From contig NZ_CP087135.1 in NCBI RefSeq assembly GCF_020911945.1, positions 248,001 through 312,000 of the forward strand: 64,000 nucleotides of DNA. The letters are read 5' to 3'. Position 1 is the stretch's first letter. Each line of letters begins with the position of its first letter. This document shows, piece after piece, positions 1 to 64,000 of this stretch. The position numbers and the translations under genes are program-made. Origin of the DNA: Flavobacterium galactosidilyticum (GTDB lineage: Bacteria > Bacteroidota > Bacteroidia > Flavobacteriales > Flavobacteriaceae). Below the pieces are notes generated by a model. The model searched no databases and had not been told where the DNA came from. It was given only the letters and a program-made list of their open reading frames with translations.

Positions 1-1392
1 CCGTACAGCGAATTGACTGGAATAAGACTTATCTTATTCTTAGTAATTATCAGTGCATTACAGCTAAGTTGTGATGATTTTGTAGAAGTACCTCAACCCA
101 ATTCGCAACTGACAAGAGTTACTGTTTTTGAAGATAAAGCAACGGCAAATGCAGCCCTAGCTGCCACATATGCTAAACTGCGTGAGAATGGCTTATTAGC
201 CGGTACGACATCCGGACTCTCTCATCAATTGGGCAATTATACAGATGAGCTTACTTATTTTGGCAATCCCCTTAATACCTCACTAACTTTTTACAACAAT
301 ACGCTGCGTGCTTCTGACAGAGAATTGGCTAATTTATGGAACAACAGCTATAATCAGATTTATGCAGCAAATGCGATCTTAGAAGGCATTCAACAATCCA
401 AATCTTTAACAGAGGCTACAAAAAATGAATTCATGGGCGAAGCGATCTTTATAAGAGCTTTACTTCATTTTTATTTAGGGAATCTCTATGGGAGTATTCC
501 CTATATCACAACAACAGACTACCGTCAGAATGCTAAAGTATCTAAAAAAGAACTTAGTGATGTTTATGTTTTGATACAGAACGATTTGAAACAAGCGATT
601 CGTTTACTCCCCGAAGCTTATAGTACTGAAGATCGTGTTCGCCCTAATAAAGCTGTTGCTCATGCCTTATTGGCTCGTCTAAGTCTCTACGCAAGAGCCT
701 GGAATGATGCTGCCGATGAAGCGTCTTTGGTAATCAATAACACTGAATTATATACTTGGAATAGCAATCTGGATGCCGAATTTTTAAAAGGAAGTACGGC
801 AACGATCTGGCAGCTAATTTCCGGTGTCGATGGTAAAAATACAGAAGAGGGGATCACCTTTATTTTCACTTCTGGCCCTCCTCCCTCATCTGCATTAAGC
901 AACAACCTGATGGCTGCTTTTGCTCCTAATGACTTGCGTAAAACCCATTGGATTGGCACAGTGACCTCTGGATTATCTAGCTGGTTCTATCCAAAGAAAT
1001 ATAAGAAATCTCAATATACAGGAAGTTCTGTAGAATATTCGATTCTATTTCGATTGGCAGAAATGTACCTGATACGGGCAGAGGCAAGAGTTTATCAAAA
1101 CAACCTTGAAGGCGCTAAGGAAGATTTAAATAAAGTGAGACTCAGAGCTGGACTTTCCGAAACAACCGCAAATACAGCACCAGAAATTATAGATGCTGTA
1201 CTGCAAGAAAGACGTTTTGAGTTTTTTACCGAACTGGGACATCGGTTCTTTGATTTGAAAAGAACCAACACTATCGATCAGGCATTAGCACCGGTGAAAC
1301 CGGGTTGGGATACTAAAGATAAATTGTTTCCAATTCCCGATTCTGAACTGCTGCTCAATCCTAATTTAAAACCACAAAACTATGGTTATTAA
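1..1392 (+). CDS. SusD/RagB-family outer-membrane lipoprotein (5' end outside window)
   Basis: This is a SusD-like nutrient-binding lipoprotein that would cap a SusC-type TonB-dependent transporter, presumably encoded just upstream and outside the window. The frame is open to the window edge. A TTG at 13 is the first possible start inside, but the hydrophobic leader followed by the lipobox-like LQLSC suggests the true ATG lies a few codons upstream. After the cysteine comes a typical SusD arrangement: early helical TPR-like region (about residues 40-230) and the C-terminal RLAEMYLIRAEA and ERRFEFFTELGHRFFDLKR motifs, which are hallmarks of RagB/SusD proteins. It ends 10 bases before the preferred start of the S9 peptidase gene, so the two are very probably co-transcribed. 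The peptidase partner suggests peptide rather than glycan uptake, which is inference. Confidence 0.9.
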   Translation, partial: PYSELTGIRLILFLVIISALQLSCDDFVEVPQPNSQLTRVTVFEDKATANAALAATYAKLRENGLLAGTTSGLSHQLGNYTDELTYFGNPLNTSLTFYNNTLRASDRELANLWNNSYNQIYAANAILEGIQQSKSLTEATKNEFMGEAIFIRALLHFYLGNLYGSIPYITTTDYRQNAKVSKKELSDVYVLIQNDLKQAIRLLPEAYSTEDRVRPNKAVAHALLARLSLYARAWNDAADEASLVINNTELYTWNSNLDAEFLKGSTATIWQLISGVDGKNTEEGITFIFTSGPPPSSALSNNLMAAFAPNDLRKTHWIGTVTSGLSSWFYPKKYKKSQYTGSSVEYSILFRLAEMYLIRAEARVYQNNLEGAKEDLNKVRLRAGLSETTANTAPEIIDAVLQERRFEFFTELGHRFFDLKRTNTIDQALAPVKPGWDTKDKLFPIPDSELLLNPNLKPQNYGY

Positions 1393-1402
1393 ATCAACAC
1401 TT

Positions 1403-4114
1403 ATGAAACGATATAAAACTACCCAATTACCAGTTTTGTTTTTGTGTTTCCTCCGCTGCATTAGCTATCTATTTATTTTGTTAGTTTCCTGCCCTATTGT
1501 TGGGCAGGAAAAACAAAAAAAAGAACTCACAGTTGCAGATTATAAACTATGGAGCAGCCTTAACCCACAAAAAATTTCTGATAAAGGGAACTGGATCAGT
1601 TATGCTCTGCGCTATGAAAGTGTTACGGATACTTTGTTCCTTAAAAATGCTACTAGTAAAGCAACTTTTAAATTTCCGCAAGCATACAATGAAAGTTTTT
1701 ATGAGGAGCAATGGTTTACCTGCCAAACAAAGGATAATAAATTACAACTTCAAAATTTAAGCACTAACGCTATTGAAGAAATACCGAACGTAAAACGATA
1801 TGCCTTTACTAAAAATGGCAAATACCTGATCTTATTTATCACTGCAGCGGATACCAATTCAAAACTTGTGGTTCGAAACTTAAAGAATAAAAAAATCCAA
1901 ACCATTGACAATGTAAGTAAATGGCTGATGAATCCCAATGGCAATGCCTTAGTTTATTTTACTACTTCAAAAAACGCAAAATCAGTCAGTCTTTTATTTT
2001 TACAAAATGATTTGGAGACAATTTCATTAATAAAAACACCAGACTACAATTTCAATAATCCGGTATGGCAGGAAGAGGGAAAGGCGATTGCTTTCTTGAA
2101 ACAGCCATTAAGAAAATCAAAAAACGATGTACAGTTAAAAAATCAATTGGTTTTGTATAAGTTGGCAGACAAGAAAGGTTACACCTTAGATCCTGCTACC
2201 CATAAAAACATGCCTTTGACTATGAATATAGTAGTCAGCAGTTGGAATGGTATTACTATTTCTAAAGATTGCAAAAGAGTCATTTTCGGTATACAAAAAG
2301 AGGTGTCATACGCTCCATTTGACCGACAAGCTGTTCAAATTTGGAAAGCAGATGATAAAAGCCCCTATCCAGAACGAGAAATTATTGGCCCCCGCGATCT
2401 TTTACCTCATACCTATGTTTGGTGGCCTGAAACAGATCGTATTGAACAACTTAGTGACGATACTTTTACAGAAGTAATGCTTAATGGTAACCAAACACAT
2501 GCTGTAACCTCTGATTTTCTTGCCTATGAGCCGCAGTTCAAAATGAATAGTGATCGGGACTACTATATAACAGCTATGGCAACAGGACACAAAAAATTAT
2601 TGTTGCAAAAACATTCAGGTTTATCTAATAACATTTTAGTGTCTCCCGGAGGAAAGTATATTTCCTATTTTAAAGATAAAAACTGGTGGGTGTATGATAT
2701 TTTGAATGATACACATAAAAAGGTAACCGCTTCAATAAAAGCCCCCTTAGACAATGTTTATCACGACAGAGGAGAAGACGCCTTTGCTTATGGTAATCCG
2801 GGATGGAGTACAAACGATAAAACTTTATTCATTTATGATAGTCACGACATTTGGGAAATAACTCCAGACGATGCTAAAGCAAAAAGGCTTACTAACGGTA
2901 GGGAAAATCATATCGTATTTAGGATTAGTGAACAACAGGAATTGCAAAAAAGAAAACAGAATTACAGTGGTTTTACAAATGGTACCATTGATATGAGTGC
3001 GCCTTTATTACTAGAAGCGATAGCCGATGATTTTAGTCAATCCGGCTATTATTTGTGGCAAAACTCCAAAGGTTTGTGCCCCTTGGTATTTGAAAAATCA
3101 GAAATCAGCAATTTGTTAAAAGCAGCAAAAGCCCCCGTTTATTTATTCATGCAGCAAAAATTTGACCTTTCACCGGAGCTGATGCTAAAAAATGGGAATG
3201 AGGGTAAATCGACTCTGTTTTTTAAAAGTAATCCCCACCAAAAAAAATATTATTGGGGTACTGCACGACTTATTGATTATACAAATGCTAGCGGTACGCG
3301 GTTAAAAGGAATACTTCATTATCCAGCAAACTATCAACCGGAAAAAAAATACCCAATGATCGTTCATATTTATGAACGCCTTACAAAATATCTCTATGAT
3401 TATACCAATCCTTCAGAATATAGTAGAGATGGATTTAATGTGACCAATCTGACCAGCCAAGGTTATTTTGTATTGAGTCCTGATATTAGCTATACCCTCG
3501 GTAATCCGGGAATTTCAGCAACGGATTGTGTTACGGCAGCCACCAAAGCTGCTTTAGCAATTGCTAGTATTAATCCAAAAAAAATAGGCTTGATTGGACA
3601 TTCGTTTGGAGGTTATGAAACTAACTTCATCATTACACAAACCAATATTTTTGCCGCAGCGGTTGCTGGTGCTGCATGGACTGATTTGACAAGTGCCTAC
3701 CTCTATCCAGGATTAAATATTGGAAAACCTGATCCATGGCGTTTTGAATACCACCAATTGCGAATGAAAAAATCCTTATTTGAAGATCCAGATAGTTATA
3801 ATCGAAATTCACCCGTTTTACACGCGACTAATATTATAACCCCTTTATTGGGATGGAATGGTGCTAAAGATATTCAAGTCCCCTATTATCAGAGTACAGA
3901 ATTATATGTTGCTTTGAGAAGACTGCAAAAGAGACATATTTTATTGGTATATCCAGAGGAAGCGCATGACTTGGATAACCCAATGAACCAAAAAGATCTT
4001 ACACATCGTATCGAGGATTGGTTTGCTTATTATCTCAAAAATGAAAAATTAGCTGCTTGGATGTTGCCTGATGGTCAGCAGGAGCTTGAGTTTAACCAAT
4101 TATCCAAAAAGTAA
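1403..4114 (+). CDS. S9-family (prolyl oligopeptidase-like) exported serine peptidase
   Basis: This is a large alpha/beta-hydrolase peptidase of the S9 family. An N-terminal basic and hydrophobic stretch ending near VSCPIVGQ is a signal peptide. A long beta-propeller-like region with repeated WS/YF-rich blades follows, then the C-terminal hydrolase domain. Counted from the ATG at 1382, the nucleophile Ser741 lies in GHSFGGYE, the acid is Asp830 in NGAKDIQVPY, and the base is His862 in PEEAHDL, so the triad is complete. Two in-frame starts exist: 1382 overlaps the SusD stop, while 1403 (used here) begins a cleaner signal peptide. Its place right after susD suggests it trims peptides in the periplasm or at the cell surface for the SusCD importer (inference). 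Confidence 0.88.
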   Translation: MKRYKTTQLPVLFLCFLRCISYLFILLVSCPIVGQEKQKKELTVADYKLWSSLNPQKISDKGNWISYALRYESVTDTLFLKNATSKATFKFPQAYNESFYEEQWFTCQTKDNKLQLQNLSTNAIEEIPNVKRYAFTKNGKYLILFITAADTNSKLVVRNLKNKKIQTIDNVSKWLMNPNGNALVYFTTSKNAKSVSLLFLQNDLETISLIKTPDYNFNNPVWQEEGKAIAFLKQPLRKSKNDVQLKNQLVLYKLADKKGYTLDPATHKNMPLTMNIVVSSWNGITISKDCKRVIFGIQKEVSYAPFDRQAVQIWKADDKSPYPEREIIGPRDLLPHTYVWWPETDRIEQLSDDTFTEVMLNGNQTHAVTSDFLAYEPQFKMNSDRDYYITAMATGHKKLLLQKHSGLSNNILVSPGGKYISYFKDKNWWVYDILNDTHKKVTASIKAPLDNVYHDRGEDAFAYGNPGWSTNDKTLFIYDSHDIWEITPDDAKAKRLTNGRENHIVFRISEQQELQKRKQNYSGFTNGTIDMSAPLLLEAIADDFSQSGYYLWQNSKGLCPLVFEKSEISNLLKAAKAPVYLFMQQKFDLSPELMLKNGNEGKSTLFFKSNPHQKKYYWGTARLIDYTNASGTRLKGILHYPANYQPEKKYPMIVHIYERLTKYLYDYTNPSEYSRDGFNVTNLTSQGYFVLSPDISYTLGNPGISATDCVTAATKAALAIASINPKKIGLIGHSFGGYETNFIITQTNIFAAAVAGAAWTDLTSAYLYPGLNIGKPDPWRFEYHQLRMKKSLFEDPDSYNRNSPVLHATNIITPLLGWNGAKDIQVPYYQSTELYVALRRLQKRHILLVYPEEAHDLDNPMNQKDLTHRIEDWFAYYLKNEKLAAWMLPDGQQELEFNQLSKK

Positions 4115-4122
4115 AAAATAAC

Positions 4123-4155
4123 AATGCAGTTCCCCGAAAGGAACTGCATTGCATT
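4123..4155. terminator. Bidirectional intrinsic terminator
   Basis: A perfect 11-bp stem (arms 4123-4133 and 4140-4150) encloses a 6-base CCGAAA loop. It lies between the convergent S9 peptidase and DUF6520 genes. A T-rich stretch follows on the plus strand and an A-rich stretch precedes it, so it can terminate transcription from both sides. Confidence 0.85.
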
Positions 4156-4184
4156 TTTGCCCGGTTTATAGGCTTCTTAATATC

Positions 4185-4445
4185 CTAGTTCGATCTGAAC
4201 AGTGGCGTTGGACAAGTAGCACCCGATTTAGCGTAAAGCTGACCCGCACCCACAACAGTACATGCATTTACTCCAGCTTGATCACACATAATTTCCTTGT
4301 GACACGGATCGTCTTCCAAATGACTATACCCTTGGATAGGGTCAACATCTGAATTTTTACTCATTGCCTTAGTGCTCAACGCACCTGCAATTCCTACTGT
4401 AATGACTGCCATAGGCAGAATCATTTTGAAAAAACTTGTTTTCAT
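4185..4445 (-). CDS. DUF6520-type small secreted four-cysteine protein
   Basis: This 86-residue protein has a clear signal peptide (MKTSFFKMILPMAVITVGIAG), then an ALSTKA region, a short acidic linker and a compact C-terminus with four cysteines at 48, 54, 62 and 78. The layout (export signal, then a short conserved four-Cys tail) matches the DUF6520 family of Flavobacteriia, whose function is unknown. It follows the MauE-type gene by 86 bp on the same strand. The even cysteine count and the redox-type neighbour suggest disulfide bonds after export, which is inference. Confidence 0.75.
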   Translation of the reverse strand: MKTSFFKMILPMAVITVGIAGALSTKAMSKNSDVDPIQGYSHLEDDPCHKEIMCDQAGVNACTVVGAGQLYAKSGATCPTPLFRSN

Positions 4446-4531
4446 AATAATACAATTTAAGTGTTGTGATCTACTCTTTTACAGGTTTTCAATCTAATCC
4501 CTGATACAGCGCAGTATATTTTTAAAGAAAA

Positions 4532-6037
4532 CTATCTGTTTTTCGTAGCTATTTTAACATAATTATTAGTTATACTTTTTCCTAATTTATAGACTATTAG
4601 CTGATTGTCAATCAATACATATAAAAAACCATCAATTATCAAAAGACTGTTGAGCTTTTTTCCTTTAACATCATAGATGTAAAAACTAGAAATATAACTG
4701 TTGATATTAAGATTATAAACATCGATGATGCTGGCATGCTTCCAAGTTGAAGTAGGCTCATACTTCCCTGGCAATGCAGAATTAACAAAAAGTAAGTTGC
4801 TATAAACAGCGTTTGCGTTATTCACAGTCAGCGGAGCTGTCCCGAATTTTTTTTCATCTCGGCTGGACACATATCTTATATCGAGTTTGGGATGACTAAT
4901 GGTATCAATTGTATTGCCTCTAAAATCAATATTAAGGTTTCGGTCAGCCACGATGAATTGGTTTCTGTACCTATACTGATAAACAATCCGCTGCAATTTG
5001 CTATTATAAAGTAAGTACCCATCCGTATCCAAAAAACCGTCTATCTGCCTTTCCAATAGTTTGGGTTCCAGATGTATTTTTAAAGTATCGCGCAAGTTTA
5101 TCGTTCCCAAAACACTTTCTCCATTTTTCTTGTTCATTGCCCTGATTACCATGGTTATCGAATCTATAGGTTCTATTTTTGTAAAATACTCAGAGCCTTT
5201 CATAATGTACTTTGCCTTCCAATCTGTTATGCTACCTCTAAAAATACAAGGGACCGTTCCATCAGTGATAAAAAAGTATGGAGGTACTACTCTTACCGTT
5301 ACAGAACGGAATGGTAAATTTTTCTTATCAAGTTCAATACGATGTGTGTTTTTAGTTTTTAATGCAGTGTCGATTATTAGGATTTGTAGAGGTGCTGTGA
5401 AGTTTCCTAAGAATATTTTGCCTTCGCCGCTGCCGGCAAAATAATAGGAATTGTACTTTAAATCCACTTTATTCTTTTCGACGGTCGAAAAATGCGGAAA
5501 TCGTCTAACAAAATTATTGTGATACTGGGTGATATTTTCAGACAAGTTGAACAGAAAAACAATAATCCCAATGCTTAAAGCGTTACAAATGAGAAGGGAG
5601 TACAAAATTGTTTTATTTTTTTGAGAGAGTAGGAGAATACCTTGTGCACCTATGAGAATAAACACAATATTAAATATCAGATGCTGATCCCAACTCATTT
5701 TTTCCAAAACACCTCCACAAGAACAAGGTACAAACGAACTATAATGTAAGATGATATAAATATAGGCAGTAAACATAACCATCAGGCTGAAAGCAGCATA
5801 AAGTCCTACAAGACGAAATCTTGGAAAAACCAGCATTAACGCAATTATAATTTCTACAATAGGTACGCCCCATGAAACCCAGCCCGCAAAAGCACTCAAC
5901 AAGGGCGATTGCCCCAGTTGCACCTGAAAGTTCTCAAAATCCAGCAGCTTACTAACTGCTGCATAAACAAACAGTAAAATATAGAGCAGACAAATTAGCT
6001 CTAAAATCACCTTTTGCATTCTAACAGTCAGTTTCAT
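4532..6037 (-). CDS. MauE/DoxX-type redox-associated membrane protein with C-terminal propeller-like domain
   Basis: The first 165 residues carry four or five transmembrane segments and the pair Cys105/Cys107 in PCSCGG, placed just after a membrane segment as in MauE-type proteins, which supply redox equivalents for maturation of exported disulfide proteins. The remaining 335 residues are non-membrane, beta-rich and propeller-like (repeated hydrophobic strands such as GYLLYNSKL and GFLYVLIDNQLIVYKLG). The total of 501 residues far exceeds a bare MauE domain, and the extra domain is presumably periplasmic. A second start, Met7, is possible. It precedes the small DUF6520-type gene, which may be its substrate. 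Confidence 0.72.
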   Translation of the reverse strand: MKLTVRMQKVILELICLLYILLFVYAAVSKLLDFENFQVQLGQSPLLSAFAGWVSWGVPIVEIIIALMLVFPRFRLVGLYAAFSLMVMFTAYIYIILHYSSFVPCSCGGVLEKMSWDQHLIFNIVFILIGAQGILLLSQKNKTILYSLLICNALSIGIIVFLFNLSENITQYHNNFVRRFPHFSTVEKNKVDLKYNSYYFAGSGEGKIFLGNFTAPLQILIIDTALKTKNTHRIELDKKNLPFRSVTVRVVPPYFFITDGTVPCIFRGSITDWKAKYIMKGSEYFTKIEPIDSITMVIRAMNKKNGESVLGTINLRDTLKIHLEPKLLERQIDGFLDTDGYLLYNSKLQRIVYQYRYRNQFIVADRNLNIDFRGNTIDTISHPKLDIRYVSSRDEKKFGTAPLTVNNANAVYSNLLFVNSALPGKYEPTSTWKHASIIDVYNLNINSYISSFYIYDVKGKKLNSLLIIDGFLYVLIDNQLIVYKLGKSITNNYVKIATKNR

Positions 6038-6161
6038 AGCGTTATAGTTTAAATTCTATAAAGCAAATTTCTGAAATTCAAAATGAAAGTGCTTGTCATT
6101 ACGGGAGCAAAAATTGACTAAAACGGATTATTTAAACAATGAAACGTATTGGATTATTTCT

Positions 6162-6176
6162 AAACCTGTCAGGTTT
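6162..6176. terminator. Short perfect hairpin after the AraC-type gene
   Basis: Two 7-bp arms (AAACCTG and CAGGTTT) flank a single T, 34 bp beyond the stop of the regulator gene on the minus strand. This stem is a plausible weak terminator. The same short palindrome type is common between Flavobacterium genes. Confidence 0.45.
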
Positions 6177-6209
6177 AATTCCTTCAAAATCTGTTTTTTT
6201 TTTAAGCAC

Positions 6210-7154
6210 TTATTCAAATTTATCTGAAAAGGATACAATGGGATAGCTCTGTTGAAGTACAGCACTATCTTCATTTCGATGCAATTCAGAGGGAGAAAAA
6301 GCAAAACGTTTCTTAAAGGATTTTGAAAAATTAGAATAATTATTGAAACCATACATCAAGGAAATATTTTTTAGAGGGATTACCGAATGTTCAACCATGA
6401 AGTAAGCTCTTTTCAAACGTTCCTCATTATAAAATTTATAAATACTTGTTTTGAAAAAATGACGAAAGCCTGCTTTTAATTTATACTCATTAGTACCAAA
6501 TTTTTGTGCAAGCACTTGTAATGAAGGCAGAGGTGCATCAAGATGTGCTAAGATATAATCATATAGTTTCTGAATCAAAAAAGCATCAACTTTTCTAGGT
6601 TTAATTTGTTTTTCATCTCCATTTTCAGCAACCTTGGGGTGATAAGTGTCAGAATGAAGTGGAATAACAAGATTTAATATAATTTCAGAACGAGGAGTTA
6701 ATTTACCCACACTACAAGCAACAGCAAGCGATAACTGAGCTTTGGTAATAAAATCTAAAGTGACAACTGCTGGTAATGGAGTACAGCCATCAACTAGATA
6801 TTGAATCTGAAACAAGGAACTGGGGCTAATAATAGTTGTTAAAGGTTGACCAATCAATTCACTTTCAGAATAGCCTAAGAAAAGAATAATCTCTGAAGAT
6901 AAACTGCTAATAAAGTAATTAGAATCCAGTATTAAATTTGTTTGAGTAATAAATTCGGTAGTACTATGAACATTAACAAATTCTAAAAGGGACCCCTTTA
7001 TTTCCTCCGCGACCATATTAATTAAAACCACAATAGTTTCTAATTCGTCCTTCTCCTTACTTTCTGGAATCTTACTATTAAAGTTACCTCGCGCCATTTC
7101 AAACAGCATCTGGTGAACGCTAACGATCCGTCTTTGATTATAAGTTTCATCCAT
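6210..7154 (-). CDS. PAS domain-containing AraC-family transcriptional regulator
   Basis: From the N-terminus, counting the open frame from 7214: a HAMP-like helical segment (about 35-85, GNFNSKIPESKEKDELETIV), a PAS-like domain (about 88-200, with GYSESELIGQPLTTII), then an AraC/XylS DNA-binding domain at the C-terminus with two helix-turn-helix units (SLQVLAQKFGTNEYKLKAGF and IPLKNISLMYGFNNYSNFSKSFKKRFAFSPSE). No membrane segment is seen, so it is probably cytosolic. The frame is open from 7214, but the ATG at 7154 (Met21, MDETYNQRR) gives a better N-terminus. The direct repeats upstream of the divergent PLP-enzyme gene at 7889 are candidate binding sites. Confidence 0.82.
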   Translation of the reverse strand: MDETYNQRRIVSVHQMLFEMARGNFNSKIPESKEKDELETIVVLINMVAEEIKGSLLEFVNVHSTTEFITQTNLILDSNYFISSLSSEIILFLGYSESELIGQPLTTIISPSSLFQIQYLVDGCTPLPAVVTLDFITKAQLSLAVACSVGKLTPRSEIILNLVIPLHSDTYHPKVAENGDEKQIKPRKVDAFLIQKLYDYILAHLDAPLPSLQVLAQKFGTNEYKLKAGFRHFFKTSIYKFYNEERLKRAYFMVEHSVIPLKNISLMYGFNNYSNFSKSFKKRFAFSPSELHRNEDSAVLQQSYPIVSFSDKFE

Positions 7155-7276
7155 AATAAGTCTTTTTTTATAATCTCTCCATTTATTTGCTACTACATAC
7201 TTTCTAATTTTCAATAAAAGCCAATCACTATGAACTAAATACTAGGTAGTAATCACTAAGTACTAATGACAAACTA

Positions 7277-7666
7277 CTAACCACCCTTAAAATCCTGCAA
7301 ATACTGTAACGCATCAATGTCAGTAGAAAATATCTGAGTAGGAACCACAGGTTTATTCACTTCCAAATAAAAATTACTTATAGCTACCAGGTGACTTTCG
7401 TGAACAACCAAGCCAACAGCAATTGCTAACACAGAACCAAATTGTGCTAAATAATCCCTACCGGCCTTATCTGTGGTAACTACGCCTCGCAGATCACATA
7501 AAATGGGATAAGCCCGTTCACGTTGAAAATGGATTCGATCAGTCACAACAAGTTGAGCAACTTTAAGATTAATAATTGTATTGATCTTATATTGGAAAAA
7601 GAGAACCTCATCGCTAATCCAAAATTTCGCAAATGCATTCTCATAAAAATCATGGGCTGCAATCAT
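7277..7666 (-). CDS. Small STAS/SpoIIAA-like cytosolic protein, function unknown
   Basis: This protein has 129 residues, no signal peptide and no membrane segment. Alternating strands and helices (ERAYPILCDLRGVVTTDKAGRDYLAQFGSVLAIAVG, then a KPVVPTQIFSTDIDALQYL tail) resemble the small STAS/SpoIIAA-like proteins often found next to regulators in flavobacteria (possibly the DUF7793 group, by recall). Its position directly upstream of the PAS-AraC gene, on the same strand, suggests a joint sensory function. The start is uncertain; MIAAHDFYENAF is the first ATG. Confidence 0.55.
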   Translation of the reverse strand: MIAAHDFYENAFAKFWISDEVLFFQYKINTIINLKVAQLVVTDRIHFQRERAYPILCDLRGVVTTDKAGRDYLAQFGSVLAIAVGLVVHESHLVAISNFYLEVNKPVVPTQIFSTDIDALQYLQDFKGG

Positions 7667-7731
7667 GTTTTACGAATTTATAAGATAATAATTAACAAAA
7701 ATATACAGATTATCACTCATTACGTATGTCT

Positions 7732-7800
7732 ATTCGGGATTATTTACTATTTTTTAAGTGTTTTGTTGTCAATTCGGGATATTTAGTTGTCAATTCGGGA
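7732..7800 (+). promoter_or_regulatory. Helically phased direct repeats upstream of the oxoamine synthase gene
   Basis: A 14-base unit TTGTCAATTCGGGA occurs exactly at 7766-7779 and again at 7787-7800, a 21-base period. A shorter third copy (ATTCGGGAT) begins at 7732, 40 bases before the matching point of the second. Spacings of 21 and 40 bases equal about two and four helical turns, the arrangement used by AraC-type activators on direct half-sites. The divergent gene block includes an AraC-type regulator. Binding by that protein is inference. Confidence 0.5.
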
Positions 7801-7888
7801 GTATTTTATAATAACATGAAAAAACTTTCATTTATTATGTTGAATTTTAGCGCTTTAAACAAAAAGTTAACTAAAAATAAACAAACAA

Positions 7889-10297
7889 ATGGCAAAAATT
7901 AAACACAACAACTTCATCGATACAGTAGACGAGGTTTTATCAGGAGCAAAAAAAGAAGGCGTATTGCACTTATATGCTGAAGACAAAGTATTGACTGGAA
8001 GAACCATACAAATCAAAGGAAAAGAAATGTTTCATTTCGGTACAACAGGATATCTTGGTTTAGAACAAGACAATAGACTCAAAGAAGCGGCAATTCAAGC
8101 CATTCGCGATTATGGTACGCAATTTCCGCTGTCAAAATCATACATTTCACATCCATTATACTATGAATTAGAAAGTAAAATCGAACAAATGTATGGTATA
8201 CCTCCTATTATCACTAAGAACAGTACCTTGGGACATTTAGCTATTATTCCAACACTCATTAGAGATGAAGATGCCGTAATAATGGATCATCAAGTGCATT
8301 GGAGCGTCCAAAATGCATGTCAACTTTTAAAACTACGTGGTATTCCGGTAGAAATGATAAGACACAGTAATTTGGATATGCTGGAAGATAAAATCAAATA
8401 CCTCACAACCCGATGCAACAAAATCTGGTACATGGCAGACGGGGTATATTCCATGTTTGGTGATTATGCACCCATCCCGGAATTATTGGCTTTAACTCAA
8501 AAATACACACAACTAAATCTTTATTTTGATGATGTCCACGGTATGAGTTGGAAAGGCAAAAACGGAACTGGTTTTATTTTTGACGCTATTAAAGAATTGC
8601 CTGAAAATTGCATTGTGGTAAGCACACTAAGCAAAACCTTTGGAGCTAGTGGAGCAACAGTATTTTGCAAAAATCAAAAACTGCGAGATAAAATAAAAAA
8701 CTTTGGTGGACCACTTACTTTTTCCGCACAACTGGAACCTGCCTCTGTAGCAGCTGCAATTGCATCCGCAGACATTCACCTTTCACCAGAAATTGCAGTA
8801 TTACAATTTGAATTATCAGAAAAAATAGAATATTTCAAATCATTATTGGAAAAAACTGCACTTCCAATGATTGCATTGAATAGCTCACCCGTATTTTTCT
8901 TGGCAACAGCAACACCTTTGACCGGCTATAAAATGGTGCAACGCTTATTTGATGAAGGTTTTTATGTAAATCTGGCTATATATCCAGCTGTGCCAATCAA
9001 AAACACAGGAATCCGAATCACACTTTCACGTCACAATCAGAAAGAAGAAATAAAAAGTTTAGTCGAAGCGATGGAATACCATTTTCCAAAAGCATTAGAA
9101 GAATCCGACAATAGTCAAAACAAAGTAATGAAGGCTTTTGGCATACATGAAAGAAATAGACCCGAAGAAAATTTAAAAAAGGAAACGACCTTACTACTCC
9201 AATACGAAACAACCATACAAAAAATAGTCAAGCAAAACTGGAATGAACTATTGGGAAAACAAAGCACTTTTGACTGGGAAGGTTTATCTTTCTTGGAAAA
9301 TGCTTTTATAAATTCGGATTACCCGGAAAACAGCTGGGACTTTCATTATTATATAATAAAAGACCAAAGCGGAATTCCAGTATTAGCTACTTTTTTTATG
9401 TACGGACTTTGGAAAGACGATATGCTGGCATCAGAATCGATTTCATTACAACTAGAAGAAAAAAGGATACTAAACCCATTATATTTGACCTCAAAAGTCT
9501 TAGGAATGGGCTCCTTATTTACAGAGGGTAATCATTGTTACATAAATAAAGTGCACCCATTAGCAGAAGAAGCCATAATGCTCTTACTTGAAAAAGTGGA
9601 AACCTTGTACCATCAATTAGATGCTGACATGCTTGTTTTAAGAGATTTTGAAGAAGACGAACAATGGAATCGCATTTTTCACAATCATGGCTTCTTAAAA
9701 ATAAACATGCCCGAAACCTGCATCATACAAAATATGAAATGGAACAGTATCGAAGAATTTTCGGCTTCACTTTCCCCTCGTTCTAGAAAACATTTTTTAA
9801 AAGAAGTACTTCCTTTTGAACAGGCTTTTGATATTGTAATAAAAAATAAATTAACTAATGAAGAATTAGAACAAGCGTATAAACTGTATCAAAATGTTAA
9901 AGATAACAACCATGCCATAAATACATTCACCTACCCTATCGAAGTATTCCAAAAAATGGAGGATCATTCCCAATGGGAATTCATTCTATTATATTTAAAA
10001 AAAGGAGCTTCAAACCCATTGGTCGGAATCATGTTTTGTTATAAAAACACAGAGCAAACTTATGCTCCAGCATTGATAGGAATGGATTATGATTATGCTA
10101 AAGAATTCCACCTTTACCGCCAACTACTCTTTCAAACCATCAAACGGGCTCGGGAACTAAATTGGAGCAAAATTGATTTTGGCTTTTCTGCAACTTTTGA
10201 AAAGAGAAAACTGGGTGCAACCATAATCCCTAAAGTCGCCTACATCCAGGCAAGAGACAATTTCTCCATGGAACTGATGGGCACCCTCCAAAACTAA
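7889..10297 (+). CDS. Alpha-oxoamine synthase-type PLP enzyme fused to a GNAT-type acyltransferase
   Basis: Residues 1-400 form a class I/II aminotransferase fold of the alpha-oxoamine synthase group (KBL, BioF, serine palmitoyltransferase, CqsA), which condense an amino acid with an acyl thioester and release CO2. The PLP contacts are visible: DDVH at 214-217 and the Schiff-base Lys249 in STLSKTFGASG. Residues 430-802 hold a GNAT-like acyltransferase region (SPRSRKHFLKEV, EFHLYRQLLFQTIKRARELNWSKIDFGFSATFEKRKLG). A normal oxoamine synthase has about 400 residues, so this is a true fusion. It could condense an amino acid with an acyl chain and then N-acylate the product, as in sulfonolipid or sphingolipid-like synthesis. 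The chemistry is inferred. Confidence 0.78.
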   Translation: MAKIKHNNFIDTVDEVLSGAKKEGVLHLYAEDKVLTGRTIQIKGKEMFHFGTTGYLGLEQDNRLKEAAIQAIRDYGTQFPLSKSYISHPLYYELESKIEQMYGIPPIITKNSTLGHLAIIPTLIRDEDAVIMDHQVHWSVQNACQLLKLRGIPVEMIRHSNLDMLEDKIKYLTTRCNKIWYMADGVYSMFGDYAPIPELLALTQKYTQLNLYFDDVHGMSWKGKNGTGFIFDAIKELPENCIVVSTLSKTFGASGATVFCKNQKLRDKIKNFGGPLTFSAQLEPASVAAAIASADIHLSPEIAVLQFELSEKIEYFKSLLEKTALPMIALNSSPVFFLATATPLTGYKMVQRLFDEGFYVNLAIYPAVPIKNTGIRITLSRHNQKEEIKSLVEAMEYHFPKALEESDNSQNKVMKAFGIHERNRPEENLKKETTLLLQYETTIQKIVKQNWNELLGKQSTFDWEGLSFLENAFINSDYPENSWDFHYYIIKDQSGIPVLATFFMYGLWKDDMLASESISLQLEEKRILNPLYLTSKVLGMGSLFTEGNHCYINKVHPLAEEAIMLLLEKVETLYHQLDADMLVLRDFEEDEQWNRIFHNHGFLKINMPETCIIQNMKWNSIEEFSASLSPRSRKHFLKEVLPFEQAFDIVIKNKLTNEELEQAYKLYQNVKDNNHAINTFTYPIEVFQKMEDHSQWEFILLYLKKGASNPLVGIMFCYKNTEQTYAPALIGMDYDYAKEFHLYRQLLFQTIKRARELNWSKIDFGFSATFEKRKLGATIIPKVAYIQARDNFSMELMGTLQN

Positions 10298-10801
10298 CCC
10301 ATCTTGATCCCTATCGGGACTGGAATACGGAACACTCTCGGAACCACTCCTCTCCCCGCCCTTAAATTAAAAACGCCAAAAAAACAACGATATTTGAAAT
10401 TAAAAGTAGGACTGCCAGTGGCAGTCCGCGAGTTGAGGACGAAGGACGAACGGCTCGGGCTGCGGAACATTTGAAATTAAAAGGAGGACTGCCAGTGGCA
10501 GTCAGATATATAACTAGGTTCTTTTTAAGCTTTTAATTTTCAGGCTTAATCTTTTGTTTCTTTTGTTTCTTTTGCATCAAGGCAAAAGAAAAGAAACTTA
10601 CATAATAAGATAGGCTTAGCACCCTTAATCATTGCGATCCTCTGAGCTGAAACATTCGATAAACAGCGAACGACATTCGATGGACGATAGACGTCTGCAC
10701 AACTATTAGGACTGAATACTGAAAACTACTATTCCTCCCGATCCCTATCGGGGCTCACAACCGATAACCGATAACCCCCTAATCACTATTTACTAAAAAA
10801 A
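10298..10801. other. Repeat-rich gene-free stretch
   Basis: No gene is seen here. The stretch holds two 35-bp near-identical repeats with a palindromic core (10392-10426 and 10469-10503), a CTTTTGC/GCAAAAG hairpin (10569-10588) inside a pyrimidine run, and two copies of a GATCCCTATCGGG-type palindrome (10306-10320 and 10737-10753). The DNA between the 35-bp repeats is locally GC-rich compared with its surroundings. The tail before 10801 consists of degenerate AACCGATA-like units. Confidence 0.7.
10392..10503. repeat. Pair of 35-bp direct repeats, each with a near-perfect palindrome
   Basis: Each copy (10392-10426, 10469-10503) begins ATTTGAAATTAAAAG and ends in the palindrome GACTGCCAGTGGCAGTC, with 8-bp arms around one central base. 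The copies lie 77 bp apart and differ at about one position. Confidence 0.7.
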
Positions 10802-11191
10802 ATGAAACACATCACCCATCTCACCGAATTCTTCGACCGCATCATCCAAGATCGCAACCTAAACCCTACCCATATCAGCCTTTACATTGCATTATTCCAA
10901 TATTGGAATGTGAACAATTTCCAAAATCCAATAAGCATAACCAGGGATGAAGTCATGTTAATCAGTAAAATTTGTTCCACAGCAACCTATCACAAATGCA
11001 TGCGAGAACTAAACGAAAAAGGATATATTAAATACCAACCCTCATTCAATCCGTTCAAAAGCAGTATGGTAATTCTATATAATTTCTCAGAAAACCAAAA
11101 CCAACTCAAAAAAAATAAAGACAAAAAAGTCACTTCTTTCAACATCCCCCTCAATACAAGATCAAGGAAAAAAGTAAAAACCCCTTCATAA
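10802..11191 (+). CDS. Small winged-helix DNA-binding protein
   Basis: The protein has 129 residues and no signal peptide. The N-terminal 90 residues look like a winged helix: LNPTHISLYIALFQYW, ISITRDEVMLISKICSTATYHKCMRELNEKGYIKYQPS, that is helix, turn, recognition helix, wing. The last 40 residues are very lysine-rich and probably disordered. Similar short proteins occur in Bacteroidota beside mobile or capsule regions. The gene is on the plus strand and convergent with the polysaccharide locus, from which it is separated by a strong terminator. Regulation of that locus is possible but unproven. Confidence 0.6.
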   Translation: MKHITHLTEFFDRIIQDRNLNPTHISLYIALFQYWNVNNFQNPISITRDEVMLISKICSTATYHKCMRELNEKGYIKYQPSFNPFKSSMVILYNFSENQNQLKKNKDKKVTSFNIPLNTRSRKKVKTPS

Positions 11192-11305
11192 AACTCTCTT
11201 TTCTCTTTTTCACCACTCTTCACCCAACGAACAACTTTAAACTCTTTTCGATTTTAAACAGCTAAACTCTACTCACTTCTCACTATTCAACCTGATTTAA
11301 AGTAA

Positions 11306-11340
11306 AAAACCCTGATGGCATAATCACGCATCAGGGTTTT
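11306..11340. terminator. Bidirectional terminator at the end of the polysaccharide locus
   Basis: A perfect 12-bp stem (11306-11317 with 11329-11340) has an 11-base loop. It is flanked by an A-run on the left and a T-run on the right, and sits between the winged-helix gene and rmlC. It should end the long minus-strand transcript. Confidence 0.88.
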
Positions 11341-11401
11341 TCAAATTAGTTTAGCTTCTGGTTAGGAATGCTCGATTATTTAGAACTATCCAAAAATAGG
11401 G

Positions 11402-11950
11402 TTAAAACTCCGAATCAATATCCTTAAAATCCTGCAAAACTAAATCTTTTTCAGATACAATAGCTTCTTTCAAATCCATCCCCCAATCAATATTCAGTTG
11501 GACATCATCAAAACGAATTCCGCCTTCACTGGCTTTGTTATAATATTGATCGCATTTATACAGCACTACGGCCGTCTCACTGATTACAGAAAAGCCGTGA
11601 GCAAAACCTTGCGGCACTAACAATTGTTTTTTATTCTCAGCAGTCAGTTTAATACTGAACGACTGACCAAATGTAGCCGAATCTTTTCTTAAATCTACTG
11701 CAACGTCAATGATTTCTCCTTGCAATACCCGTACTAGTTTCGTTTGCGCATACGGTGGATTTTGATAATGTAACCCTCTTAGCGTCCCTTTTTTTGAAAA
11801 CGATTGATTGTCTTGGACGAAGTCAATAGAAATTCCTAAAGCAGTAAATTTCTCTTTATTATAGGCCTCAAAAAAGTAACCCCTTTCGTCATTAAAAACG
11901 GCTGGGTTGATAATCACAAGATCTTGAATTGTTGTTGTTTCTAAAGTCAT
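11402..11950 (-). CDS. rfbC: dTDP-4-dehydrorhamnose 3,5-epimerase
   Basis: This 182-residue cupin-fold epimerase isomerises dTDP-4-keto-6-deoxyglucose at C3 and C5 on the way to dTDP-L-rhamnose. Family signatures are plain: NDERGYFFEAYN, the catalytic histidine in LRGLHYQ, QGEIIDVAVDLRKDS, and VPQGFAHGFSVIS. The length is standard. It is the last gene of the polysaccharide locus before the terminator. The other rhamnose genes (rfbA, rfbB, rfbD) are not in the window, so they must lie elsewhere or this epimerase serves another deoxysugar. Confidence 0.95.
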   Translation of the reverse strand: MTLETTTIQDLVIINPAVFNDERGYFFEAYNKEKFTALGISIDFVQDNQSFSKKGTLRGLHYQNPPYAQTKLVRVLQGEIIDVAVDLRKDSATFGQSFSIKLTAENKKQLLVPQGFAHGFSVISETAVVLYKCDQYYNKASEGGIRFDDVQLNIDWGMDLKEAIVSEKDLVLQDFKDIDSEF

Positions 11951-12033
11951 TTTATTTAAAGTAAAGAATTTTGTTAAATGTGGTTTATTATTTTATTTAA
12001 GATGTAACTTTCTTTTTAGGTGAATTATTTTCA

Positions 12034-13065
12034 TTATTTAATAAAAAACTCCACAAACAATTTATTTTTATGTGCAATATGAAGCGTATATATGAATATT
12101 GGAAAAAGTAAAATAGAAAATTTATTTAATAGTACTACAATTTTATTATTGCTAATCTCCTCGAAAGGATATACTAATAAAGCAAAAATCACATAGGGTG
12201 AAAATCGATGTGCCACGATAGGATTGATAAAAAAAGTGATTCCATAAAAAAGCATTGTAGTCACCAAGATAGGATGCAACATCTTCTTTTTATAAAGCAA
12301 AAAACCTGTTAGAAACAAGCCAGAAATAAACATAAAAAATAGGATATGCATGAAACCAACCACTTGCATTCCTTTTGAATAAATATCGATCTTAGATACT
12401 ATCGATTTGAAGGCATCAATCGACGCCAGAAAAGGCTTCATTATTAAAAAAAAGGCTCCTATCAATACACTCGCCAATACTAATCCTTTGAAATAGTTTT
12501 TCCATTTATGGAAATAGGTGACTAACAGCACACAAGAACTGATGTGCATCCATGGGGTGATCAAAACCCAATTGAATTTTTTACCTCTAAATGCGTAATA
12601 GAAATACATGGCAAATAACATATAAGCCGGACCGTTTCTAAGCACCACAAAACCAAAAAGAAAATAATGAAAAACAAACAAAATCATTTTCTTCCAGATT
12701 TCAACATCTTTCCTATAGAGTAACCAAATAAAAAAAATGGTAGCAATCAAGAAATTAAACCAATACATCGCCAGGAAAACCTCTTTTTTAGCCTCAAAAA
12801 AGAGCGTAAAAAAAGCATAAATCGAATAGAGGTACGGTTCGTTTAGTAGATAAGAAAGAAAACCAGTGGGTTTATGAAAAATGCCAAAACTATAATAAAA
12901 ATAATAATCGTTATTCAAAGTAACATCTAACAACACTCGTAGCGCAACCGAAAAAAAAACAAAAAAACTGGTGTATACTATCTTTTGATTACTGTTTGCA
13001 GTGGCTAAACAGGCGAAGTAGTAAAATAAAAAAGTGAACAGTAGTGTGCCTATAATTTCGATCAT
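12034..13065 (-). CDS. EpsG-family membrane polymerase
   Basis: This hydrophobic protein has 343 residues and about nine or ten predicted transmembrane segments. It resembles EpsG/Wzy-type polymerases: an N-terminal NDYYFYYSFGIFHKP loop and mid-protein LRNGPAYMLFAMYFYYAFRGK followed by WMHISSC, which corresponds to the RN..A......A.......H.S pattern of EpsG. It probably joins repeat units in the inner membrane. The start overlaps the upstream Amj-like gene by 4 bases, so the two are translationally coupled. A second EpsG gene is present at 34983-36023. Confidence 0.75.
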   Translation of the reverse strand: MIEIIGTLLFTFLFYYFACLATANSNQKIVYTSFFVFFSVALRVLLDVTLNNDYYFYYSFGIFHKPTGFLSYLLNEPYLYSIYAFFTLFFEAKKEVFLAMYWFNFLIATIFFIWLLYRKDVEIWKKMILFVFHYFLFGFVVLRNGPAYMLFAMYFYYAFRGKKFNWVLITPWMHISSCVLLVTYFHKWKNYFKGLVLASVLIGAFFLIMKPFLASIDAFKSIVSKIDIYSKGMQVVGFMHILFFMFISGLFLTGFLLYKKKMLHPILVTTMLFYGITFFINPIVAHRFSPYVIFALLVYPFEEISNNKIVVLLNKFSILLFPIFIYTLHIAHKNKLFVEFFIK

Positions 13066-13742
13066 CGAATAAAAATCAGAATTAAAACCAACGTAATATG
13101 CACCAAAATTCGACTCGTAGTCAAGATTTTAATTTCTTTATACCCTGCACCATCGTCTATTGCTCCCATAATCCTTGGATCAATAAAAAGTATTAAAATG
13201 ATAGACCCAAACATATTAATGAGTTGTGTCATCGAACTTAAAATCAACGCCTTTTGAGGAAATGAAAAACTAACGTAATACAAAAAGGTGATGCTGATAG
13301 AAAATAAAAAACCAGCTATATAATTAGAGGCAAACAAAACCCAATTTTTAGAGAAAAGGTTTACCTCTCTCGAATGTTTTCTTATTTTTTCTAATTGCAC
13401 TGGCTTTGATTTTCCGAAAAATCGATTCAAAACTTCGATAACTACTATAGAGAAAGAGGAAGTAAATCGATAAGAATAAAGTGGCAATAAAAAAAGAATG
13501 ACCAAAAAATGGGCTAGTATCGTGATAAACCACACCTCTTCTTTGTCTTTAACCGACTCGGTTACAAAGGCCATTATTGGGGCAAATATCAAAATAAAAC
13601 CACGAGAACAATACTGAAATATATTTATCAAAGACAAAAGATGCCTTGTGTTTTTATTGTCTTGTATGTAATATTTAAAATGATATACCGATACATCAAT
13701 AAATATTGAAAAAGCATACGCTATTGCGGCTATAATAAACAT
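13062..13742 (-). CDS. Amj-like (alternate lipid-linked precursor flippase) membrane protein
   Basis: This membrane protein has 226 residues and about six transmembrane segments. The order of elements (LLSLINIFQYCSRGFILIFAPIMAFV, then a Lys-rich loop, then SSMTQLINMFGSIILILFIDPRIMGAIDDG) resembles the Amj lipid II flippase family, including the late FxDP...DD feature. I recognise this from memory of the family, so the assignment is moderate. It overlaps the EpsG gene by 4 bases. An Amj-EpsG pair would be a flippase-polymerase pair separate from the Wzx/Wzy pair at 32-35 kb. Confidence 0.55.
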   Translation of the reverse strand: MFIIAAIAYAFSIFIDVSVYHFKYYIQDNKNTRHLLSLINIFQYCSRGFILIFAPIMAFVTESVKDKEEVWFITILAHFLVILFLLPLYSYRFTSSFSIVVIEVLNRFFGKSKPVQLEKIRKHSREVNLFSKNWVLFASNYIAGFLFSISITFLYYVSFSFPQKALILSSMTQLINMFGSIILILFIDPRIMGAIDDGAGYKEIKILTTSRILVHITLVLILIFIR

Positions 13743-14265
13743 AAATACGTATTCAAACCCGCTGGGTATTGTTATTTAAAAAGTTAGTTTGTCCAGACCT
13801 TTCGGGATTTTACAAAAAAACAATATAACATTCCTGCTGTCCCACTGAGCGCGGTTGAAGGGCTCGATGTCAATGTCATTACCTTACTCTATTTCAGCCG
13901 TCACTTCGAGTGTTTTTTAATAGTAATGCGATAGCTTTACTATTAAAAAATGTATCGAGAAGCCTTTATTGTCAAATGGTTCTCGATACTTCGCAAAAAT
14001 TTTCTGTCGCAAATTTTCACTCAACTCGAACTGACGAATCCTTAACTTAAATTACTTTGCGCTCGATGTCAATGTCATTAAGTTAATTTCAGGGGGACTC
14101 TTAAAAAAAAACAACCACAGATTCACAGATTAAAATTAGATTGTGGATAACTATAAAAGTCGCCTATTTTATAAAACTTATAAATAAGAGCCCTTTATTA
14201 AAACAATCAAGATTAAAAAATCAGTGAATTTGTGGCAAAAAAATTAGTCTGTTTTGCAGGACATT
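13743..14265. other. Gene-free stretch with nested inverted repeats
   Basis: No gene is seen. The left part holds one copy of the 138-bp nested-hairpin element that is arrayed at 37.2-38.0 kb (13899-14036), flanked by 20-base direct repeats at 13862-13881 and 14061-14080. The right part holds a long inverted repeat (14115-14131 and 14219-14235, 15 of 17 matching) around CCACAGATT. Confidence 0.75.
13899..14036. repeat. Solitary copy of the 138-bp nested-palindrome element
   Basis: The ends are inverted (CGTCACTTCGAGTG left, CTCGAACTGACG right). Inside are two hairpins: a TTTTTTAATAGTAA / TTACTATTAAAAAA stem, then TATCGAGAAGCC / GGTTCTCGATA. Four further copies lie at 37282-38004. No open reading frame is contained, so it is a non-autonomous palindromic element. 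Confidence 0.8.
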
Positions 14266-15402
14266 CTATTTAAAAAAATCAAATACTACTTTTTTTATCC
14301 TTACTCTTTCTTCGTCACTTAGATTAGAACCAGAGGGTAGGCACAATCCTTTTTCAAACAAAATTTCGGCTACATTGCTGCCGTAATACGGATATTGTTC
14401 AAAAATAGGTTGCAAGTGCATCGGTTTCCACAATGGTCGTGATTCAATATTGGCAGCTTCAAAAGCCAGACGCAACGTTTCCCGATCGATTCCTTTCGCT
14501 GTATTGGGTTCAATTAAGATGGCACTCAACCAATAATTAGCAAAATAATCCGTGCTCGGGACTGTAAAAACATTAACTGTCGCTATATCTTGAAATAAAT
14601 CCAAGTAAAAAGCTTGCATGTCACGACGCAATTGCACATGCGCATCAAGTACCTCCATTTGACCTCGACCTATTCCGGCACTAATGTTACTCATTCTGTA
14701 ATTATATCCTATTTCCGAATGCTGATAATGTGGTGCATTATCTCTAGATTGAGTGGCAAAAAATACTGCTCTCTCTTTTAACTCCTTACTTTTAGTAACT
14801 ATTGCTCCCCCACCTGAAGTTGTAATAATTTTGTTTCCGTTAAATGATAGGACTCCAATATCACCGAATGTTCCGCATTTTTGTCCTTTGTAAGAACTTC
14901 CCAAAGCCTCCGCACTATCTTCTAAAACCGGAATGTTATATTTATCCGAAATAGCCTTAATGGCTTCAACCTGATAAGGCACACCATACAAATGCACCGC
15001 TATAATCGCTTTGGGTTTATTTCCTATGGCAATTCTATCTTTAATGGCTTCTTCTAATGACACGGGACAAAGATTCCAAGTCTCCATTTCACTATCAATA
15101 AAAACAGGCTTAGCACCCAAATATAAAATGGGATTAGCCGAAGCCGAAAAAGTCATACTCTGACAAAGCACTTCGTCACCAGCCTGAACTCCCAATAAAA
15201 TGAGTCCCAAATGAATCGCTGCTGTCCCGGAACTTAAAGCGCCAACATGAGCTCCATTTCCTAAATATTTTTCTAAATCCTGCTCCAAACCATTGACATT
15301 TGGTCCCAATGGTGCTACCCAGTTGGTATCAAAAGCTTCGTTTACAAATTTTTGCTCGTTGCCTCCCATATGTGGGGAGGAAAGCCATATTTTTTGATTC
15401 AT
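14266..15402 (-). CDS. DegT/DnrJ/EryC1-family sugar aminotransferase (PglE-like)
   Basis: This 378-residue PLP enzyme transfers an amino group to a 4-keto-6-deoxy nucleotide sugar. The active-site lysine is in SFNGNKIITTSGGG. Other family blocks are present: LSSGTAAIHLGLILLGV, MTFSASANPILYLGAKPVFID, VHLYGVPY and NYRMSNISAGIGRGQME. Sequence style and context (a PglC-type transferase and a PglD-type acyltransferase at 21.8-23.1 kb) suggest UDP-4-amino-sugar formation as in bacillosamine synthesis. A classical PglF dehydratase is not in the window. Its product would be a free amino sugar, a natural acceptor for the acyl machinery encoded next to it. Confidence 0.88.
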   Translation of the reverse strand: MNQKIWLSSPHMGGNEQKFVNEAFDTNWVAPLGPNVNGLEQDLEKYLGNGAHVGALSSGTAAIHLGLILLGVQAGDEVLCQSMTFSASANPILYLGAKPVFIDSEMETWNLCPVSLEEAIKDRIAIGNKPKAIIAVHLYGVPYQVEAIKAISDKYNIPVLEDSAEALGSSYKGQKCGTFGDIGVLSFNGNKIITTSGGGAIVTKSKELKERAVFFATQSRDNAPHYQHSEIGYNYRMSNISAGIGRGQMEVLDAHVQLRRDMQAFYLDLFQDIATVNVFTVPSTDYFANYWLSAILIEPNTAKGIDRETLRLAFEAANIESRPLWKPMHLQPIFEQYPYYGSNVAEILFEKGLCLPSGSNLSDEERVRIKKVVFDFFK

Positions 15403-15415
15403 AACCTAAAATAAT

Positions 15416-16150
15416 TTAAATTGTCCCAGAATCAACGTGAATATTTTGTCCAGTAATGGATTCCGCACCATCAGAAAGTAAAAAACAGATTGTCTTGGCG
15501 ACCGAATTTAATGTTGTAGGTACTTTCAATGATGTTCTTTTGAAAATTCTATTTCTCTGTTCATCTGAAAGTGTTCCACTCATTTCCGTTTCCATAAATC
15601 CGGCTACGAGACAATTACTTCTTATTTGCTTTTCTCCCCATTCTCTTGCTGTATTTTTCGAAAAAGCCTCTAAAGCCCCTTTAGAACCGGCATACATTGA
15701 CAAACCTTTATAACCCGTATGAACACTTATAGATGAGACATGAACAATACTACCTTTAGTACGATTAAATATCATATTGCGCAACACAGATTTAACCGCA
15801 AGTAATGGACTGAACACATTGACTTTAAACATAGATTCCAATAAGTCCACATTCATATTTGTAATAATATCATCGTATGCAACAGCTGCATTATTTACAA
15901 AACCATGAATGGCAATTTTATTATTAAGCCATTCTTTAAAAATTTTAACTTCTACCTCATTAGTAGCATACAAGTCAAATTTTTTAAAAAATACTCTTCC
16001 ACTATATTGCTTAAGAAGTGAATTAAACTCCGGCGTAAGGGTTCTGCTAACCCCATAAACATTTGCACCATTAAGAAGAAGTTCTTTGATTATCTCTAAA
16101 CCAAGTCCTCTGGAACATCCTGTAACTAAAATATTTTTACTTTGTAACAT
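15416..16150 (-). CDS. SDR-family reductase, FabG-like (SDR1)
   Basis: This 244-residue Rossmann-fold oxidoreductase carries the cofactor motif TGCSRGLG (about 10-17), the NNAA motif, the catalytic Ser in VHVSSISVHTG and YxxxK as YAGSK, and ends in the FabG-like TGQNIHVDSGTI. It probably reduces a 3-oxoacyl group on an acyl carrier protein. The start overlaps the ligase gene by 14 bases. Reduction of a sugar instead is possible, but the adjacent ligase, ACP and KASIII genes favour an acyl substrate. Confidence 0.8.
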   Translation of the reverse strand: MLQSKNILVTGCSRGLGLEIIKELLLNGANVYGVSRTLTPEFNSLLKQYSGRVFFKKFDLYATNEVEVKIFKEWLNNKIAIHGFVNNAAVAYDDIITNMNVDLLESMFKVNVFSPLLAVKSVLRNMIFNRTKGSIVHVSSISVHTGYKGLSMYAGSKGALEAFSKNTAREWGEKQIRSNCLVAGFMETEMSGTLSDEQRNRIFKRTSLKVPTTLNSVAKTICFLLSDGAESITGQNIHVDSGTI

Positions 16151-17369
16151 TTGCTCTGCTTATTTTTCCTGTTCGATTTAAATTTAACTTATCAACAAAA
16201 AATATTTTACGCGGAATTTTAAATTGTTGTAATTTCATCCCTAAAATATCTTTAATTTTTTTCTCTTCTATTTCAGCTCCTTTTTCTAAAACAATCTCCG
16301 CACAGATAAGATTTCCTAATACAGAATTTGCTTTCCCAAATACAAAAGCATTCTCAATTCCATCGATACTCCTTAGTTCTAATTCTACTTCATGCGGATT
16401 TACTTTGTATCCCCCTACATTTATCATTTCGTTTGATTTACCAATCAATTTGAAATAATGATCTGAATCATGTTTCCATTCAATAACATCGCCACTACAG
16501 TACCAGCCATTTTCTATCAAAAGATTCGACATTTGCCCTAATAATGACTCATTAATGTAGAGTACATTTTCTTTAATAACAATTTTATCCTTCAACCGCT
16601 CCGGGATATAAAAAAATTCACCTTCTGAACACAACAATGATCCTGCTTCAGTTGAAGCGTAAATATTTTTAATTTTTGCAAAAGGAAACATTCTTTTAAC
16701 TATCCTATACAAATTATCATCCGACTTTTCCCCTCCTAAAGTAACAGACTTAACATCATTAAAAAAAATATCTTTACTATTTAGTAATCTGTAAAATGTT
16801 GGTGTTGCTGAAATATGAGAAATTTCATATTTCAAAATCGATCGATTAATGGTTACTGCATCAATATTAAATAAATCAACCAAAGTGTTACTGTTAAATA
16901 AAGCCTGAAAGAATACCTGTAAACCCGCCATATGAGTAGCATTGAAAGCCAAACCCCATATTGAAGAGTCAAACTTTGGTCCAGTCTTAATTTCTCTACT
17001 AAACGAACTTACAGAGTGCACAACTTTTTTAGGAAGTCCAGTCGTGCCTGAAGTATAAATAGTAATTTGACTTTTTGACTCAGTTATTAACTTCAAATAT
17101 GATTTAAAAGAATCTAGTCCCAATCTTTCTACATAGACCACTTTCTCAGTATATTTTTCACCAACAAGCGAAATTATTTCGGAATCTGTAAAATCCTGAT
17201 CCAACAAGGTTACATTTTGGTTATGGATCAATGCCTTAATCAAATTAAGAAACAAGTCCACAGTTTTGATTTTATATGGATTTATAATAACACTATTTGA
17301 TTCATTTAAGTACCTGACAAGATCTTCATAACTAAAGGATACTGATTCATTTTCGTTAATGTAAAACAT
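16137..17369 (-). CDS. Adenylate-forming acyl ligase (ANL superfamily)
   Basis: This 410-residue enzyme activates a carboxylic acid with ATP. The phosphate-binding loop is YTSGTTGLPKK, the A5-type motif is YASTEAGSLL, the hinge region is GDVIEWKHDSDHYFKLIGKSNEMINVGGYKVNPHEVE, and the C-terminal catalytic lysine lies in NRTGKISR. It is shorter than long-chain acyl-CoA ligases (about 550 residues) because of a reduced N-terminal region, like ligases that load dedicated carrier proteins. The ACP gene ends 13 bases upstream, so loading of that ACP is the simplest idea (inference). Confidence 0.82.
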   Translation of the reverse strand: MFYINENESVSFSYEDLVRYLNESNSVIINPYKIKTVDLFLNLIKALIHNQNVTLLDQDFTDSEIISLVGEKYTEKVVYVERLGLDSFKSYLKLITESKSQITIYTSGTTGLPKKVVHSVSSFSREIKTGPKFDSSIWGLAFNATHMAGLQVFFQALFNSNTLVDLFNIDAVTINRSILKYEISHISATPTFYRLLNSKDIFFNDVKSVTLGGEKSDDNLYRIVKRMFPFAKIKNIYASTEAGSLLCSEGEFFYIPERLKDKIVIKENVLYINESLLGQMSNLLIENGWYCSGDVIEWKHDSDHYFKLIGKSNEMINVGGYKVNPHEVELELRSIDGIENAFVFGKANSVLGNLICAEIVLEKGAEIEEKKIKDILGMKLQQFKIPRKIFFVDKLNLNRTGKISRANVTK

Positions 17370-17382
17370 AGTTTATTACAAT

Positions 17383-17610
17383 TTATTTAGCCTCCAATAT
17401 ATCCAAAATTTCTCCTACAGTAGAAACAATTCCATTAGAGAATATATCAATATCAGTATCTTCCTCTATACGAACGGTTAATTCTGCTAGATCAAAAGAA
17501 TCTAATCCAATATCATCACGCAATTTTGCGTCTGAATTAATATCTGTTAAATGTTTCATTTTTTTACCTTCCAGTACTTCGTTAATTTTCAATAATAATA
17601 ATTCTTTCAT
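17383..17610 (-). CDS. Acyl carrier protein 1
   Basis: This 75-residue acidic helical protein has the phosphopantetheine-attachment serine at Ser38 in DIGLDSFDLAEL. The frame is open further upstream to 17706, but the ATG at 17610 (MKELLLLKINEV) gives a standard ACP length and lies 4 bases after the KASIII stop. It differs from ACP2 and ACP3, which have a WDSL attachment site. It is placed between KASIII-1 and the acyl ligase, both probable partners. Confidence 0.88.
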   Translation of the reverse strand: MKELLLLKINEVLEGKKMKHLTDINSDAKLRDDIGLDSFDLAELTVRIEEDTDIDIFSNGIVSTVGEILDILEAK

Positions 17611-17614
17611 CTTT

Positions 17615-18691
17615 TTAATATACTTTATAATCAATTGTTTTAAAAAATTTTGTTTTTGACAGATTTGTATAGCAGCCTGCCCAAGATAATCCAACACCAA
17701 AACCACACATTAAAACTTTATCCTTAGTAATTGGTTTATCTGAAATATGGCTTAACAACAACGGTATCGAACATGGCCCAGTATTTCCATAAGTTTCAAC
17801 TCCTAAAGGCACTTTTTCAGGAATAATTTTCAATTTACGGCGTAAATATTCAACCATAAAATTATTGGCCTGATGAAATAAAAATAAATCAACTTCAGTT
17901 TTAGACCATCTAGCTTTTTCTAATAGATCATCAACTAACTTTGGCACTTTATTTATAGCAAAATTAAAAATTTCAGTACCATTCATATACAAGTCATTTT
18001 CAGATCTGACATTTCCATCTTGATCCATTATTTCATTTGCAGTTAGATTTGAAACTGGTTTTCTGAATCCTCCGGCAGGAACTATTAACTCTGAAAATCC
18101 TGAACCTTTATTATGAATTTTAAAACCAATATCATCAATACCTCTTGTAACATATGTCGCCGAACCAGCGTCTCCAAAAACCATTCGTAAAGACTTGTCT
18201 TTAGGATTTATTAGTTTAGAAGTCGTATCTCCTGCTAAAACCAATACATTTTTACAAGCACCTGAATTTATCAATAAAGAAGCCTGGAACAAGCCAACAA
18301 CATAACCACTGCACCCTAATCTGATATCTAAACAAAAAACATTTTCATTAAGTCCTAATCGGCTTTGTAAAACATTGCTAGTTTGTGGTAAACAATAATC
18401 ATTAGTCTGAGAAACAAATACTAGTCCATCTATTTCATCTTTTACTATATCCATCTGCTCTATCAAATGTTCTGCACTTTGATAACATAAATCTGAAGCT
18501 GTAGTTGAATCATCCGTTATTCGCACTTCTTTAACCCCTGTAGTAGCAATGATTTTACGAACTTCTTCCTCACCATATACAGAACTTAATGAATCTAATT
18601 TTAAAACCTTTTCCGGAACGACTGTAGCAACCCCAACAATGCAGATATTTTTAAATACTGTTTCCAAATTAATTATTTTTAAACATAACAA
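17615..18691 (-). CDS. 3-oxoacyl-ACP synthase III family protein (KASIII-1)
   Basis: This 358-residue FabH-like condensing enzyme has the complete triad Cys127 (RLGCSGY), His273 (FHQAN) and Asn303 (YGNTGP). KASIII enzymes extend an acyl starter with malonyl-ACP, while some relatives (such as CerJ) transfer acyl groups to sugars or other acceptors. The first ATG (18691) overlaps the preceding SDR gene by 13 bases. The N-terminal 12 residues before FKNICIVGVATVVP look like an extension, so a slightly later start is possible. It is one of three paralogues in this locus, each with its own ACP gene. Confidence 0.88.
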   Translation of the reverse strand: MLCLKIINLETVFKNICIVGVATVVPEKVLKLDSLSSVYGEEEVRKIIATTGVKEVRITDDSTTASDLCYQSAEHLIEQMDIVKDEIDGLVFVSQTNDYCLPQTSNVLQSRLGLNENVFCLDIRLGCSGYVVGLFQASLLINSGACKNVLVLAGDTTSKLINPKDKSLRMVFGDAGSATYVTRGIDDIGFKIHNKGSGFSELIVPAGGFRKPVSNLTANEIMDQDGNVRSENDLYMNGTEIFNFAINKVPKLVDDLLEKARWSKTEVDLFLFHQANNFMVEYLRRKLKIIPEKVPLGVETYGNTGPCSIPLLLSHISDKPITKDKVLMCGFGVGLSWAGCYTNLSKTKFFKTIDYKVY

Positions 18692-19434
18692 GTTCTACCT
18701 CCATCTAATATAATATCCTGACCCGTCATCCATTTACTCGCATCTGAAAGTAAAAAAGTAATGCAATAAGCAACATCATCAGGTTCACCATATCCCAAAG
18801 GATATTTTTGTTCATCCAAAACAAGGTCTTCTTTTGTTAAATGCTGTCCTTCAGCATTATTAACCATTTCAGTTCTGACAATTCCAGGCGAAACTGTATT
18901 AACTCTTATTTTTTTATTGGCTAACTCTTTTGCAAAAACTTTTGAAGTAGCTATAAGAGCAGCTTTGTTCCCACAATAAAGAGAGCTACCAGGTATAGCG
19001 AAATGAGCCGCAATTGAAGCAAGTGAAACAATAGACCCACAAGAATTAATTTTCTTCTTTTTTACCAACATTTGTGTTAAAAACAAAAAAGCATCATAAT
19101 TTAATGATCGCTCCATTTCAAGAAATTCACGATTAATAAATTGTAAAGGAATACTATTAACTACTCCTGCAGAGTGAACAAACCCATCAATTTTAGAAAC
19201 ATTCTCTACAATCATTTTTATATCATCAATATTTCGCAAATCAGCTTCAATAGATACAACTTTTCCTTCACCTAGAATTTCCAGTTCTTCAAGTTTTTCT
19301 GTATTTCTACCAACTACATAGAGTGAACATCCTAAATTTATTAACAATCGACATGTTGCAAAACCAATTCCTGAAGTAGCTCCTGTTATTAAGATGTTTT
19401 TATTATTAATATCAAATCTATTGTTAAAAATCAT
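18679..19434 (-). CDS. SDR-family reductase, FabG-like (SDR2)
   Basis: This 251-residue Rossmann-fold enzyme has the cofactor loop TGATSGIG (about 18-25), the HSAG motif in place of NNAG, a catalytic Ser in SIVSLASIAAHF and YxxxK as YCGNK. It ends with the FabG-like TGQDIILDGGR. It overlaps the Rieske gene by 11 bases and KASIII-1 by 13 bases, so it belongs to the same tightly coupled operon. It is a second candidate 3-oxoacyl-ACP reductase, or it may oxidise or reduce the product of the neighbouring oxygenase. Confidence 0.8.
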   Translation of the reverse strand: MIFNNRFDINNKNILITGATSGIGFATCRLLINLGCSLYVVGRNTEKLEELEILGEGKVVSIEADLRNIDDIKMIVENVSKIDGFVHSAGVVNSIPLQFINREFLEMERSLNYDAFLFLTQMLVKKKKINSCGSIVSLASIAAHFAIPGSSLYCGNKAALIATSKVFAKELANKKIRVNTVSPGIVRTEMVNNAEGQHLTKEDLVLDEQKYPLGYGEPDDVAYCITFLLSDASKWMTGQDIILDGGRTCYV

Positions 19435-20521
19435 AAGTATTTATTTGTGAACAATAATGTTCATGAAATTCTTTTATCCTAAACTCTTCCTTATTAAGAT
19501 ACAAACTTTTGTTACTCATCGTTAATCCCTTTTGAACATTCTGAATTATCTCTTTGTCTTCATTTAAAATCTCATTCCCAAAATTAACTATATCAACATT
19601 TACAACATCCTGATAATTACGATAGTCCTCCATATTATTAATTTTACATTCAAAATATCGGGTACGAAGATTAGTCTCACAAAAACTATTAGGTAAAGCG
19701 TGACCAATATAAAAAGAAATCCCTTCAGTTGAAGAAATGAATAAATTCGGATAAATAAATAAATGATAATAGGTATCATGTTTAAATTCTCTATTATCAA
19801 GATACTTAAGTATTTTTTTTCTTTTTAGTGACGTTTCATTCTTTTCTACAGGTAAATGACCAGAGGAATTTCCATTGAAAAAATCAAAGTTTACAAATGG
19901 CTTTAGACCAATACCAAGGCGTTCCACCAACGAATTTTTATGAACAGGCAAACAATGATAACACTCCAAAACATTTTCCGATAGCAACTTCCAATTACAC
20001 TGATGCAAATTACAAGTATATGTTATTTTTTTTCCTAATCCTTCGGATATATCAATTAGTTTGTTGTAAAAAATCCCCAATTGATCTTCAATTGTTTTTG
20101 CTGATTTTCCAATATTCACAAAAACAAAGTCACCAACAATCTGAACTTCATATTGGTCTAGTAATAAATCTGATTCTTCCGGCGTTTCAAAGAATTCTTT
20201 TGCAAAAGCATTAATTGGTTTTCCTTCACTATTATACGTCCAATTATGGTATAAACACATTATTGGTCTTTTCCCAAAATCATTAATAAATATTTTATTG
20301 GCACGATGCGAACAGACATTTTTAAATGCACGGATTCCATCTTTTCCTGTATTCGTAACAAAATAGGAGTTTTGATTATATTCAACTACAAAATAACTGA
20401 ATCTTTCTGACAACTCAGATTTCATACAGGCAAATTGCCAATTGGCTTCAAAAACATCTTTAATTTCTGTTTCGAAATATTCTTTATTGGTATAATGAAA
20501 TGGTGTAAGTTTCTGTATCAT
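19424..20521 (-). CDS. Rieske non-heme iron oxygenase (alpha-subunit type)
   Basis: This 365-residue protein has a Rieske [2Fe-2S] site, Cys70-x-His72 (CSHR) and Cys89-x2-His92 (CLYHNWTY), followed by the mononuclear iron site at His189 and His194 in NVLECYHCLPVH. A probable acidic third ligand lies in the later EILNEDKEIIQNVQ. These are the hallmarks of aromatic-ring-hydroxylating-type oxygenases, many of which act on non-aromatic substrates. No reductase or ferredoxin gene is adjacent, so electrons must come from general partners. Being overlapped by SDR2 and 1 base after KASIII-2, it probably oxidises the acyl chain or the sugar made here (inference). Confidence 0.85.
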   Translation of the reverse strand: MIQKLTPFHYTNKEYFETEIKDVFEANWQFACMKSELSERFSYFVVEYNQNSYFVTNTGKDGIRAFKNVCSHRANKIFINDFGKRPIMCLYHNWTYNSEGKPINAFAKEFFETPEESDLLLDQYEVQIVGDFVFVNIGKSAKTIEDQLGIFYNKLIDISEGLGKKITYTCNLHQCNWKLLSENVLECYHCLPVHKNSLVERLGIGLKPFVNFDFFNGNSSGHLPVEKNETSLKRKKILKYLDNREFKHDTYYHLFIYPNLFISSTEGISFYIGHALPNSFCETNLRTRYFECKINNMEDYRNYQDVVNVDIVNFGNEILNEDKEIIQNVQKGLTMSNKSLYLNKEEFRIKEFHEHYCSQINTYDF

Positions 20522-20522
20522 A

Positions 20523-21575
20523 CTAGATGTGAATTATTGGAGTTACAATTACATTATTAGTCTCAACATACATAGCTCCCCATGACAAACCAACTCCAAA
20601 GCCTGAAAGAATCATTTTCAATGGTTTTTCTTGAATCTCATTTTGTATTTTATCTAATATTGTAATAGGAATAGTAGCAGAAGCAGAGTTCCCGTAATCA
20701 TATAGGGAATAGGGAACTTTTTCGACAGGTAATTTCAATCGCTTACGAATCATTTCATTTAAATACTTATTAGCCTGATGAAAAACAAAATAATCTAAAC
20801 TGTCAAAATCTATATTGTATTGACCAATTAACTGATTAACTGTTTTCGGCGCCGTTGATATTGCAAATGAAAACACCTCAGTCCCTATCATCGTCGCATC
20901 AATTCCTCTTAGGCATATACCATCCCCCTTCTCAACATATTCCAATGATTCTTCAGAAAAACGATTACGATAACCACCATCATTAATCATAATGTTTTGA
21001 AATCCAGAGCCATCATTCCCTAAATCAAAAAACATATCTGATGCAGTTGCATCCAATTCAAATGCAGTTGCAGTAGCAGCATCGGAGAATAAAGGCTGTG
21101 TACTTCTATCTTTCTTCGAAGCTTGCTTTGTTAACGTATCACCTGCTAATAAAACACCTTTTTTTATCTGATGTGACTGCATTAGTGAAGCTATCAAAAA
21201 ACTGCCATATATATAACCGCTACATCCCAATGGAACATCTAAACATAGGCATGTTTGTTCTAACCCTAAACGATCTTGTAGAATTATACTTTGCAAAGGC
21301 ACAACATATTCAGGTGTTTGAGTAATAACAATTAAAATCCCAACCTCACTTTTGTCCCACTTTAACAAATCCATTTGTTTGTTAAAAGCAGGTACAAATA
21401 AATCTGCCGTACAAGTATCTTCGTCTGTTACTCTTCTATAACGCACTCCAACAGTCTTTACATATTTCTCTGCATCATCTGAATCATTAAAGATGGAATT
21501 GGTCAAATTATCCTCGATATAAGCAGGGGCTACACCAACGATTGAACTTAATTTTACCCCTTTTACTGTAAACAT
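20523..21575 (-). CDS. 3-oxoacyl-ACP synthase III family protein (KASIII-2)
   Basis: This 350-residue FabH-like protein has the intact triad Cys118 (PLGCSGY), His266 (FHQAN) and Asn296 (YGNSAS). The fold and length match KASIII. Its ATG shares one base with the stop codon of ACP2 (TAATG), so translation of the two is coupled and they are very likely partners. The same arrangement occurs in the ACP3/KASIII-3 pair. It stops one base before the Rieske oxygenase start. Confidence 0.88.
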   Translation of the reverse strand: MFTVKGVKLSSIVGVAPAYIEDNLTNSIFNDSDDAEKYVKTVGVRYRRVTDEDTCTADLFVPAFNKQMDLLKWDKSEVGILIVITQTPEYVVPLQSIILQDRLGLEQTCLCLDVPLGCSGYIYGSFLIASLMQSHQIKKGVLLAGDTLTKQASKKDRSTQPLFSDAATATAFELDATASDMFFDLGNDGSGFQNIMINDGGYRNRFSEESLEYVEKGDGICLRGIDATMIGTEVFSFAISTAPKTVNQLIGQYNIDFDSLDYFVFHQANKYLNEMIRKRLKLPVEKVPYSLYDYGNSASATIPITILDKIQNEIQEKPLKMILSGFGVGLSWGAMYVETNNVIVTPIIHI

Positions 21576-21802
21576 TATGCTGTAGCTATATTATATAATT
21601 CCTGAATAATTACCGCGTTTTTTATTTGATCACCCGATAGTTTCTTTCCTAAATTAAAATCAAAATGCGCAATCAAAGACAATGCTGTTAATGAATCCCA
21701 CTCATCTAAATCTTTAAAATTGGTTTCTAATGTCATTAAAGAAATCTCTGTTTCCATAAATACTTCTTCTTGTAACTCCTTAATAAAATTCTCTGCTGTC
21801 AT
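21575..21802 (-). CDS. Acyl carrier protein 2
   Basis: This 75-residue carrier protein has the attachment serine at Ser37 in FKDLDEWDSLTALSLI. The WDSL context is shared with ACP3 and not with ACP1. It overlaps KASIII-2 by one base. A run of ATTT repeats (21803-21821) just upstream separates it from the PglD-like gene. Confidence 0.87.
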   Translation of the reverse strand: MTAENFIKELQEEVFMETEISLMTLETNFKDLDEWDSLTALSLIAHFDFNLGKKLSGDQIKNAVIIQELYNIATA

Positions 21803-21823
21803 ATTTATTTATTTATTTATTTA

Positions 21824-22468
21824 TTAAAATTTTTGTTTCATTGCTGGAACACCAAAATATACTCCATCATCCTTTATACTTTTGAACAAGCAAGAATGCA
21901 AATTTACAGTATTTCTGTCACCTACCGTTATATTCTGAATAATTGAGGAGTTTAAATTAAATGTATTTAATTTACCAATTTTTACACATCCTGAAATAGA
22001 TGTTCTAGGACCAAATAAATTAAAATCACCAATAGTTACATCATGACCAAAACCTGATGTCCCGTTTAAAATATTGAAATTTCCAATTGAAATATTACAA
22101 GTAAACATAACATGATGTCCAATAATATTACCAAGCCCTATACGATTAGAATTATCAAAATCAACGGACGGATCAATGATATTTGGAAAAATAAAATTCA
22201 TGTCTTTAAGTTTTTCAACAATAGAAGTTCTTACAGTATTATTAGCTATTGCGATACAAATATTTTTAACTTCGATTCTATTACTTAATATATCACTTAA
22301 ATTACCAACAACTTTTATCCCATAAATTATATCGCTTCCGAGAACATTAGGATTGTCGTCTATAAAACCTATAATTTTAAACCTAGGATTTATTTTATTT
22401 ATCGATTTGATATAATAAGCCACTTCTTTTCCCAACCCGCTTGCGCCTATTATTAATATATCTTCCAT
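21824..22468 (-). CDS. NeuD/PglD-family sugar acyltransferase
   Basis: This 214-residue protein has an N-terminal Rossmann-like nucleotide-sugar-binding part (IIGASGLGKEVAYYI) and a C-terminal left-handed beta-helix of hexapeptide repeats. The conserved catalytic-type histidine is present in GFGHDVTIGDFN, and it ends in the usual GVPA motif. PglD N-acetylates the 4-amino group of a UDP-amino sugar. Here it sits between the PglC-like gene and the ACP2/KASIII-2 pair. It may therefore use acetyl-CoA, or possibly an acyl-ACP made by its neighbours. Confidence 0.85.
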   Translation of the reverse strand: MEDILIIGASGLGKEVAYYIKSINKINPRFKIIGFIDDNPNVLGSDIIYGIKVVGNLSDILSNRIEVKNICIAIANNTVRTSIVEKLKDMNFIFPNIIDPSVDFDNSNRIGLGNIIGHHVMFTCNISIGNFNILNGTSGFGHDVTIGDFNLFGPRTSISGCVKIGKLNTFNLNSSIIQNITVGDRNTVNLHSCLFKSIKDDGVYFGVPAMKQKF

Positions 22469-22470
22469 TT

Positions 22471-23076
22471 TTAATTATTTCCTTTAAATGCTTCTGTTGT
22501 AACTTGCCCTTCCATATTTATTCCTTCTCTTAAAAATACTTTTTTTAAAGTTAAAAAATATATTTTAATATCTAATATCAAACTAACATGATTAACATAC
22601 CAAACATCATATTCAAATTTTTTCTCCCAACTAATTGCATTCCTACCATTAACTTGCGCCCAACCAGTAATTCCTGGTTTAACTTCATGCCTTCGACATT
22701 GTATATTATTGTATAAAGGCAAATATTCAGGCAATAAAGGTCTTGGCCCTATTAAACTCATATCTCCTTTTAAAACATTTAACAATTGAGGTATTTCATC
22801 TAAAGATGTTTTACGAACAAATTTACCAATGTTAGTTAATCGATAATCATCAGATAATAGATTCCCATCATGATCTTTTTTATCATTCATTGTTTTAAAT
22901 TTAATAATCTTAAAGATTACTCCATTTAGTCCAGGACGAAATTGAAAGAAAAAAGGTTTTCCTTGATTTGCAATATACAATCCAATTGTCACCACTATAA
23001 ACAAAGGACTTAATAAACATAAACCCAACAACGCTAAAACAAAATCAATTATTCTTTTAAAAAAAAACTTATACAT
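22471..23076 (-). CDS. Initiating sugar-phosphate transferase (PglC-like)
   Basis: This 201-residue monotopic phosphoglycosyl transferase starts repeat-unit assembly by placing a sugar-phosphate on undecaprenyl phosphate. It has the N-terminal membrane hairpin ([22 protein letters not shown]), KFKTMND, the DE-type catalytic pair in [27 protein letters not shown] and the [12 protein letters not shown] motif. The short length (no multi-membrane WbaP-like N-terminus) matches PglC. It overlaps the GT4 gene by 8 bases and is followed 2 bases later by the PglD-like gene, supporting a diNAcBac-like first sugar. Confidence 0.92.
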
Positions 23077-24277
23077 TTTCTATTTTATTTTTGATAAGAG
23101 AATAAGAACGACCCACTGTATATTCCTTATGTAATAAATCGATGGAGTTTTTGCACATTATTTTATACATCTCTTCGTTAGAACAAATTTCATCAATTAC
23201 TTTATGCATGTTTACAATATCACCTGCTATAATCTTGAAACCACATTTATTAGCTTCTAATATATCCCCTAGATCAGTAACTTCGTCAGTTGCTGCAATA
23301 ACTGGCTTACTCATTTCTAAATAAGATAATAGTCGTGAAGGAAAGTTGGGAATTGTAAAATCCTTATCCAAAAAAATCATTCCAACATCACAGGCATTTA
23401 ATAGTAAATCATAATCTGACTTCTTTAAACCAGATATTAATTTTGCGTTTTTTACTTGTTTTTCAATAAACCACTTTTCAATTCGGCCATATTCAGTACC
23501 AGAACCAACGACCAAAAAGAATACATTCACATTTACATTAGTCTCTATTGTCTCTAAAAGAAAATTTAAGCCTTGTGGCTTCCCAAGATTGCCTCCATAC
23601 ACAAAAATCTTTTTGTCTAATGGCAAGCTATACTTTATCTTAATTTCTTTGTATTCTGGAGAGACTTGAAAAGACGGTATTGGTTCGATTGAATTTGGGT
23701 TAACTTCCACATTATTTGGGTTTAAATATGGATTATGAGTTATTACATATTCTTTATTTGCAACGGACATACATCCAATAGTATCTGATAACTCATACAA
23801 CTTTTGTTCTTTTCTTAAAAACATTTTATGAAGCATCCCACCATCCTTTAGCATTTTCATATCCACCGCATTTTGTGGGAAAATATCTTTTAATAATAAA
23901 TAGGAATAGGCATTATCTCGTTTTTTAATATAATCAATCACTTTAGAAAAAGTAATTGGTGGTGTTGAATATAAAACCAAATCAAATTTAACAGCCGTGA
24001 AATAACTTTTAATTGCATTTAAATACTGATACTCAACAGCTAAAGTTCCTAATCCCTTTTCTACTATATTTGTTTTTTGCAGATTAAATGTGCGTACTTT
24101 TAAAATACTTACATCTGATTCTTTGACTAATTGAGTCGGTTTATTTTCCCTACGTTCTAAAGGTGTTACAACTGAAACATTATGCCCTTCATCTCTAAAC
24201 TTGCGCAGCAAATCAGTATAAATTCCCCGTTCATCTAGGGTGTTTATTTTAACTAAGGTCAAAAAAAGAATATTCAT
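23069..24277 (-). CDS. Glycosyltransferase family 4, WbuB-like (probable FucNAc transferase)
   Basis: This 402-residue GT-B enzyme has an N-terminal acceptor half with [13 protein letters not shown], as in WbuB-type transferases, and a C-terminal nucleotide-sugar half ([21 protein letters not shown], then [22 protein letters not shown]). WbuB-like enzymes often accompany fnlABC and transfer L-FucNAc, and those genes lie directly upstream here. It probably adds the second sugar to the PglC product at the inner membrane. Confidence 0.85.
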
Positions 24278-24288
24278 AGAAACTTAAA

Positions 24289-25431
24289 TTAATTAGATTC
24301 ACTCCATACCACACGCTTTATATAATCCGTATAACTCAAAATGATTCGGATCACTTTCTCCGATACATTAGGCATCGAATAATCTGCTACTGCTCTAAAA
24401 TTGCGCTCTACTCCTCTCTTCTGTGTTTGCAATTGAACCAGTCCCTGCATTATTCTTTCTGGATTCAATCCCACCATCATTACGGAAGCTTCCTCCATTG
24501 CTTCAGGACGTTCATGTGCATCACGAATATTTAAAGCTCGAAAATTCAGAGTCGATGATTCTTCAGAAATAGTACCGCTATCTGACAAAACCGCATAGGA
24601 TTTCATTTGCAAAGCATTATAATCATTAAATCCCATTGGTTTCAAAAACTGCACTTCTGGTCTCATGACAATCTGTTTAGAATCAATCATCTTTTGTGTT
24701 CTCGGATGTGTACTTACAATAATAGGATAACCATACTTTTCTGCAATCAAATTCATGCTTTCCATCAAACCTTTAAAGTTCTTTTCACTATTGATATTTT
24801 CCTCCCTATGAGCTGATACAACAAAATATTTATTTTCTTCTAAATTTAACTTTTCTAAAACAGCTGAAGCATTAATATTTGGTAAATAATGATGTAACAC
24901 TTCATACATTGGAGAACCCGTTTTAATAATCCTATCGGCAGGCAATCCTTCTCTTAATAAATATTCACGAGCAATGGAACTATAGGTCAAATTTATGTCT
25001 GAAACGTGATCTACAATTTTCCGGTTAGTTTCTTCTGGTACTCTCTGATCAAAACAGCGATTACCAGCTTCCATGTGAAAAATAGGAATGTGACGTTTCT
25101 TTGCTGGAATAGCACACAAACAACTATTCGTATCTCCCAAAACTAAAAAAGCATCAGGGTTTTCGCTCTCTAGCAAAGGATCAATTTTAATTAATATTTG
25201 ACCAATTGTTTCAGTTGCTGATACACCCGCAGCATTAAGGAAAAAATCAGGTTTGCGTATCCCCAAATCATCAAAGAAAATTTGGTTTAATTCGTAATCA
25301 TAATTTTGACCTGTATGAACAATAACGTGCTCAATAGCTTCCGAAGAATCTAAAGCAGCTATTACTCTTGACAATCGTATAATTTCGGGTCTTGTACCCA
25401 CTACAGTCATTACTTTTAGTTGTGCTTTCAT
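24289..25431 (-). CDS. fnlC: UDP-N-acetylglucosamine 2-epimerase-type enzyme of L-FucNAc synthesis
   Basis: This 380-residue non-hydrolysing 2-epimerase has a GT-B-like fold. Signatures are VGTRPEIIRLSRVI, VHTGQNYDYELN, LGDTNSC, FHMEAGNRCFDQRVPEETNRKIVDH and SDSGTISEE. The GNRCFDQRVPEE form is typical of the FnlC/CapG branch rather than plain WecB. It would convert UDP-L-PneNAc to UDP-L-FucNAc as the last step after FnlA and FnlB, which are encoded just upstream. Confidence 0.9.
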   Translation of the reverse strand: MKAQLKVMTVVGTRPEIIRLSRVIAALDSSEAIEHVIVHTGQNYDYELNQIFFDDLGIRKPDFFLNAAGVSATETIGQILIKIDPLLESENPDAFLVLGDTNSCLCAIPAKKRHIPIFHMEAGNRCFDQRVPEETNRKIVDHVSDINLTYSSIAREYLLREGLPADRIIKTGSPMYEVLHHYLPNINASAVLEKLNLEENKYFVVSAHREENINSEKNFKGLMESMNLIAEKYGYPIIVSTHPRTQKMIDSKQIVMRPEVQFLKPMGFNDYNALQMKSYAVLSDSGTISEESSTLNFRALNIRDAHERPEAMEEASVMMVGLNPERIMQGLVQLQTQKRGVERNFRAVADYSMPNVSEKVIRIILSYTDYIKRVVWSESN

Positions 25432-25462
25432 TTTAGTTCTTTATTCTTAATCGTTAAAAATT

Positions 25463-26581
25463 TTATACATTCTCGAAATACGTATCCGGATCATTTGAAT
25501 CATAAAACTCATTAATCCAAAAATTTGTGTAAAGCACATCTTCACCTATATTTTTTATATTATGAGTATACCAGATTGGCATATCAACATAAGCCGGTTC
25601 ATTGCCGTCTAAATAAAAATCTAATACTTCGTCCGTACCAATGCGACGTAATTGTATCAATGCCTTTCCCTTGATAACAGCAAAACGCTCTATTTTTCTT
25701 GTATGATAGTGATTTCCTCTTGTTATCCCAGGAACAGTAGTCGAAAACGATACTTGCCCTCCAACTCCCAAACGAATGATTTCCACAAAAGAACCTCTTG
25801 GATCAGTATGCTCAATAAATTTTACAGGAAAATGATTCGCAATATCCATATAACAACGAAACGTATTGAATAAATTCAACTCGAATGTGTTATTTATTGA
25901 AGGAATAATTCCGCCATCCTGATATTGTTTTTTATAAGATTCAAGAAGCAATAATAATTGAGACACCTTAGACTCTGAAGTATGAGCAACCAATATTTCA
26001 GGATTCCCTTCATTATTTCTAATTTCGGCAAGAATCACATTGACTAATTCGCCAACATAAATCAACTTCATATCGCCATCAACTTCAATGACGGGAATTT
26101 CATTATGAGATAATTTATGACAAAAAGTTGCTACTACTGAATTGTAATTGGGATGGCCAAAAGGACCAAATACATTAGGAATTATCATTCCTGTGAATTT
26201 TCCACCATCAGTTTTTGCCCAATCAATCATTAATTCACGTCCAACTTTTTTGGACTTCCCATACAAGTTATCCCTTTCTTCTTGAGTAGAAGAGGAGAAT
26301 AAAACATGTGCTTTAGAACCAGTGGATTTAAGAGCCTTTACTAATTTCTGAACTAAACCAATATTAGTGTCATAAATAACTTGAGGGTCATTATGACGAT
26401 TCATCGCTGCTAAATGTACAATTACATCACAATCTCCTACAAAAGCATTTAGTTTATTTACATCCTCAAACATTTCTTTTTGAAAATCCACTCGGATAAA
26501 TTCTTCTGTAAACAGACCTATTGTGTTGTACAAATGTGTCCCAACAAATCCAGCTTGTCCTGTTATTCCTATTTTTAACAT
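25463..26581 (-). CDS. fnlB: Bifunctional reductase/cupin of UDP-L-FucNAc synthesis (FnlB/CapF)
   Basis: This 372-residue protein has an N-terminal extended-SDR domain (GITGQAGFVGTHLY, IVHLAAMNRHND, GKSKKVGRELMIDWA) joined to a C-terminal cupin of about 110 residues (FVEIIRLGVGGQVSFSTTVPGITRGNHYHTRKIERFAVIKGKALIQLR). This two-domain architecture is diagnostic for CapF/FnlB, which reduces the 4-keto intermediate made by FnlA. The NHYH metal ligands are present. Its operon place between the cupin gene and fnlC fits. Confidence 0.92.
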   Translation of the reverse strand: MLKIGITGQAGFVGTHLYNTIGLFTEEFIRVDFQKEMFEDVNKLNAFVGDCDVIVHLAAMNRHNDPQVIYDTNIGLVQKLVKALKSTGSKAHVLFSSSTQEERDNLYGKSKKVGRELMIDWAKTDGGKFTGMIIPNVFGPFGHPNYNSVVATFCHKLSHNEIPVIEVDGDMKLIYVGELVNVILAEIRNNEGNPEILVAHTSESKVSQLLLLLESYKKQYQDGGIIPSINNTFELNLFNTFRCYMDIANHFPVKFIEHTDPRGSFVEIIRLGVGGQVSFSTTVPGITRGNHYHTRKIERFAVIKGKALIQLRRIGTDEVLDFYLDGNEPAYVDMPIWYTHNIKNIGEDVLYTNFWINEFYDSNDPDTYFENV

Positions 26582-26590
26582 TGTGTAATT

Positions 26591-27013
26591 TTAAATTTTA
26601 AAATAATCAATATGATAACGATATTCATCTTCAATTTCTCCTAATAAATAATCAGCCATTATTAATAGTTTAGAATTAGATTCTAAAGATTGAATGCTAC
26701 TTACATACCCTTGAGGAACATGAATTACATTTAATTTATCTGAATTAATTACAAAAGAAAATACTTTTAACCCTTTTGTAGGTTGGTCCCAATTGTCAAT
26801 CTTAATTAAGTCGATTTTAAATTTACCTGAAATTGCGCTGAACCACCTCTGCTCAATTTTATGTCCTTGCCATCCCCTAACAAATTCAAGATCTATATTG
26901 TTTATGATATAAATCCTTTTTATTTGTGAAGCGTCAAATTCATTATTAAAAAACAACGAGCCTCTCGCGTCAGAATAGCAATCTCCTTCTATCACACTAG
27001 GTTGCACTACCAT
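26591..27013 (-). CDS. Small cupin, WxcM/FdtA-like sugar ketoisomerase or epimerase
   Basis: This 140-residue single-domain cupin resembles the RmlC/WxcM-C/FdtA group: DARGSLFFNNEFDASQIKRIYIINN, VRGWQGHKIEQRWFSAISGKFKIDLIKID and VIHVPQGYVSSIQSLE. Such proteins isomerise 4-keto-6-deoxy nucleotide sugars, and in fnl operons of this type the exact role is unclear. It lies 2 bases from fnlA and 9 bases from fnlB, so it should act on the same intermediates. Confidence 0.75.
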   Translation of the reverse strand: MVVQPSVIEGDCYSDARGSLFFNNEFDASQIKRIYIINNIDLEFVRGWQGHKIEQRWFSAISGKFKIDLIKIDNWDQPTKGLKVFSFVINSDKLNVIHVPQGYVSSIQSLESNSKLLIMADYLLGEIEDEYRYHIDYFKI

Positions 27014-27015
27014 TG

Positions 27016-28047
27016 TTAACCAGGCATTTGTTGTACGTCCTCTCCAAATACTTCTTTACGAATCAATGGCAAAGTTGACAAAAGTTTTTTCATTCCTTCT
27101 ACTCCTTGCTGCTCTGTATTATGCGAATGGTAATCTTCTATCAGAGAAACATCTTCTTCTCCTTCTGAAAAATATTGTGCATAATTCAAATCCCTATTAT
27201 CAGCAGGTATGCGATAGAAATCCCCCATATCTTCAGCTTTGACCATTTCTTCACGAGTACACAAGGTTTCGTACAATTTCTCACCATGTCGTGTTCCGAT
27301 AATTTTAATTTCATTATCAGCATTGCAGAGTTCTTTAAGTGCTTGTGCCAAATCTCCAATCGTTCCAGCTGGCGCCTTATTCACAAATAAATCTCCTGAA
27401 TTCCCATGCTCAAAAGCAAATAAAACCAATTCGACAGCCTCATCCAATGACATTAAGAAACGAGTCATATTTGGATCAGTGATAGTAATTGTTTTGCCTT
27501 CTTTAATTTGTTTTAAAAACAGTGGAATTACAGAACCCCTAGAAGCCATTACATTACCATATCGTGTCAAACAAACAGTAGTATCAGATAAGTTTCTGGA
27601 TGCTGCAACAGCGACTTTTTCCATTAAAGCTTTAGAAATCCCCATGGCATTAATTGGATAAGCCGCTTTATCAGTACTTAAACAAATTACTTTCTTTACC
27701 TTATTTGCTCCTGCCGCGTCAATTACATTTTGAGTTCCAAAAACATTTGTCTTTGTTGCTTCTAAAGGAAAGAACTCACAAGATGGAACTTGTTTTAAAG
27801 CAGCAGCATGAAATACGTAATCTACCCCACGCATCGCACGTTCCACACTACTGTAATCTCTTACATCACCAATATAAAACTTAAGCTTATCATTTTTCAA
27901 TTGATTCCGCATGTCGTCTTGCTTCTTCTCATCACGAGAAAAAATACGTATTTCTTTAAAATGATCGGTGTGAAGAAATCGGTTTAAAACTGCATTTCCA
28001 AACGAGCCTGTACCACCTGTAATTAAAAGGGTTTTCTTTTTAAACAT
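27016..28047 (-). CDS. fnlA: UDP-GlcNAc 4,6-dehydratase/5-epimerase (FnlA/CapE/WbjB type)
   Basis: This 343-residue extended SDR has the cofactor loop TGGTGSFGNAVL, RDEKKQDDMRN, HAAALKQVPSCEF and the STDKAAYPINAMGISKALMEK active site (MxxxK form rather than YxxxK, as in this group). The last 25 residues form a typical tail. It converts UDP-GlcNAc to a 4-keto-6-deoxy sugar with inversion at C5, starting UDP-L-FucNAc synthesis. It could also feed the DegT aminotransferase at 14.3 kb, since no separate PglF gene is seen. Confidence 0.93.
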   Translation of the reverse strand: MFKKKTLLITGGTGSFGNAVLNRFLHTDHFKEIRIFSRDEKKQDDMRNQLKNDKLKFYIGDVRDYSSVERAMRGVDYVFHAAALKQVPSCEFFPLEATKTNVFGTQNVIDAAGANKVKKVICLSTDKAAYPINAMGISKALMEKVAVAASRNLSDTTVCLTRYGNVMASRGSVIPLFLKQIKEGKTITITDPNMTRFLMSLDEAVELVLFAFEHGNSGDLFVNKAPAGTIGDLAQALKELCNADNEIKIIGTRHGEKLYETLCTREEMVKAEDMGDFYRIPADNRDLNYAQYFSEGEEDVSLIEDYHSHNTEQQGVEGMKKLLSTLPLIRKEVFGEDVQQMPG

Positions 28048-28064
28048 TCAATTCTATTTTCTAA

Positions 28065-29069
28065 TTAAAATTCTATCACTGTTGCACCATACGAATAACC
28101 AACGCCAAAACCTACAATGAGAACCTTCATGCCTTTTTTAATTTTTTTAGAAGCAATAGCTTCACTCATAACAATAGGAATTGTTGAAGAAACAGTATTT
28201 CCAATATCCTCAAAGTACATTAAAAATTTATCTTGTGGAATTTTTAATTTCCTACGTATATAATCTAACATAAACTTATTAGCTTGATGAAATATAAATA
28301 AATCTACATCTTCTATATTTAATCCATTAGAAGCAAGACATTCTTCAACTAATATTGGAACGGAAGCCGTTGTAAATTTAAATATTTCCTGACCATTCAT
28401 ATAAAGGTTATCATCATTTTTAAAGAATTCACCATCTATATAAACATCATCACTTTTTTGCTTCGAAAATTTAGCTGCACCATTCTTTACTATGAGATTA
28501 TCAGCTCCTGACCCATCAGTACCGAAAACAAAATTGCAAATATTTCCAGCTTTTGACCCCGATGAAATTAAACAAGCGGCAGCTGCATCTCCGAAAATTG
28601 TTCTGTTTGATTTATCTTTTTTATTTATATATTTACTATAAGTTTCAGAAGTAATCAACAAAACATTTTTAGCAATTCCGCTAGCTATCAATCCCTTTGC
28701 TAAACCCAGGCCATAAACAAAACCTGAACAACCCAAATTAAAATCTAAAGCTCCGCAATTCTTAGACAAACCTAATTTATCTTGAACTACGCATGCTGTT
28801 GTTGGCAAAAAGTAATCTGGACTTTGAGTACACAATAATACAAAGTCTATACATGACTTGTCTATTAAATGTTCTTCAAATAATTTAATCGAAGCTTTAA
28901 TTGCAAGGTCACTTACAAATTCATCTTCTGAAGCAATAGTTCTTTTAAATATACCTGTTTTACTAGATATTTTTTCTGCAGTCCATTCAGGAAATTCATT
29001 GTTTAAATCTTCATTTGTTAATGTGTTTTTTGGAAGATAAACTGAAATTGAATTAATATATGAATTCAT
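28065..29069 (-). CDS. 3-oxoacyl-ACP synthase III family protein (KASIII-3)
   Basis: This 334-residue FabH-like protein has the intact triad Cys114 (NLGCSGF), His261 (FHQAN) and Asn291 (IGNTVS). Its start codon shares one base with the ACP3 stop (TAATG), the same junction as ACP2/KASIII-2. It is separated from the other two KASIII genes by the seven-gene FucNAc/PglC/PglD block, so it may serve a different acyl group. No reductase or ligase gene lies directly beside it. Confidence 0.88.
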   Translation of the reverse strand: MNSYINSISVYLPKNTLTNEDLNNEFPEWTAEKISSKTGIFKRTIASEDEFVSDLAIKASIKLFEEHLIDKSCIDFVLLCTQSPDYFLPTTACVVQDKLGLSKNCGALDFNLGCSGFVYGLGLAKGLIASGIAKNVLLITSETYSKYINKKDKSNRTIFGDAAAACLISSGSKAGNICNFVFGTDGSGADNLIVKNGAAKFSKQKSDDVYIDGEFFKNDDNLYMNGQEIFKFTTASVPILVEECLASNGLNIEDVDLFIFHQANKFMLDYIRRKLKIPQDKFLMYFEDIGNTVSSTIPIVMSEAIASKKIKKGMKVLIVGFGVGYSYGATVIEF

Positions 29070-29314
29070 TATTTATCTACTTTTTCTATATTCTCTTCAA
29101 TGTACTTAAATAAAGCAGTTGGAGTCTCAATAGTATTTAATACACTATTCTCAAGATTAATCTTATAATCATCTTCAATGAATGCAATTATAGAGAATCT
29201 AGTTAATGAATCCCAAGTATCTAAATCCTTAAATTTAGTTTCCATCGTTAATTTTAAAGCGTCTATTTCTTCAAATTGAATTTTAAGCCCTGATAAAAAA
29301 TCATCTTTTTTCAT
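29069..29314 (-). CDS. Acyl carrier protein 3
   Basis: This 81-residue acidic helical protein has the attachment serine at Ser36 in FKDLDTWDSLTRFSII. It closely follows the ACP2 pattern (FKDLD-W-DSLT) and differs from ACP1. It lies 7 bases after the propeller-like gene and overlaps KASIII-3 by one base, which marks it as the carrier for that synthase. Confidence 0.87.
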   Translation of the reverse strand: MKKDDFLSGLKIQFEEIDALKLTMETKFKDLDTWDSLTRFSIIAFIEDDYKINLENSVLNTIETPTALFKYIEENIEKVDK

Positions 29315-29321
29315 GTCTTTC

Positions 29322-30425
29322 TTAATTTATTATTTTATGAATTTCTGTGTCTAAGTTATTATTTTTCAAACTAATATTATGTGCAAATAAAAACTCCGTT
29401 TCATTTATACCCGTAGGAAAAGTAATTGCACCAAATTGAAATAAAATAAATGGAAACATATCCTTCTTATTTCTTGTTAAGCTAGCAAATCCCTTTTCTA
29501 AATTACCTCCAACAATGTGAGAAAATCCCTCTTTAATCCCAGGCCCAGGCTGACGATCTAAAAATTTAAAAAACCTTCCTTTTGATTCGCTATCTCCTTC
29601 TACAGAAGTAGAAAAAAATAAATTATCTTTAACTTTACAACCATAAATAGCCGGACCATTTATTTCGCAAATGAAATCAGACACCCATTCATCGTTTTCT
29701 TTTTCATATAAAATCCGTATAGAATTGGTTTCAAATTGACTATCTGTTGCATAAACAATTCCTTTTTCCTCAGGAAAAGCAACACATGCCCTAAAAATTT
29801 GTTCTCCCCTCAAAATTGGTTTAACATCTTTAAAATCATTTTTAGCCATCCATATTCCTGAAGCATTATCAAAATCACCTGTTAATATCCAGAGACAGTT
29901 TCTATAACTATCCGGTATTATTGCATGTACATGCTCAATAATACCTTCTGGAAAAGAATAAACAATTATCCATTTTCCATTTAAAAGTCTCTTGTATATA
30001 TTAACAGATTCTCTTTTAAAATTACCAAAATATTCACCAAAATATAATGTGTCATCAAAACTACTTAAATTTTCAACTTTCGCTATATTTAAAGGTCTAT
30101 TTCCTCGTGGAATATCAAAAGTTACTTTGTATGAATTTGTTAAAATATTAATTTCAAAAAATTTTTTATCAAAAACAACCAATAATTTGTCATCTGAAAT
30201 TGCCACAGCATAACGAACACCAAGCCTTAAAACTCTCCATATCAAACCAAACTTTGAAAAAAAACCTAATATTTTAGAGCATGGCAGCGAAAGTAGAAAC
30301 TTTTTATCTTCAGTTGAAATTTTATATATGTATAAATTGTTACTTTTTGAAATAAGAACTTCGTCATTATTTAGAACAGATAATACATTAAAACCCTTTA
30401 ATTTTGAATTAAATTCTAATTCCAT
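29322..30425 (-). CDS. Propeller-like protein of unknown function
   Basis: This protein has 367 residues, no signal peptide and no obvious membrane segment. Repeated strand-rich units (DEVLISKSNNLYIYKIS, DDKLLVVFDKKFFEIN, DDTLYFGEYFGN, EHVHAIIPDSYRNCLWILTGD, KGIVYATDSQFETNSIRIL) suggest a soluble beta-propeller. I do not recognise a family. It overlaps the AAC(3)-like gene by 17 bases and precedes ACP3, so it belongs to the acyl/sugar operon. A role as a scaffold or as a sugar-modifying enzyme cannot be told apart from sequence alone. Confidence 0.7.
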   Translation of the reverse strand: MELEFNSKLKGFNVLSVLNNDEVLISKSNNLYIYKISTEDKKFLLSLPCSKILGFFSKFGLIWRVLRLGVRYAVAISDDKLLVVFDKKFFEINILTNSYKVTFDIPRGNRPLNIAKVENLSSFDDTLYFGEYFGNFKRESVNIYKRLLNGKWIIVYSFPEGIIEHVHAIIPDSYRNCLWILTGDFDNASGIWMAKNDFKDVKPILRGEQIFRACVAFPEEKGIVYATDSQFETNSIRILYEKENDEWVSDFICEINGPAIYGCKVKDNLFFSTSVEGDSESKGRFFKFLDRQPGPGIKEGFSHIVGGNLEKGFASLTRNKKDMFPFILFQFGAITFPTGINETEFLFAHNISLKNNNLDTEIHKIIN

Positions 30426-31362
30426 TTTTTTTCTTTACATTAAAATAAGGATAACCTTTATCATTTTTTGAATTTAGAAAATCTATTAATTCTTTAGATT
30501 TTAAAAATTCTAACAGCACACCGTCTATTGTAACTGTTTTTAATATATTCGCCGCTATAAGGTCTTTACACAACGTTCTTTCAGCAAAATGTAATTTACC
30601 CCATTTAGGTTTACGTTCTTTTACTTTAACTATTTCATCAAAACTTTTATCTATAACCCTAAATTTCCTTTCACTATACCAGTTACTAATAGGCCAATTA
30701 TCCCCCATTACTTCTTCAGCAACATGCATTATTGTTAAACTATGTGTTAAGTCGTTACCTAGTCCTACGACAACAGCGTTGTTATCTACACAAAATTTCC
30801 AAGATGAATTAACTCCACAAGATGAATTTAGTTCACCGCTAATATTTTTTGCAATCATCTCTTCAGCATATCTTCCAATGGCCACAACTGGGTTAATAGG
30901 AAATCTACTAATCTTTGAGTTTTTGTGTTTCAACATAAAGAAAGGCAATACTCCAGTCCACACCCTTGACTTATGAACATCATATTTTACAATTTGATTT
31001 GGATGGCTTCCTTCTAAGTTAATCATTTTTTTTTCCTCAGGAAATATTCTAGCAGAATTCATTACCAACGTACCTTGGTCTCCTAATAAATCAAGTAGTT
31101 CTTCGATTATAGCATTTGGAGATTTACCTGTTCCTTCAATTGATTCATAAGTACCATGCAAAACCAGAATATCTCCTTTTTTAACACCAAAATCAATTAA
31201 TTGATTTTTAATTTTATTGAAATCTTTTAATTTAGATATATGTATCGAGTTACCTTTAAATCTCGAAACTAATCTCTTATTATTCCAATAAATTCTTCTA
31301 ATAAGAAGCTCAATATATGGAGATAATGATAATATCTTATTTTTTATTCCAGAATTTGCCAT
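30409..31362 (-). CDS. AAC(3)-family N-acyltransferase
   Basis: This 317-residue protein has the AAC(3) fold signature: LIDFGVKKGDILVLHGTYESIEGTGKSPNAIIEELLDLLGDQGTLVMNSA near 50-110, and later VVVGLGNDLTHSLTIMHVAEE, corresponding to the catalytic glutamate/histidine region. AAC(3) enzymes acylate amino groups of sugars using acyl-CoA. In glycan loci such proteins are thought to acylate amino sugars. With a neighbouring ACP/KASIII pair it is the best candidate for transferring the locus-made acyl group (inference). Antibiotic resistance is unlikely in this setting. Confidence 0.8.
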   Translation of the reverse strand: MANSGIKNKILSLSPYIELLIRRIYWNNKRLVSRFKGNSIHISKLKDFNKIKNQLIDFGVKKGDILVLHGTYESIEGTGKSPNAIIEELLDLLGDQGTLVMNSARIFPEEKKMINLEGSHPNQIVKYDVHKSRVWTGVLPFFMLKHKNSKISRFPINPVVAIGRYAEEMIAKNISGELNSSCGVNSSWKFCVDNNAVVVGLGNDLTHSLTIMHVAEEVMGDNWPISNWYSERKFRVIDKSFDEIVKVKERKPKWGKLHFAERTLCKDLIAANILKTVTIDGVLLEFLKSKELIDFLNSKNDKGYPYFNVKKKNGIRI

Positions 31363-31371
31363 AATTAATCC

Positions 31372-32196
31372 CTATTGTATGTGCTTTAAATTTTTTAAAT
31401 AATACCTGAAAGAATCTTGCGAAAAACTGTAAAGCTTTTTAGAAGGCACTTTACCTATTGAGGTATGGTCATGATGATTAACTAACAGATCAGGACAATA
31501 TAAAGTGACTCCATTAGCTCCTAAAACTTGATTAGCAAGAATCCCTTCTTCGCCCATCAAAAAAACAGGTGCTGATAATTCTTTAAAGATATTAAAGAAA
31601 TGTTTTGTTAATATATAGCATGCCCCATACCCCATAAGTACTATTTGCTCTTTATCATTATTAACTCTATCTTCTTTAATAAGAATCGATTTTACATTAT
31701 TATAAAAAAATTGGATCAGCATTCCAATATAGTAGTTACTGAAATATAACTTTCTATAAATATTTTGTATTTGGGAAAACTTCTTTACAATATGAGGGTT
31801 TTGATGAACACCATCTAATCTAATAATATTCGGTGCTATTACAAAGACATCATTATTAATTTCTTTTGATCCCAAATTCATAAAAAATGTATCATCAAAT
31901 GTAAGATCATTATTGCCCACTATAACGTAATCATATTCAGATGAATTAATATAGTTTATTCCTACATTCAAGCCTTTAAAATATCCTAAATTAGTACTCG
32001 ATTTTAGTAATACGACATCTATATTATTTAAATCCTGAATAAATTTATACAATCCTTTAATATCACTTTCTTCCGATGCATTGTCTACAACAATAATCTT
32101 TACATCATTCTCCTTTTTAAGATCTAGAATGTTCCTGATAAATTCTTGAGTTATTTTTGAATTATTATAATTCACGCAAATAAATGCTGCTTTCAT
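31372..32196 (-). CDS. Glycosyltransferase family 2
   Basis: This 274-residue GT-A enzyme has the N-terminal CVNYNNSKITQEFI, the IIVVDNASEESD motif, the TNLGYFKGLNVGI segment and the GNNDLTF form of the DxD region, all typical of rhamnosyltransferase-like GT2 proteins. No membrane segment is evident. Its start overlaps the Wzy gene by 4 bases. It adds one sugar to the lipid-linked repeat unit, but donor and acceptor cannot be read from the sequence. Confidence 0.88.
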   Translation of the reverse strand: MKAAFICVNYNNSKITQEFIRNILDLKKENDVKIIVVDNASEESDIKGLYKFIQDLNNIDVVLLKSSTNLGYFKGLNVGINYINSSEYDYVIVGNNDLTFDDTFFMNLGSKEINNDVFVIAPNIIRLDGVHQNPHIVKKFSQIQNIYRKLYFSNYYIGMLIQFFYNNVKSILIKEDRVNNDKEQIVLMGYGACYILTKHFFNIFKELSAPVFLMGEEGILANQVLGANGVTLYCPDLLVNHHDHTSIGKVPSKKLYSFSQDSFRYYLKNLKHIQ

Positions 32197-33458
32197 AAAC
32201 TTATATTTCTTTTAAATTTAAAACTGAATTTGGAAATTTGAATAATAAACGGAGGCAAAATACAACTCAATAGAAAAGAATTAAATTGCGTTAAAGGTGC
32301 TATAAAACTAAACATTAAATAAATATATAAAGAAATACACAAAGAAGTGCTAGTCAAAGATCCTCTTAGTGAGTAGCGAAAAACAAAATTTGAAATTACA
32401 CCCAGCATTAAAGCCCAGAAAATCAACCCTAAATATCCAAAGTCCTCTAACAGTGGCCTAAAAATTGAATAGATGTTAGCCGTTTGAGAAGGAGAAACGT
32501 TAAGGTATTGATCATAAACACCTGCTTCAGCTTTGCTAATACCTAAAATATTATATAAAGAACTAAATGTATAACGCCCATAAGTTAAATCATTGGTAGA
32601 TTTATGTATGTCGTCTAAGTAACTAGTAAAACCTGCCACTCCTCCAAAAGAATACACATTCAAAGAATTAATAGTACTATTAGATTTATCACCACTAATC
32701 TCAAAGCTTTGATGTCTGAATGAATCAATAAAACTAAATATTAAGAGTAAAATGGGAATTATAAAAAGTAATGGTTTTAACAGCTTATATTCTACATTAT
32801 TTTCCTTCTGATTTAAAAGTCTAAAAACTTTGCCAACAAATATTTGAAAAATCATTATAACAATACCTGCTCTAGCAGCTTGACTAAAAGCTGATATCAA
32901 AACACTAACAAATGGCATCATTTGAAACCACCTAAATCCATATTTTGTATAATAAACCATTGCCAAGTTAATAGCAGAATAACTTAATAACATCGAAAAA
33001 ATAGAAATACTAGAAATAGAAATATTTCCATCAAAAAGGTCTTCCCTAATCAAAGACCCTGCAATCAAAAATTCAGCTAAAGACCCAAAATGATCGACAA
33101 AGGATTTTAAATAAAATAATGATCCTATTAAGGAAATCATACTTATTAGTATAGTATACTTTCTAAGTCTTGTTTCAAAGTTTTCACTATAACAATAGTG
33201 ATACTTAATTACATTAATTTTTATTCTATTTAAAGCAAAAAATAAAAACTCTCCAATAAAAAAGAATAAAGAAAAACTCAATATATAAAAAACTGCTTCA
33301 TATGTAAAATAAAAATCAGGGGCCATTAATTGCATTAATGATAAAATTAAAATCCAAATACCACAAAAAACCCCCGTAGGATTTAAAAATGTTACCGAAA
33401 ATAATTTACGTAAAATTATAATTAAGAATAAAGGGAAGATTAATGCTAAATGTACCAA
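32193..33458 (-). CDS. Wzy-type O-antigen/polysaccharide polymerase
   Basis: This 421-residue membrane protein has about eleven predicted transmembrane segments and one large loop around residues 240-320 (SFRHQSFEISGDKSNSTINSLNVYSFGGVAGF), the usual layout of Wzy proteins. A typical C-terminal block is YSIFRPLLEDFGYLGLIFWALMLG. It probably polymerises repeat units at the periplasmic face. It sits between the Wzx flippase and GT2 genes. Two EpsG-type proteins with possibly the same function lie at 12.0 and 35.0 kb. Confidence 0.83.
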   Translation of the reverse strand: MVHLALIFPLFLIIILRKLFSVTFLNPTGVFCGIWILILSLMQLMAPDFYFTYEAVFYILSFSLFFFIGEFLFFALNRIKINVIKYHYCYSENFETRLRKYTILISMISLIGSLFYLKSFVDHFGSLAEFLIAGSLIREDLFDGNISISSISIFSMLLSYSAINLAMVYYTKYGFRWFQMMPFVSVLISAFSQAARAGIVIMIFQIFVGKVFRLLNQKENNVEYKLLKPLLFIIPILLLIFSFIDSFRHQSFEISGDKSNSTINSLNVYSFGGVAGFTSYLDDIHKSTNDLTYGRYTFSSLYNILGISKAEAGVYDQYLNVSPSQTANIYSIFRPLLEDFGYLGLIFWALMLGVISNFVFRYSLRGSLTSTSLCISLYIYLMFSFIAPLTQFNSFLLSCILPPFIIQISKFSFKFKRNISL

Positions 33459-33533
33459 TAATAATTTTTTTTTAAATTTTAGATATAGTTTTTATGCTCA
33501 CTGAATCAACATTGTATCAATAACAAACAACTA

Positions 33534-34976
33534 TTATAATATAGTTTGAACCATTTCTTTTAATTCTTTTGAACTTAAAAGCACATAAATTGCACTAATT
33601 AATAAAATACAAACCCGTATAACTAAAAAAGTATCTGTAATTAAAATATAGTTGGAAATAAACCACGCACATAGTATGAGAAAAAGATTTTTATATATGA
33701 AAATATAAGAAATTTTTATACAAATTATCTCTTTAGAAAAATGATACACCGCTGCGCAATATATTATTTGAGACGCAACTGAAATTAAAACTGCTGCTTT
33801 GACACCATACATTGGAATGAAAAAGATATTCAAAATTAAACTCAAAAACGCAACTGTCAACGCAATTTTCGCCATTAACATTGTTCTTCCAGTAACTTCC
33901 AAACCTTTATGTAGGTACATCGAAACGGTTCCAAAGAAAATAGAAAACACAACTAAAAACATTAAATTATTATCCAATAAATATTCCAGGCCCACCACTT
34001 GGGTTAAAACCCAGTCTCCAACCAAAAAAATACCAATAAATATTGGAGTAAAAAAAGTTAGTAACAATTTGATGTTTTGCGTCAAAACTTTCTCAATTTC
34101 TGCAATATCAACATTTGTCTTCCACATTTGAACAATAATTGGGTGAGAGGCCATTAACAAAGGCATCGTAATAAAACCCGATAGGCCAACCGAAAGATCT
34201 CGAAAAGCAGCATAATTACCGACTAAATTATGAATATTAAAATATTTAAAAAGCACCCTGTCACCAATCGCATAAAACTGTGATGCAAAAAACCAAACAC
34301 AAACTGGAAGTCCATAAAAAAGTATTTTTTTTCCAATACTAAAATCAAGAAAAGAAAATGATCGCTTGTCTAAAATCAATCCATAAATTTTATCACAATA
34401 CATCACATAATTACTTGCAACAAAATAGCTTAAAAAAAGAACTCCCATAACGAAATATAAGTTTTCTTTATAATAATAAAAACAAATTGACAAGCCAATT
34501 ATTTGAATTACACTCTGTATTGAGGTAGACTGAATTTGTACAAAAACTCGTCTTTCCGCTTGCAAAAAACTATACAATAAATTTAAAAAAGTTTGAGATA
34601 ATAATAACAGTAGCCCAATTAGTATTATTGAAAAATCCTCTAATCCTATATAACAAGTAATCGCAAAGCCAATTGCCCCTATAACATAAAGCATTAACTG
34701 TAAAGCTATTACATTTAATTTTAACGCATCTAGCGAGTTGTTTACGGCATACTCTGGATAGAAAAAAATTACTGAACTATTAATCCACCCACTTATTAAT
34801 TGACCAAATAATAATATTATCGCCGTTAAAAACGCATAATTTGAATAAAGCGACATAGAAAGTGTTCTAGTTAACAAGTAAATAGTTAGTAATCCGGAAA
34901 AAGCTGGTAAAATCTTTACTGGTAGATACTTTAAAACATCTTTGTTTAAATTATTTTCATGGGATTGTTTGTTCAT
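33534..34976 (-). CDS. Wzx-type oligosaccharide flippase
   Basis: This 480-residue protein has about 14 predicted transmembrane segments and the MATE/MOP-like polysaccharide flippase layout (LPAFSGLLTIYLLTRTLSMSLYSNYAF at the start, FMVGVLFLSYF mid-protein, and IGDRVLFKYFNIHNLVGNYAAFRDLSVGL). It moves the undecaprenyl-linked repeat unit across the inner membrane. It lies 6 bases after the EpsG gene and 75 bases before the Wzy gene. An Amj-like protein at 13.1 kb may be a second flippase. Confidence 0.88.
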   Translation of the reverse strand: MNKQSHENNLNKDVLKYLPVKILPAFSGLLTIYLLTRTLSMSLYSNYAFLTAIILLFGQLISGWINSSVIFFYPEYAVNNSLDALKLNVIALQLMLYVIGAIGFAITCYIGLEDFSIILIGLLLLLSQTFLNLLYSFLQAERRVFVQIQSTSIQSVIQIIGLSICFYYYKENLYFVMGVLFLSYFVASNYVMYCDKIYGLILDKRSFSFLDFSIGKKILFYGLPVCVWFFASQFYAIGDRVLFKYFNIHNLVGNYAAFRDLSVGLSGFITMPLLMASHPIIVQMWKTNVDIAEIEKVLTQNIKLLLTFFTPIFIGIFLVGDWVLTQVVGLEYLLDNNLMFLVVFSIFFGTVSMYLHKGLEVTGRTMLMAKIALTVAFLSLILNIFFIPMYGVKAAVLISVASQIIYCAAVYHFSKEIICIKISYIFIYKNLFLILCAWFISNYILITDTFLVIRVCILLISAIYVLLSSKELKEMVQTIL

Positions 34977-34982
34977 TAAAAA

Positions 34983-36023
34983 TTAACTAAATAATAAATT
35001 ATTAAAAAAAAGAGGTATTATGGTAGTTTCTCTAACAAAAAATATAAAACCAAAGAACCAAAAAAGAAGATATAAAAGCAACAAAATTTTAGGAAAAATT
35101 GTATGATCAACCATAAATGATTTGTTAGTGATAAAGACAATATTAACAATAGAAAAATTCAGGAGAATTCTAACAAACACAGCCATTTCATAATACACGG
35201 GAATCAAAAAAAGCATTAATATATTTATATTTAACACCACAATATTAGCCCTGGAATTTTCATCATCTCCAGAATTACTATCGAGCTTCAAGAAATAATT
35301 TACCACATATAAATTTAAAATCTGAGTAAATGAGTAAGCTAAAAATAGAGGTAAACTTGTCCTATAAAAAAGAGCCTTCTTTTCATGAACCAACGTTAAA
35401 GTAGAAAAAATAAAATCATGGTTTATAAATAATACAATCAATAAGACAATAGCCCACAAACTAATTGTTTTTATTTTGACTTCAGTTTTCCCAAATGCAA
35501 ATAAGAAAACTAAATAAAACAGGGAAGAAATATGTATCGTTGAAGCCAGCAGCACAAAGAAAACATACTTTTCGTTACTATATTTCTCATTCCGTAATAC
35601 AGAAATAAGACCCTGCAACATGATGGAAAACGCAATAAAATTTCTAAACAAAACAAATTGCAAAGGAAAAAAAATCCAAAAAAAACAAACCGTTAAAAGT
35701 GCTGGTAAATAGGAAAAGGAATGAAAAAATCTAAAAACTAAAAGTAATACAATTGCTGCTATTAAAGCATGAAATTGATGAAAATTTAATCCAATTGACT
35801 TACAACAAAAAATTAAAAATTCATAACCGCCTTCATATTCAAAAAAAATAATCTCTGATACTGAATCGCCATACATATCATTATACATACCATAATCAGC
35901 ATTCCAGTAATTCCATCCAAAAAGCACCCACATTAAAACAAATAATAGCGTGGAAATTATTCCAGATTTTTTAAAGAAAAAAGAAAAAACGGTTAGTAAA
36001 ACAACCAAAAAGACAGGCACCAT
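34983..36023 (-). CDS. EpsG-family membrane polymerase (second copy)
   Basis: This 346-residue protein has about nine or ten predicted transmembrane segments. It carries the EpsG pattern WNADYGMYNDMYGDSVSEIIFFEYEGGYEFL near 45-80, then LFRNFIAFSIMLQG and STIHISSLFYL. It could be a polymerase or a related membrane glycan enzyme. With the Wzy at 32.2 kb and the EpsG at 12.0 kb, the locus encodes three polymerase-like proteins, which suggests two glycans or a mosaic history. Confidence 0.78.
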   Translation of the reverse strand: MVPVFLVVLLTVFSFFFKKSGIISTLLFVLMWVLFGWNYWNADYGMYNDMYGDSVSEIIFFEYEGGYEFLIFCCKSIGLNFHQFHALIAAIVLLLVFRFFHSFSYLPALLTVCFFWIFFPLQFVLFRNFIAFSIMLQGLISVLRNEKYSNEKYVFFVLLASTIHISSLFYLVFLFAFGKTEVKIKTISLWAIVLLIVLFINHDFIFSTLTLVHEKKALFYRTSLPLFLAYSFTQILNLYVVNYFLKLDSNSGDDENSRANIVVLNINILMLFLIPVYYEMAVFVRILLNFSIVNIVFITNKSFMVDHTIFPKILLLLYLLFWFFGFIFFVRETTIIPLFFNNLLFS

Positions 36024-36075
36024 TTATTCACAAGAGGTATAACAGCAAAAATTACACATGTAATTTTGAATCCAA

Positions 36076-37140
36076 TTATTGAGCTATAGACTTCAACACC
36101 TTTCTGATAATCAAGCCTAACAATGTCAAAAATCCCGTTAAGAATCCTCCAAACACAATCCCTTTGGCCTTTCCAAATTTTTCTTTCTTCAAAGGCAAAA
36201 TAGGTTGGTCGATCACTTGAATTAATGGGGTTTCTTTACGTACCGTAACTTTAGCTAATTCCGTTTGTTTCACCAATTCCGTTAAAATAGCGGTATTCGC
36301 CTGCACATCTACCTGTCTTCGTGCAGAAGGTGCGCGACGAACATTAAGTGCTGGATTCAGCATAAAAGTATTATCATTAGCAACCGCAACTCCCGTAATA
36401 GCTCCGTTCAATTCTCTACGGATACTATCGGTTTGTCTTTCGAGTATATTCATATTCATGCGTGCCTTTTTACTTTTGGTCGTCACATAAAAGTCAGACA
36501 CCTCTTTCACCAGAGCTTCGGTAAAATACTTAGAGAACAATTCATTCGTAGAATTCACCTCTATCGTAATAATAGAAATTTTTTTGTCTTTTTGTCCTAC
36601 CGACAAGCCGGTTTTAGAAAGATCTTGATAGATCACGCCTAAAATACTGTCATGCACTCGGGTAAAATATTTACGTTTTGTATCGGGTAAAAACTGAATG
36701 GATGCCAATTTCGGTTTTTCGTTCCATTTTTTTCGCCATTCTTGATTTTGGATGTACATTTCCGCCAAGGAAATCGTCTTACCGTCAACCACCACAGGAC
36801 TCAACAAGGTTTGCTCTACCATGGCACGAGACTTAAACAATTCAGTTAAATTAGAGCCTGTAAAAATACTGCCACCTCCGCCACCTAAATCAATTCCGAA
36901 GGAACTGGCTAATCCCAGAGCGCCACCTAGTCCTCCAGATTTTTCGTCTTCCAAGGCAAATGACAAAGTTGCGGTATAAATAGGTTTTTTACTAAAAGAA
37001 TAGGCTAGGCCTAAAGCAGCCCCAATGATCCCTGCTAATAGGATAATTTTCCATTGTGAAAGTAAATAGTGCCACCACTCTTTCCCTTTATCAATTAATT
37101 CCTTTAACGATATTTCGTCGTTAGTATGTTGTTCGTTCAT
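36076..37140 (-). CDS. Wzz/GumC-type chain-length determinant
   Basis: This 354-residue inner-membrane protein has two membrane segments (about 31-50 and 325-345) enclosing a periplasmic, helix-rich domain, and the ending PLIQVIDQPILPLKKEKFGK is the proline-rich pre-TM2 motif. A glycine-rich segment (GGLGGALGLASSFGIDLGGGGG) follows TM1, as in many Bacteroidota Wzz proteins. There is no kinase domain. It controls polymer length or couples to the SLBB exporter upstream, from which it is separated by the repeat array. Confidence 0.88.
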   Translation of the reverse strand: MNEQHTNDEISLKELIDKGKEWWHYLLSQWKIILLAGIIGAALGLAYSFSKKPIYTATLSFALEDEKSGGLGGALGLASSFGIDLGGGGGSIFTGSNLTELFKSRAMVEQTLLSPVVVDGKTISLAEMYIQNQEWRKKWNEKPKLASIQFLPDTKRKYFTRVHDSILGVIYQDLSKTGLSVGQKDKKISIITIEVNSTNELFSKYFTEALVKEVSDFYVTTKSKKARMNMNILERQTDSIRRELNGAITGVAVANDNTFMLNPALNVRRAPSARRQVDVQANTAILTELVKQTELAKVTVRKETPLIQVIDQPILPLKKEKFGKAKGIVFGGFLTGFLTLLGLIIRKVLKSIAQ

Positions 37141-38031
37141 CTATTTTTGTTATTCTATGATCAATTTTCGTTGGACATTATCCACTATTACTTTTTTGAG
37201 GAACAATACACTGAGTAAGCACACCATTCACCACTCCCTATTCACTCTCTACCTAATGTCATTACGTTTAGCTATTTCAGCCGTCACTTCTAGCGTTTTT
37301 TTAATAGTAATGCGATAACTTTACTATTAAAAAATATATTGAGAAGCTTGTATTGTCAAATGGTTCTCGATACTTCGTGAAAATTTTCTGTCGCAAATTT
37401 TCATTCAACTCGAACTGACGAATCTTTCCTTAGTGGCATTCATTACCGACCCAATTTCATTACGTTTAGCTATTTCAGCCGTCCCTTCTAGCGTTTTTTA
37501 ATAGTAATGCGATAACTTTACTATTAAAAAATGTAGCCTTTATTGTCAAATGGTTCTCGATACTTCGTGAAAATTTTCTATCGCAAATTTTCATTCCACT
37601 CGAACTGACGAATCTTTACTTAGTGACATTCACTCCCTACCCAATTTCATTACGTTTAGCTATTTCAGCCGTCACTTCGAGTGTTTTTTTTCTAATAGTA
37701 ATGAGGTAGCTTTAGCATTAATGTATTGAGAAACCTTTATTGTCAAATGGTTCTCGATACTTCGTGAAAATTTTCTATCGCAAATTTTCATTCCACTCGA
37801 ACTGACGAATCTTTACTTAGTGGCATTCACTCCCTACCCAATTTCATTACATTTAGCTACTTCAGCCGTCACTTCTAGTATTTTTTAATAGTAATGCGGT
37901 AGCTTTACTATTAAAAAATGTATTGAGAAGCCTTTATTGTCAAATGGTTCTCGATACTTCGTGAAAATTTTCTATCGCAAATTTTCATTCCACTCGAACT
38001 GACGAATCCTTAACTTAAGGACATTCACTCC
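37141..38031. repeat. Tandem array of four nested-hairpin elements
   Basis: No gene is seen. Four copies of the element seen at 13.9 kb lie at 37282-37420, 37480-37610, 37670-37807 and 37867-38004, with periods of 198, 190 and 197 bases. The 50-60 base linkers (TCATTACGTTTAGCTATTTC and CATTCACTCCCTACC) are also repeated, so the true unit is about 195 bp. Copies differ by point changes and small deletions; copy 2 lacks 7 bases in its second stem. The array reaches the stop codon of the SLBB gene, and its first 100 bases (37141-37240) hold nothing recognisable. Confidence 0.88.
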
Positions 38032-40446
38032 CTACCTTCTTAACACAGCAATTATTACTCCAGCTACACTGGCTAGTACGCCTGCAAAACCAATAATTTC
38101 AGCTGCTCCTGTCTTTTTTACTTGTGGTTTTTCAGGTACTATGATTTGAGAACCCGGTTTTACTTTTGGATAAGATCTAATAAAAAGAAAAGAACTTGCT
38201 ACTGCAGCCTTTCCATTAGGATAAATAACATAGGCTTTTCTCTTCCATCCTTTAGCATCTATACCACCAACAGCATCTAGGTAATATCCAAATGAACGTC
38301 CGTTTTCGTAAGGAATCTCCGATGTCAATACTACATTTCCTGACACTTTTACCCCTTCGTTGAAAGTAGCGACTTCAATCTCATCTCCTGGGAATAACGT
38401 TACATTAGTATTGCTTTGTTGATTTTTAACAATCGATTTCCAATCTACTGGTATTGTTGCAAATTTTACTTTTTCTTTTAATTTAGTAATCAATTTATCT
38501 TGAATGGTATCTTTTTTACCTAAATTTAAATTCACATTTTCGACCTCCTCAATTTGTTTTGCCTGAATCGGTCTTTTGATCTTCACTCCTTCTATATTAG
38601 CAACAGAAGTTAACCCACCTGCTCTTTGTATCACATCGTATATTTTATCTTTTTTGTTGGCTAAAACATACTTCCCTTCATAATTAACAGCTCCTCTTAC
38701 AATCACCATTTCAGGCTTATCGTACACCGCCATTCTACGAATGTTAATCACATCAAAAGGTTGCAATTCAAAATTTTTAGCTTGCTCATTGTTACCCGGA
38801 GTAATCTCAATGTTAAATAATTCGGCTTTATTGGGATTCGCATCATCTATTTGTTCCGCTATGATCATTCTGGCAATTTCTACACGCTTTGAAGCTGATC
38901 CTGTCAATCCACCTGCTTCAACCAATAAATCATTCAAGGTTAATCCTTCATTGTAATTATAGACTCCCGGATTCTTGATTTCTCCATCAATGGTGATTTT
39001 ATATTCTTCCGCAAAATCCAAAATAGAATATACCGTCACTACATCTTCTTTTTGCAAAGCAATATTAGTCTGAAGGTCACCTGCTACTGCTTTTTCTAAA
39101 TTTACATTGACAATTTCTGTAGTCAGATCTGGTTTTAATCGAATGATGCGTGCTCTTTTGCTATATGCATCTTCTTTTAGTCCATCCGCTTTGTCTATCA
39201 AATCAGAAAAACGCATGCCTTCATAAAACGAATAAGAGTTTGGTCTAAAAACAGCTCCTTCAATTGTAATGCGATTCTCGAATCGGTTTAATATTTTTGT
39301 TACTCTAAACACATCACCAGACAAAGGTTTATAGGTGTTAAACTCTGCAGATTTTATGTCGCGAACTTTAAACTCTTTACTTGTTTTTTGAGAAACATTT
39401 ACCGAAGCCGTATAAGCAAGATCCGTAAATCCAGAAGCAAAAGTTAATAAATCTGAAAAAGTCTCCCCTTTTTTCATTTCAAATATACCAGCACGTTTTA
39501 CTTCCCCTTCAATAGTAACTCTTTGATTGTACGCTGGAATTCGAATAACATCATTGTCTTTTAATCCTACATTGTCTGACTGGTCGCCATTTACTAAGAA
39601 ATGATAGATATCAATAGTTTTGTACACCTTATTATTGCGTAACAATTCAATATTTCTATAGCTCCCATTCTTTCCTGGACCACCACCTAAAAACAAGGCG
39701 TTATACACTGTTGCTAAAGAAGAAATAGAATAGTTTCCGGGTTGTTTACTCCCTATTATCGTAATTTTAATGGTTCTGATACGACTTAAACTCACACTTA
39801 CTTGAGATTGTCCTGAACTAACAGTACTATACACTCTAGCCATAGCGCTTCTGATTTTTTGGGTTGCTGCTTCAATGCTCATGCCTGAAACTGCAATCTC
39901 ACCTACATACTGTATGGTCACCTTTCCTTCAACGCTTACCGGTATACTGGCGTTAAATTCTTGCACCCCATAAACACTCACTTGTAGCTCATCAGCAGGT
40001 CCCAAAATGTAATTAAGCGGTGTAGCCAATTTTAAATCTGGTTCAAAATTCAACGTAGGATTATCAAACAGCTCTGAACCAAAAATCAGTGCATTTATAG
40101 AATCCTTAACTTTAGTATTACTAACCTTGTCCTGTTTTCTACCTGAATCTTTTACTGCGGTAGTCCCCGCTTTATTTTCACTACCAGTACCTACAACTGC
40201 AATTCGTGTTTTTAATTTAGCGAACTCAGTTGCAGACATTCCTTTTGCAATAGCCATGGGCTGTGCTTGATCAATGGTCATATTATTAGATTGCAACTGC
40301 GCCTTTATTTTTCCGATTTCAGCATCGGATAAATTATCGACTTTTAAAGTGCTTAAATCTGTATTTTTCAGTAAATCTTGCGCCATGATTGTTGATGATT
40401 GCATAAGAGCAACAAACAATACAAGAACAGTAATAATTTTTTTCAT
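38032..40446 (-). CDS. Outer-membrane polysaccharide export protein with multiple SLBB domains
   Basis: This 804-residue protein has a signal peptide (MKKIITVLVLFVALMQSSTIMAQ), a Poly_export domain (about 140-230, LGPADELQVSVYGVQEFNASIPVS) and then a chain of about five SLBB-type units (RITIEGAVFRPNSYSFYEGMRF, KITIDGEIKNPGVYNYNEGLTL, MVIVRGAVNYEGKYVL and others). A single C-terminal membrane segment precedes LRR. Each SLBB unit lines an export channel. This is the second export protein of the locus besides the shorter Wza at 52.4 kb. Confidence 0.9.
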   Translation of the reverse strand: MKKIITVLVLFVALMQSSTIMAQDLLKNTDLSTLKVDNLSDAEIGKIKAQLQSNNMTIDQAQPMAIAKGMSATEFAKLKTRIAVVGTGSENKAGTTAVKDSGRKQDKVSNTKVKDSINALIFGSELFDNPTLNFEPDLKLATPLNYILGPADELQVSVYGVQEFNASIPVSVEGKVTIQYVGEIAVSGMSIEAATQKIRSAMARVYSTVSSGQSQVSVSLSRIRTIKITIIGSKQPGNYSISSLATVYNALFLGGGPGKNGSYRNIELLRNNKVYKTIDIYHFLVNGDQSDNVGLKDNDVIRIPAYNQRVTIEGEVKRAGIFEMKKGETFSDLLTFASGFTDLAYTASVNVSQKTSKEFKVRDIKSAEFNTYKPLSGDVFRVTKILNRFENRITIEGAVFRPNSYSFYEGMRFSDLIDKADGLKEDAYSKRARIIRLKPDLTTEIVNVNLEKAVAGDLQTNIALQKEDVVTVYSILDFAEEYKITIDGEIKNPGVYNYNEGLTLNDLLVEAGGLTGSASKRVEIARMIIAEQIDDANPNKAELFNIEITPGNNEQAKNFELQPFDVINIRRMAVYDKPEMVIVRGAVNYEGKYVLANKKDKIYDVIQRAGGLTSVANIEGVKIKRPIQAKQIEEVENVNLNLGKKDTIQDKLITKLKEKVKFATIPVDWKSIVKNQQSNTNVTLFPGDEIEVATFNEGVKVSGNVVLTSEIPYENGRSFGYYLDAVGGIDAKGWKRKAYVIYPNGKAAVASSFLFIRSYPKVKPGSQIIVPEKPQVKKTGAAEIIGFAGVLASVAGVIIAVLRR

Positions 40447-40636
40447 AAGTATGTAATTGAAGAAAATGGCAATAATATAGTTGAGATCTACTTTAGTACA
40501 GTAGCATTTAACATCTTAAATAGTAAAAAAATAGCCTTGTTTCAATGGCTTCGCCTTAGTGAATCCCAATATTGGCTCACCTTTTTAATTTTATTGGCTT
40601 ATAATTATAAGAAAATCCATCTAGCCCATAATTTTG

Positions 40637-40644
40637 CAAATATA
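40637..40644 (-). promoter_or_regulatory. Bacteroidota -7 promoter element before the SLBB gene
   Basis: TATATTTG matches TAnnTTTG exactly. No TTG is found at the usual 17-23 base distance, so the promoter may need an activator. Confidence 0.45.
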
Positions 40645-40779
40645 GTCTTAAATATCAAAAATGGAAATTTTCTTTTACCCATCGGTTTGATCAACAAAAA
40701 GATGACCATTAAAATAAAAAATAAATAACTATAAAACAACCCACTACACTTTAAAAAATCAAAAAGCACTATATTGAAT

Positions 40780-40797
40780 ATCACTAAATTTAGTGAT
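40780..40797. promoter_or_regulatory. Perfect 18-bp palindrome, candidate operator
   Basis: ATCACTAAATTTAGTGAT is its own reverse complement and lies about 140 bp upstream of the -7 element for the SLBB gene. No U-run follows, so it is not a terminator. Confidence 0.35.
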
Positions 40798-41001
40798 CTA
40801 TTTAAAAAACTTCAAGTGGCAGTACCATTAAAAAAAGCTCCTCGTAAAAATTGTCTATTTTGCTGCTTAGCTTTTTTATTGTTACTCAAAGACTAGTCAA
40901 TATTCAGCACTTTATTCCAGTAAATAATTGTGTATTTTGATGATTTAAGCAAACTATGTGCTAAAAACAGACCCTATATCAATCGTTCACTATTTTTCTT
41001 A

Positions 41002-42294
41002 CTACAATCGTCCATCAACGTTTTCTCCTAAAACGCCTTTTACATCATAAACAACGCTCTTATCATTTTGTAATTGTGAAAGATCCAGTTCTAAAAACTC
41101 GCTGTGCGCTACTCCTAACACAACAGCATCAAATTTTTTAGCTGGCAGAACAGTAGTTGTTATTAATTTATATTCATGAAACACAGCTTCTGGATTAGCC
41201 AGTGGATCGTATATAGTTACTTGCATTCCGTAATCTGCTAAGGCAGCAATGACGTCTACAATTTTTGTATTGCGAACATCAGGACAGTTTTCTTTAAAGG
41301 TAATTCCAAGCATCAGAATGGTTGCTCCATTAACAGAAACTCCTTTTTTGATCATTAGCTTTACTATTTGTGAAGCGATGTATTCCCCCATGCTATCATT
41401 CAGGCGGCGTCCGGCTAAAATAATTTCAGGATGATAGCCAAATTCCTGTGCTCGCTGCGCTAGATAGTACGGATCTACACCGATGCAATGTCCGCCCACT
41501 AATCCCGGTTTGAATGGTAAAAAATTCCATTTGGTTCCCGCAGCTGCAAGTACAGCGTGGGTATCAATTTGCATTAAATTGAATATTTTGGCCAATTCGT
41601 TTACGAAAGCAATATTAATATCACGTTGGGAATTTTCGATTACTTTGGCAGCTTCGGCCACTTTTATAGAAGGTGCGAGATGCGTTCCTGCTGTAATTAC
41701 AGATTGGTACAGCTCATTGACTTTTATTCCTATTTCAGGTGTAGAACCAGAAGTAACTTTTAAAATTTTATCTACTGTATGTTCTTTATCACCTGGATTA
41801 ATGCGTTCAGGCGAATAGCCAACAAAAAAGTCGCTGTTAAATTTTAATCCAGAAGCTTTTTCTAAAACCGGTACACATTCCTCCTCAGTTACTCCAGGAT
41901 AAACCGTAGATTCGTAAATCACAATATCTCCTTTTTTCAAAACTTTTGCTACCATCTCGCTAGACTTATAAAGTGGTGTGAGGTCAGGTCGGTTATTTTT
42001 ATCTACCGGAGTAGGAACAGTAACAATATAAATCGTGCAATCGCGAATATCATCAAGATTATCAGAACACAACAAACCAATAGGGTTCTCGACTGCTCTC
42101 GAACTGACAAAATCGTCTACTAATACTTCCTGCAGCGCAGCATCGGAAATCTCCAGTGTATGATCTGTTCCTGATTGAAGTTCGCCAATTCGTTTTTTGT
42201 TTATATCAAATCCAACAACCTGATATTTAGTTGCAAATAGGCGTGCCAATGGCAAGCCCACATATCCTAATCCTATTACTGCTATTTTCTTCAT
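41002..42294 (-). CDS. tviB: UDP-GlcNAc 6-dehydrogenase, TviB type
   Basis: This nucleotide-sugar dehydrogenase makes UDP-GlcNAcA. From the ATG at 42294 it has 430 residues: NAD-binding loop KIAVIGLGYVGLPLA, VTVPTPVDKNNRPDL, the family-specific YSPERINPGDKEHTVDKILKVTSG and the catalytic cysteine in GGHCIGVDPYYLAQ. The frame extends to 42342, but those extra 16 residues are atypical. The adjacent epimerase would convert the product to UDP-GalNAcA, as in the Vi antigen pathway. Confidence 0.9.
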   Translation of the reverse strand: MKKIAVIGLGYVGLPLARLFATKYQVVGFDINKKRIGELQSGTDHTLEISDAALQEVLVDDFVSSRAVENPIGLLCSDNLDDIRDCTIYIVTVPTPVDKNNRPDLTPLYKSSEMVAKVLKKGDIVIYESTVYPGVTEEECVPVLEKASGLKFNSDFFVGYSPERINPGDKEHTVDKILKVTSGSTPEIGIKVNELYQSVITAGTHLAPSIKVAEAAKVIENSQRDINIAFVNELAKIFNLMQIDTHAVLAAAGTKWNFLPFKPGLVGGHCIGVDPYYLAQRAQEFGYHPEIILAGRRLNDSMGEYIASQIVKLMIKKGVSVNGATILMLGITFKENCPDVRNTKIVDVIAALADYGMQVTIYDPLANPEAVFHEYKLITTTVLPAKKFDAVVLGVAHSEFLELDLSQLQNDKSVVYDVKGVLGENVDGRL

Positions 42295-42387
42295 TTTGCT
42301 ACTTCTGATTTTATTGCTTAACGATTGTAAAAGGCTGAACAATTTGTCTCTTACTTTTTACTAATCGGTGCTTACTTATTGCTCACG

Positions 42388-43374
42388 TTACTCTTTCAAA
42401 TTTTCCCAATACCAAGTCACCGCTTGTTGCAATCCTTGTTGCATTGAAAATTGGGGAGTATAGCCTAATAATTTTTTTGCTTTATCAATACTAGCCAATG
42501 AATGGGGAATGTCTCCCACGCGATTAGGTCCATAAATTGTTTCAATCCCTCCTATTTCCGGATCAAAATCAGCTAAGTATTTTTTAAGAGAAGCCATCAA
42601 ATCATTTAAAGTAGTACGATCTCCAAAAGCGGTATTGTAAACGGTATTCATAGCCTCTGGATCTTCAGTACCTAGAGCCAATACATTCATTTGAATCACG
42701 TTGTCGATATAAGTAAAATCACGAGAGTAGTTTCCATCACCATTAATAATTGGACTTTCATGCTTCATTAATTGCATTACAAACTTTGGAATAACAGCTG
42801 CATAAGCACCATTAGGATCTTGCTTGCGACCAAACACATTAAAATAACGCAAGCCAATAGTATTTAGACCATAAGTACGTTGAAAAATATCAGCATATAA
42901 TTCGTTCACATATTTGGTAATCGCATAAGGTGATAATGGTTTCCCAATTACATCTTCTACTTTAGGTAAACTTTCAGAATCACCATAAGTGGATGAAGAA
43001 GCGGCATAAACCATTTTCTTCACTTTGGCATCGCGAGCAGCTACTAACATATTCAAAAAGCCAGATACATTAACATCGTTGGTCGTAATAGGATCATTTA
43101 TGGAACGAGGAACAGAACCAAGAGCCGCTTGGTGCAGAATATAATCTGCGCCTTCAGCTGCTTTGTGACAATCAGCTAAATTGCGAATATCACCAACTAT
43201 CAATGTAAAATTAGGATTACTTAATAAGTGCTGTATATTAGATGATTTTCCCGTAGCAAAATTATCTAAACACACTACCTTATTGTTGTGCTGTACTAAA
43301 TGTTCACATAAATTAGAGCCTATAAATCCAGCTCCACCTGTTACTACTATTTTCTTATTTTCTATTTGTTGCAT
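42388..43374 (-). CDS. UDP-GlcNAc/GlcNAcA C4-epimerase (TviC/WbpP type)
   Basis: This 328-residue extended SDR has TGGAGFIGSNLCEHL, HQAALGSVPRSINDP, the YxxxK site in SPYAITKYVNELYADIF and RYFNVFG. The SVPRS...DP segment is characteristic of the WbpP/TviC branch. Paired with tviB, it suggests UDP-GalNAcA as a glycan building block. It follows the gmd gene and a gene-free stretch that holds an fcl remnant. Confidence 0.9.
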   Translation of the reverse strand: MQQIENKKIVVTGGAGFIGSNLCEHLVQHNNKVVCLDNFATGKSSNIQHLLSNPNFTLIVGDIRNLADCHKAAEGADYILHQAALGSVPRSINDPITTNDVNVSGFLNMLVAARDAKVKKMVYAASSSTYGDSESLPKVEDVIGKPLSPYAITKYVNELYADIFQRTYGLNTIGLRYFNVFGRKQDPNGAYAAVIPKFVMQLMKHESPIINGDGNYSRDFTYIDNVIQMNVLALGTEDPEAMNTVYNTAFGDRTTLNDLMASLKKYLADFDPEIGGIETIYGPNRVGDIPHSLASIDKAKKLLGYTPQFSMQQGLQQAVTWYWENLKE

Positions 43375-43989
43375 TTTTTTCTTTGTTGCTCGTTATAAGC
43401 TGATTAGCTGCGGTTTCGTTTATTCTTGAAAAAATGTTAGTATTTTTTTTTTAAATTGTCACACTGAATTTTATTGATACTAACATGGCGAAAAATGAGC
43501 TATAACCTTCTTCATCTGATCGTTAGCGGAACTCAATTTAAATTAGAATGCACAACAGACAACTAAAACGGACACTAGTTTACATCTTCACTTGTTTATA
43601 ATTGCTTTCGTTTTCTAAAAACCAATTGTAGGTTTTTGTAATACCCTCTATCAAGTCTACTTTGTGTTTCCATCCCAATTCGTGACTTTTAGAGGCATAC
43701 TTTAATTTTTATTGTATCCAATCCTTTAGAAATGTTAAATAAATGATTTGGAAATATACTCCTTGATTGTTCAAAAAAGGCACAAAATCCGAAATTAAAG
43801 ACATAAAGCCGTATACGTTATTATCTAAACTCAAATTTTCTAGCTATTTTTCTATTTTTCTTATGTTTTTAAGTTGCTGAATTTACTAACAATCTGTTAT
43901 TTGGGTTCTATAATTATTTTCACGTAACGGTTAAGTACCGGTGAATTTTCATTTACTTCAGTGACACAAGCTGTTACTTTTAACATAGA
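43375..43989. other. Gene-free stretch with an fcl remnant
   Basis: Besides the fcl fragment (43580-43709), this region contains a 10-bp inverted repeat ATGTTAGTAT/ATACTAACAT (43434-43443 and 43477-43486). A 29-codon minus-strand frame (43897-43986) shows no family likeness and is not called. The rest is AT-rich without recognised features. Confidence 0.6.
43580..43709 (-). pseudogene. fcl: 3' remnant of a second GDP-L-fucose synthase gene
   Basis: Read on the minus strand, this piece encodes HELGWKHKVDLIEGITKTYN and then the rest of an fcl C-terminus to a stop. It matches the last 35 codons of the intact fcl at 45259-46209 at nearly every position. Eight more in-frame codons (KLKYASKS) align loosely with the intact MNVAKM region before a stop codon breaks the frame. 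It lies downstream of gmd, where fcl is often found, so it is probably what is left of an older gmd-fcl pair after recombination. Confidence 0.85.
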
Positions 43990-45075
43990 TTACATTATTT
44001 TTAAATCACTTGCCATCATTTCTTTGACCAAGGCTTTTAAATCATATTGAGGCTGCCAACCTAATTTAGTTTTAGACTTAGTTGGGTCTCCAATTAAAAG
44101 GTCGACTTCTGTTGGACGATAATATTCTGGATCTACACGGACTACTATTTTACCAATTTCTAGTTGATACAAAGGATTAGTACACGAAGCGACTTTTGCC
44201 ACCTCACTTTCATTTTCGCCTTCAAAACTTAATTCAATACCAATTTCTGCAAAAGCCATAATTACAAAATCTCTAATATAGGTAGTTAGTCCTGTAGCGA
44301 TTACATAATCTTCTGGTACATCTTGTTGTAAAATTCGCCACATCGCTTCTACATAATCTTTAGCGTGACCCCAATCTCTTTGTGAATTCAAGTTCCCTAA
44401 ATACAAACAATCTTGTTTTCCTAAAGCAATTGCAGCAGTTGCCATTGTAATTTTACGTGTTACAAAAGTTTCTCCGCGTCGTGGCGATTCGTGATTAAAA
44501 AGAATTCCATTACACGCAAACATGTTATATGCCTCACGGTAATTTTTAGTAATCCAATAAGCGTATATTTTAGCTACACCATAAGGAGAACGAGGGTAGA
44601 ACGGAGAATTTTCATCATAAAAACCTTGAGCATTTTTATTTTCAGCCAGTCCACCATACAATTCTGAAGTAGAGGCTTGATAGATTCTAGTTTTCTTTTC
44701 CAATCTAAGAATACGCACGGCTTCTAATATTCTCAAAGTACCAATTCCATCAACATTAGCCACATATTCCGGAGAATCAAATGAGACTTTTACATGTGAC
44801 ATAGCACCAAGATTATATATTTCATCTGGCTGTACTTCTTGGATGATTCTAATAATATTTGTCGAATCAGTCAAATCTCCATAATGCAGTTTGAAATTTA
44901 CATGAGACTCGTGTTGGTCCTGATAAATATGGTCAATTCTTTGCGTATTAAAAGAGGAAGCTCGTCTTTTAACTCCGTGCACTTGATATCCTTTCTCTAA
45001 TAATAATTCGGCTAAATAGGATCCATCCTGACCCGTAATCCCAGTTATAAGGGCTACTTTTTGTTTTGTGCTCAT
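43990..45075 (-). CDS. gmd: GDP-mannose 4,6-dehydratase
   Basis: This 361-residue extended SDR makes GDP-4-keto-6-deoxymannose. It has [69 protein letters not shown], the active site in STSELYGG followed by [10 protein letters not shown], and [18 protein letters not shown]. These leave no doubt about the family. It supplies fcl, encoded upstream, for GDP-L-fucose. Confidence 0.97.
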
Positions 45076-45077
45076 GG

Positions 45078-45251
45078 TGGTTGTGTGGTTAATCGGTTAT
45101 TTGACTAATTGGTTATTTGGTTAATTGATTATATGATAAATTGGTTACGTGGTTAATCAGTTGCCCCCTCCCAACCCCAGTTAAACTATTAAAAAAACAA
45201 ACAGTTAACCCCCTTAAACAAATAAACCCTAAACAGTTAAACAGTTAAACC
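45078..45251. repeat. Degenerate short tandem repeats between fcl and gmd
   Basis: Two low-complexity tracts are visible: GGTTATTTGGTTAATTG-like units (45078-45165) and AAACAGTT-like units (45200-45251). Related degenerate tracts lie at 49750-49850 (CGGTTNTCNGTT-like) and just before 10801. Confidence 0.6.
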
Positions 45252-45258
45252 ATTTTTA

Positions 45259-46209
45259 TTACATCTTCACTTCTTTATAATTGCCTTCGTTTTCTAAAAA
45301 CCAGTTGTAGGTTTTTGTAATACCTTCTATCAAGTCTACTTTGTGTTTCCATCCCAATTGATGCATCTTTGCAACATTCATTAATTTGCGTGGTGTACCA
45401 TCTGGCTTGCTACTATCCCACTCGATAGCACCTTGATGTCCTATTACTTTTTGGATATTCTCAGCTAGTTCCTTAATTGTCAAGTCGACGCCAGTACCTA
45501 CATTATAGAGATAATCAGGCAATTTGTTTTCTAATGCAAAAACCACTGCCGCGGCCATATCGTCCACAAAGAGAAATTCTCTCCTTGGCGTTCCGCTTCC
45601 CCACAATTTTACAGTAGCATTGTTATTACTTTTTGCTTCATGAAACTTTCGGATCATCGCTGGGAGAACATGTGAGGAATTTAAATCGAAATTATCATGT
45701 GTACCGTATAAATTAGTTGGCATCAAGCTTACATAATCTTTATCAAATTGTTTTCTGATCGCTTGACACGCTTTAACTCCCGTAATTTTTGCAATAGCGT
45801 ACCATTCATTTGTTGGCTCTAAAGAATCAGTCAGTAAATACTCTTCTTTTAATGGTTGTGGGGCTAATTTAGGATAGATGCAGGAGCTTCCCAGAAAAAT
45901 AAATTTCTCTACATCAGTTTGCAATGCGGTATCAATTAGATTATTCTGAATTTGCATGTTTTCCATCAGAAATTGATATGGAAAATCATTGTTGGCCAAT
46001 ATGCCTCCTACTTTTGCGGCAGCATCAATTACTACCTTTGGTTTTTCGGCAGCAAAAAAGTCTTTAACTGCTTGTTGGTTTTTCAAATTTAATGTTGCAC
46101 TTGATGCACCAATTAAATTAGTATACCCTTTAGTAGAAAGCGTGCGCCAAATAGCGCTCCCAACCATACCCTTGTGCCCTGCGATATATATTTTAGTAGC
46201 TTTATCCAT
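45259..46209 (-). CDS. fcl: GDP-L-fucose synthase
   Basis: This 316-residue bifunctional epimerase/reductase of the extended SDR type has IYIAGHKGMVGSAIWR, AAKVGGILANNDFPYQFLMENMQIQNNLI, FLGSSCIYPKLAPQPLKEEYLL, the YxxxK site in NEWYAIAKITGVK, and PTNLYGTHDNFDLNSSHVLPAMIRKFHEAK. It makes GDP-L-fucose from the Gmd product. The last 35 codons are repeated as a remnant at 43.6 kb. Confidence 0.97.
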   Translation of the reverse strand: MDKATKIYIAGHKGMVGSAIWRTLSTKGYTNLIGASSATLNLKNQQAVKDFFAAEKPKVVIDAAAKVGGILANNDFPYQFLMENMQIQNNLIDTALQTDVEKFIFLGSSCIYPKLAPQPLKEEYLLTDSLEPTNEWYAIAKITGVKACQAIRKQFDKDYVSLMPTNLYGTHDNFDLNSSHVLPAMIRKFHEAKSNNNATVKLWGSGTPRREFLFVDDMAAAVVFALENKLPDYLYNVGTGVDLTIKELAENIQKVIGHQGAIEWDSSKPDGTPRKLMNVAKMHQLGWKHKVDLIEGITKTYNWFLENEGNYKEVKM

Positions 46210-46218
46210 ACTATTGTG

Positions 46219-47223
46219 TTATTTCAATAAATCTGAATTAATCTTTTCTAAAGCGCCATAGACGTTTTTGACATCTTGAGAACATTCTTTTTTCAAAATT
46301 AAATTGGCAGTATCCGTATGAACAAAAATGGTATCTTTCATTCCTAAAAAGGCAGTATAATTATTAGTGCCAATAACCATATTTCCATTGTCATCAACTG
46401 GATGACCAATAGTACGCAAATAGTCATAGACCGACTCAAAAGATCCTAAATCAGACCAAGTAAATTTAGAAGATACTACTTTGATTTTTTTAGAACGCTC
46501 CATTACTGCATAATCAATACTTATAGAAGGAATATCCATAGAAAGATCTAAATCTAGATTTCCATCTACATTGTTTTCCCAAGCAATTTTTGCTTTCTCA
46601 TAGACTTCTGGAGCATACAATTGCAACTCTTCTAAAAACACCGACGCTTTAAAACAAAACATTCCGCTGTTCCAAAGAAAGTTGCCTTTCGCTATAAATT
46701 CGAGAGCCAACTCTTGACTTGGTTTTTCTCTGAAAGAAAGTACATCATCGCCATCGCGCTCTATATAACCATACCCTATTTCGGGTCTGATAGGAATGAT
46801 TCCAAAGGTAACAATAAAACCATTCAACGCTTTTTCGACAGCTTCTAGAATAGCATTTTTATAGTATTTCATTTCACCAATAATGTGATCCGAAGGCGTT
46901 ACTACAAGAATGTCTTCTGGTTTTGATGCAAAAGCGGCAAAAGCAATAGCGGCAGCGGTATTTCTTGGCGTGGATTCAACAATATCGATATACGATTTAT
47001 TTGCCTTATTTAAAACTGCTTTACTCAAATGACAATTATCAATATTCCCCACTACAATTAATTTAGTAGCGATTGTGCGGTTGCGATTTACGGTCATTTC
47101 AAACAATGATTTTCCATCAAAAATATTTAGATATTGCTTGGGTTGACTTTTACGTGACAAAGGCCACAATCGACTCCCAATACCACCTGTAAGTATCACT
47201 TGTGTAATTGAATACTTTTCCAT
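46219..47223 (-). CDS. manC: Mannose-1-phosphate guanylyltransferase
   Basis: This 334-residue GT-A nucleotidyltransferase forms GDP-mannose. It has the signature LTGGIGSRLWPLSRKSQPKQYL, TPRNTAAAIAFAAF, the VTPSDHII motif and FREKPSQELALEFIAKGNFLWNSGMFCF. It lacks the C-terminal mannose-6-phosphate isomerase cupin of longer ManC proteins. It is the first gene after the 466-bp leader that follows the UpxY gene, and it feeds gmd and fcl. Confidence 0.95.
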   Translation of the reverse strand: MEKYSITQVILTGGIGSRLWPLSRKSQPKQYLNIFDGKSLFEMTVNRNRTIATKLIVVGNIDNCHLSKAVLNKANKSYIDIVESTPRNTAAAIAFAAFASKPEDILVVTPSDHIIGEMKYYKNAILEAVEKALNGFIVTFGIIPIRPEIGYGYIERDGDDVLSFREKPSQELALEFIAKGNFLWNSGMFCFKASVFLEELQLYAPEVYEKAKIAWENNVDGNLDLDLSMDIPSISIDYAVMERSKKIKVVSSKFTWSDLGSFESVYDYLRTIGHPVDDNGNMVIGTNNYTAFLGMKDTIFVHTDTANLILKKECSQDVKNVYGALEKINSDLLK

Positions 47224-47689
47224 AGTTATTATCTATTTTATAACCCAAAGGGCATAATTAGCTTTTCATTATCTATCGTTGCCCGCTTCCTTTGTTCTAA
47301 ATAGAACTTAAACAACGGGATTATCAACAATACTAACATTTTATTACAGTGCTTATCGTCTGTGAAAGTGCACGGTTTCGTTTTACAGTTATTAGTACGC
47401 CTCCGGACAAGAAAAACGCAACAGACGCTCCTAATTTGATTTTTTATTTTTGCTTAATGAAGCTTTTCACTTCGCTTGGGTCAACAGAAAGATAATGATT
47501 CTTCAACATGTTTACTTTTTTACGGACTCAGTTAATCTCCGATTTTAAGTCTACGTGCGCTTTTTCTTCAAATTAGTTTCCGAATGCTATAACAAATACC
47601 ATATTTCCTCAAAGATAAAAGAATTTCTTTTGAATTATACCAAGTTGTAATGCACCAGAAAATTATCTTCACAGAATCCTTAAGCCTAA
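47224..47689. other. Long leader between the UpxY-like gene and manC
   Basis: No gene is seen in these 466 bases, unlike the tight spacing of much of the locus. They lie directly downstream of the UpxY-type antiterminator and upstream of manC in the transcription direction. By analogy with Bacteroides capsule loci this is where UpxY would act on a leader transcript. I could not pick out a clear intrinsic terminator by eye. Confidence 0.4.
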
Positions 47690-48154
47690 TTATTTAATTT
47701 TCATTTTTAAAACGCAGCCTAAGGATTCTAAATACAACACGTAATGTGTTTTATTTATCTCTTGAACAACTGCTTTTTGATCAGAAAACGGTCCCGAATC
47801 TATTTTTACCACATCTCCGATTTTATAACATTCTATCGAAAAATCTGTATCATTTGAAGCGTTCAACCATTTCTTTATCACATTGATTTCTTCCTCTCTG
47901 ACAATTGCGGGTTTACTTAACCAAAATAGATAGCGCACCACTCCTGAACTTTGAAATACAGCATTTCGATTATTTTCAGCTAGTCGAACAAAAACATAGG
48001 AATTAAAAAGCGGCACTTCCACTTTTTTCTTTCTATCAGACCATTGGCGCTCTTGGATTATCAGTGGACAGTAACATTCTATTCCACTTTTTGTCAATTG
48101 TTCTGCAACTTTTTTCTCCCATTTGGGTTTTGTGTAAACTACATACCAATTCAT
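47690..48154 (-). CDS. UpxY/NusG-paralogue transcription antiterminator
   Basis: This 154-residue protein has an N-terminal NGN domain (WYVVYTKPKWEKKVAEQLTK, SGIECYCPL, VEVPLFNSYVFVRL, VRYLFWLSKPAIVREEEI) and a C-terminal KOW-like domain (YKIGDVVKIDSGPFSDQKAVVQEI). This matches RfaH/UpxY specialised NusG paralogues, which allow full transcription of long surface-polysaccharide operons. It lies within the locus, after ugd and before the long manC leader. Confidence 0.9.
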   Translation of the reverse strand: MNWYVVYTKPKWEKKVAEQLTKSGIECYCPLIIQERQWSDRKKKVEVPLFNSYVFVRLAENNRNAVFQSSGVVRYLFWLSKPAIVREEEINVIKKWLNASNDTDFSIECYKIGDVVKIDSGPFSDQKAVVQEINKTHYVLYLESLGCVLKMKIK

Positions 48155-48348
48155 ACTTTTTTACTTTTTATTGAGAAGGGGTTTTTGGGTTGTCTGTTAT
48201 CGGTTTTAGATTTTCTGTTCTCAGTTAAATGTTTTGGTCTATTCGCGTTTTGATTTATAAATTATTCTCTTTGCCTTTAATACTTTTTTTGTCAAACTTC
48301 GAATTTCGTACCTCATACTATTCAACCCTCGCAGCTCGTACTTTTAAC

Positions 48349-49740
48349 TTAGGATCCTACTCCTTGATATACAAATCCAATTGTTTCTAAATCTTTAGCA
48401 TTTAACAAATTTCTTCCATCGAAAATGAAAGCGGGTTTTTTCATAGAATCATAAATTCTTTGCCAATCGTATGTTTTGAACTCATCCCATTCCGTCAACA
48501 CGGCGATAGCATGTGCATCCTGGCACGCTTCATAAGGATCCGAATACGATTTTACACTGCTATTGTTATCTTCTACTGATCTTGTTTCTAAATAATTCAA
48601 ATCATCCATTATCTTTTTATTAGAAACTTTAGGGTCATAAACTGCAATATTTGCATGCTCATTGATCAAATCATCAGCTACGTAAATTGCAGCAGATTCT
48701 CTAGTGTCATTAGTATCTTTCTTGAAAGCCCAACCTAAAAACGCAATCTTCTTATCAGAAACGGTATTGTACAGCGTGCGAACAATAGTATTAGAGAAAC
48801 GTCTTTTTTGATGATCATTCATAATTATCACTTGTTCCCAATAGTCCGCAACCTGATATAATCCATAGGACTTGGCGATATAAACTAAATTTAAGATGTC
48901 TTTTTGAAAACAGGAACCTCCAAAACCAACCGATGCTTTTAGGAATTTAGGGCCAATCCTGCTGTCCATACCGATGGCTTTTGCTACTTCATTTACATTT
49001 GCACCCGTCTTTTCACAAAGTTCAGACATTGCATTGATAGAAGAAATTCGTTGCGCTAAGAAAGCATTTGCAGTAAGTTTTGATAATTCTGATGACCATA
49101 CATTTGTGGTTAAAATTTTATCAGTAGCTACCCAATTTGAATAAACATCAACAAGTGCCTGAATCGCTTCTTGACCTTCGGCAGTAGTATCTCCACCAAT
49201 TAAAATCCTGTCGGGATTTAATAAATCTTCAACAGCAGTACCTTCTGCCAGAAATTCAGGATTAGACAAAATTTGGAACTGAACACCATTGCCGGTATTG
49301 TCTAATATACTTTTAATAGCCTCTGCTGTTCGTACTGGAAGTGTTGATTTCTCAACCACAATTTTATTATCCTTAGCTACTCTTGCTATTTGTCTCGAAC
49401 ATAATTCAATATATTTCAAATCAGCTGCCATACCTTTTCCTTTTCCGTAGGTTTTAGTAGGCGTGTTAACTGATATGAAAATGATTTGGGCTTCATGAAT
49501 GGCTTTATCAACATCCGTTGAAAAAAACAAATTTCTACCTCTAGCCTCTCCAACAATTGCATCTAAACCTGGCTCGTAAATAGGGATATTACTTAAATCG
49601 GCATCATTCCAAGCTGCTATTCGCTCTTCATTTAAGTCAACAACCGTAACTTGTATGTGCGGACATTTCTGCGCTATCACTGCCATAGTTGGCCCACCAA
49701 CGTATCCTGCTCCAATGCAACAAATTTTTGTAATTTTCAT
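48349..49740 (-). CDS. ugd: UDP-glucose 6-dehydrogenase
   Basis: This 463-residue enzyme oxidises UDP-glucose to UDP-glucuronate. It is the longer, eukaryote-like form: [90 protein letters not shown], the catalytic cysteine in [17 protein letters not shown], and [14 protein letters not shown]. It supplies glucuronate for the glycan. It lies 194 bp upstream of the UpxY gene and 221 bp from wzc. Confidence 0.95.
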
Positions 49741-49961
49741 TTGTATTGTTTTGTGTTATCCGTTGTCGGTTATCTGTTTCCGCTTTCGGTTATATGAGTT
49801 TTGATTTACGATTTCAGTCGTCGGTTTTTCGTTGTCGGTTTTCGGTACTTTGTGCCTCAGTGTTATTGATTCTCAATCTTGTATTTTATAAATTAATAAC
49901 AATCACAAAAAAAACTGAAAACAATTTTAAAACACAGATAACGGAAAACAACTAACAACTA

Positions 49962-52415
49962 CTACGTTAATTTCTTTGTTATCTTTTTAGCTATCTTTTG
50001 ATAAACACTTGCGGATTTGTCTTCTTCATAATAGCCATTAGCATAAGCGCCATAACCGTAACCGTATCCATAACCTGTTCCGTATTTCGCTTTATTTTCT
50101 AAACCGTTCAGTATAATACTGGTGTTATTTAGCTCACCGCGTTTTACACGATTATTTAACAACGAAATCATTTCCTTTTTAGTAAAATTCTGTCTTACGA
50201 TATATAATGTTACATCACAAAAATGGGTCAGTTCCAATGCATCAGAAACCAAGCCAACTGGTGGCGTATCCAGTATAATATAATCGTATTTTTTCTTAAG
50301 TTCTTCAATTAGTTCACTCATACCTACGCTTATAATCATCTCTGAAGGATTAGGCGGTACAGGACCTGATAAAATAACATCTAAATACGGAATGTGCGTG
50401 TGGTTTATAATTTCATCAATCGTTTTTTGTTTGATTAAATAGTTAACTACTCCAACTTCATTTGTTAAATTAAACTCCGCAGCTAATTTAGGTTTTCGCA
50501 AATCAAGACCAATTATTACTGTTTTTTTCTCGCTTAAAGCAAAAACGGTAGCGATGTTTATCGAACAAAATGTTTTACCCTCACCACTTATTGACGAAGT
50601 AATCATCAAGGTTTTGGCACCATCAACATTTTGCATTTTGTACAAAAACTGAAGTGAAGATCGGATCGCCCTAAAAGACTCCGATAATGCTGATTTTGGC
50701 TTATCAAAAACAGCTAAATTGGTGTTTTCTTTATTTACACCAACCACACCAATCAGCGGAATTTTAGTCAATTTACTAATATCCTCAGCATTTTGAACTG
50801 AATTATTAATAAAGAAAATGGCAAAAACAAATAGCAATGGAATAAGAATACCCAGAAACAAGGCCAGAACATAATTAACAGAAGTTTTTGGACCAATCAA
50901 TCCACCACCAACATCCTTTGCAGGGTCAATAAAATGTACATCTGACAAATTAGCCGCTTTTACAATATCTGCCTCGCTTCTCTTTTGAAGAAAAGTGCTG
51001 TAAATGTTATCACTTAAATCATACTTCCTTTTAATCTTAATTAGCTCTTGCTGATCCTCAGGCAATTGCCTTATCGTGCTTTCCGTTTCGTTAATTTTAC
51101 TACTCACCATAGCTAGATCATACTGTAAAGAAGATTTTGCAGTTGCTATATTTTCGAGAAGCACATTTTTTACCGCTTCCATTTGATTATCAAAATCATT
51201 GAAGATCTTATCACTTTTTACCGCATAAGCCATTTCAGATCGCTGTGTAGAGAGTGCAATCAGCTTTGAAACATTAACAACAATATTAGGATCTTCAATT
51301 CCTGCTACAGAAGGAGCTGGAAGTTTAGCATAATTAACGCTGTTTTTCAAGTACGCTTTAAGGGAATTATAATAAGCTACTTTGCGATTAACCTCGTCCT
51401 TTTTGACATCAAACTCTAAAATTTTCTCTGAGAATTTAGCTCCACCTTCCTCGATATCGTAGATGTTTTTACCTTTTCTAAATGATTTTAATTCATTTCC
51501 TGTTTCCTTTAATTGCGATTCCATTGCTACTAAGGTGCTATCGATAAAGGAAATAGTGTTTGTTGCAAATTGGTTTTTACTATCAAGTTGCCTTTTAATA
51601 AGCATTTTAACAGTAGAATTCAAATACTCTACCATTCTTGCTTTATTAGTTCCTTGCATTCCTAAGGTAACAATAGAGCCACCTTTATCATCTGTTCGAA
51701 CATTTATCCCTCTATACGCAGATACTGTTCCGTTGAAATCATTAAATCGTACAAAATACTCGTTTCCTTTATAAATACCAGGATTGTCATTCATTTGTAG
51801 TTTCCAATTTAAGAAAGGTAACGATACCTGCTGGCCTACTTTATACTTTTTGACAAAATCACCAGTTGCAACAGCTGTATTACTATAGGTGTTATTAGAA
51901 TACGTAAGTATTGAAACGCTTGGATTTTCAAATGAGATTCTAATCTCATATTCGTTTTCACTCAAAAACTTAATCCCAATTAATGTACCTGCAAGTTGCC
52001 CTTTAGATTTGTTAATTCCTACAGAAAACGGAACTGCTCCATAAGCATCAACTAAATTATATTTACCCTGAACCAAATAATCAATGTAGTACTGCAGCTT
52101 GTCGACCACTAACTCATTGTGTGAGCGCGATTGCAATGTTGTTGAAATAGTTTGAACCTGATCTGAAGTACCACCCCAATTAAAAACCAAACTCGTATTT
52201 GACGTAAAAAGAGGATTACTTTCCTCTTTTATAGAAATAAGTGTTTCCATACCATAGATTTTCTCCTTGCGTATGTTCACTTGGTAAGCAACAGTAAAGG
52301 CGATTAGCAAACTAATCAAAAACCATTTCCAATAACTTCCGATTTTTATTAAAAACCCTTTAAAGTCAAAGCTAACTTGATTTTCAAAAATCGAAAAATC
52401 TTTTATATCTAACAT
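49962..52415 (-). CDS. wzc: Wzc-type tyrosine autokinase (BY-kinase) and co-polymerase
   Basis: This 817-residue inner-membrane protein has TM1 about 30-48, a long periplasmic coiled-coil Wzz-like region, TM2 about 507-530, then the cytoplasmic kinase: Walker A in SSISGEGKTFCSINIA, Walker A' in IIGLDLRKPKLA and Walker B in YIILDTPPVGLVSDA. The tail is a tyrosine-rich cluster (GTGYGYGYGYGAYANGYYEE), the usual autophosphorylation site. It controls polymer length and export with Wza, whose gene precedes it by 15 bases. Confidence 0.95.
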   Translation of the reverse strand: MLDIKDFSIFENQVSFDFKGFLIKIGSYWKWFLISLLIAFTVAYQVNIRKEKIYGMETLISIKEESNPLFTSNTSLVFNWGGTSDQVQTISTTLQSRSHNELVVDKLQYYIDYLVQGKYNLVDAYGAVPFSVGINKSKGQLAGTLIGIKFLSENEYEIRISFENPSVSILTYSNNTYSNTAVATGDFVKKYKVGQQVSLPFLNWKLQMNDNPGIYKGNEYFVRFNDFNGTVSAYRGINVRTDDKGGSIVTLGMQGTNKARMVEYLNSTVKMLIKRQLDSKNQFATNTISFIDSTLVAMESQLKETGNELKSFRKGKNIYDIEEGGAKFSEKILEFDVKKDEVNRKVAYYNSLKAYLKNSVNYAKLPAPSVAGIEDPNIVVNVSKLIALSTQRSEMAYAVKSDKIFNDFDNQMEAVKNVLLENIATAKSSLQYDLAMVSSKINETESTIRQLPEDQQELIKIKRKYDLSDNIYSTFLQKRSEADIVKAANLSDVHFIDPAKDVGGGLIGPKTSVNYVLALFLGILIPLLFVFAIFFINNSVQNAEDISKLTKIPLIGVVGVNKENTNLAVFDKPKSALSESFRAIRSSLQFLYKMQNVDGAKTLMITSSISGEGKTFCSINIATVFALSEKKTVIIGLDLRKPKLAAEFNLTNEVGVVNYLIKQKTIDEIINHTHIPYLDVILSGPVPPNPSEMIISVGMSELIEELKKKYDYIILDTPPVGLVSDALELTHFCDVTLYIVRQNFTKKEMISLLNNRVKRGELNNTSIILNGLENKAKYGTGYGYGYGYGAYANGYYEEDKSASVYQKIAKKITKKLT

Positions 52416-52430
52416 TTATATTTTCAGTTT

Positions 52431-53222
52431 TTATCTTTTTAATAGTAAAAAAGTCGTGGTGGCTAAAGATAATAAAGTAATAATTGTTCCCAATGACTCT
52501 ATCCCTGTTTTTCCAGTTCCCCAAGTTTTCTGTTTCAGCGGTTTGATATACACGTAATCATTTGGCTGTAAGTAAAAATAAGGTGACTTCATTGCATTAA
52601 TGTCCGTAAGATCTATATCGTGCATTTCAACTCCAGTTGGTGTTTTTCGCATAATTGTAACTGCTTTTCTATTTCCTGTTATAGTAATATCTCCAGCATT
52701 AGCGATGGCCTCCATAATATTTACGTGTTCCTGAAACAAACTCTTAGTTCCTGGACTACCTATTTCTCCATTGATGGTATAACGAAAACCAGCAAGTTTA
52801 ACGGTTACGAATATATTAGCTTCTTTATTGAAATATTCCGCAAGCAATTGTTTTTCAACACGTGCTCTGACTTCATCTAAGGTGTAACCAATTACATTTA
52901 TTTCGCCTAAAACTGGAAATCTTATATTCCCATGGTCATCCACTGTAAACCCATCAAAATACAATCCCGTTTCTGATTTACCTGCAGAAGCATCATTACT
53001 TGAAGGATTAAAAATACTAACTAATTTTGGATCGCTAGCTTTTATTGTAATACTTAAAACATCATTAATCTGTAGTCGATAGGGTTTAGTTTCAACAGCT
53101 GAAATCATCGTTTCTGGCTCTGAATTATCTTTTTTTTGAAGGTAAATTAAATCTCTTGTTGGAATACAAGAAGAAAGTAAAAAACTGATAACTAAGGATA
53201 TATAGAGTACGTATCTGCTCAT
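52431..53222 (-). CDS. wza: Wza-type polysaccharide export lipoprotein
   Basis: This 263-residue protein has a lipoprotein signal ending at Cys19 (FLLSSCIPTRD), a Poly_export domain (about 50-145, LQINDVLSITIKASDPKLVSIFNP), an SLBB-like domain (VKLAGFRYTINGEIGSPGTKSLFQEHVNIMEAIANAGDITITGNRKAVTIMRK) and a C-terminal hydrophobic helix. It forms the outer-membrane export pore for the glycan. It is the first gene of the minus-strand locus and has its own -7 element at 53244-53251. Confidence 0.93.
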   Translation of the reverse strand: MSRYVLYISLVISFLLSSCIPTRDLIYLQKKDNSEPETMISAVETKPYRLQINDVLSITIKASDPKLVSIFNPSSNDASAGKSETGLYFDGFTVDDHGNIRFPVLGEINVIGYTLDEVRARVEKQLLAEYFNKEANIFVTVKLAGFRYTINGEIGSPGTKSLFQEHVNIMEAIANAGDITITGNRKAVTIMRKTPTGVEMHDIDLTDINAMKSPYFYLQPNDYVYIKPLKQKTWGTGKTGIESLGTIITLLSLATTTFLLLKR

Positions 53223-53243
53223 TTTTACTATTTATTTAAGCGA

Positions 53244-53251
53244 CAAATATA
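53244..53251 (-). promoter_or_regulatory. Bacteroidota -7 promoter element before wza
   Basis: TATATTTG matches TAnnTTTG and lies 21 bases before the wza ATG, which gives a very short leader. No TTG is seen at the usual distance upstream. It is the likely main promoter of the polysaccharide locus. Confidence 0.5.
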
Positions 53252-53296
53252 GCTTTTCATTTATAAAATAAAAGCATCGCTAATCTTTATCATGTA

Positions 53297-53917
53297 TTAA
53301 TTATTCTTAAAACTTTTTTCGAATGGTACTCTGTGCAAAATACTTCGTCCTAAGGTGACTTCATCAGCATATTCCAGCTCGTCTCCAACTGAAATTCCAC
53401 GGGCGATTGTTGAAATAATTATTTCACAGTCATTTATTTGTTTATAAATATAAAAATTGGTGGTATCACCCTCCATTGTTGAGCTTAAAGCAAAAATGAT
53501 TTCATTTACAACACCTGATTTTACTTTTTCAACTAAAGAACTTATATTTAATTGGCTTGGACCAACACCATCAATAGGAGAAATTTTACCCCCAAGAACG
53601 TGATAAATACCTCTAAACTGTCCTGTATTTTCAATTGCCATAACATCACGAATATCCTCTACAATGCAAACTATTTGATGATTTCGGTTTTTGTTTGCAC
53701 AAATTTCGCACATTGTACTGTCAGAAATATTATGACAACTTGCACAATACTTGATATCCTCGCGCATAGCAACTAAGGCCTGAGATAAAAATCCTGTTTG
53801 CTCTTTAGGTTGTTTTAATAAATGTAAAACCAATCGCAGTGCTGTCCTTTTACCAATACCGGGTAGCTGAGACATTTCATTTACTGCTTTTTCTATTAAT
53901 TTTGAAGAAAATTCCAT
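53297..53917 (-). CDS. recR: Recombination protein RecR
   Basis: The 206 residues from the ATG at 53917 ([29 protein letters not shown]) form a complete RecR: helix-hairpin-helix, the four-cysteine zinc site CASCHN...CEICAN, then the Toprim domain ([39 protein letters not shown]) and [15 protein letters not shown]. RecR acts in gap repair with RecF/RecO. The frame is open six residues further, but Met7 fits the family start. Confidence 0.96.
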
Positions 53918-54322
53918 AAAAGCAAAAGTAATCAATTTGCAAATTAGATATTTTGAAAATTTAAAGAATATTTATATGCTTGTATACTGACAAAAAATGA
54001 TACTGTTCACAGTTTTTGTCATTTTAAAAACACACTAAATGAGGAATTTTGAAATGTAGTTTAGCTTTGAAAACATGAGTTTGCAAGAGGTATTTATAGT
54101 AAAATCGATTTGAAGAATGTTGAAAATTGAATCTATACCTAATTGATTATTCTAAAGCGAATGGGAGTTGTCATTGATTTATGACCCTTGCGAAAAAAAG
54201 TCATGAAGAAGTTGGAGCCATACTTTTAGCCAAGATTACAGCGGCATCCTTTTTCTTGTTCCGTTTGACAAAACGGAACAAGAAAAGATACAGCGGAAAG
54301 CTGAGAAAAGCTCCTAAAAAAT
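53918..54322. other. Gene-free stretch downstream of the CoA-binding gene
   Basis: The only structured element is the long hairpin element at 54227-54302. The other bases are AT-rich with no convincing frame or promoter pair. Confidence 0.6.
54227..54302. repeat. Hairpin element with conserved flanks (copy A)
   Basis: A perfect 16-bp stem (54251-54266 with 54271-54286, loop GACA) is framed by AGCGGCATCCTT on the left and AAGATACAGCGGAAAGC on the right. Copy B at 62111-62178 has nearly the same flanks but a different, still complementary stem. It lies just past the stop of the CoA-binding gene, so it may also act as its terminator. Confidence 0.75.
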
Positions 54323-54691
54323 TTAATATTGATTTGTAGTCAGCATTACCAAAGTGCAAGCTACTTCAACTTTAATGTCGTTTAGTTTCAATAATTGATA
54401 GAATTCTGGATTTTCAGTTCCAGGATTAAAAATTACTCGCTTTGGTTTTGCTTCTACTATATAATTATAGTAGTCACGCTGACGGGTAGGATTAAGATAC
54501 AAGGTAACGGTATCAATATTTTTAAGTGGAATCGCTTTAGTTTGAATTTTCACACCCGCAACTTCACCTGCATTTTGACCTAGCGCAAGCACTGAATGTC
54601 CTTTATCTACTAGCATAGTCACTGCTTTGAATGCGTATCTGTCTGGCTTTGTTGTAGCGCCAAGAACCAAGGTTTTTTTACTCTTTATCAT
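54323..54691 (-). CDS. CoA-binding domain protein (YccU-like)
   Basis: This 122-residue single Rossmann-like domain matches the CoA_binding_2 family: KTLVLGATTKPDRYAFKAVTMLVDKGHSVLALGQNAGEVAGVKI, IDTVTLYLNPTRQRDYYNYIVEAKPKRVIFNPGTENPEF, ending VEVACTLVML. The length is normal and the physiological role is unknown. It is divergent from the marC-family gene, with a good promoter in between. Confidence 0.88.
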   Translation of the reverse strand: MIKSKKTLVLGATTKPDRYAFKAVTMLVDKGHSVLALGQNAGEVAGVKIQTKAIPLKNIDTVTLYLNPTRQRDYYNYIVEAKPKRVIFNPGTENPEFYQLLKLNDIKVEVACTLVMLTTNQY

Positions 54692-54710
54692 TTTCTGTAA
54701 TTGTATTCAG

Positions 54711-54744
54711 CAAAAGTAATCAAAAAGGATTGTTCGTTTCCCAA
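54711..54744 (-). promoter_or_regulatory. Promoter of the CoA-binding gene
   Basis: On the minus strand, TTG (54742-54744) and TACTTTTG (54711-54718) are 23 bases apart, within the 17-23 range of the Bacteroidota consensus. Confidence 0.5.
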
Positions 54745-54807
54745 TTTTAAGTTTTAGTTGCAAAATCAATAAAAACAATAGCTTAACATTAAAACATAAA
54801 AAAAGAG

Positions 54808-54815
54808 TATTTTTG
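54808..54815 (+). promoter_or_regulatory. -7 element before the marC-family gene
   Basis: TATTTTTG fits TAnnTTTG and lies 18 bases before the ATG at 54834. No clear TTG partner is seen. Confidence 0.4.
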
Positions 54816-54833
54816 CGCTGTTAAAAACATATC

Positions 54834-55460
54834 ATGGATTTATTTACTTACCTATTTGTCGCTCTTTTCTCCGTATTAAACCCAATCGGTACGGTTCCTA
54901 TTTTTGTAGGGTTAACTCAACACGACACAAAAAAGGAGCGTTCTAGAATTTCCTTATGGACGGCTATCAATGTTTTTATCATTTTGATTGTTTCCTTTTT
55001 TATTGGACAATATGTTTTGATTTTCTTTGGCATCAGTATTGACGCTTTGCGAATTGCCGGAGGAATTATAATTGTGAATTCGGGATTTTCATTACTTTCT
55101 GGAAAGTTTAATAAAAAGAGAGGTATTAGCAAAAAAGCGGAAACAGACGCACAAAAACGAAACGACATTGCCTTAACACCTCTGGCAATTCCTATGCTTG
55201 CTGGCCCTGGTTCAATTTCCTTACTTATTGCATTTTACCAAGAACACAATTCTACACAAGAAATAATCCTTTCTACACTAGCGATTCTTGCTATTGCTGT
55301 TACTATTTTTGTAATATTAAGAAGTGCTCATTATTTAGCTAAAATCCTTGGTGCTTCGGGGATTGTTGCTATCTCAAGAATAGTTGGCTTTATAGTAATC
55401 GCAATAGGAATACAATATATTGTAAGCGCGATTATCAATATTATAAAAACTAATTTGTAA
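54834..55460 (+). CDS. MarC-family integral membrane protein
   Basis: This 208-residue protein has six predicted transmembrane segments and the MarC/UPF0056 signatures: FSVLNPIGTVPIFVGLT near the N-terminus, IAGGIIIVNSGFSLLSG, then LTPLAIPMLAGPGSISLLIAF and a final RIVGFIVIAIGIQYIVSAI. The substrate of this family is unknown. It is one of the few plus-strand genes in the right half of the window. Confidence 0.93.
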   Translation: MDLFTYLFVALFSVLNPIGTVPIFVGLTQHDTKKERSRISLWTAINVFIILIVSFFIGQYVLIFFGISIDALRIAGGIIIVNSGFSLLSGKFNKKRGISKKAETDAQKRNDIALTPLAIPMLAGPGSISLLIAFYQEHNSTQEIILSTLAILAIAVTIFVILRSAHYLAKILGASGIVAISRIVGFIVIAIGIQYIVSAIINIIKTNL

Positions 55461-55540
55461 CAAACTAGTGCGGACCGAACTTTTCTAAGTTTGCTATTTA
55501 AGACTGATAGTCTATAAAGAGTACATTTTAAAAAAAATCA

Positions 55541-55612
55541 AAAATTAGCCACAGATTAAATTGACTTAGACAGACTTAATCCTTCTAATCATACAAATCT
55601 GTGGCTAAAAAT
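55541..55612. repeat. Long inverted repeat (CCACAGATT type)
   Basis: TTAGCCACAGATT (55545-55557) is perfectly complementary to 55596-55608, with a 38-base spacer. It lies between the convergent marC-family and ctlX genes and may end both transcripts. The related imperfect inverted repeat at 14115-14235 shares the CCACAGATT core. Confidence 0.65.
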
Positions 55613-55709
55613 TTTAAAAGCTAAGGCAATTTTCGCTAAATGTGCAAAACTCCATTTGGAATAAAAAAATGCGCTGAAAAGAATTAAAAGCCATCATAGC
55701 GCTGAAAAG

Positions 55710-56645
55710 TTAGTTTGTTGGCAAGAAAACTTCCGCCATCATACATCTTGCACTTCCACCACCGCAAGCCTCTATGGTATCAAAACTTGAACTCAGTATT
55801 TCAGCATGTTTTTCTAATTGCTGAATTTGTGCAGGAGTCAAACATTGATGCGCAGCGGCACTCATAACTAAATATCTTTTATCATTAGCCCCTCGCACTT
55901 CTAGCATGTTTCCAGCAAAAGTGTTTACTTGAGCTTCAGTGATCAAAATGATTTCTTTATTATTTTCTTTCAGATTATCAAGAACCATTTTACGCTCTTT
56001 CTTGTCATCAATACATTCCGCACAAATTACCGCAAAAGTTTCACCTAAGCACATCATTACATTAGTGTGGTAAATCAGTTTTCGTTCCCCATCAACAGTT
56101 TGAAAAGCTTCAAAAATAACTGGAGCATAATCAAAATCCTCACAGAATTCGATAAACAATTCTTCATCAGCTCTAGGAGACAAAGCACAATAGGCTTTAT
56201 TGTTTTCTCTATCTAAAAGCAAGCTTCCTGTTCCTTCTAGATAAAAACCATCTTCCTCAGCCGAAGTATAGTCTACGATATTATTGATTACAAAACCTTT
56301 GTCTTCCAATATATCTAATATTTCTTCACGGCGCTCTGCACGGCGATTTTCAGCAAACATGGGATACATTGCTACATCTCCATTTTCATGAAAAGAAATC
56401 CAGTTATTTGGAAAAATACTATCTGGCGTATCTGGATCTAAAGTATCATCAACCACAGTTACATCAACACCAACTGCACGTAATTTTTCGACAAAAGTGT
56501 CAAACTCTTGTTGTGCTTTAGCATTTACAGTCGCTGGCAAAAGTCCATCTAATACTTTTTGATAATAATTATTCACTGCGGTTTGCTCATTCATTCGAAA
56601 CGCTACAGGGCGAATCATTACTATAGAATTTGTTGTTTGTTTCAT
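55710..56645 (-). CDS. ctlX: Citrulline utilization hydrolase, CtlX type
   Basis: This 311-residue amidinotransferase-superfamily protein has the pentein-fold blocks DTPDSIFPNNWISFHENGDVAMYPM, EEDGFYLEGTGSLLLDRENNKAYCALSPRAD, YHTNVMMCLG (His) and the C-terminal catalytic cysteine in ACGGGSARCMMAEVF. These match CtlX and related arginine/citrulline hydrolases. It lies 75 bases after another pentein-fold enzyme gene, pointing to a small arginine-metabolism unit. Confidence 0.9.
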   Translation of the reverse strand: MKQTTNSIVMIRPVAFRMNEQTAVNNYYQKVLDGLLPATVNAKAQQEFDTFVEKLRAVGVDVTVVDDTLDPDTPDSIFPNNWISFHENGDVAMYPMFAENRRAERREEILDILEDKGFVINNIVDYTSAEEDGFYLEGTGSLLLDRENNKAYCALSPRADEELFIEFCEDFDYAPVIFEAFQTVDGERKLIYHTNVMMCLGETFAVICAECIDDKKERKMVLDNLKENNKEIILITEAQVNTFAGNMLEVRGANDKRYLVMSAAAHQCLTPAQIQQLEKHAEILSSSFDTIEACGGGSARCMMAEVFLPTN

Positions 56646-56653
56646 ATCTTTTT

Positions 56654-56701
56654 AGTTTAATGTTTAATAATTTAAAGTTTACTATTGAACAACATTAAAC
56701 T
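56654..56701. repeat. Inverted repeat between ctlX and the arginine-deiminase-like gene
   Basis: AGTTTAATGTT (56654-56664) pairs perfectly with 56691-56701. It may form a stem in the intergenic message; no strong U-run follows. Confidence 0.4.
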
Positions 56702-56720
56702 TTAAACCGTAAACAAATAT

Positions 56721-57635
56721 TTATTCTCTAATTAAAGGCAAAGTAGAACAGCGCAATAATCCTTCTTGCTTTGCAATTTCTGCATAAGGAATTTCTTCAA
56801 CTACAAAACCGTTTGAGCGCAACCAATTATTCAATCGGGTGAAATTTCTCTCTGAAACTACAACATTCGTGTCAATAGAAAAAACATTAGAATTCATATT
56901 ATACATTTCCTCTCGTGTAATGTGAAACAAATTCTTTTCGCCAAATAGTTTCACTAGAAATAAATAATCAGCCTCTTGGCGGAAACCATTTTTGTAAATA
57001 ATTCCTTTGTTCGTCCCAACTGGTTGAAAACAACAGTCCAAATGCAAAGCATTATCACGAGCTTCACTTTTAGATTTAATCAAATCAAATTCTTTGATAA
57101 TTTTATTCGGAAATAAGTCTTTAATATATTGAACTCCTTCCTTATTTGTTCGAGCCGTGATGAAATCTTTGTAATCACTGCCTTTGTACGTACCAATGAA
57201 AATATATTCATTCCACAACATTACATCGCCACCTTCAATATGGGCTTCCTCTGGTGGTCTAACTACTTTATCAGGATTAATTTGGTCAATAATATATTGA
57301 ATCGCTTCTAGCTCTCGCTCTCGCTCCGGTAAAATATTTGATTTTATAAAAACATCGTTAATAACAAATCCGATATCTCTTGAAAAGATTTGATTGTAGT
57401 TCTCAATCATTTCTGGACGAAAAACGGTAACATTATATTTTTGTAGTACCGTACTAAAAGCTTCCATTTCATTTACCATATCTTTCTCAAGCGGGTAAGT
57501 GCCGGCTAAAATATGCTCTAATGATTTTGGGTCGTATGCCTCTTCAACCTTTGGAGTAGGTCCATTATGTACCGCTGAACCTAAAACTACAGTTTTCAGT
57601 CTGGAAGTTTCATTATTTATATTTAACTGTAACAT
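56721..57635 (-). CDS. Arginine deiminase/DDAH-like amidinohydrolase
   Basis: This 304-residue pentein-fold protein has FSRDIGFVINDVFIKSNI, EEAHIEGGDVMLWNEYIFIGTYKGSD (acidic active-site residues), the histidine in ALHLDCCFQPVG, and the C-terminal cysteine in GLLRCSTLPLIRE. These support hydrolysis of an arginine-like guanidino substrate, releasing citrulline or a relative. It is shorter than classical arginine deiminase (about 400), nearer to dimethylarginine hydrolases. Its neighbour ctlX fits a two-step pathway. Confidence 0.85.
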   Translation of the reverse strand: MLQLNINNETSRLKTVVLGSAVHNGPTPKVEEAYDPKSLEHILAGTYPLEKDMVNEMEAFSTVLQKYNVTVFRPEMIENYNQIFSRDIGFVINDVFIKSNILPERERELEAIQYIIDQINPDKVVRPPEEAHIEGGDVMLWNEYIFIGTYKGSDYKDFITARTNKEGVQYIKDLFPNKIIKEFDLIKSKSEARDNALHLDCCFQPVGTNKGIIYKNGFRQEADYLFLVKLFGEKNLFHITREEMYNMNSNVFSIDTNVVVSERNFTRLNNWLRSNGFVVEEIPYAEIAKQEGLLRCSTLPLIRE

Positions 57636-57658
57636 CTTTATACCACTTTTAGCAAATA

Positions 57659-57692
57659 TAAAAAAAGCTCCACAATTTTGTGAAGCTTTTGA
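57659..57692 (-). terminator. Terminator after gltA
   Basis: AAAAGCT-CACAA and TTGTG-AGCTTTT arms with one internal mismatch form a stem just beyond the gltA stop, followed on the minus strand by a T-run. Confidence 0.75.
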
Positions 57693-57700
57693 AATTGTAT

Positions 57701-58984
57701 TTATCTTTTATCTGAGGGTGTAAAATCGCGTAGCGGATGTCCTGTGTAAATTTGTCTAGGTCTTCCTATCGGTTCTTTATTTTCACGCATTTCTTTCCAT
57801 TGTGCGATCCAACCTGGTAAACGTCCAATTGCAAACATCACTGTAAACATATCAGTAGGGATTCCTAATGCTCTGTAAATAATTCCAGAATAGAAATCTA
57901 CGTTTGGATATAATTTTCTAGAAACAAAATACTCATCTACAAGTGCTGATGCCTCTAATTTCTTAGCAATAGCAAGAATTGGATCATCTACTCCTAAAGT
58001 TGATAATACTTCGTCAGCTGCTTTTTTGATAATTTTGGCTCTTGGATCGAAGTTTTTATAGACTCTATGACCAAATCCCATCAAACGGAATGGATCATTT
58101 TTATCTTTGGCTTTAGCCAAATATTTATCTGCATCACCACCAGTTCTGTGAATTTCTTCTAACATTTCAAGCACTGCTTGGTTAGCGCCTCCATGTAAAG
58201 GTCCCCAAAGTGCTGAAACACCAGCTGAAATTGAAGCAAATAAACCTGCATGTGAGGAACCTACCATTCTAACAGTTGATGTAGAACAGTTTTGCTCGTG
58301 ATCAGCATGTAGAATAAATAATTTATCTAAAGCATCTACAACAATTGGGTTTGGTTTGTAAGGTTCGTTAGGCAATTCAAACATTAATCGCATAAAATTC
58401 TCTACATATCCTTTTGTATTATCATAATAATTTAGAGGATAACCCATGCTTTTTCTGTACGTCCATGTTGCAATAACTAAGAATTTAGCCATTGTTTTAC
58501 AAACAGCTTCGTACATTTCTTTTTCATTATCAACATTAACTGATTTTGGATTAAAAGCAGTCAATGCACTTGTCAACGCAGCTAACACACCCATTGGATG
58601 AGCTGTTTTTGGAAAACCATCAATGATGCTCTTCATTTCTTCATTGACTAAAGTATATCTTCTGATATCTTTTTCAAATTGTTCTAATTGAACTGCTGTT
58701 GGTAACTCTCCAAAAATAACTAAATAAGCAACTTCAAGAAAATGGCCTTTTCCAGCTAAATCTTCAATTGAATAACCTCTGTAACGTAGAATTCCAAGTT
58801 CACCATCTAAGAAAGTGATTTTACTAGTACATGAACCTGAATTTTTGTAACCTGGATCGAGTGTTATCATTCCTGATAAATCTCGTAATTTACTAATGTC
58901 GATACCAATCTCGTTTTCACTGCCTTCTACAATAGGTAGTTCAAATTTCTCACTATCAACCTCTAATATTGCTGTTTTCGACAT
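57701..58984 (-). CDS. gltA: Citrate synthase
   Basis: This 427-residue enzyme condenses oxaloacetate and acetyl-CoA. It has the standard type II hexameric layout: DPGYKNSGSCTSKITFLDGELGILRYRGYSIEDLA, the histidines in ILHADHEQNCSTSTVRMVGSSHA and GPLHGGANQAVLEML, and MGFGHRVYKNFDPRAKI. A C-terminal RPRQIYTGH motif ends the protein. A -7 element lies 38 bases upstream. Confidence 0.97.
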   Translation of the reverse strand: MSKTAILEVDSEKFELPIVEGSENEIGIDISKLRDLSGMITLDPGYKNSGSCTSKITFLDGELGILRYRGYSIEDLAGKGHFLEVAYLVIFGELPTAVQLEQFEKDIRRYTLVNEEMKSIIDGFPKTAHPMGVLAALTSALTAFNPKSVNVDNEKEMYEAVCKTMAKFLVIATWTYRKSMGYPLNYYDNTKGYVENFMRLMFELPNEPYKPNPIVVDALDKLFILHADHEQNCSTSTVRMVGSSHAGLFASISAGVSALWGPLHGGANQAVLEMLEEIHRTGGDADKYLAKAKDKNDPFRLMGFGHRVYKNFDPRAKIIKKAADEVLSTLGVDDPILAIAKKLEASALVDEYFVSRKLYPNVDFYSGIIYRALGIPTDMFTVMFAIGRLPGWIAQWKEMRENKEPIGRPRQIYTGHPLRDFTPSDKR

Positions 58985-59021
58985 AATATATTTGAAATAA
59001 CTTTTAAAAATAATAATTTAC

Positions 59022-59029
59022 CAAATCTA
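59022..59029 (-). promoter_or_regulatory. -7 element before gltA
   Basis: TAGATTTG on the minus strand fits TAnnTTTG and lies about 38 bases before the gltA start. No TTG is found at the usual distance. Confidence 0.45.
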
Positions 59030-59083
59030 GGGAATTTAGCATTAAATAAAAAGAGAATAACACAATGAATATGTTAAATATAA

Positions 59084-59118
59084 CAAAAAAACTGCTCCTT
59101 TTTGAGGAACAGTTTTTT
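59084..59118 (-). terminator. Terminator after eno
   Basis: Arms AAAAAACTGCTCCT and AGGAACAGTTTTTT (one mismatch) form a stem with a short T-loop, followed on the minus strand by a T-run, 25 bases past the enolase stop. Confidence 0.85.
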
Positions 59119-59142
59119 TATGATAAAAATTATATCGAAAAA

Positions 59143-60447
<1,305 letters not shown>

Positions 60448-60461
60448 TTAAATTTAAAATA

Positions 60462-60469
60462 CAAATATA
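60462..60469 (-). promoter_or_regulatory. -7 element before eno
   Basis: TATATTTG on the minus strand fits TAnnTTTG, about 27 bases before the eno ATG. The nearest TTG is 29 bases further, outside the usual spacing. Confidence 0.45.
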
Positions 60470-60762
60470 TCCTATCTTTTTGAATCATAATATGAAAACA
60501 ATGAATCTTATTAACGAAAACGATGTAATTCTTTTTTAAAAACCCGAGGCAACCGTTTGTCCAGAAAACGACAATAATTATAGCTAACACAAATAGAAAT
60601 TATAATCCTGATATAATAATTAGGGCTAATATCAAAATTATAGATAGCCATTAAGAACATTAAATCACGTTATGTAAAAATCACACCAAATACTTTAGTC
60701 GAGATGCAGAATATAATTACTTAGGCCTCGCACTCTTAATAACATATTTAATCAATGATCAT

Positions 60763-60800
60763 AAAAAAAGGGATTGACTTTTTTACAAAAGCCAATCCCT
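60763..60800 (-). terminator. Terminator after carA
   Basis: A stem of AGGGATTG-CTTTT with AAAAG-CAATCCCT (one mismatch) is followed on the minus strand by a run of T. It is located about 38 bases past the carA stop. Confidence 0.87.
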
Positions 60801-60837
60801 AAATACTATAAATTCTGCACCTGAAAGCAGACCAAAA

Positions 60838-61938
60838 TTATCGCTTAATATTTTCAATAAATTGATCGAATAAATAAGAAGAATCGTGTGGACCGGGACT
60901 CGCCTCAGGATGATATTGAACAGAGAAGCAATTTTTATTTTTCATGCGCATTCCAGCAACAGTTCCGTCATTAAGATGAAGATGTGTAATTTCTAGATCA
61001 GCATTAGCTTCTAGTTCTTCTTTGTTGACAGCAAAACCGTGATTTTGAGAAGTAACTTCACCTTTACCATTAATTATGTTTTTTACAGGGTGATTGATTC
61101 CTCTATGACCGTTGAACATTTTATAAGTCGAAATACCGTTAGCCAAACCAATCACTTGGTGCCCAAGACAGATTCCGAATAAAGGTTTGTCATTTTCCAA
61201 TATCTCTTTAGCAACTTGAATAGCACCAGATAGTGGTTCTGGATCTCCAGGACCATTCGATAAAAAGAAACCATCAGGATTAAAAGAGGCTAGATCTTGA
61301 TACGTAGCATCGTACGGAAATACCTTGATATAACAATCTCTTTTAGCTAAATTACGTAATATGTTAGTCTTTATTCCTAAATCAAGTGCAGCTATTTTGT
61401 ATGTAGCATTCTCATCTCCGTAAAAGTATGCCTCTTTAGTAGAAACTTTAGAAGCCAGTTCTAAACCTTTCATGTCCGGAACATTAGCTAAAGCGATTTT
61501 CAAATTCTCAACAGAAGTACCATCTGTGCAAATTACTGCATTCATAGCTCCGTTATCACGAATATAACTAACCAATGCTCTTGTATCTACATCAGAGATA
61601 CAAATAAGATTTTGCTTTACAAAATAATCTTCTAAACTTCCAGAAGCATCTTCACGAGAATAATTAAAGCTGAAATTCTTACAAACTAATCCAGCAATTT
61701 TGATGCTTTGTGATTCTACTTCCGAATCATTTACACCATAATTTCCGATATGTGCATTAGTAGCTACCATTAACTGCCCAAAATACGAAGGGTCAGTAAA
61801 AATTTCTTGGTAACCGGTCATTCCTGTATTAAAACAAACTTCTCCAAAAGTAGTTCCACTGATACCAATAGATTTCCCGTGAAAAATAGTTCCATCACTT
61901 AGTAAAAGTATAGCGCTTTGTCTTGTTGTGTATTTCAT
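60838..61938 (-). CDS. carA: Carbamoyl-phosphate synthase small subunit
   Basis: This 366-residue glutaminase subunit supplies ammonia to CarB for arginine and pyrimidine synthesis. It has LLLSDGTIFHGKSIGISGTTFGEVCFNTGMTGYQE at the start and the triad-type glutaminase domain at the C-terminus: nucleophile cysteine in FGICLGHQVIG, and the histidine and glutamate in QYHPEASPGPHDS. Length is normal. A consensus promoter lies upstream at 62011-62041. Confidence 0.97.
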   Translation of the reverse strand: MKYTTRQSAILLLSDGTIFHGKSIGISGTTFGEVCFNTGMTGYQEIFTDPSYFGQLMVATNAHIGNYGVNDSEVESQSIKIAGLVCKNFSFNYSREDASGSLEDYFVKQNLICISDVDTRALVSYIRDNGAMNAVICTDGTSVENLKIALANVPDMKGLELASKVSTKEAYFYGDENATYKIAALDLGIKTNILRNLAKRDCYIKVFPYDATYQDLASFNPDGFFLSNGPGDPEPLSGAIQVAKEILENDKPLFGICLGHQVIGLANGISTYKMFNGHRGINHPVKNIINGKGEVTSQNHGFAVNKEELEANADLEITHLHLNDGTVAGMRMKNKNCFSVQYHPEASPGPHDSSYLFDQFIENIKR

Positions 61939-62010
61939 TAGTTGATTTCTAAATGTTGTAATGTGTTATAGAACTCGCATAGCGCGTTTCACTTGTAGTT
62001 AATTATTGTG

Positions 62011-62041
62011 CAAATTTAATTTATTAAAATAGCCAAAACAA
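62011..62041 (-). promoter_or_regulatory. Consensus Bacteroidota promoter of carA
   Basis: On the minus strand, TTG (62039-62041) is followed after 20 bases by TAAATTTG (62011-62018). This fits the TTG-N17-23-TAnnTTTG consensus. Confidence 0.65.
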
Positions 62042-62110
62042 AAAATTTAAAGAAATATATGATTTTAAACTTTCTTTATAAAAGTTGTTAGAAAGTAAAC
62101 ATTCCTAACA

Positions 62111-62178
62111 TAGCCCTGATGGAAGCGGCATCCTTATTGCCCAGAGTTTGGGCAAGAAGATATAGCGAACAGCAGGAC
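62111..62178. repeat. Hairpin element with conserved flanks (copy B)
   Basis: A 7-bp stem, TTGCCCA (62137-62143) with TGGGCAA (62149-62155), sits between AGCGGCATCCTT and AAGATATAGCGAACAGC. Flanks are nearly the same as in copy A (54227-54302), while the stem sequence is different but still pairs. Confidence 0.75.
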
Positions 62179-62217
62179 AAACCATGTTCTGAAATTTAGG
62201 CTTCTTCTAAAAAAAAT

Positions 62218-62253
62218 CAAAAAAAAAGGATAAACTATAAATAGCTTATCCTT
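62218..62253 (-). terminator. Terminator after rplQ
   Basis: Arms AAGGATAA (62226-62233) and TTATCCTT (62246-62253) with an inner CTAT/ATAG pair form a hairpin, followed on the minus strand by T-runs. It ends the ribosomal protein operon. Confidence 0.85.
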
Positions 62254-62281
62254 AATTTTTATTGAATGATTATCTTCATAA

Positions 62282-62770
62282 TTATTCAGCAGCGTCAGTA
62301 GTAGTTTCTGTTTCAGCAGCTGCAGCTTCGGTAGCTTCATCTGCCTTCTTAGTTTTAGCACCACGACGGCTTTTTGCTTTTTTAACTTCTTTTTTACCAC
62401 CATTGTAAAGTTCGTTAAAATCTACAAGTTCGATCATTGCCATATCAGCATTATCTCCTAAACGATTTCCAACTTTAATGATACGAGTGTATCCACCTGG
62501 ACGGTCACCCACTTTAGCAGCTACGTCTCTGAACAAGTCAGTTACCGCATATTTGCTACGTAAATAAGCAAAAACGATACGACGATTGTGAGTCGTATCA
62601 GATTTAGATTTTGTTATTAAAGGCTCAACAAATTGTTTAAGCGCTTTCGCTTTAGCAACAGTAGTGTTAATACGTTTGTGCTCGATAAGAGAACAAGCCA
62701 TATTAGCTAACATAGATTTTCTATGCGCTGTCTGTCTGCTTAAGTGGTTGAATTTTTTTCCGTGTCTCAT
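62282..62770 (-). CDS. rplQ: Ribosomal protein L17 (bL17)
   Basis: This 162-residue protein has a universal L17 core ([80 protein letters not shown]), then a C-terminal tail rich in Lys, Ala, Glu and Thr (about 40 residues), which is usual in Bacteroidota. It follows rpoA by 63 bases and ends the operon. Confidence 0.98.
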
Positions 62771-62833
62771 GACGTGTTTTTTTATACTTTCATCTTGATG
62801 CTATCCATTTTGGAGATCAAAATATGAAGTAAT

Positions 62834-63826
62834 TTATTCTTTATCTAATTTGTATTTGGCTAAGTCCATACCGAAGTTTAAATTTTTAACTGCAACAAGT
62901 TCATCAAGTTCAGTTAAAGATTTTTTACCAAAATTACGGAATTTCATTAGGTCATTTTTATTGAACGATACTAAATCACCAAGTGTATCAACTTCAGCCG
63001 CTTTCAAACAATTTAATGCTCTCACAGAAAGATCCATATCTACAAGCTTAGTTTTAAGCAATTGTCTCATATGTAATGATTCTTCATCATACGATTCTGT
63101 TTGTGCAATTTCGTCAGCCTCAAGTGTAATTCTTTCATCAGAGAACAACATGAAGTGGTGAATTAGAACTTTTGCAGCTTCAGTAAGAGCATCTTTTGGA
63201 TTGATAGAACCATCAGTTTTAATTTCAAAAACTAATTTTTCATAATCTGTTTTTTGCTCTACACGGAAGTTTTCAATAGCATATTTTACATTTTTTACCG
63301 GAGTAAAAATTGAATCAGTAAAAATAGTTCCAATTGCAGCATTCTGTTTTTTATTCTCCTCAGCAGGAACATATCCTCTACCTTTTTCGATTGTTAAATC
63401 GAAATTCAGTTTGATTTTACTATCTAAATTACAGATAACTAGTTCTGGATTCAGAACTTGGAAACCTGAAAGAAATTTTTGAAAATCACCAGCTGTTAAT
63501 TGATCTTTACCTGAAACAGAAATAGTAACTGCTTCATTATCTATATCTTCAATTTGACGTTTGAAACGTACTTGTTTTAGATTAAGAATGATTTCGGTAA
63601 CGTCTTCAACAACTCCTGGAATAGTAGAAAACTCATGATCTACACCTTCAATGCGAACAGATGTAATTGCATAACCTTCTAATGCTGAAAGCAAAACTCT
63701 TCTAAGTGCATTACCAACAGTCAATCCGTAACCAGGTTCTAAAGGTCTAAACTCAAATTTACCTTCAAAATCGGTTGAATCGATCATGATAACTTTATCG
63801 GGCTTCTGAAAATTAAATATTGCCAT
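62834..63826 (-). CDS. rpoA: RNA polymerase alpha subunit
   Basis: The 330-residue alpha subunit has an N-terminal dimerisation domain ([53 protein letters not shown]) and a C-terminal domain ([48 protein letters not shown], in similar wording) that contacts DNA and activators. It is placed between rpsD and rplQ, as in most bacteria. Confidence 0.98.
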
Positions 63827-63847
63827 AAATTTCGACTAAGTCAATTA

Positions 63848-64000
63848 TTATTTGTTGTACAACTCTACGATTAATTGTTCTTTAATATTTTCTGGAATTT
63901 GAAGTCTAGCTGGTACAGAAACAAAAGTACCTTCTTTGACGTCATTGTTCCAAGTAATCCACTCATAAACATGACTTGAATTAGATAAAGAACGTTCGAT
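63848..64000 (-). CDS. rpsD: Ribosomal protein S4 (uS4), C-terminal part
   Basis: The last 50 codons and stop of S4 are visible on the minus strand: [20 protein letters not shown], then [20 protein letters not shown] and LIVELYNK. The gene continues beyond the window edge. It lies 21 bases upstream of rpoA in the same operon. Confidence 0.93.

Follow-up and report, generated by a model that had tools for sequence, protein, structure and literature searches.

This locus raises the question of whether the many acyl-assembly genes of one surface polysaccharide region build a single chain together or fall into separate sets, each with an acyl group of its own. The window (the whole 64,000-nucleotide stretch of Flavobacterium galactosidilyticum DNA that was analysed) had been described in a sequence-only reading as holding one module with a set of three KASIII synthases. 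That grouping is doubtful: the data favour a nine-gene cassette with two KAS genes plus a separate set with one. We assign a probability of about 0.48 to the reading in which two acyl-decoration sets, acting as proposed below, belong to a surface polysaccharide locus that follows the F. psychrophilum O-polysaccharide plan. The genes are as follows.

14266-15402, minus strand: DegT-type sugar aminotransferase (PF01041) on the cassette flank, putatively in the PglE role
15416-16150, minus strand: SDR1, FabG-like reductase (PF13561/PF00106), 91% in an Algoriphagus MAG
16137-17369, minus strand: AMP-forming acyl ligase, 410 aa (PF00501, PF13193), core motifs kept
17383-17610, minus strand: ACP1, LDSF type, 75 aa (PF00550)
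17615-18691, minus strand: KAS1, KASIII family, probably beta type (Pfam, triad, tree)
18679-19434, minus strand: SDR2, FabG-like reductase (Pfam, motifs)
19424-20521, minus strand: Rieske non-haem iron oxygenase, alpha subunit type (PF00355, PF00848)
20523-21575, minus strand: KAS2, KASIII family, beta type (Pfam, triad, tree)
21575-21802, minus strand: ACP2, WDSL type (profile match, motif)
21824-22468, minus strand: PglD/NeuD/VioB-type N-acyltransferase (PF17836)
22471-23076, minus strand: PglC-type phosphosugar transferase (PF02397), with the cassette border at its 3' end
23069-24277, minus strand: GT4 glycosyltransferase (profile match)
24289-28047, minus strand: WecB-, WbcJ-, FdtA-like and FnlA-like genes (profile matches), a putative UDP-L-FucNAc-type pathway
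28065-29069, minus strand: KAS3, KASIII family, alpha type, second set (Pfam, triad, tree)
29069-29314, minus strand: ACP3, WDSL type, second set (NCBIfam match, motif)
29322-30425, minus strand: orfX, an open reading frame without family assignment
30409-31362, minus strand: AAC(3)-family acyltransferase, second set (PF02522, 71.8 bits, cut-off 25)

Profile searches recovered every gene type listed in the sequence-only reading, all on the minus strand between 15416 and 31362. Pfam identifies the two FabG-like SDRs, the AMP ligase, the Rieske oxygenase and the AAC(3)-family protein; alignment to Escherichia coli FabH shows the Cys-His-Asn triad (C112/H244/N274) complete in all three KASIII proteins; and each ACP has its attachment serine in a DSF or DSL motif, this serine being the sole invariant column across nine aligned ACPs. 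On the gene map an ACP gene of its own adjoins each of the three KAS genes, the PglD-family acyltransferase gene groups with the acyl genes, and about 6.3 kb of sugar genes lie between ACP2 and KAS3-ACP3. Of the proposed single overlapping operon, the shared strand and multiple overlaps (16137-16150, 18679-18691, 19424-19434, 21575, 23069-23076, 29069 and 30409-30425) hold, and one operon is plausible from the spacing; exact starts and overlaps are uncertain because the list of reading frames gives the longest ones. ACP1 is best read as the 75-aa protein rather than as the 107-aa GTG reading frame of that list.

The borders of the first set are visible in the DNA. Flanking segments (14271-15402 and 22453-28051) match F. 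xinjiangense (locus L028) at 76-83% identity, and that locus holds a different acyl cassette between them, whereas 15415-22497 matches the Algoriphagus MAG at about 83%; the match switches partner at 15402/15415 and at 22453-22497. In the MAG, the nine genes stand in identical order, split over two contigs, with protein identities of 80-91%, against 60% for one housekeeping FabH. As in wfp-type sets, a KAS, an ACP, a reductase and a PglD-type acyltransferase occur together, in a cassette exchanged as a unit between pglC and the 4-aminotransferase gene. Set 1 most likely comprises the nine genes at 15416-22468 (pglD, ACP2, KAS2, Rieske, SDR2, KAS1, ACP1, ligase and SDR1), and is probably self-contained and horizontally moved. 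KAS3-ACP3 lies outside the exchanged DNA. As for the sugar framework, the DegT protein is 82% identical to that of F. xinjiangense; its best NCBIfam model is the LegC family (371 bits, under the cut-off of 420), and the NCBIfam search gave no match to the PglE model. Among the genes at 24289-28047, the WecB model scores above its cut-off, and the FnlA and WbcJ models are best matches that fall under theirs.

Within set 1, the TGxxxGxG and S-Y-K motifs are intact in both SDRs, as are the core motifs in the ligase. Homologues of the ligase occur in 4 of 398 Flavobacterium genomes, its own included (E<=1e-60). At E<=1e-80 it was found in its own genome only among 296 sampled from the phylum, a result that says little because the protein search finds numerous relatives that are 45-50% identical. 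Oxalyl-, 4-hydroxybutyrate- and malonyl-CoA ligases are among its best PDB matches. A role as an amino-acid activator leading to a pyroglutamyl-type group is not favoured: judged by its motifs, the sequence appears closer to acyl ligases than to amino-acid A domains, and the PDB matches agree. The PglD homologue scores 152.7 bits with TIGR03570, under the cut-off of 160.8, and its best PDB match is VioB. The Rieske protein has the CxH...CxxH cluster and the E186-H189-H194-D322 iron site, invariant in 18 aligned relatives; cluster and iron site are those of the carnitine/betaine monooxygenase-like type, and the nearest PDB sequence is the oxygenase subunit of carnitine monooxygenase. No reductase partner is encoded among the cassette genes (15416-22468). 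The genome does have a PaaE-like three-domain reductase, unlinked to the cassette, and a search found neither PaaA nor PaaC.

A phylogeny of the KASIII proteins, which the sequence-only reading had suggested as a check, separates them: KAS2 is of beta type (a clade of 15 rows, support 99), KAS3 of alpha type and KAS1 probably of beta type, although the AU test does not reject placing it among the alpha KAS (p 0.166). KAS3 groups with the KAS proteins of three loci that have no beta KAS or Rieske gene (L137, L141 and L147; support 90). KAS3 scores above the cut-off of an NCBIfam KAS III subfamily, KAS1 and KAS2 match the same models under the cut-off, and the PDB sequence nearest to KAS3 is 3gwa. 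Near the position of FabH Trp32, where an aromatic residue presumably stacks against CoA, the alignment has a Trp four columns off in KAS3, Glu in KAS1 and Asp in KAS2.

KAS3-ACP3 and the AAC(3)-type acyltransferase (28065-31362) look like a separate set. The latter falls short of the curated NCBIfam AAC(3) models (best 59.6 bits, cut-off 270) and we make no claim of drug resistance; at E<=1e-15, none of the other 397 Flavobacterium genomes contains a relative. In L137, a PF02522 protein adjoins the KAS that groups with KAS3, although identity between the two AAC(3)-type proteins is just 23% over 156 residues. Neither Pfam nor NCBIfam matches orfX; no function was found for it among the best 120 of 187 protein-search relatives, and one relative is named a 6-bladed beta-propeller in a source.

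We propose that set 1 most likely makes an unusual oxygenated short acid that is attached to one sugar of the coat. The ligase would load a small carboxylic acid onto ACP1, KAS1 and KAS2 would extend it by two malonyl-derived units on ACP1/ACP2, the keto groups would be reduced by SDR1 and SDR2, and the Rieske enzyme, fed with electrons by an unlinked reductase, would oxygenate the carrier-bound chain. The PglD homologue may then N-acylate UDP-Qui2NAc4N, after which PglC would transfer the sugar to the lipid carrier. In set 2, KAS3, ACP3, the AAC(3)-type enzyme and perhaps orfX would make and transfer a separate short acyl group. The two sets would extend a known route by which bacteria vary their coats. 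The substrates, chain length, site of oxygenation, order of steps, set 2 acceptor and identification of the sugar as Qui2NAc4N are predictions. Against two sets one may count the possible alpha type of KAS1, the two contigs of the MAG cassette and the low AAC(3) likeness in L137. Further such points are a KAS-less trio elsewhere (below), a DegT protein closest to the LegC model and the absence of a reductase from the cassette.

KAS and Rieske genes also occur together in other genomes: of the 28 loci found there through the Rieske protein, 22 have KAS genes. A core of Rieske, paired KAS, ACP, SDR and PglD genes recurs in Bacteroidota and Pseudomonadota, and cassettes with Rieske, KAS, ACP and SDR genes occur in Flavobacterium, Chryseobacterium, sphingomonads, Rhodanobacter and others (L022-L044, L079-L146). 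Like the window, these have a Rieske gene, two KAS genes and an SDR gene, usually with ACP and PglD detected; unlike it, they have one alpha and one beta KAS, the alpha KAS replacing KAS1, and the ligase-ACP1-SDR1 trio was not detected beside them. Both KAS types are present in 45 of 48 KAS-bearing Rieske loci, and in Flavobacterium the Rieske gene accompanies the pair in 25 of 28 stretches, against 1 of 43 without it. Between some loci the main difference is a Rieske gene at a single position (L079, L109, L110, L111, L140 and L146 versus L078 and L112).

KAS3 could serve set 1, because other Rieske cassettes have an alpha KAS and it is the only one in this locus. On that basis all three synthases might build one chain, KAS3 making acetoacetyl-ACP3 from acetyl-CoA and KAS2 and KAS1 elongating it into a single acyl group; the Trp that KAS3 keeps and the close spacing of the genes on one strand fit this. 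We nevertheless regard it as unlikely, as KAS3-ACP3 is outside the exchanged DNA and KAS3 groups with alpha KAS of loci that lack the beta KAS and Rieske genes. In addition, the MAG has the cassette, but the only KAS3-like genes found in it were KAS1, KAS2 and a FabH-like gene (the MAG may be incomplete), and two other Flavobacterium genomes (G249 and G397) carry, in addition to a complete alpha-beta-Rieske cassette, a third KAS of alpha type at another place in that region. The last two also show that three KAS genes and a Rieske gene in one region are not unique to the window. Less likely still are three sets, with the ACP1-ligase-SDR1 trio turning a free acid into an acyl group of its own, apart from KAS2-Rieske and KAS3-AAC(3). 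The trio does occur with no KAS detected in L154, and in L155 and L156 the ligase and SDR1 genes adjoin hexapeptide-type genes; however, the cassette has a single PglD-type transferase, and in the MAG KAS1-ACP1-ligase-SDR1 travel with KAS2-Rieske. A free lipid or another metabolite unrelated to glycans is a very improbable product of these genes: the enzyme types are common to secondary metabolism and no glycan gene is among the six neighbours scanned around the L154 trio, but a PglD homologue is present in 43 of 45 loci with the pair and Rieske gene, the cassette is flanked by pglC and the aminotransferase gene, and F. psychrophilum offers a precedent.

Beyond the two-set reading, we tentatively suggest, at somewhat less than even odds, that cassettes with a Rieske gene and two KAS genes are miniature polyketide lines, widespread and transferable, that make oxygenated short acyl groups for surface glycans in two phyla. 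The window would have a version primed by the ligase: instead of an alpha KAS starting from acetyl-CoA, a free acid loaded on a dedicated ACP would begin the chain, and the acyl group would be new to glycans. If the cassette is read in this way (a ligase for the starter, two rounds of condensation, reduction, oxygenation and transfer), glycan acyl chemistry would become predictable from genes, and the loci differing mainly by the Rieske gene form a natural comparison that could show what the oxygenase adds.

Among known systems, V. cholerae O1 has WbeL, which we take to be an acyl ligase. The relevant section of the source describes wbeL as a tetronate gene for a putative ATP-binding-domain protein, predicted to be needed for the acyl group of the O-antigen amino sugar, and does not mention KAS or Rieske genes; the likeness is by description (PMC3441752). 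An acyl set that includes an oxygenase had been thought undescribed, and its function is indeed described nowhere in the literature searched, the main text of Rochat 2017 mentioning neither Rieske nor acyl (PMC5601056). A similar Xanthomonas row, XCV2007-XCV2013, does appear in a published table, with a Rieske protein, an acetyltransferase, two SDRs, a 3-oxoacyl-ACP synthase, an ACP and an aminotransferase; unlike the window it lies beside flagellar genes, with one KAS named, and the table, from which it can be likened by description only, leaves it uninterpreted (PMC3826837). The viosamine island of P. syringae (vioS/vioR/acp/vioB) likewise combines a KASIII, a reductase, an ACP and an acyltransferase and acylates an amino sugar, but it has one KAS, serves a flagellin glycan through dTDP-viosamine and includes no oxygenase among its seven ORFs (PMC3927599). 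The view that only single KAS sets are known is outdated, as the F. psychrophilum wfpC-wfpG genes (two KAS, an ACP, a reductase and a PglD homologue) give 3,5-dihydroxyhexanoyl on Qui2NAc4N, a solved structure (PMC6519341). By analogy with these precedents and their PglC/PglD/DegT/Fnl framework, the proposal of acyl groups made on dedicated carriers and passed to an amino sugar may well be right, apart from its grouping as a set of three. The wfp locus resembles the window in being an O-polysaccharide locus with Fnl, PglC and PglE genes and strain-variable R genes, and strains with different R-group genes have antigenically different LPS; a Rieske gene, a ligase, a second ACP and a second reductase are not named there (PMC6519341). 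The ligase and Rieske genes of the window argue for a product that differs from 3,5-dihydroxyhexanoyl.

Our tentative reading of the acyl genes in the window, to which we give a probability of about 0.48, is that they form two acyl-decoration sets: an exchangeable R-group cassette of nine genes and a second set of KAS3, ACP3 and an AAC(3)-type acyltransferase. This confidence was lowered slightly, from 0.50, because Rieske cassettes elsewhere have an alpha (KAS3-type) synthase. The relevant features are as follows.

15416–22468, minus strand, nine-gene cassette between pglC and DegT (pglD, ACP2, KAS2, Rieske, SDR2, KAS1, ACP1, ligase, SDR1)
17615–18691, minus strand, KASIII-family synthase KAS1
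20523–21575, minus strand, KASIII-family synthase KAS2
28065–31362, minus strand, apparent second set
28065–29069, minus strand, KASIII-family synthase KAS3
29322–30425, minus strand, orfX, no Pfam or NCBIfam match

The genome is a single chromosome of 3.53 Mb (the window being its 248001–312000), and the acyl genes are interspersed in a minus-strand block that encodes Wza-, Wzz-, EpsG- and Wzx-type proteins, homologues of FnlA, WbcJ and WecB, a GT4 protein, PglC, PglD and a DegT aminotransferase. The DegT protein has LegC as its top model, with a score below the cut-off. A PglF homologue (79%) is encoded beyond the window, at chromosome positions 183950–185890, so the host can plausibly make UDP-Qui2NAc4N. 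Between rmlC and DegT (12034–13742) lie a 343-aa gene without a Pfam match and an Amj-like gene (under the Pfam cut-off), both found again beside DegT in loci L079 and L146. A 421-aa protein without a Pfam match (32193–33458), adjoining the Wzx-type and EpsG-type genes, is possibly a second polymerase-like membrane protein.

The sequence-only reading had proposed a single module of three synthases. Its gene content is borne out: the Cys-His-Asn triad is kept in KAS1, KAS2 and KAS3, and the attachment serine in ACP1, ACP2 and ACP3. The core motifs of both SDRs, the ligase and the Rieske protein are also kept, and we take these motifs to have their usual meanings. On our tentative reading, one common set would give way to the nine-gene cassette and an apparent second set.

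The nine genes recur in an Algoriphagus metagenome-assembled genome, in which pglD-ACP2-KAS2-Rieske-SDR2 and the first part of KAS1 lie on one contig and the remainder of KAS1, ACP1, the ligase and SDR1 on a second. These contigs share 83% DNA identity with window positions 15415–18434 and 18413–22497. Protein identity is 80–91% (70% over the 93-residue KAS1 start), whereas the single housekeeping FabH compared is 60% identical, and recent movement of the cassette between the Flavobacterium and Algoriphagus lineages is therefore likely, judged against this one background gene. The flanks (14271–15402 and most of 22453–28051) instead match Flavobacterium xinjiangense (76–83% DNA identity), in which a different acyl cassette sits between them; the match switches near 22453–22497, at the 3′ end of pglC. 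With matching flanks, a different interior and a switch at the end of pglC, the nine genes thus behave as an exchangeable R-group cassette.

Searching named genome contigs with a Rieske alignment gave 28 loci, selected by the Rieske protein, of which 22 have KAS genes near the Rieske gene and 6 have none nearby (L041, L042, L045–L048). The 22 comprise 7 from Bacteroidota (Algoriphagus, Flavobacterium, Weeksellaceae, Chryseobacterium) and 15 from Pseudomonadota (sphingomonads, Methylobacterium, Rhodanobacter, Dyella, Massilia and others). An alpha synthase is paired with a beta (KAS1/KAS2-type) synthase in 20 of them, the exceptions being L021, on a short contig, and L023, where no alpha KAS was seen within 21 kb. 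Two acyl cassette regions (L036, L040) hold two Rieske-type genes each.

A KAS2-like match at E ≤ 1e-42 was found, with at most five candidates scored per genome, in 65 of 398 Flavobacterium genomes, that of the window included. In the stretches compared, 70 from the 64 others and 1 further stretch from the window's genome, genes were named by best BLAST match to window proteins. Rieske genes occur in 25 of the 28 stretches with an alpha and beta pair (missing from L078, L112 and L113) and in 1 of the 43 without, an association drawn from this set alone, the other having been picked by Rieske, and from related loci picked by KAS2 likeness. The single case (L101) is truncated by a contig end, and its genome has a KAS2-type gene on a separate contig (L100). 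Six loci (L079, L109, L110, L111, L140, L146) share the order PglC-alpha KAS-ACP-beta KAS-Rieske-SDR-PglD-DegT; L078 and L112 have this order minus Rieske, plus an additional PglC-like match between PglD and DegT. The beta synthases of L078, L079 and L109, the rows kept in the tree, form one clade (support 98). On the simplest reading, the oxygenase would act on a chain already handled by both synthases. Three other Flavobacterium loci (L138, L142, L148), in which two KAS1-like synthases accompany an SDR1-like gene near PglC and DegT and no Rieske or ligase gene was detected, may be another cassette variant.

A tree of 63 synthases, thinned from 152 at 70% identity, splits alpha from beta, with support of 97 for the beta side and, when five long or off-cassette rows were dropped and one added, 98 for the alpha side. 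Such a phylogeny had been proposed as a check on the sequence-only reading; it places KAS2 firmly with beta (support 99) and KAS3 as alpha-type, and KAS1 falls with beta (98.9), although the AU test does not reject an alpha placement (p 0.166). Four columns from FabH Trp32, a residue that stacks on CoA, Trp or Tyr occupies the position in 57 of 65 KAS3-type rows; in the rows listed, which leave out at most three, Tyr occurs in 1 of 42 KAS2-type rows and neither residue in KAS1-type rows. The window has Glu in KAS1, Asp in KAS2 and Trp in KAS3. Should the position contact CoA in the manner of FabH Trp32, alpha enzymes would start from acyl-CoA and beta enzymes would extend carrier-bound acyl groups.

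We tentatively separate KAS3-ACP3-AAC(3) as a second set from the grouping of KAS3, the extra alpha KAS of two other genomes and the Algoriphagus genome, in which KAS1, KAS2 and a FabH-like protein were the only matches to KAS3. KAS3 clusters with synthases of L137, L141 and L147 (support 90, not starred), in which the alpha KAS adjoins an ACP and neither a beta KAS nor a Rieske gene was found in the stretch. In L137, as in the window, a PF02522 protein neighbours the alpha KAS, the two proteins being only 23% identical over 156 residues; in L141 an AMP-binding protein adjoins the ACP, and in L147 a GNAT protein is nearby. Genes for a DUF4910/DUF2172 protein, the PF02522 protein, alpha KAS and ACP are contiguous in L137 (7101–10442), which also has genes for cytidylyltransferase and aminotransferase and is possibly of nonulosonic acid type. 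Genomes G249 and G397 have the full alpha, beta and Rieske cassette plus a third, alpha-type KAS ~14–16 kb away near wza/wzz, accompanied by an AMP ligase-like protein (L103) or an ACP (L104). KAS3-ACP3-AAC(3), perhaps with orfX, thus appears to be a further set that has a transferase of its own.

Within the window cassette, ACP1-ligase-SDR1 is joined to KAS1. The trio stands alone in genome G393 (L154:8967–11160; 76/84/87%, DNA 84%), close to metE-like and outer-membrane genes. That genome also holds a Rieske cassette (L092). In glycan loci L155 (ACP1, ligase, SDR1) and L156 (ligase, SDR1), these genes adjoin hexapeptide-type proteins, with no KAS detected. On this gene arrangement the trio is a putative portable acyl-loading unit, which would take the place of acetyl-CoA priming. 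The nine-gene cassette has no reductase. The genome has four PF00175 matches; among the two run against Pfam, L163 is a three-domain FAD/NAD/2Fe-2S protein whose best model is PaaE, below the PaaE cut-off, and no PaaA or PaaC match was found in the genome. L163 is a candidate electron donor to the Rieske oxygenase, nothing more.

The suggestion that a set of three with an oxygenase appears undescribed survives for function in searches of an open-licence full-text library, which showed no functional account of a Rieske protein with KAS/ACP in O-antigen, capsule or flagellin-glycosylation loci; as to gene content, a Xanthomonas table has such genes listed consecutively, close to flagellar ones (PMC3826837). 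A Rhodanobacter Rieske cassette (L043:2804–13331) lies close to glycan genes and to genes for a pilin and a PMT_2-like protein, which suggests pilin or another glycan as its context, and use of the cassette may therefore not be limited to O-antigen. In Flavobacterium psychrophilum the repeat contains L-Rha, L-FucNAc and D-Qui2NAc4NR, R being 3,5-dihydroxyhexanoyl, an experimental structure; Cisar et al. 2019 assign R, as a prediction, to a pair of 3-ketoacyl-ACP synthases (wfpC, wfpE), an ACP (wfpD), a reductase (wfpF) and a PglD homologue (wfpG) (PMC6519341). If the wfp letters follow gene order, wfpB-C-D-E-F-G is the six-locus order minus Rieske. The same account describes R-group genes that differ among strains and a PglC-like WfpB whose C-terminal sequence is different where a strain carries other R genes (PMC6519341), likewise at the end where the match to window pglC switches. 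In Pseudomonas syringae, one KAS (vioS), a reductase (vioR), an ACP and vioB accompany 3-hydroxybutyryl-viosamine (PMC3927599). We file the window cassette as a variant within this wfp/vio kind of acyl cassette.
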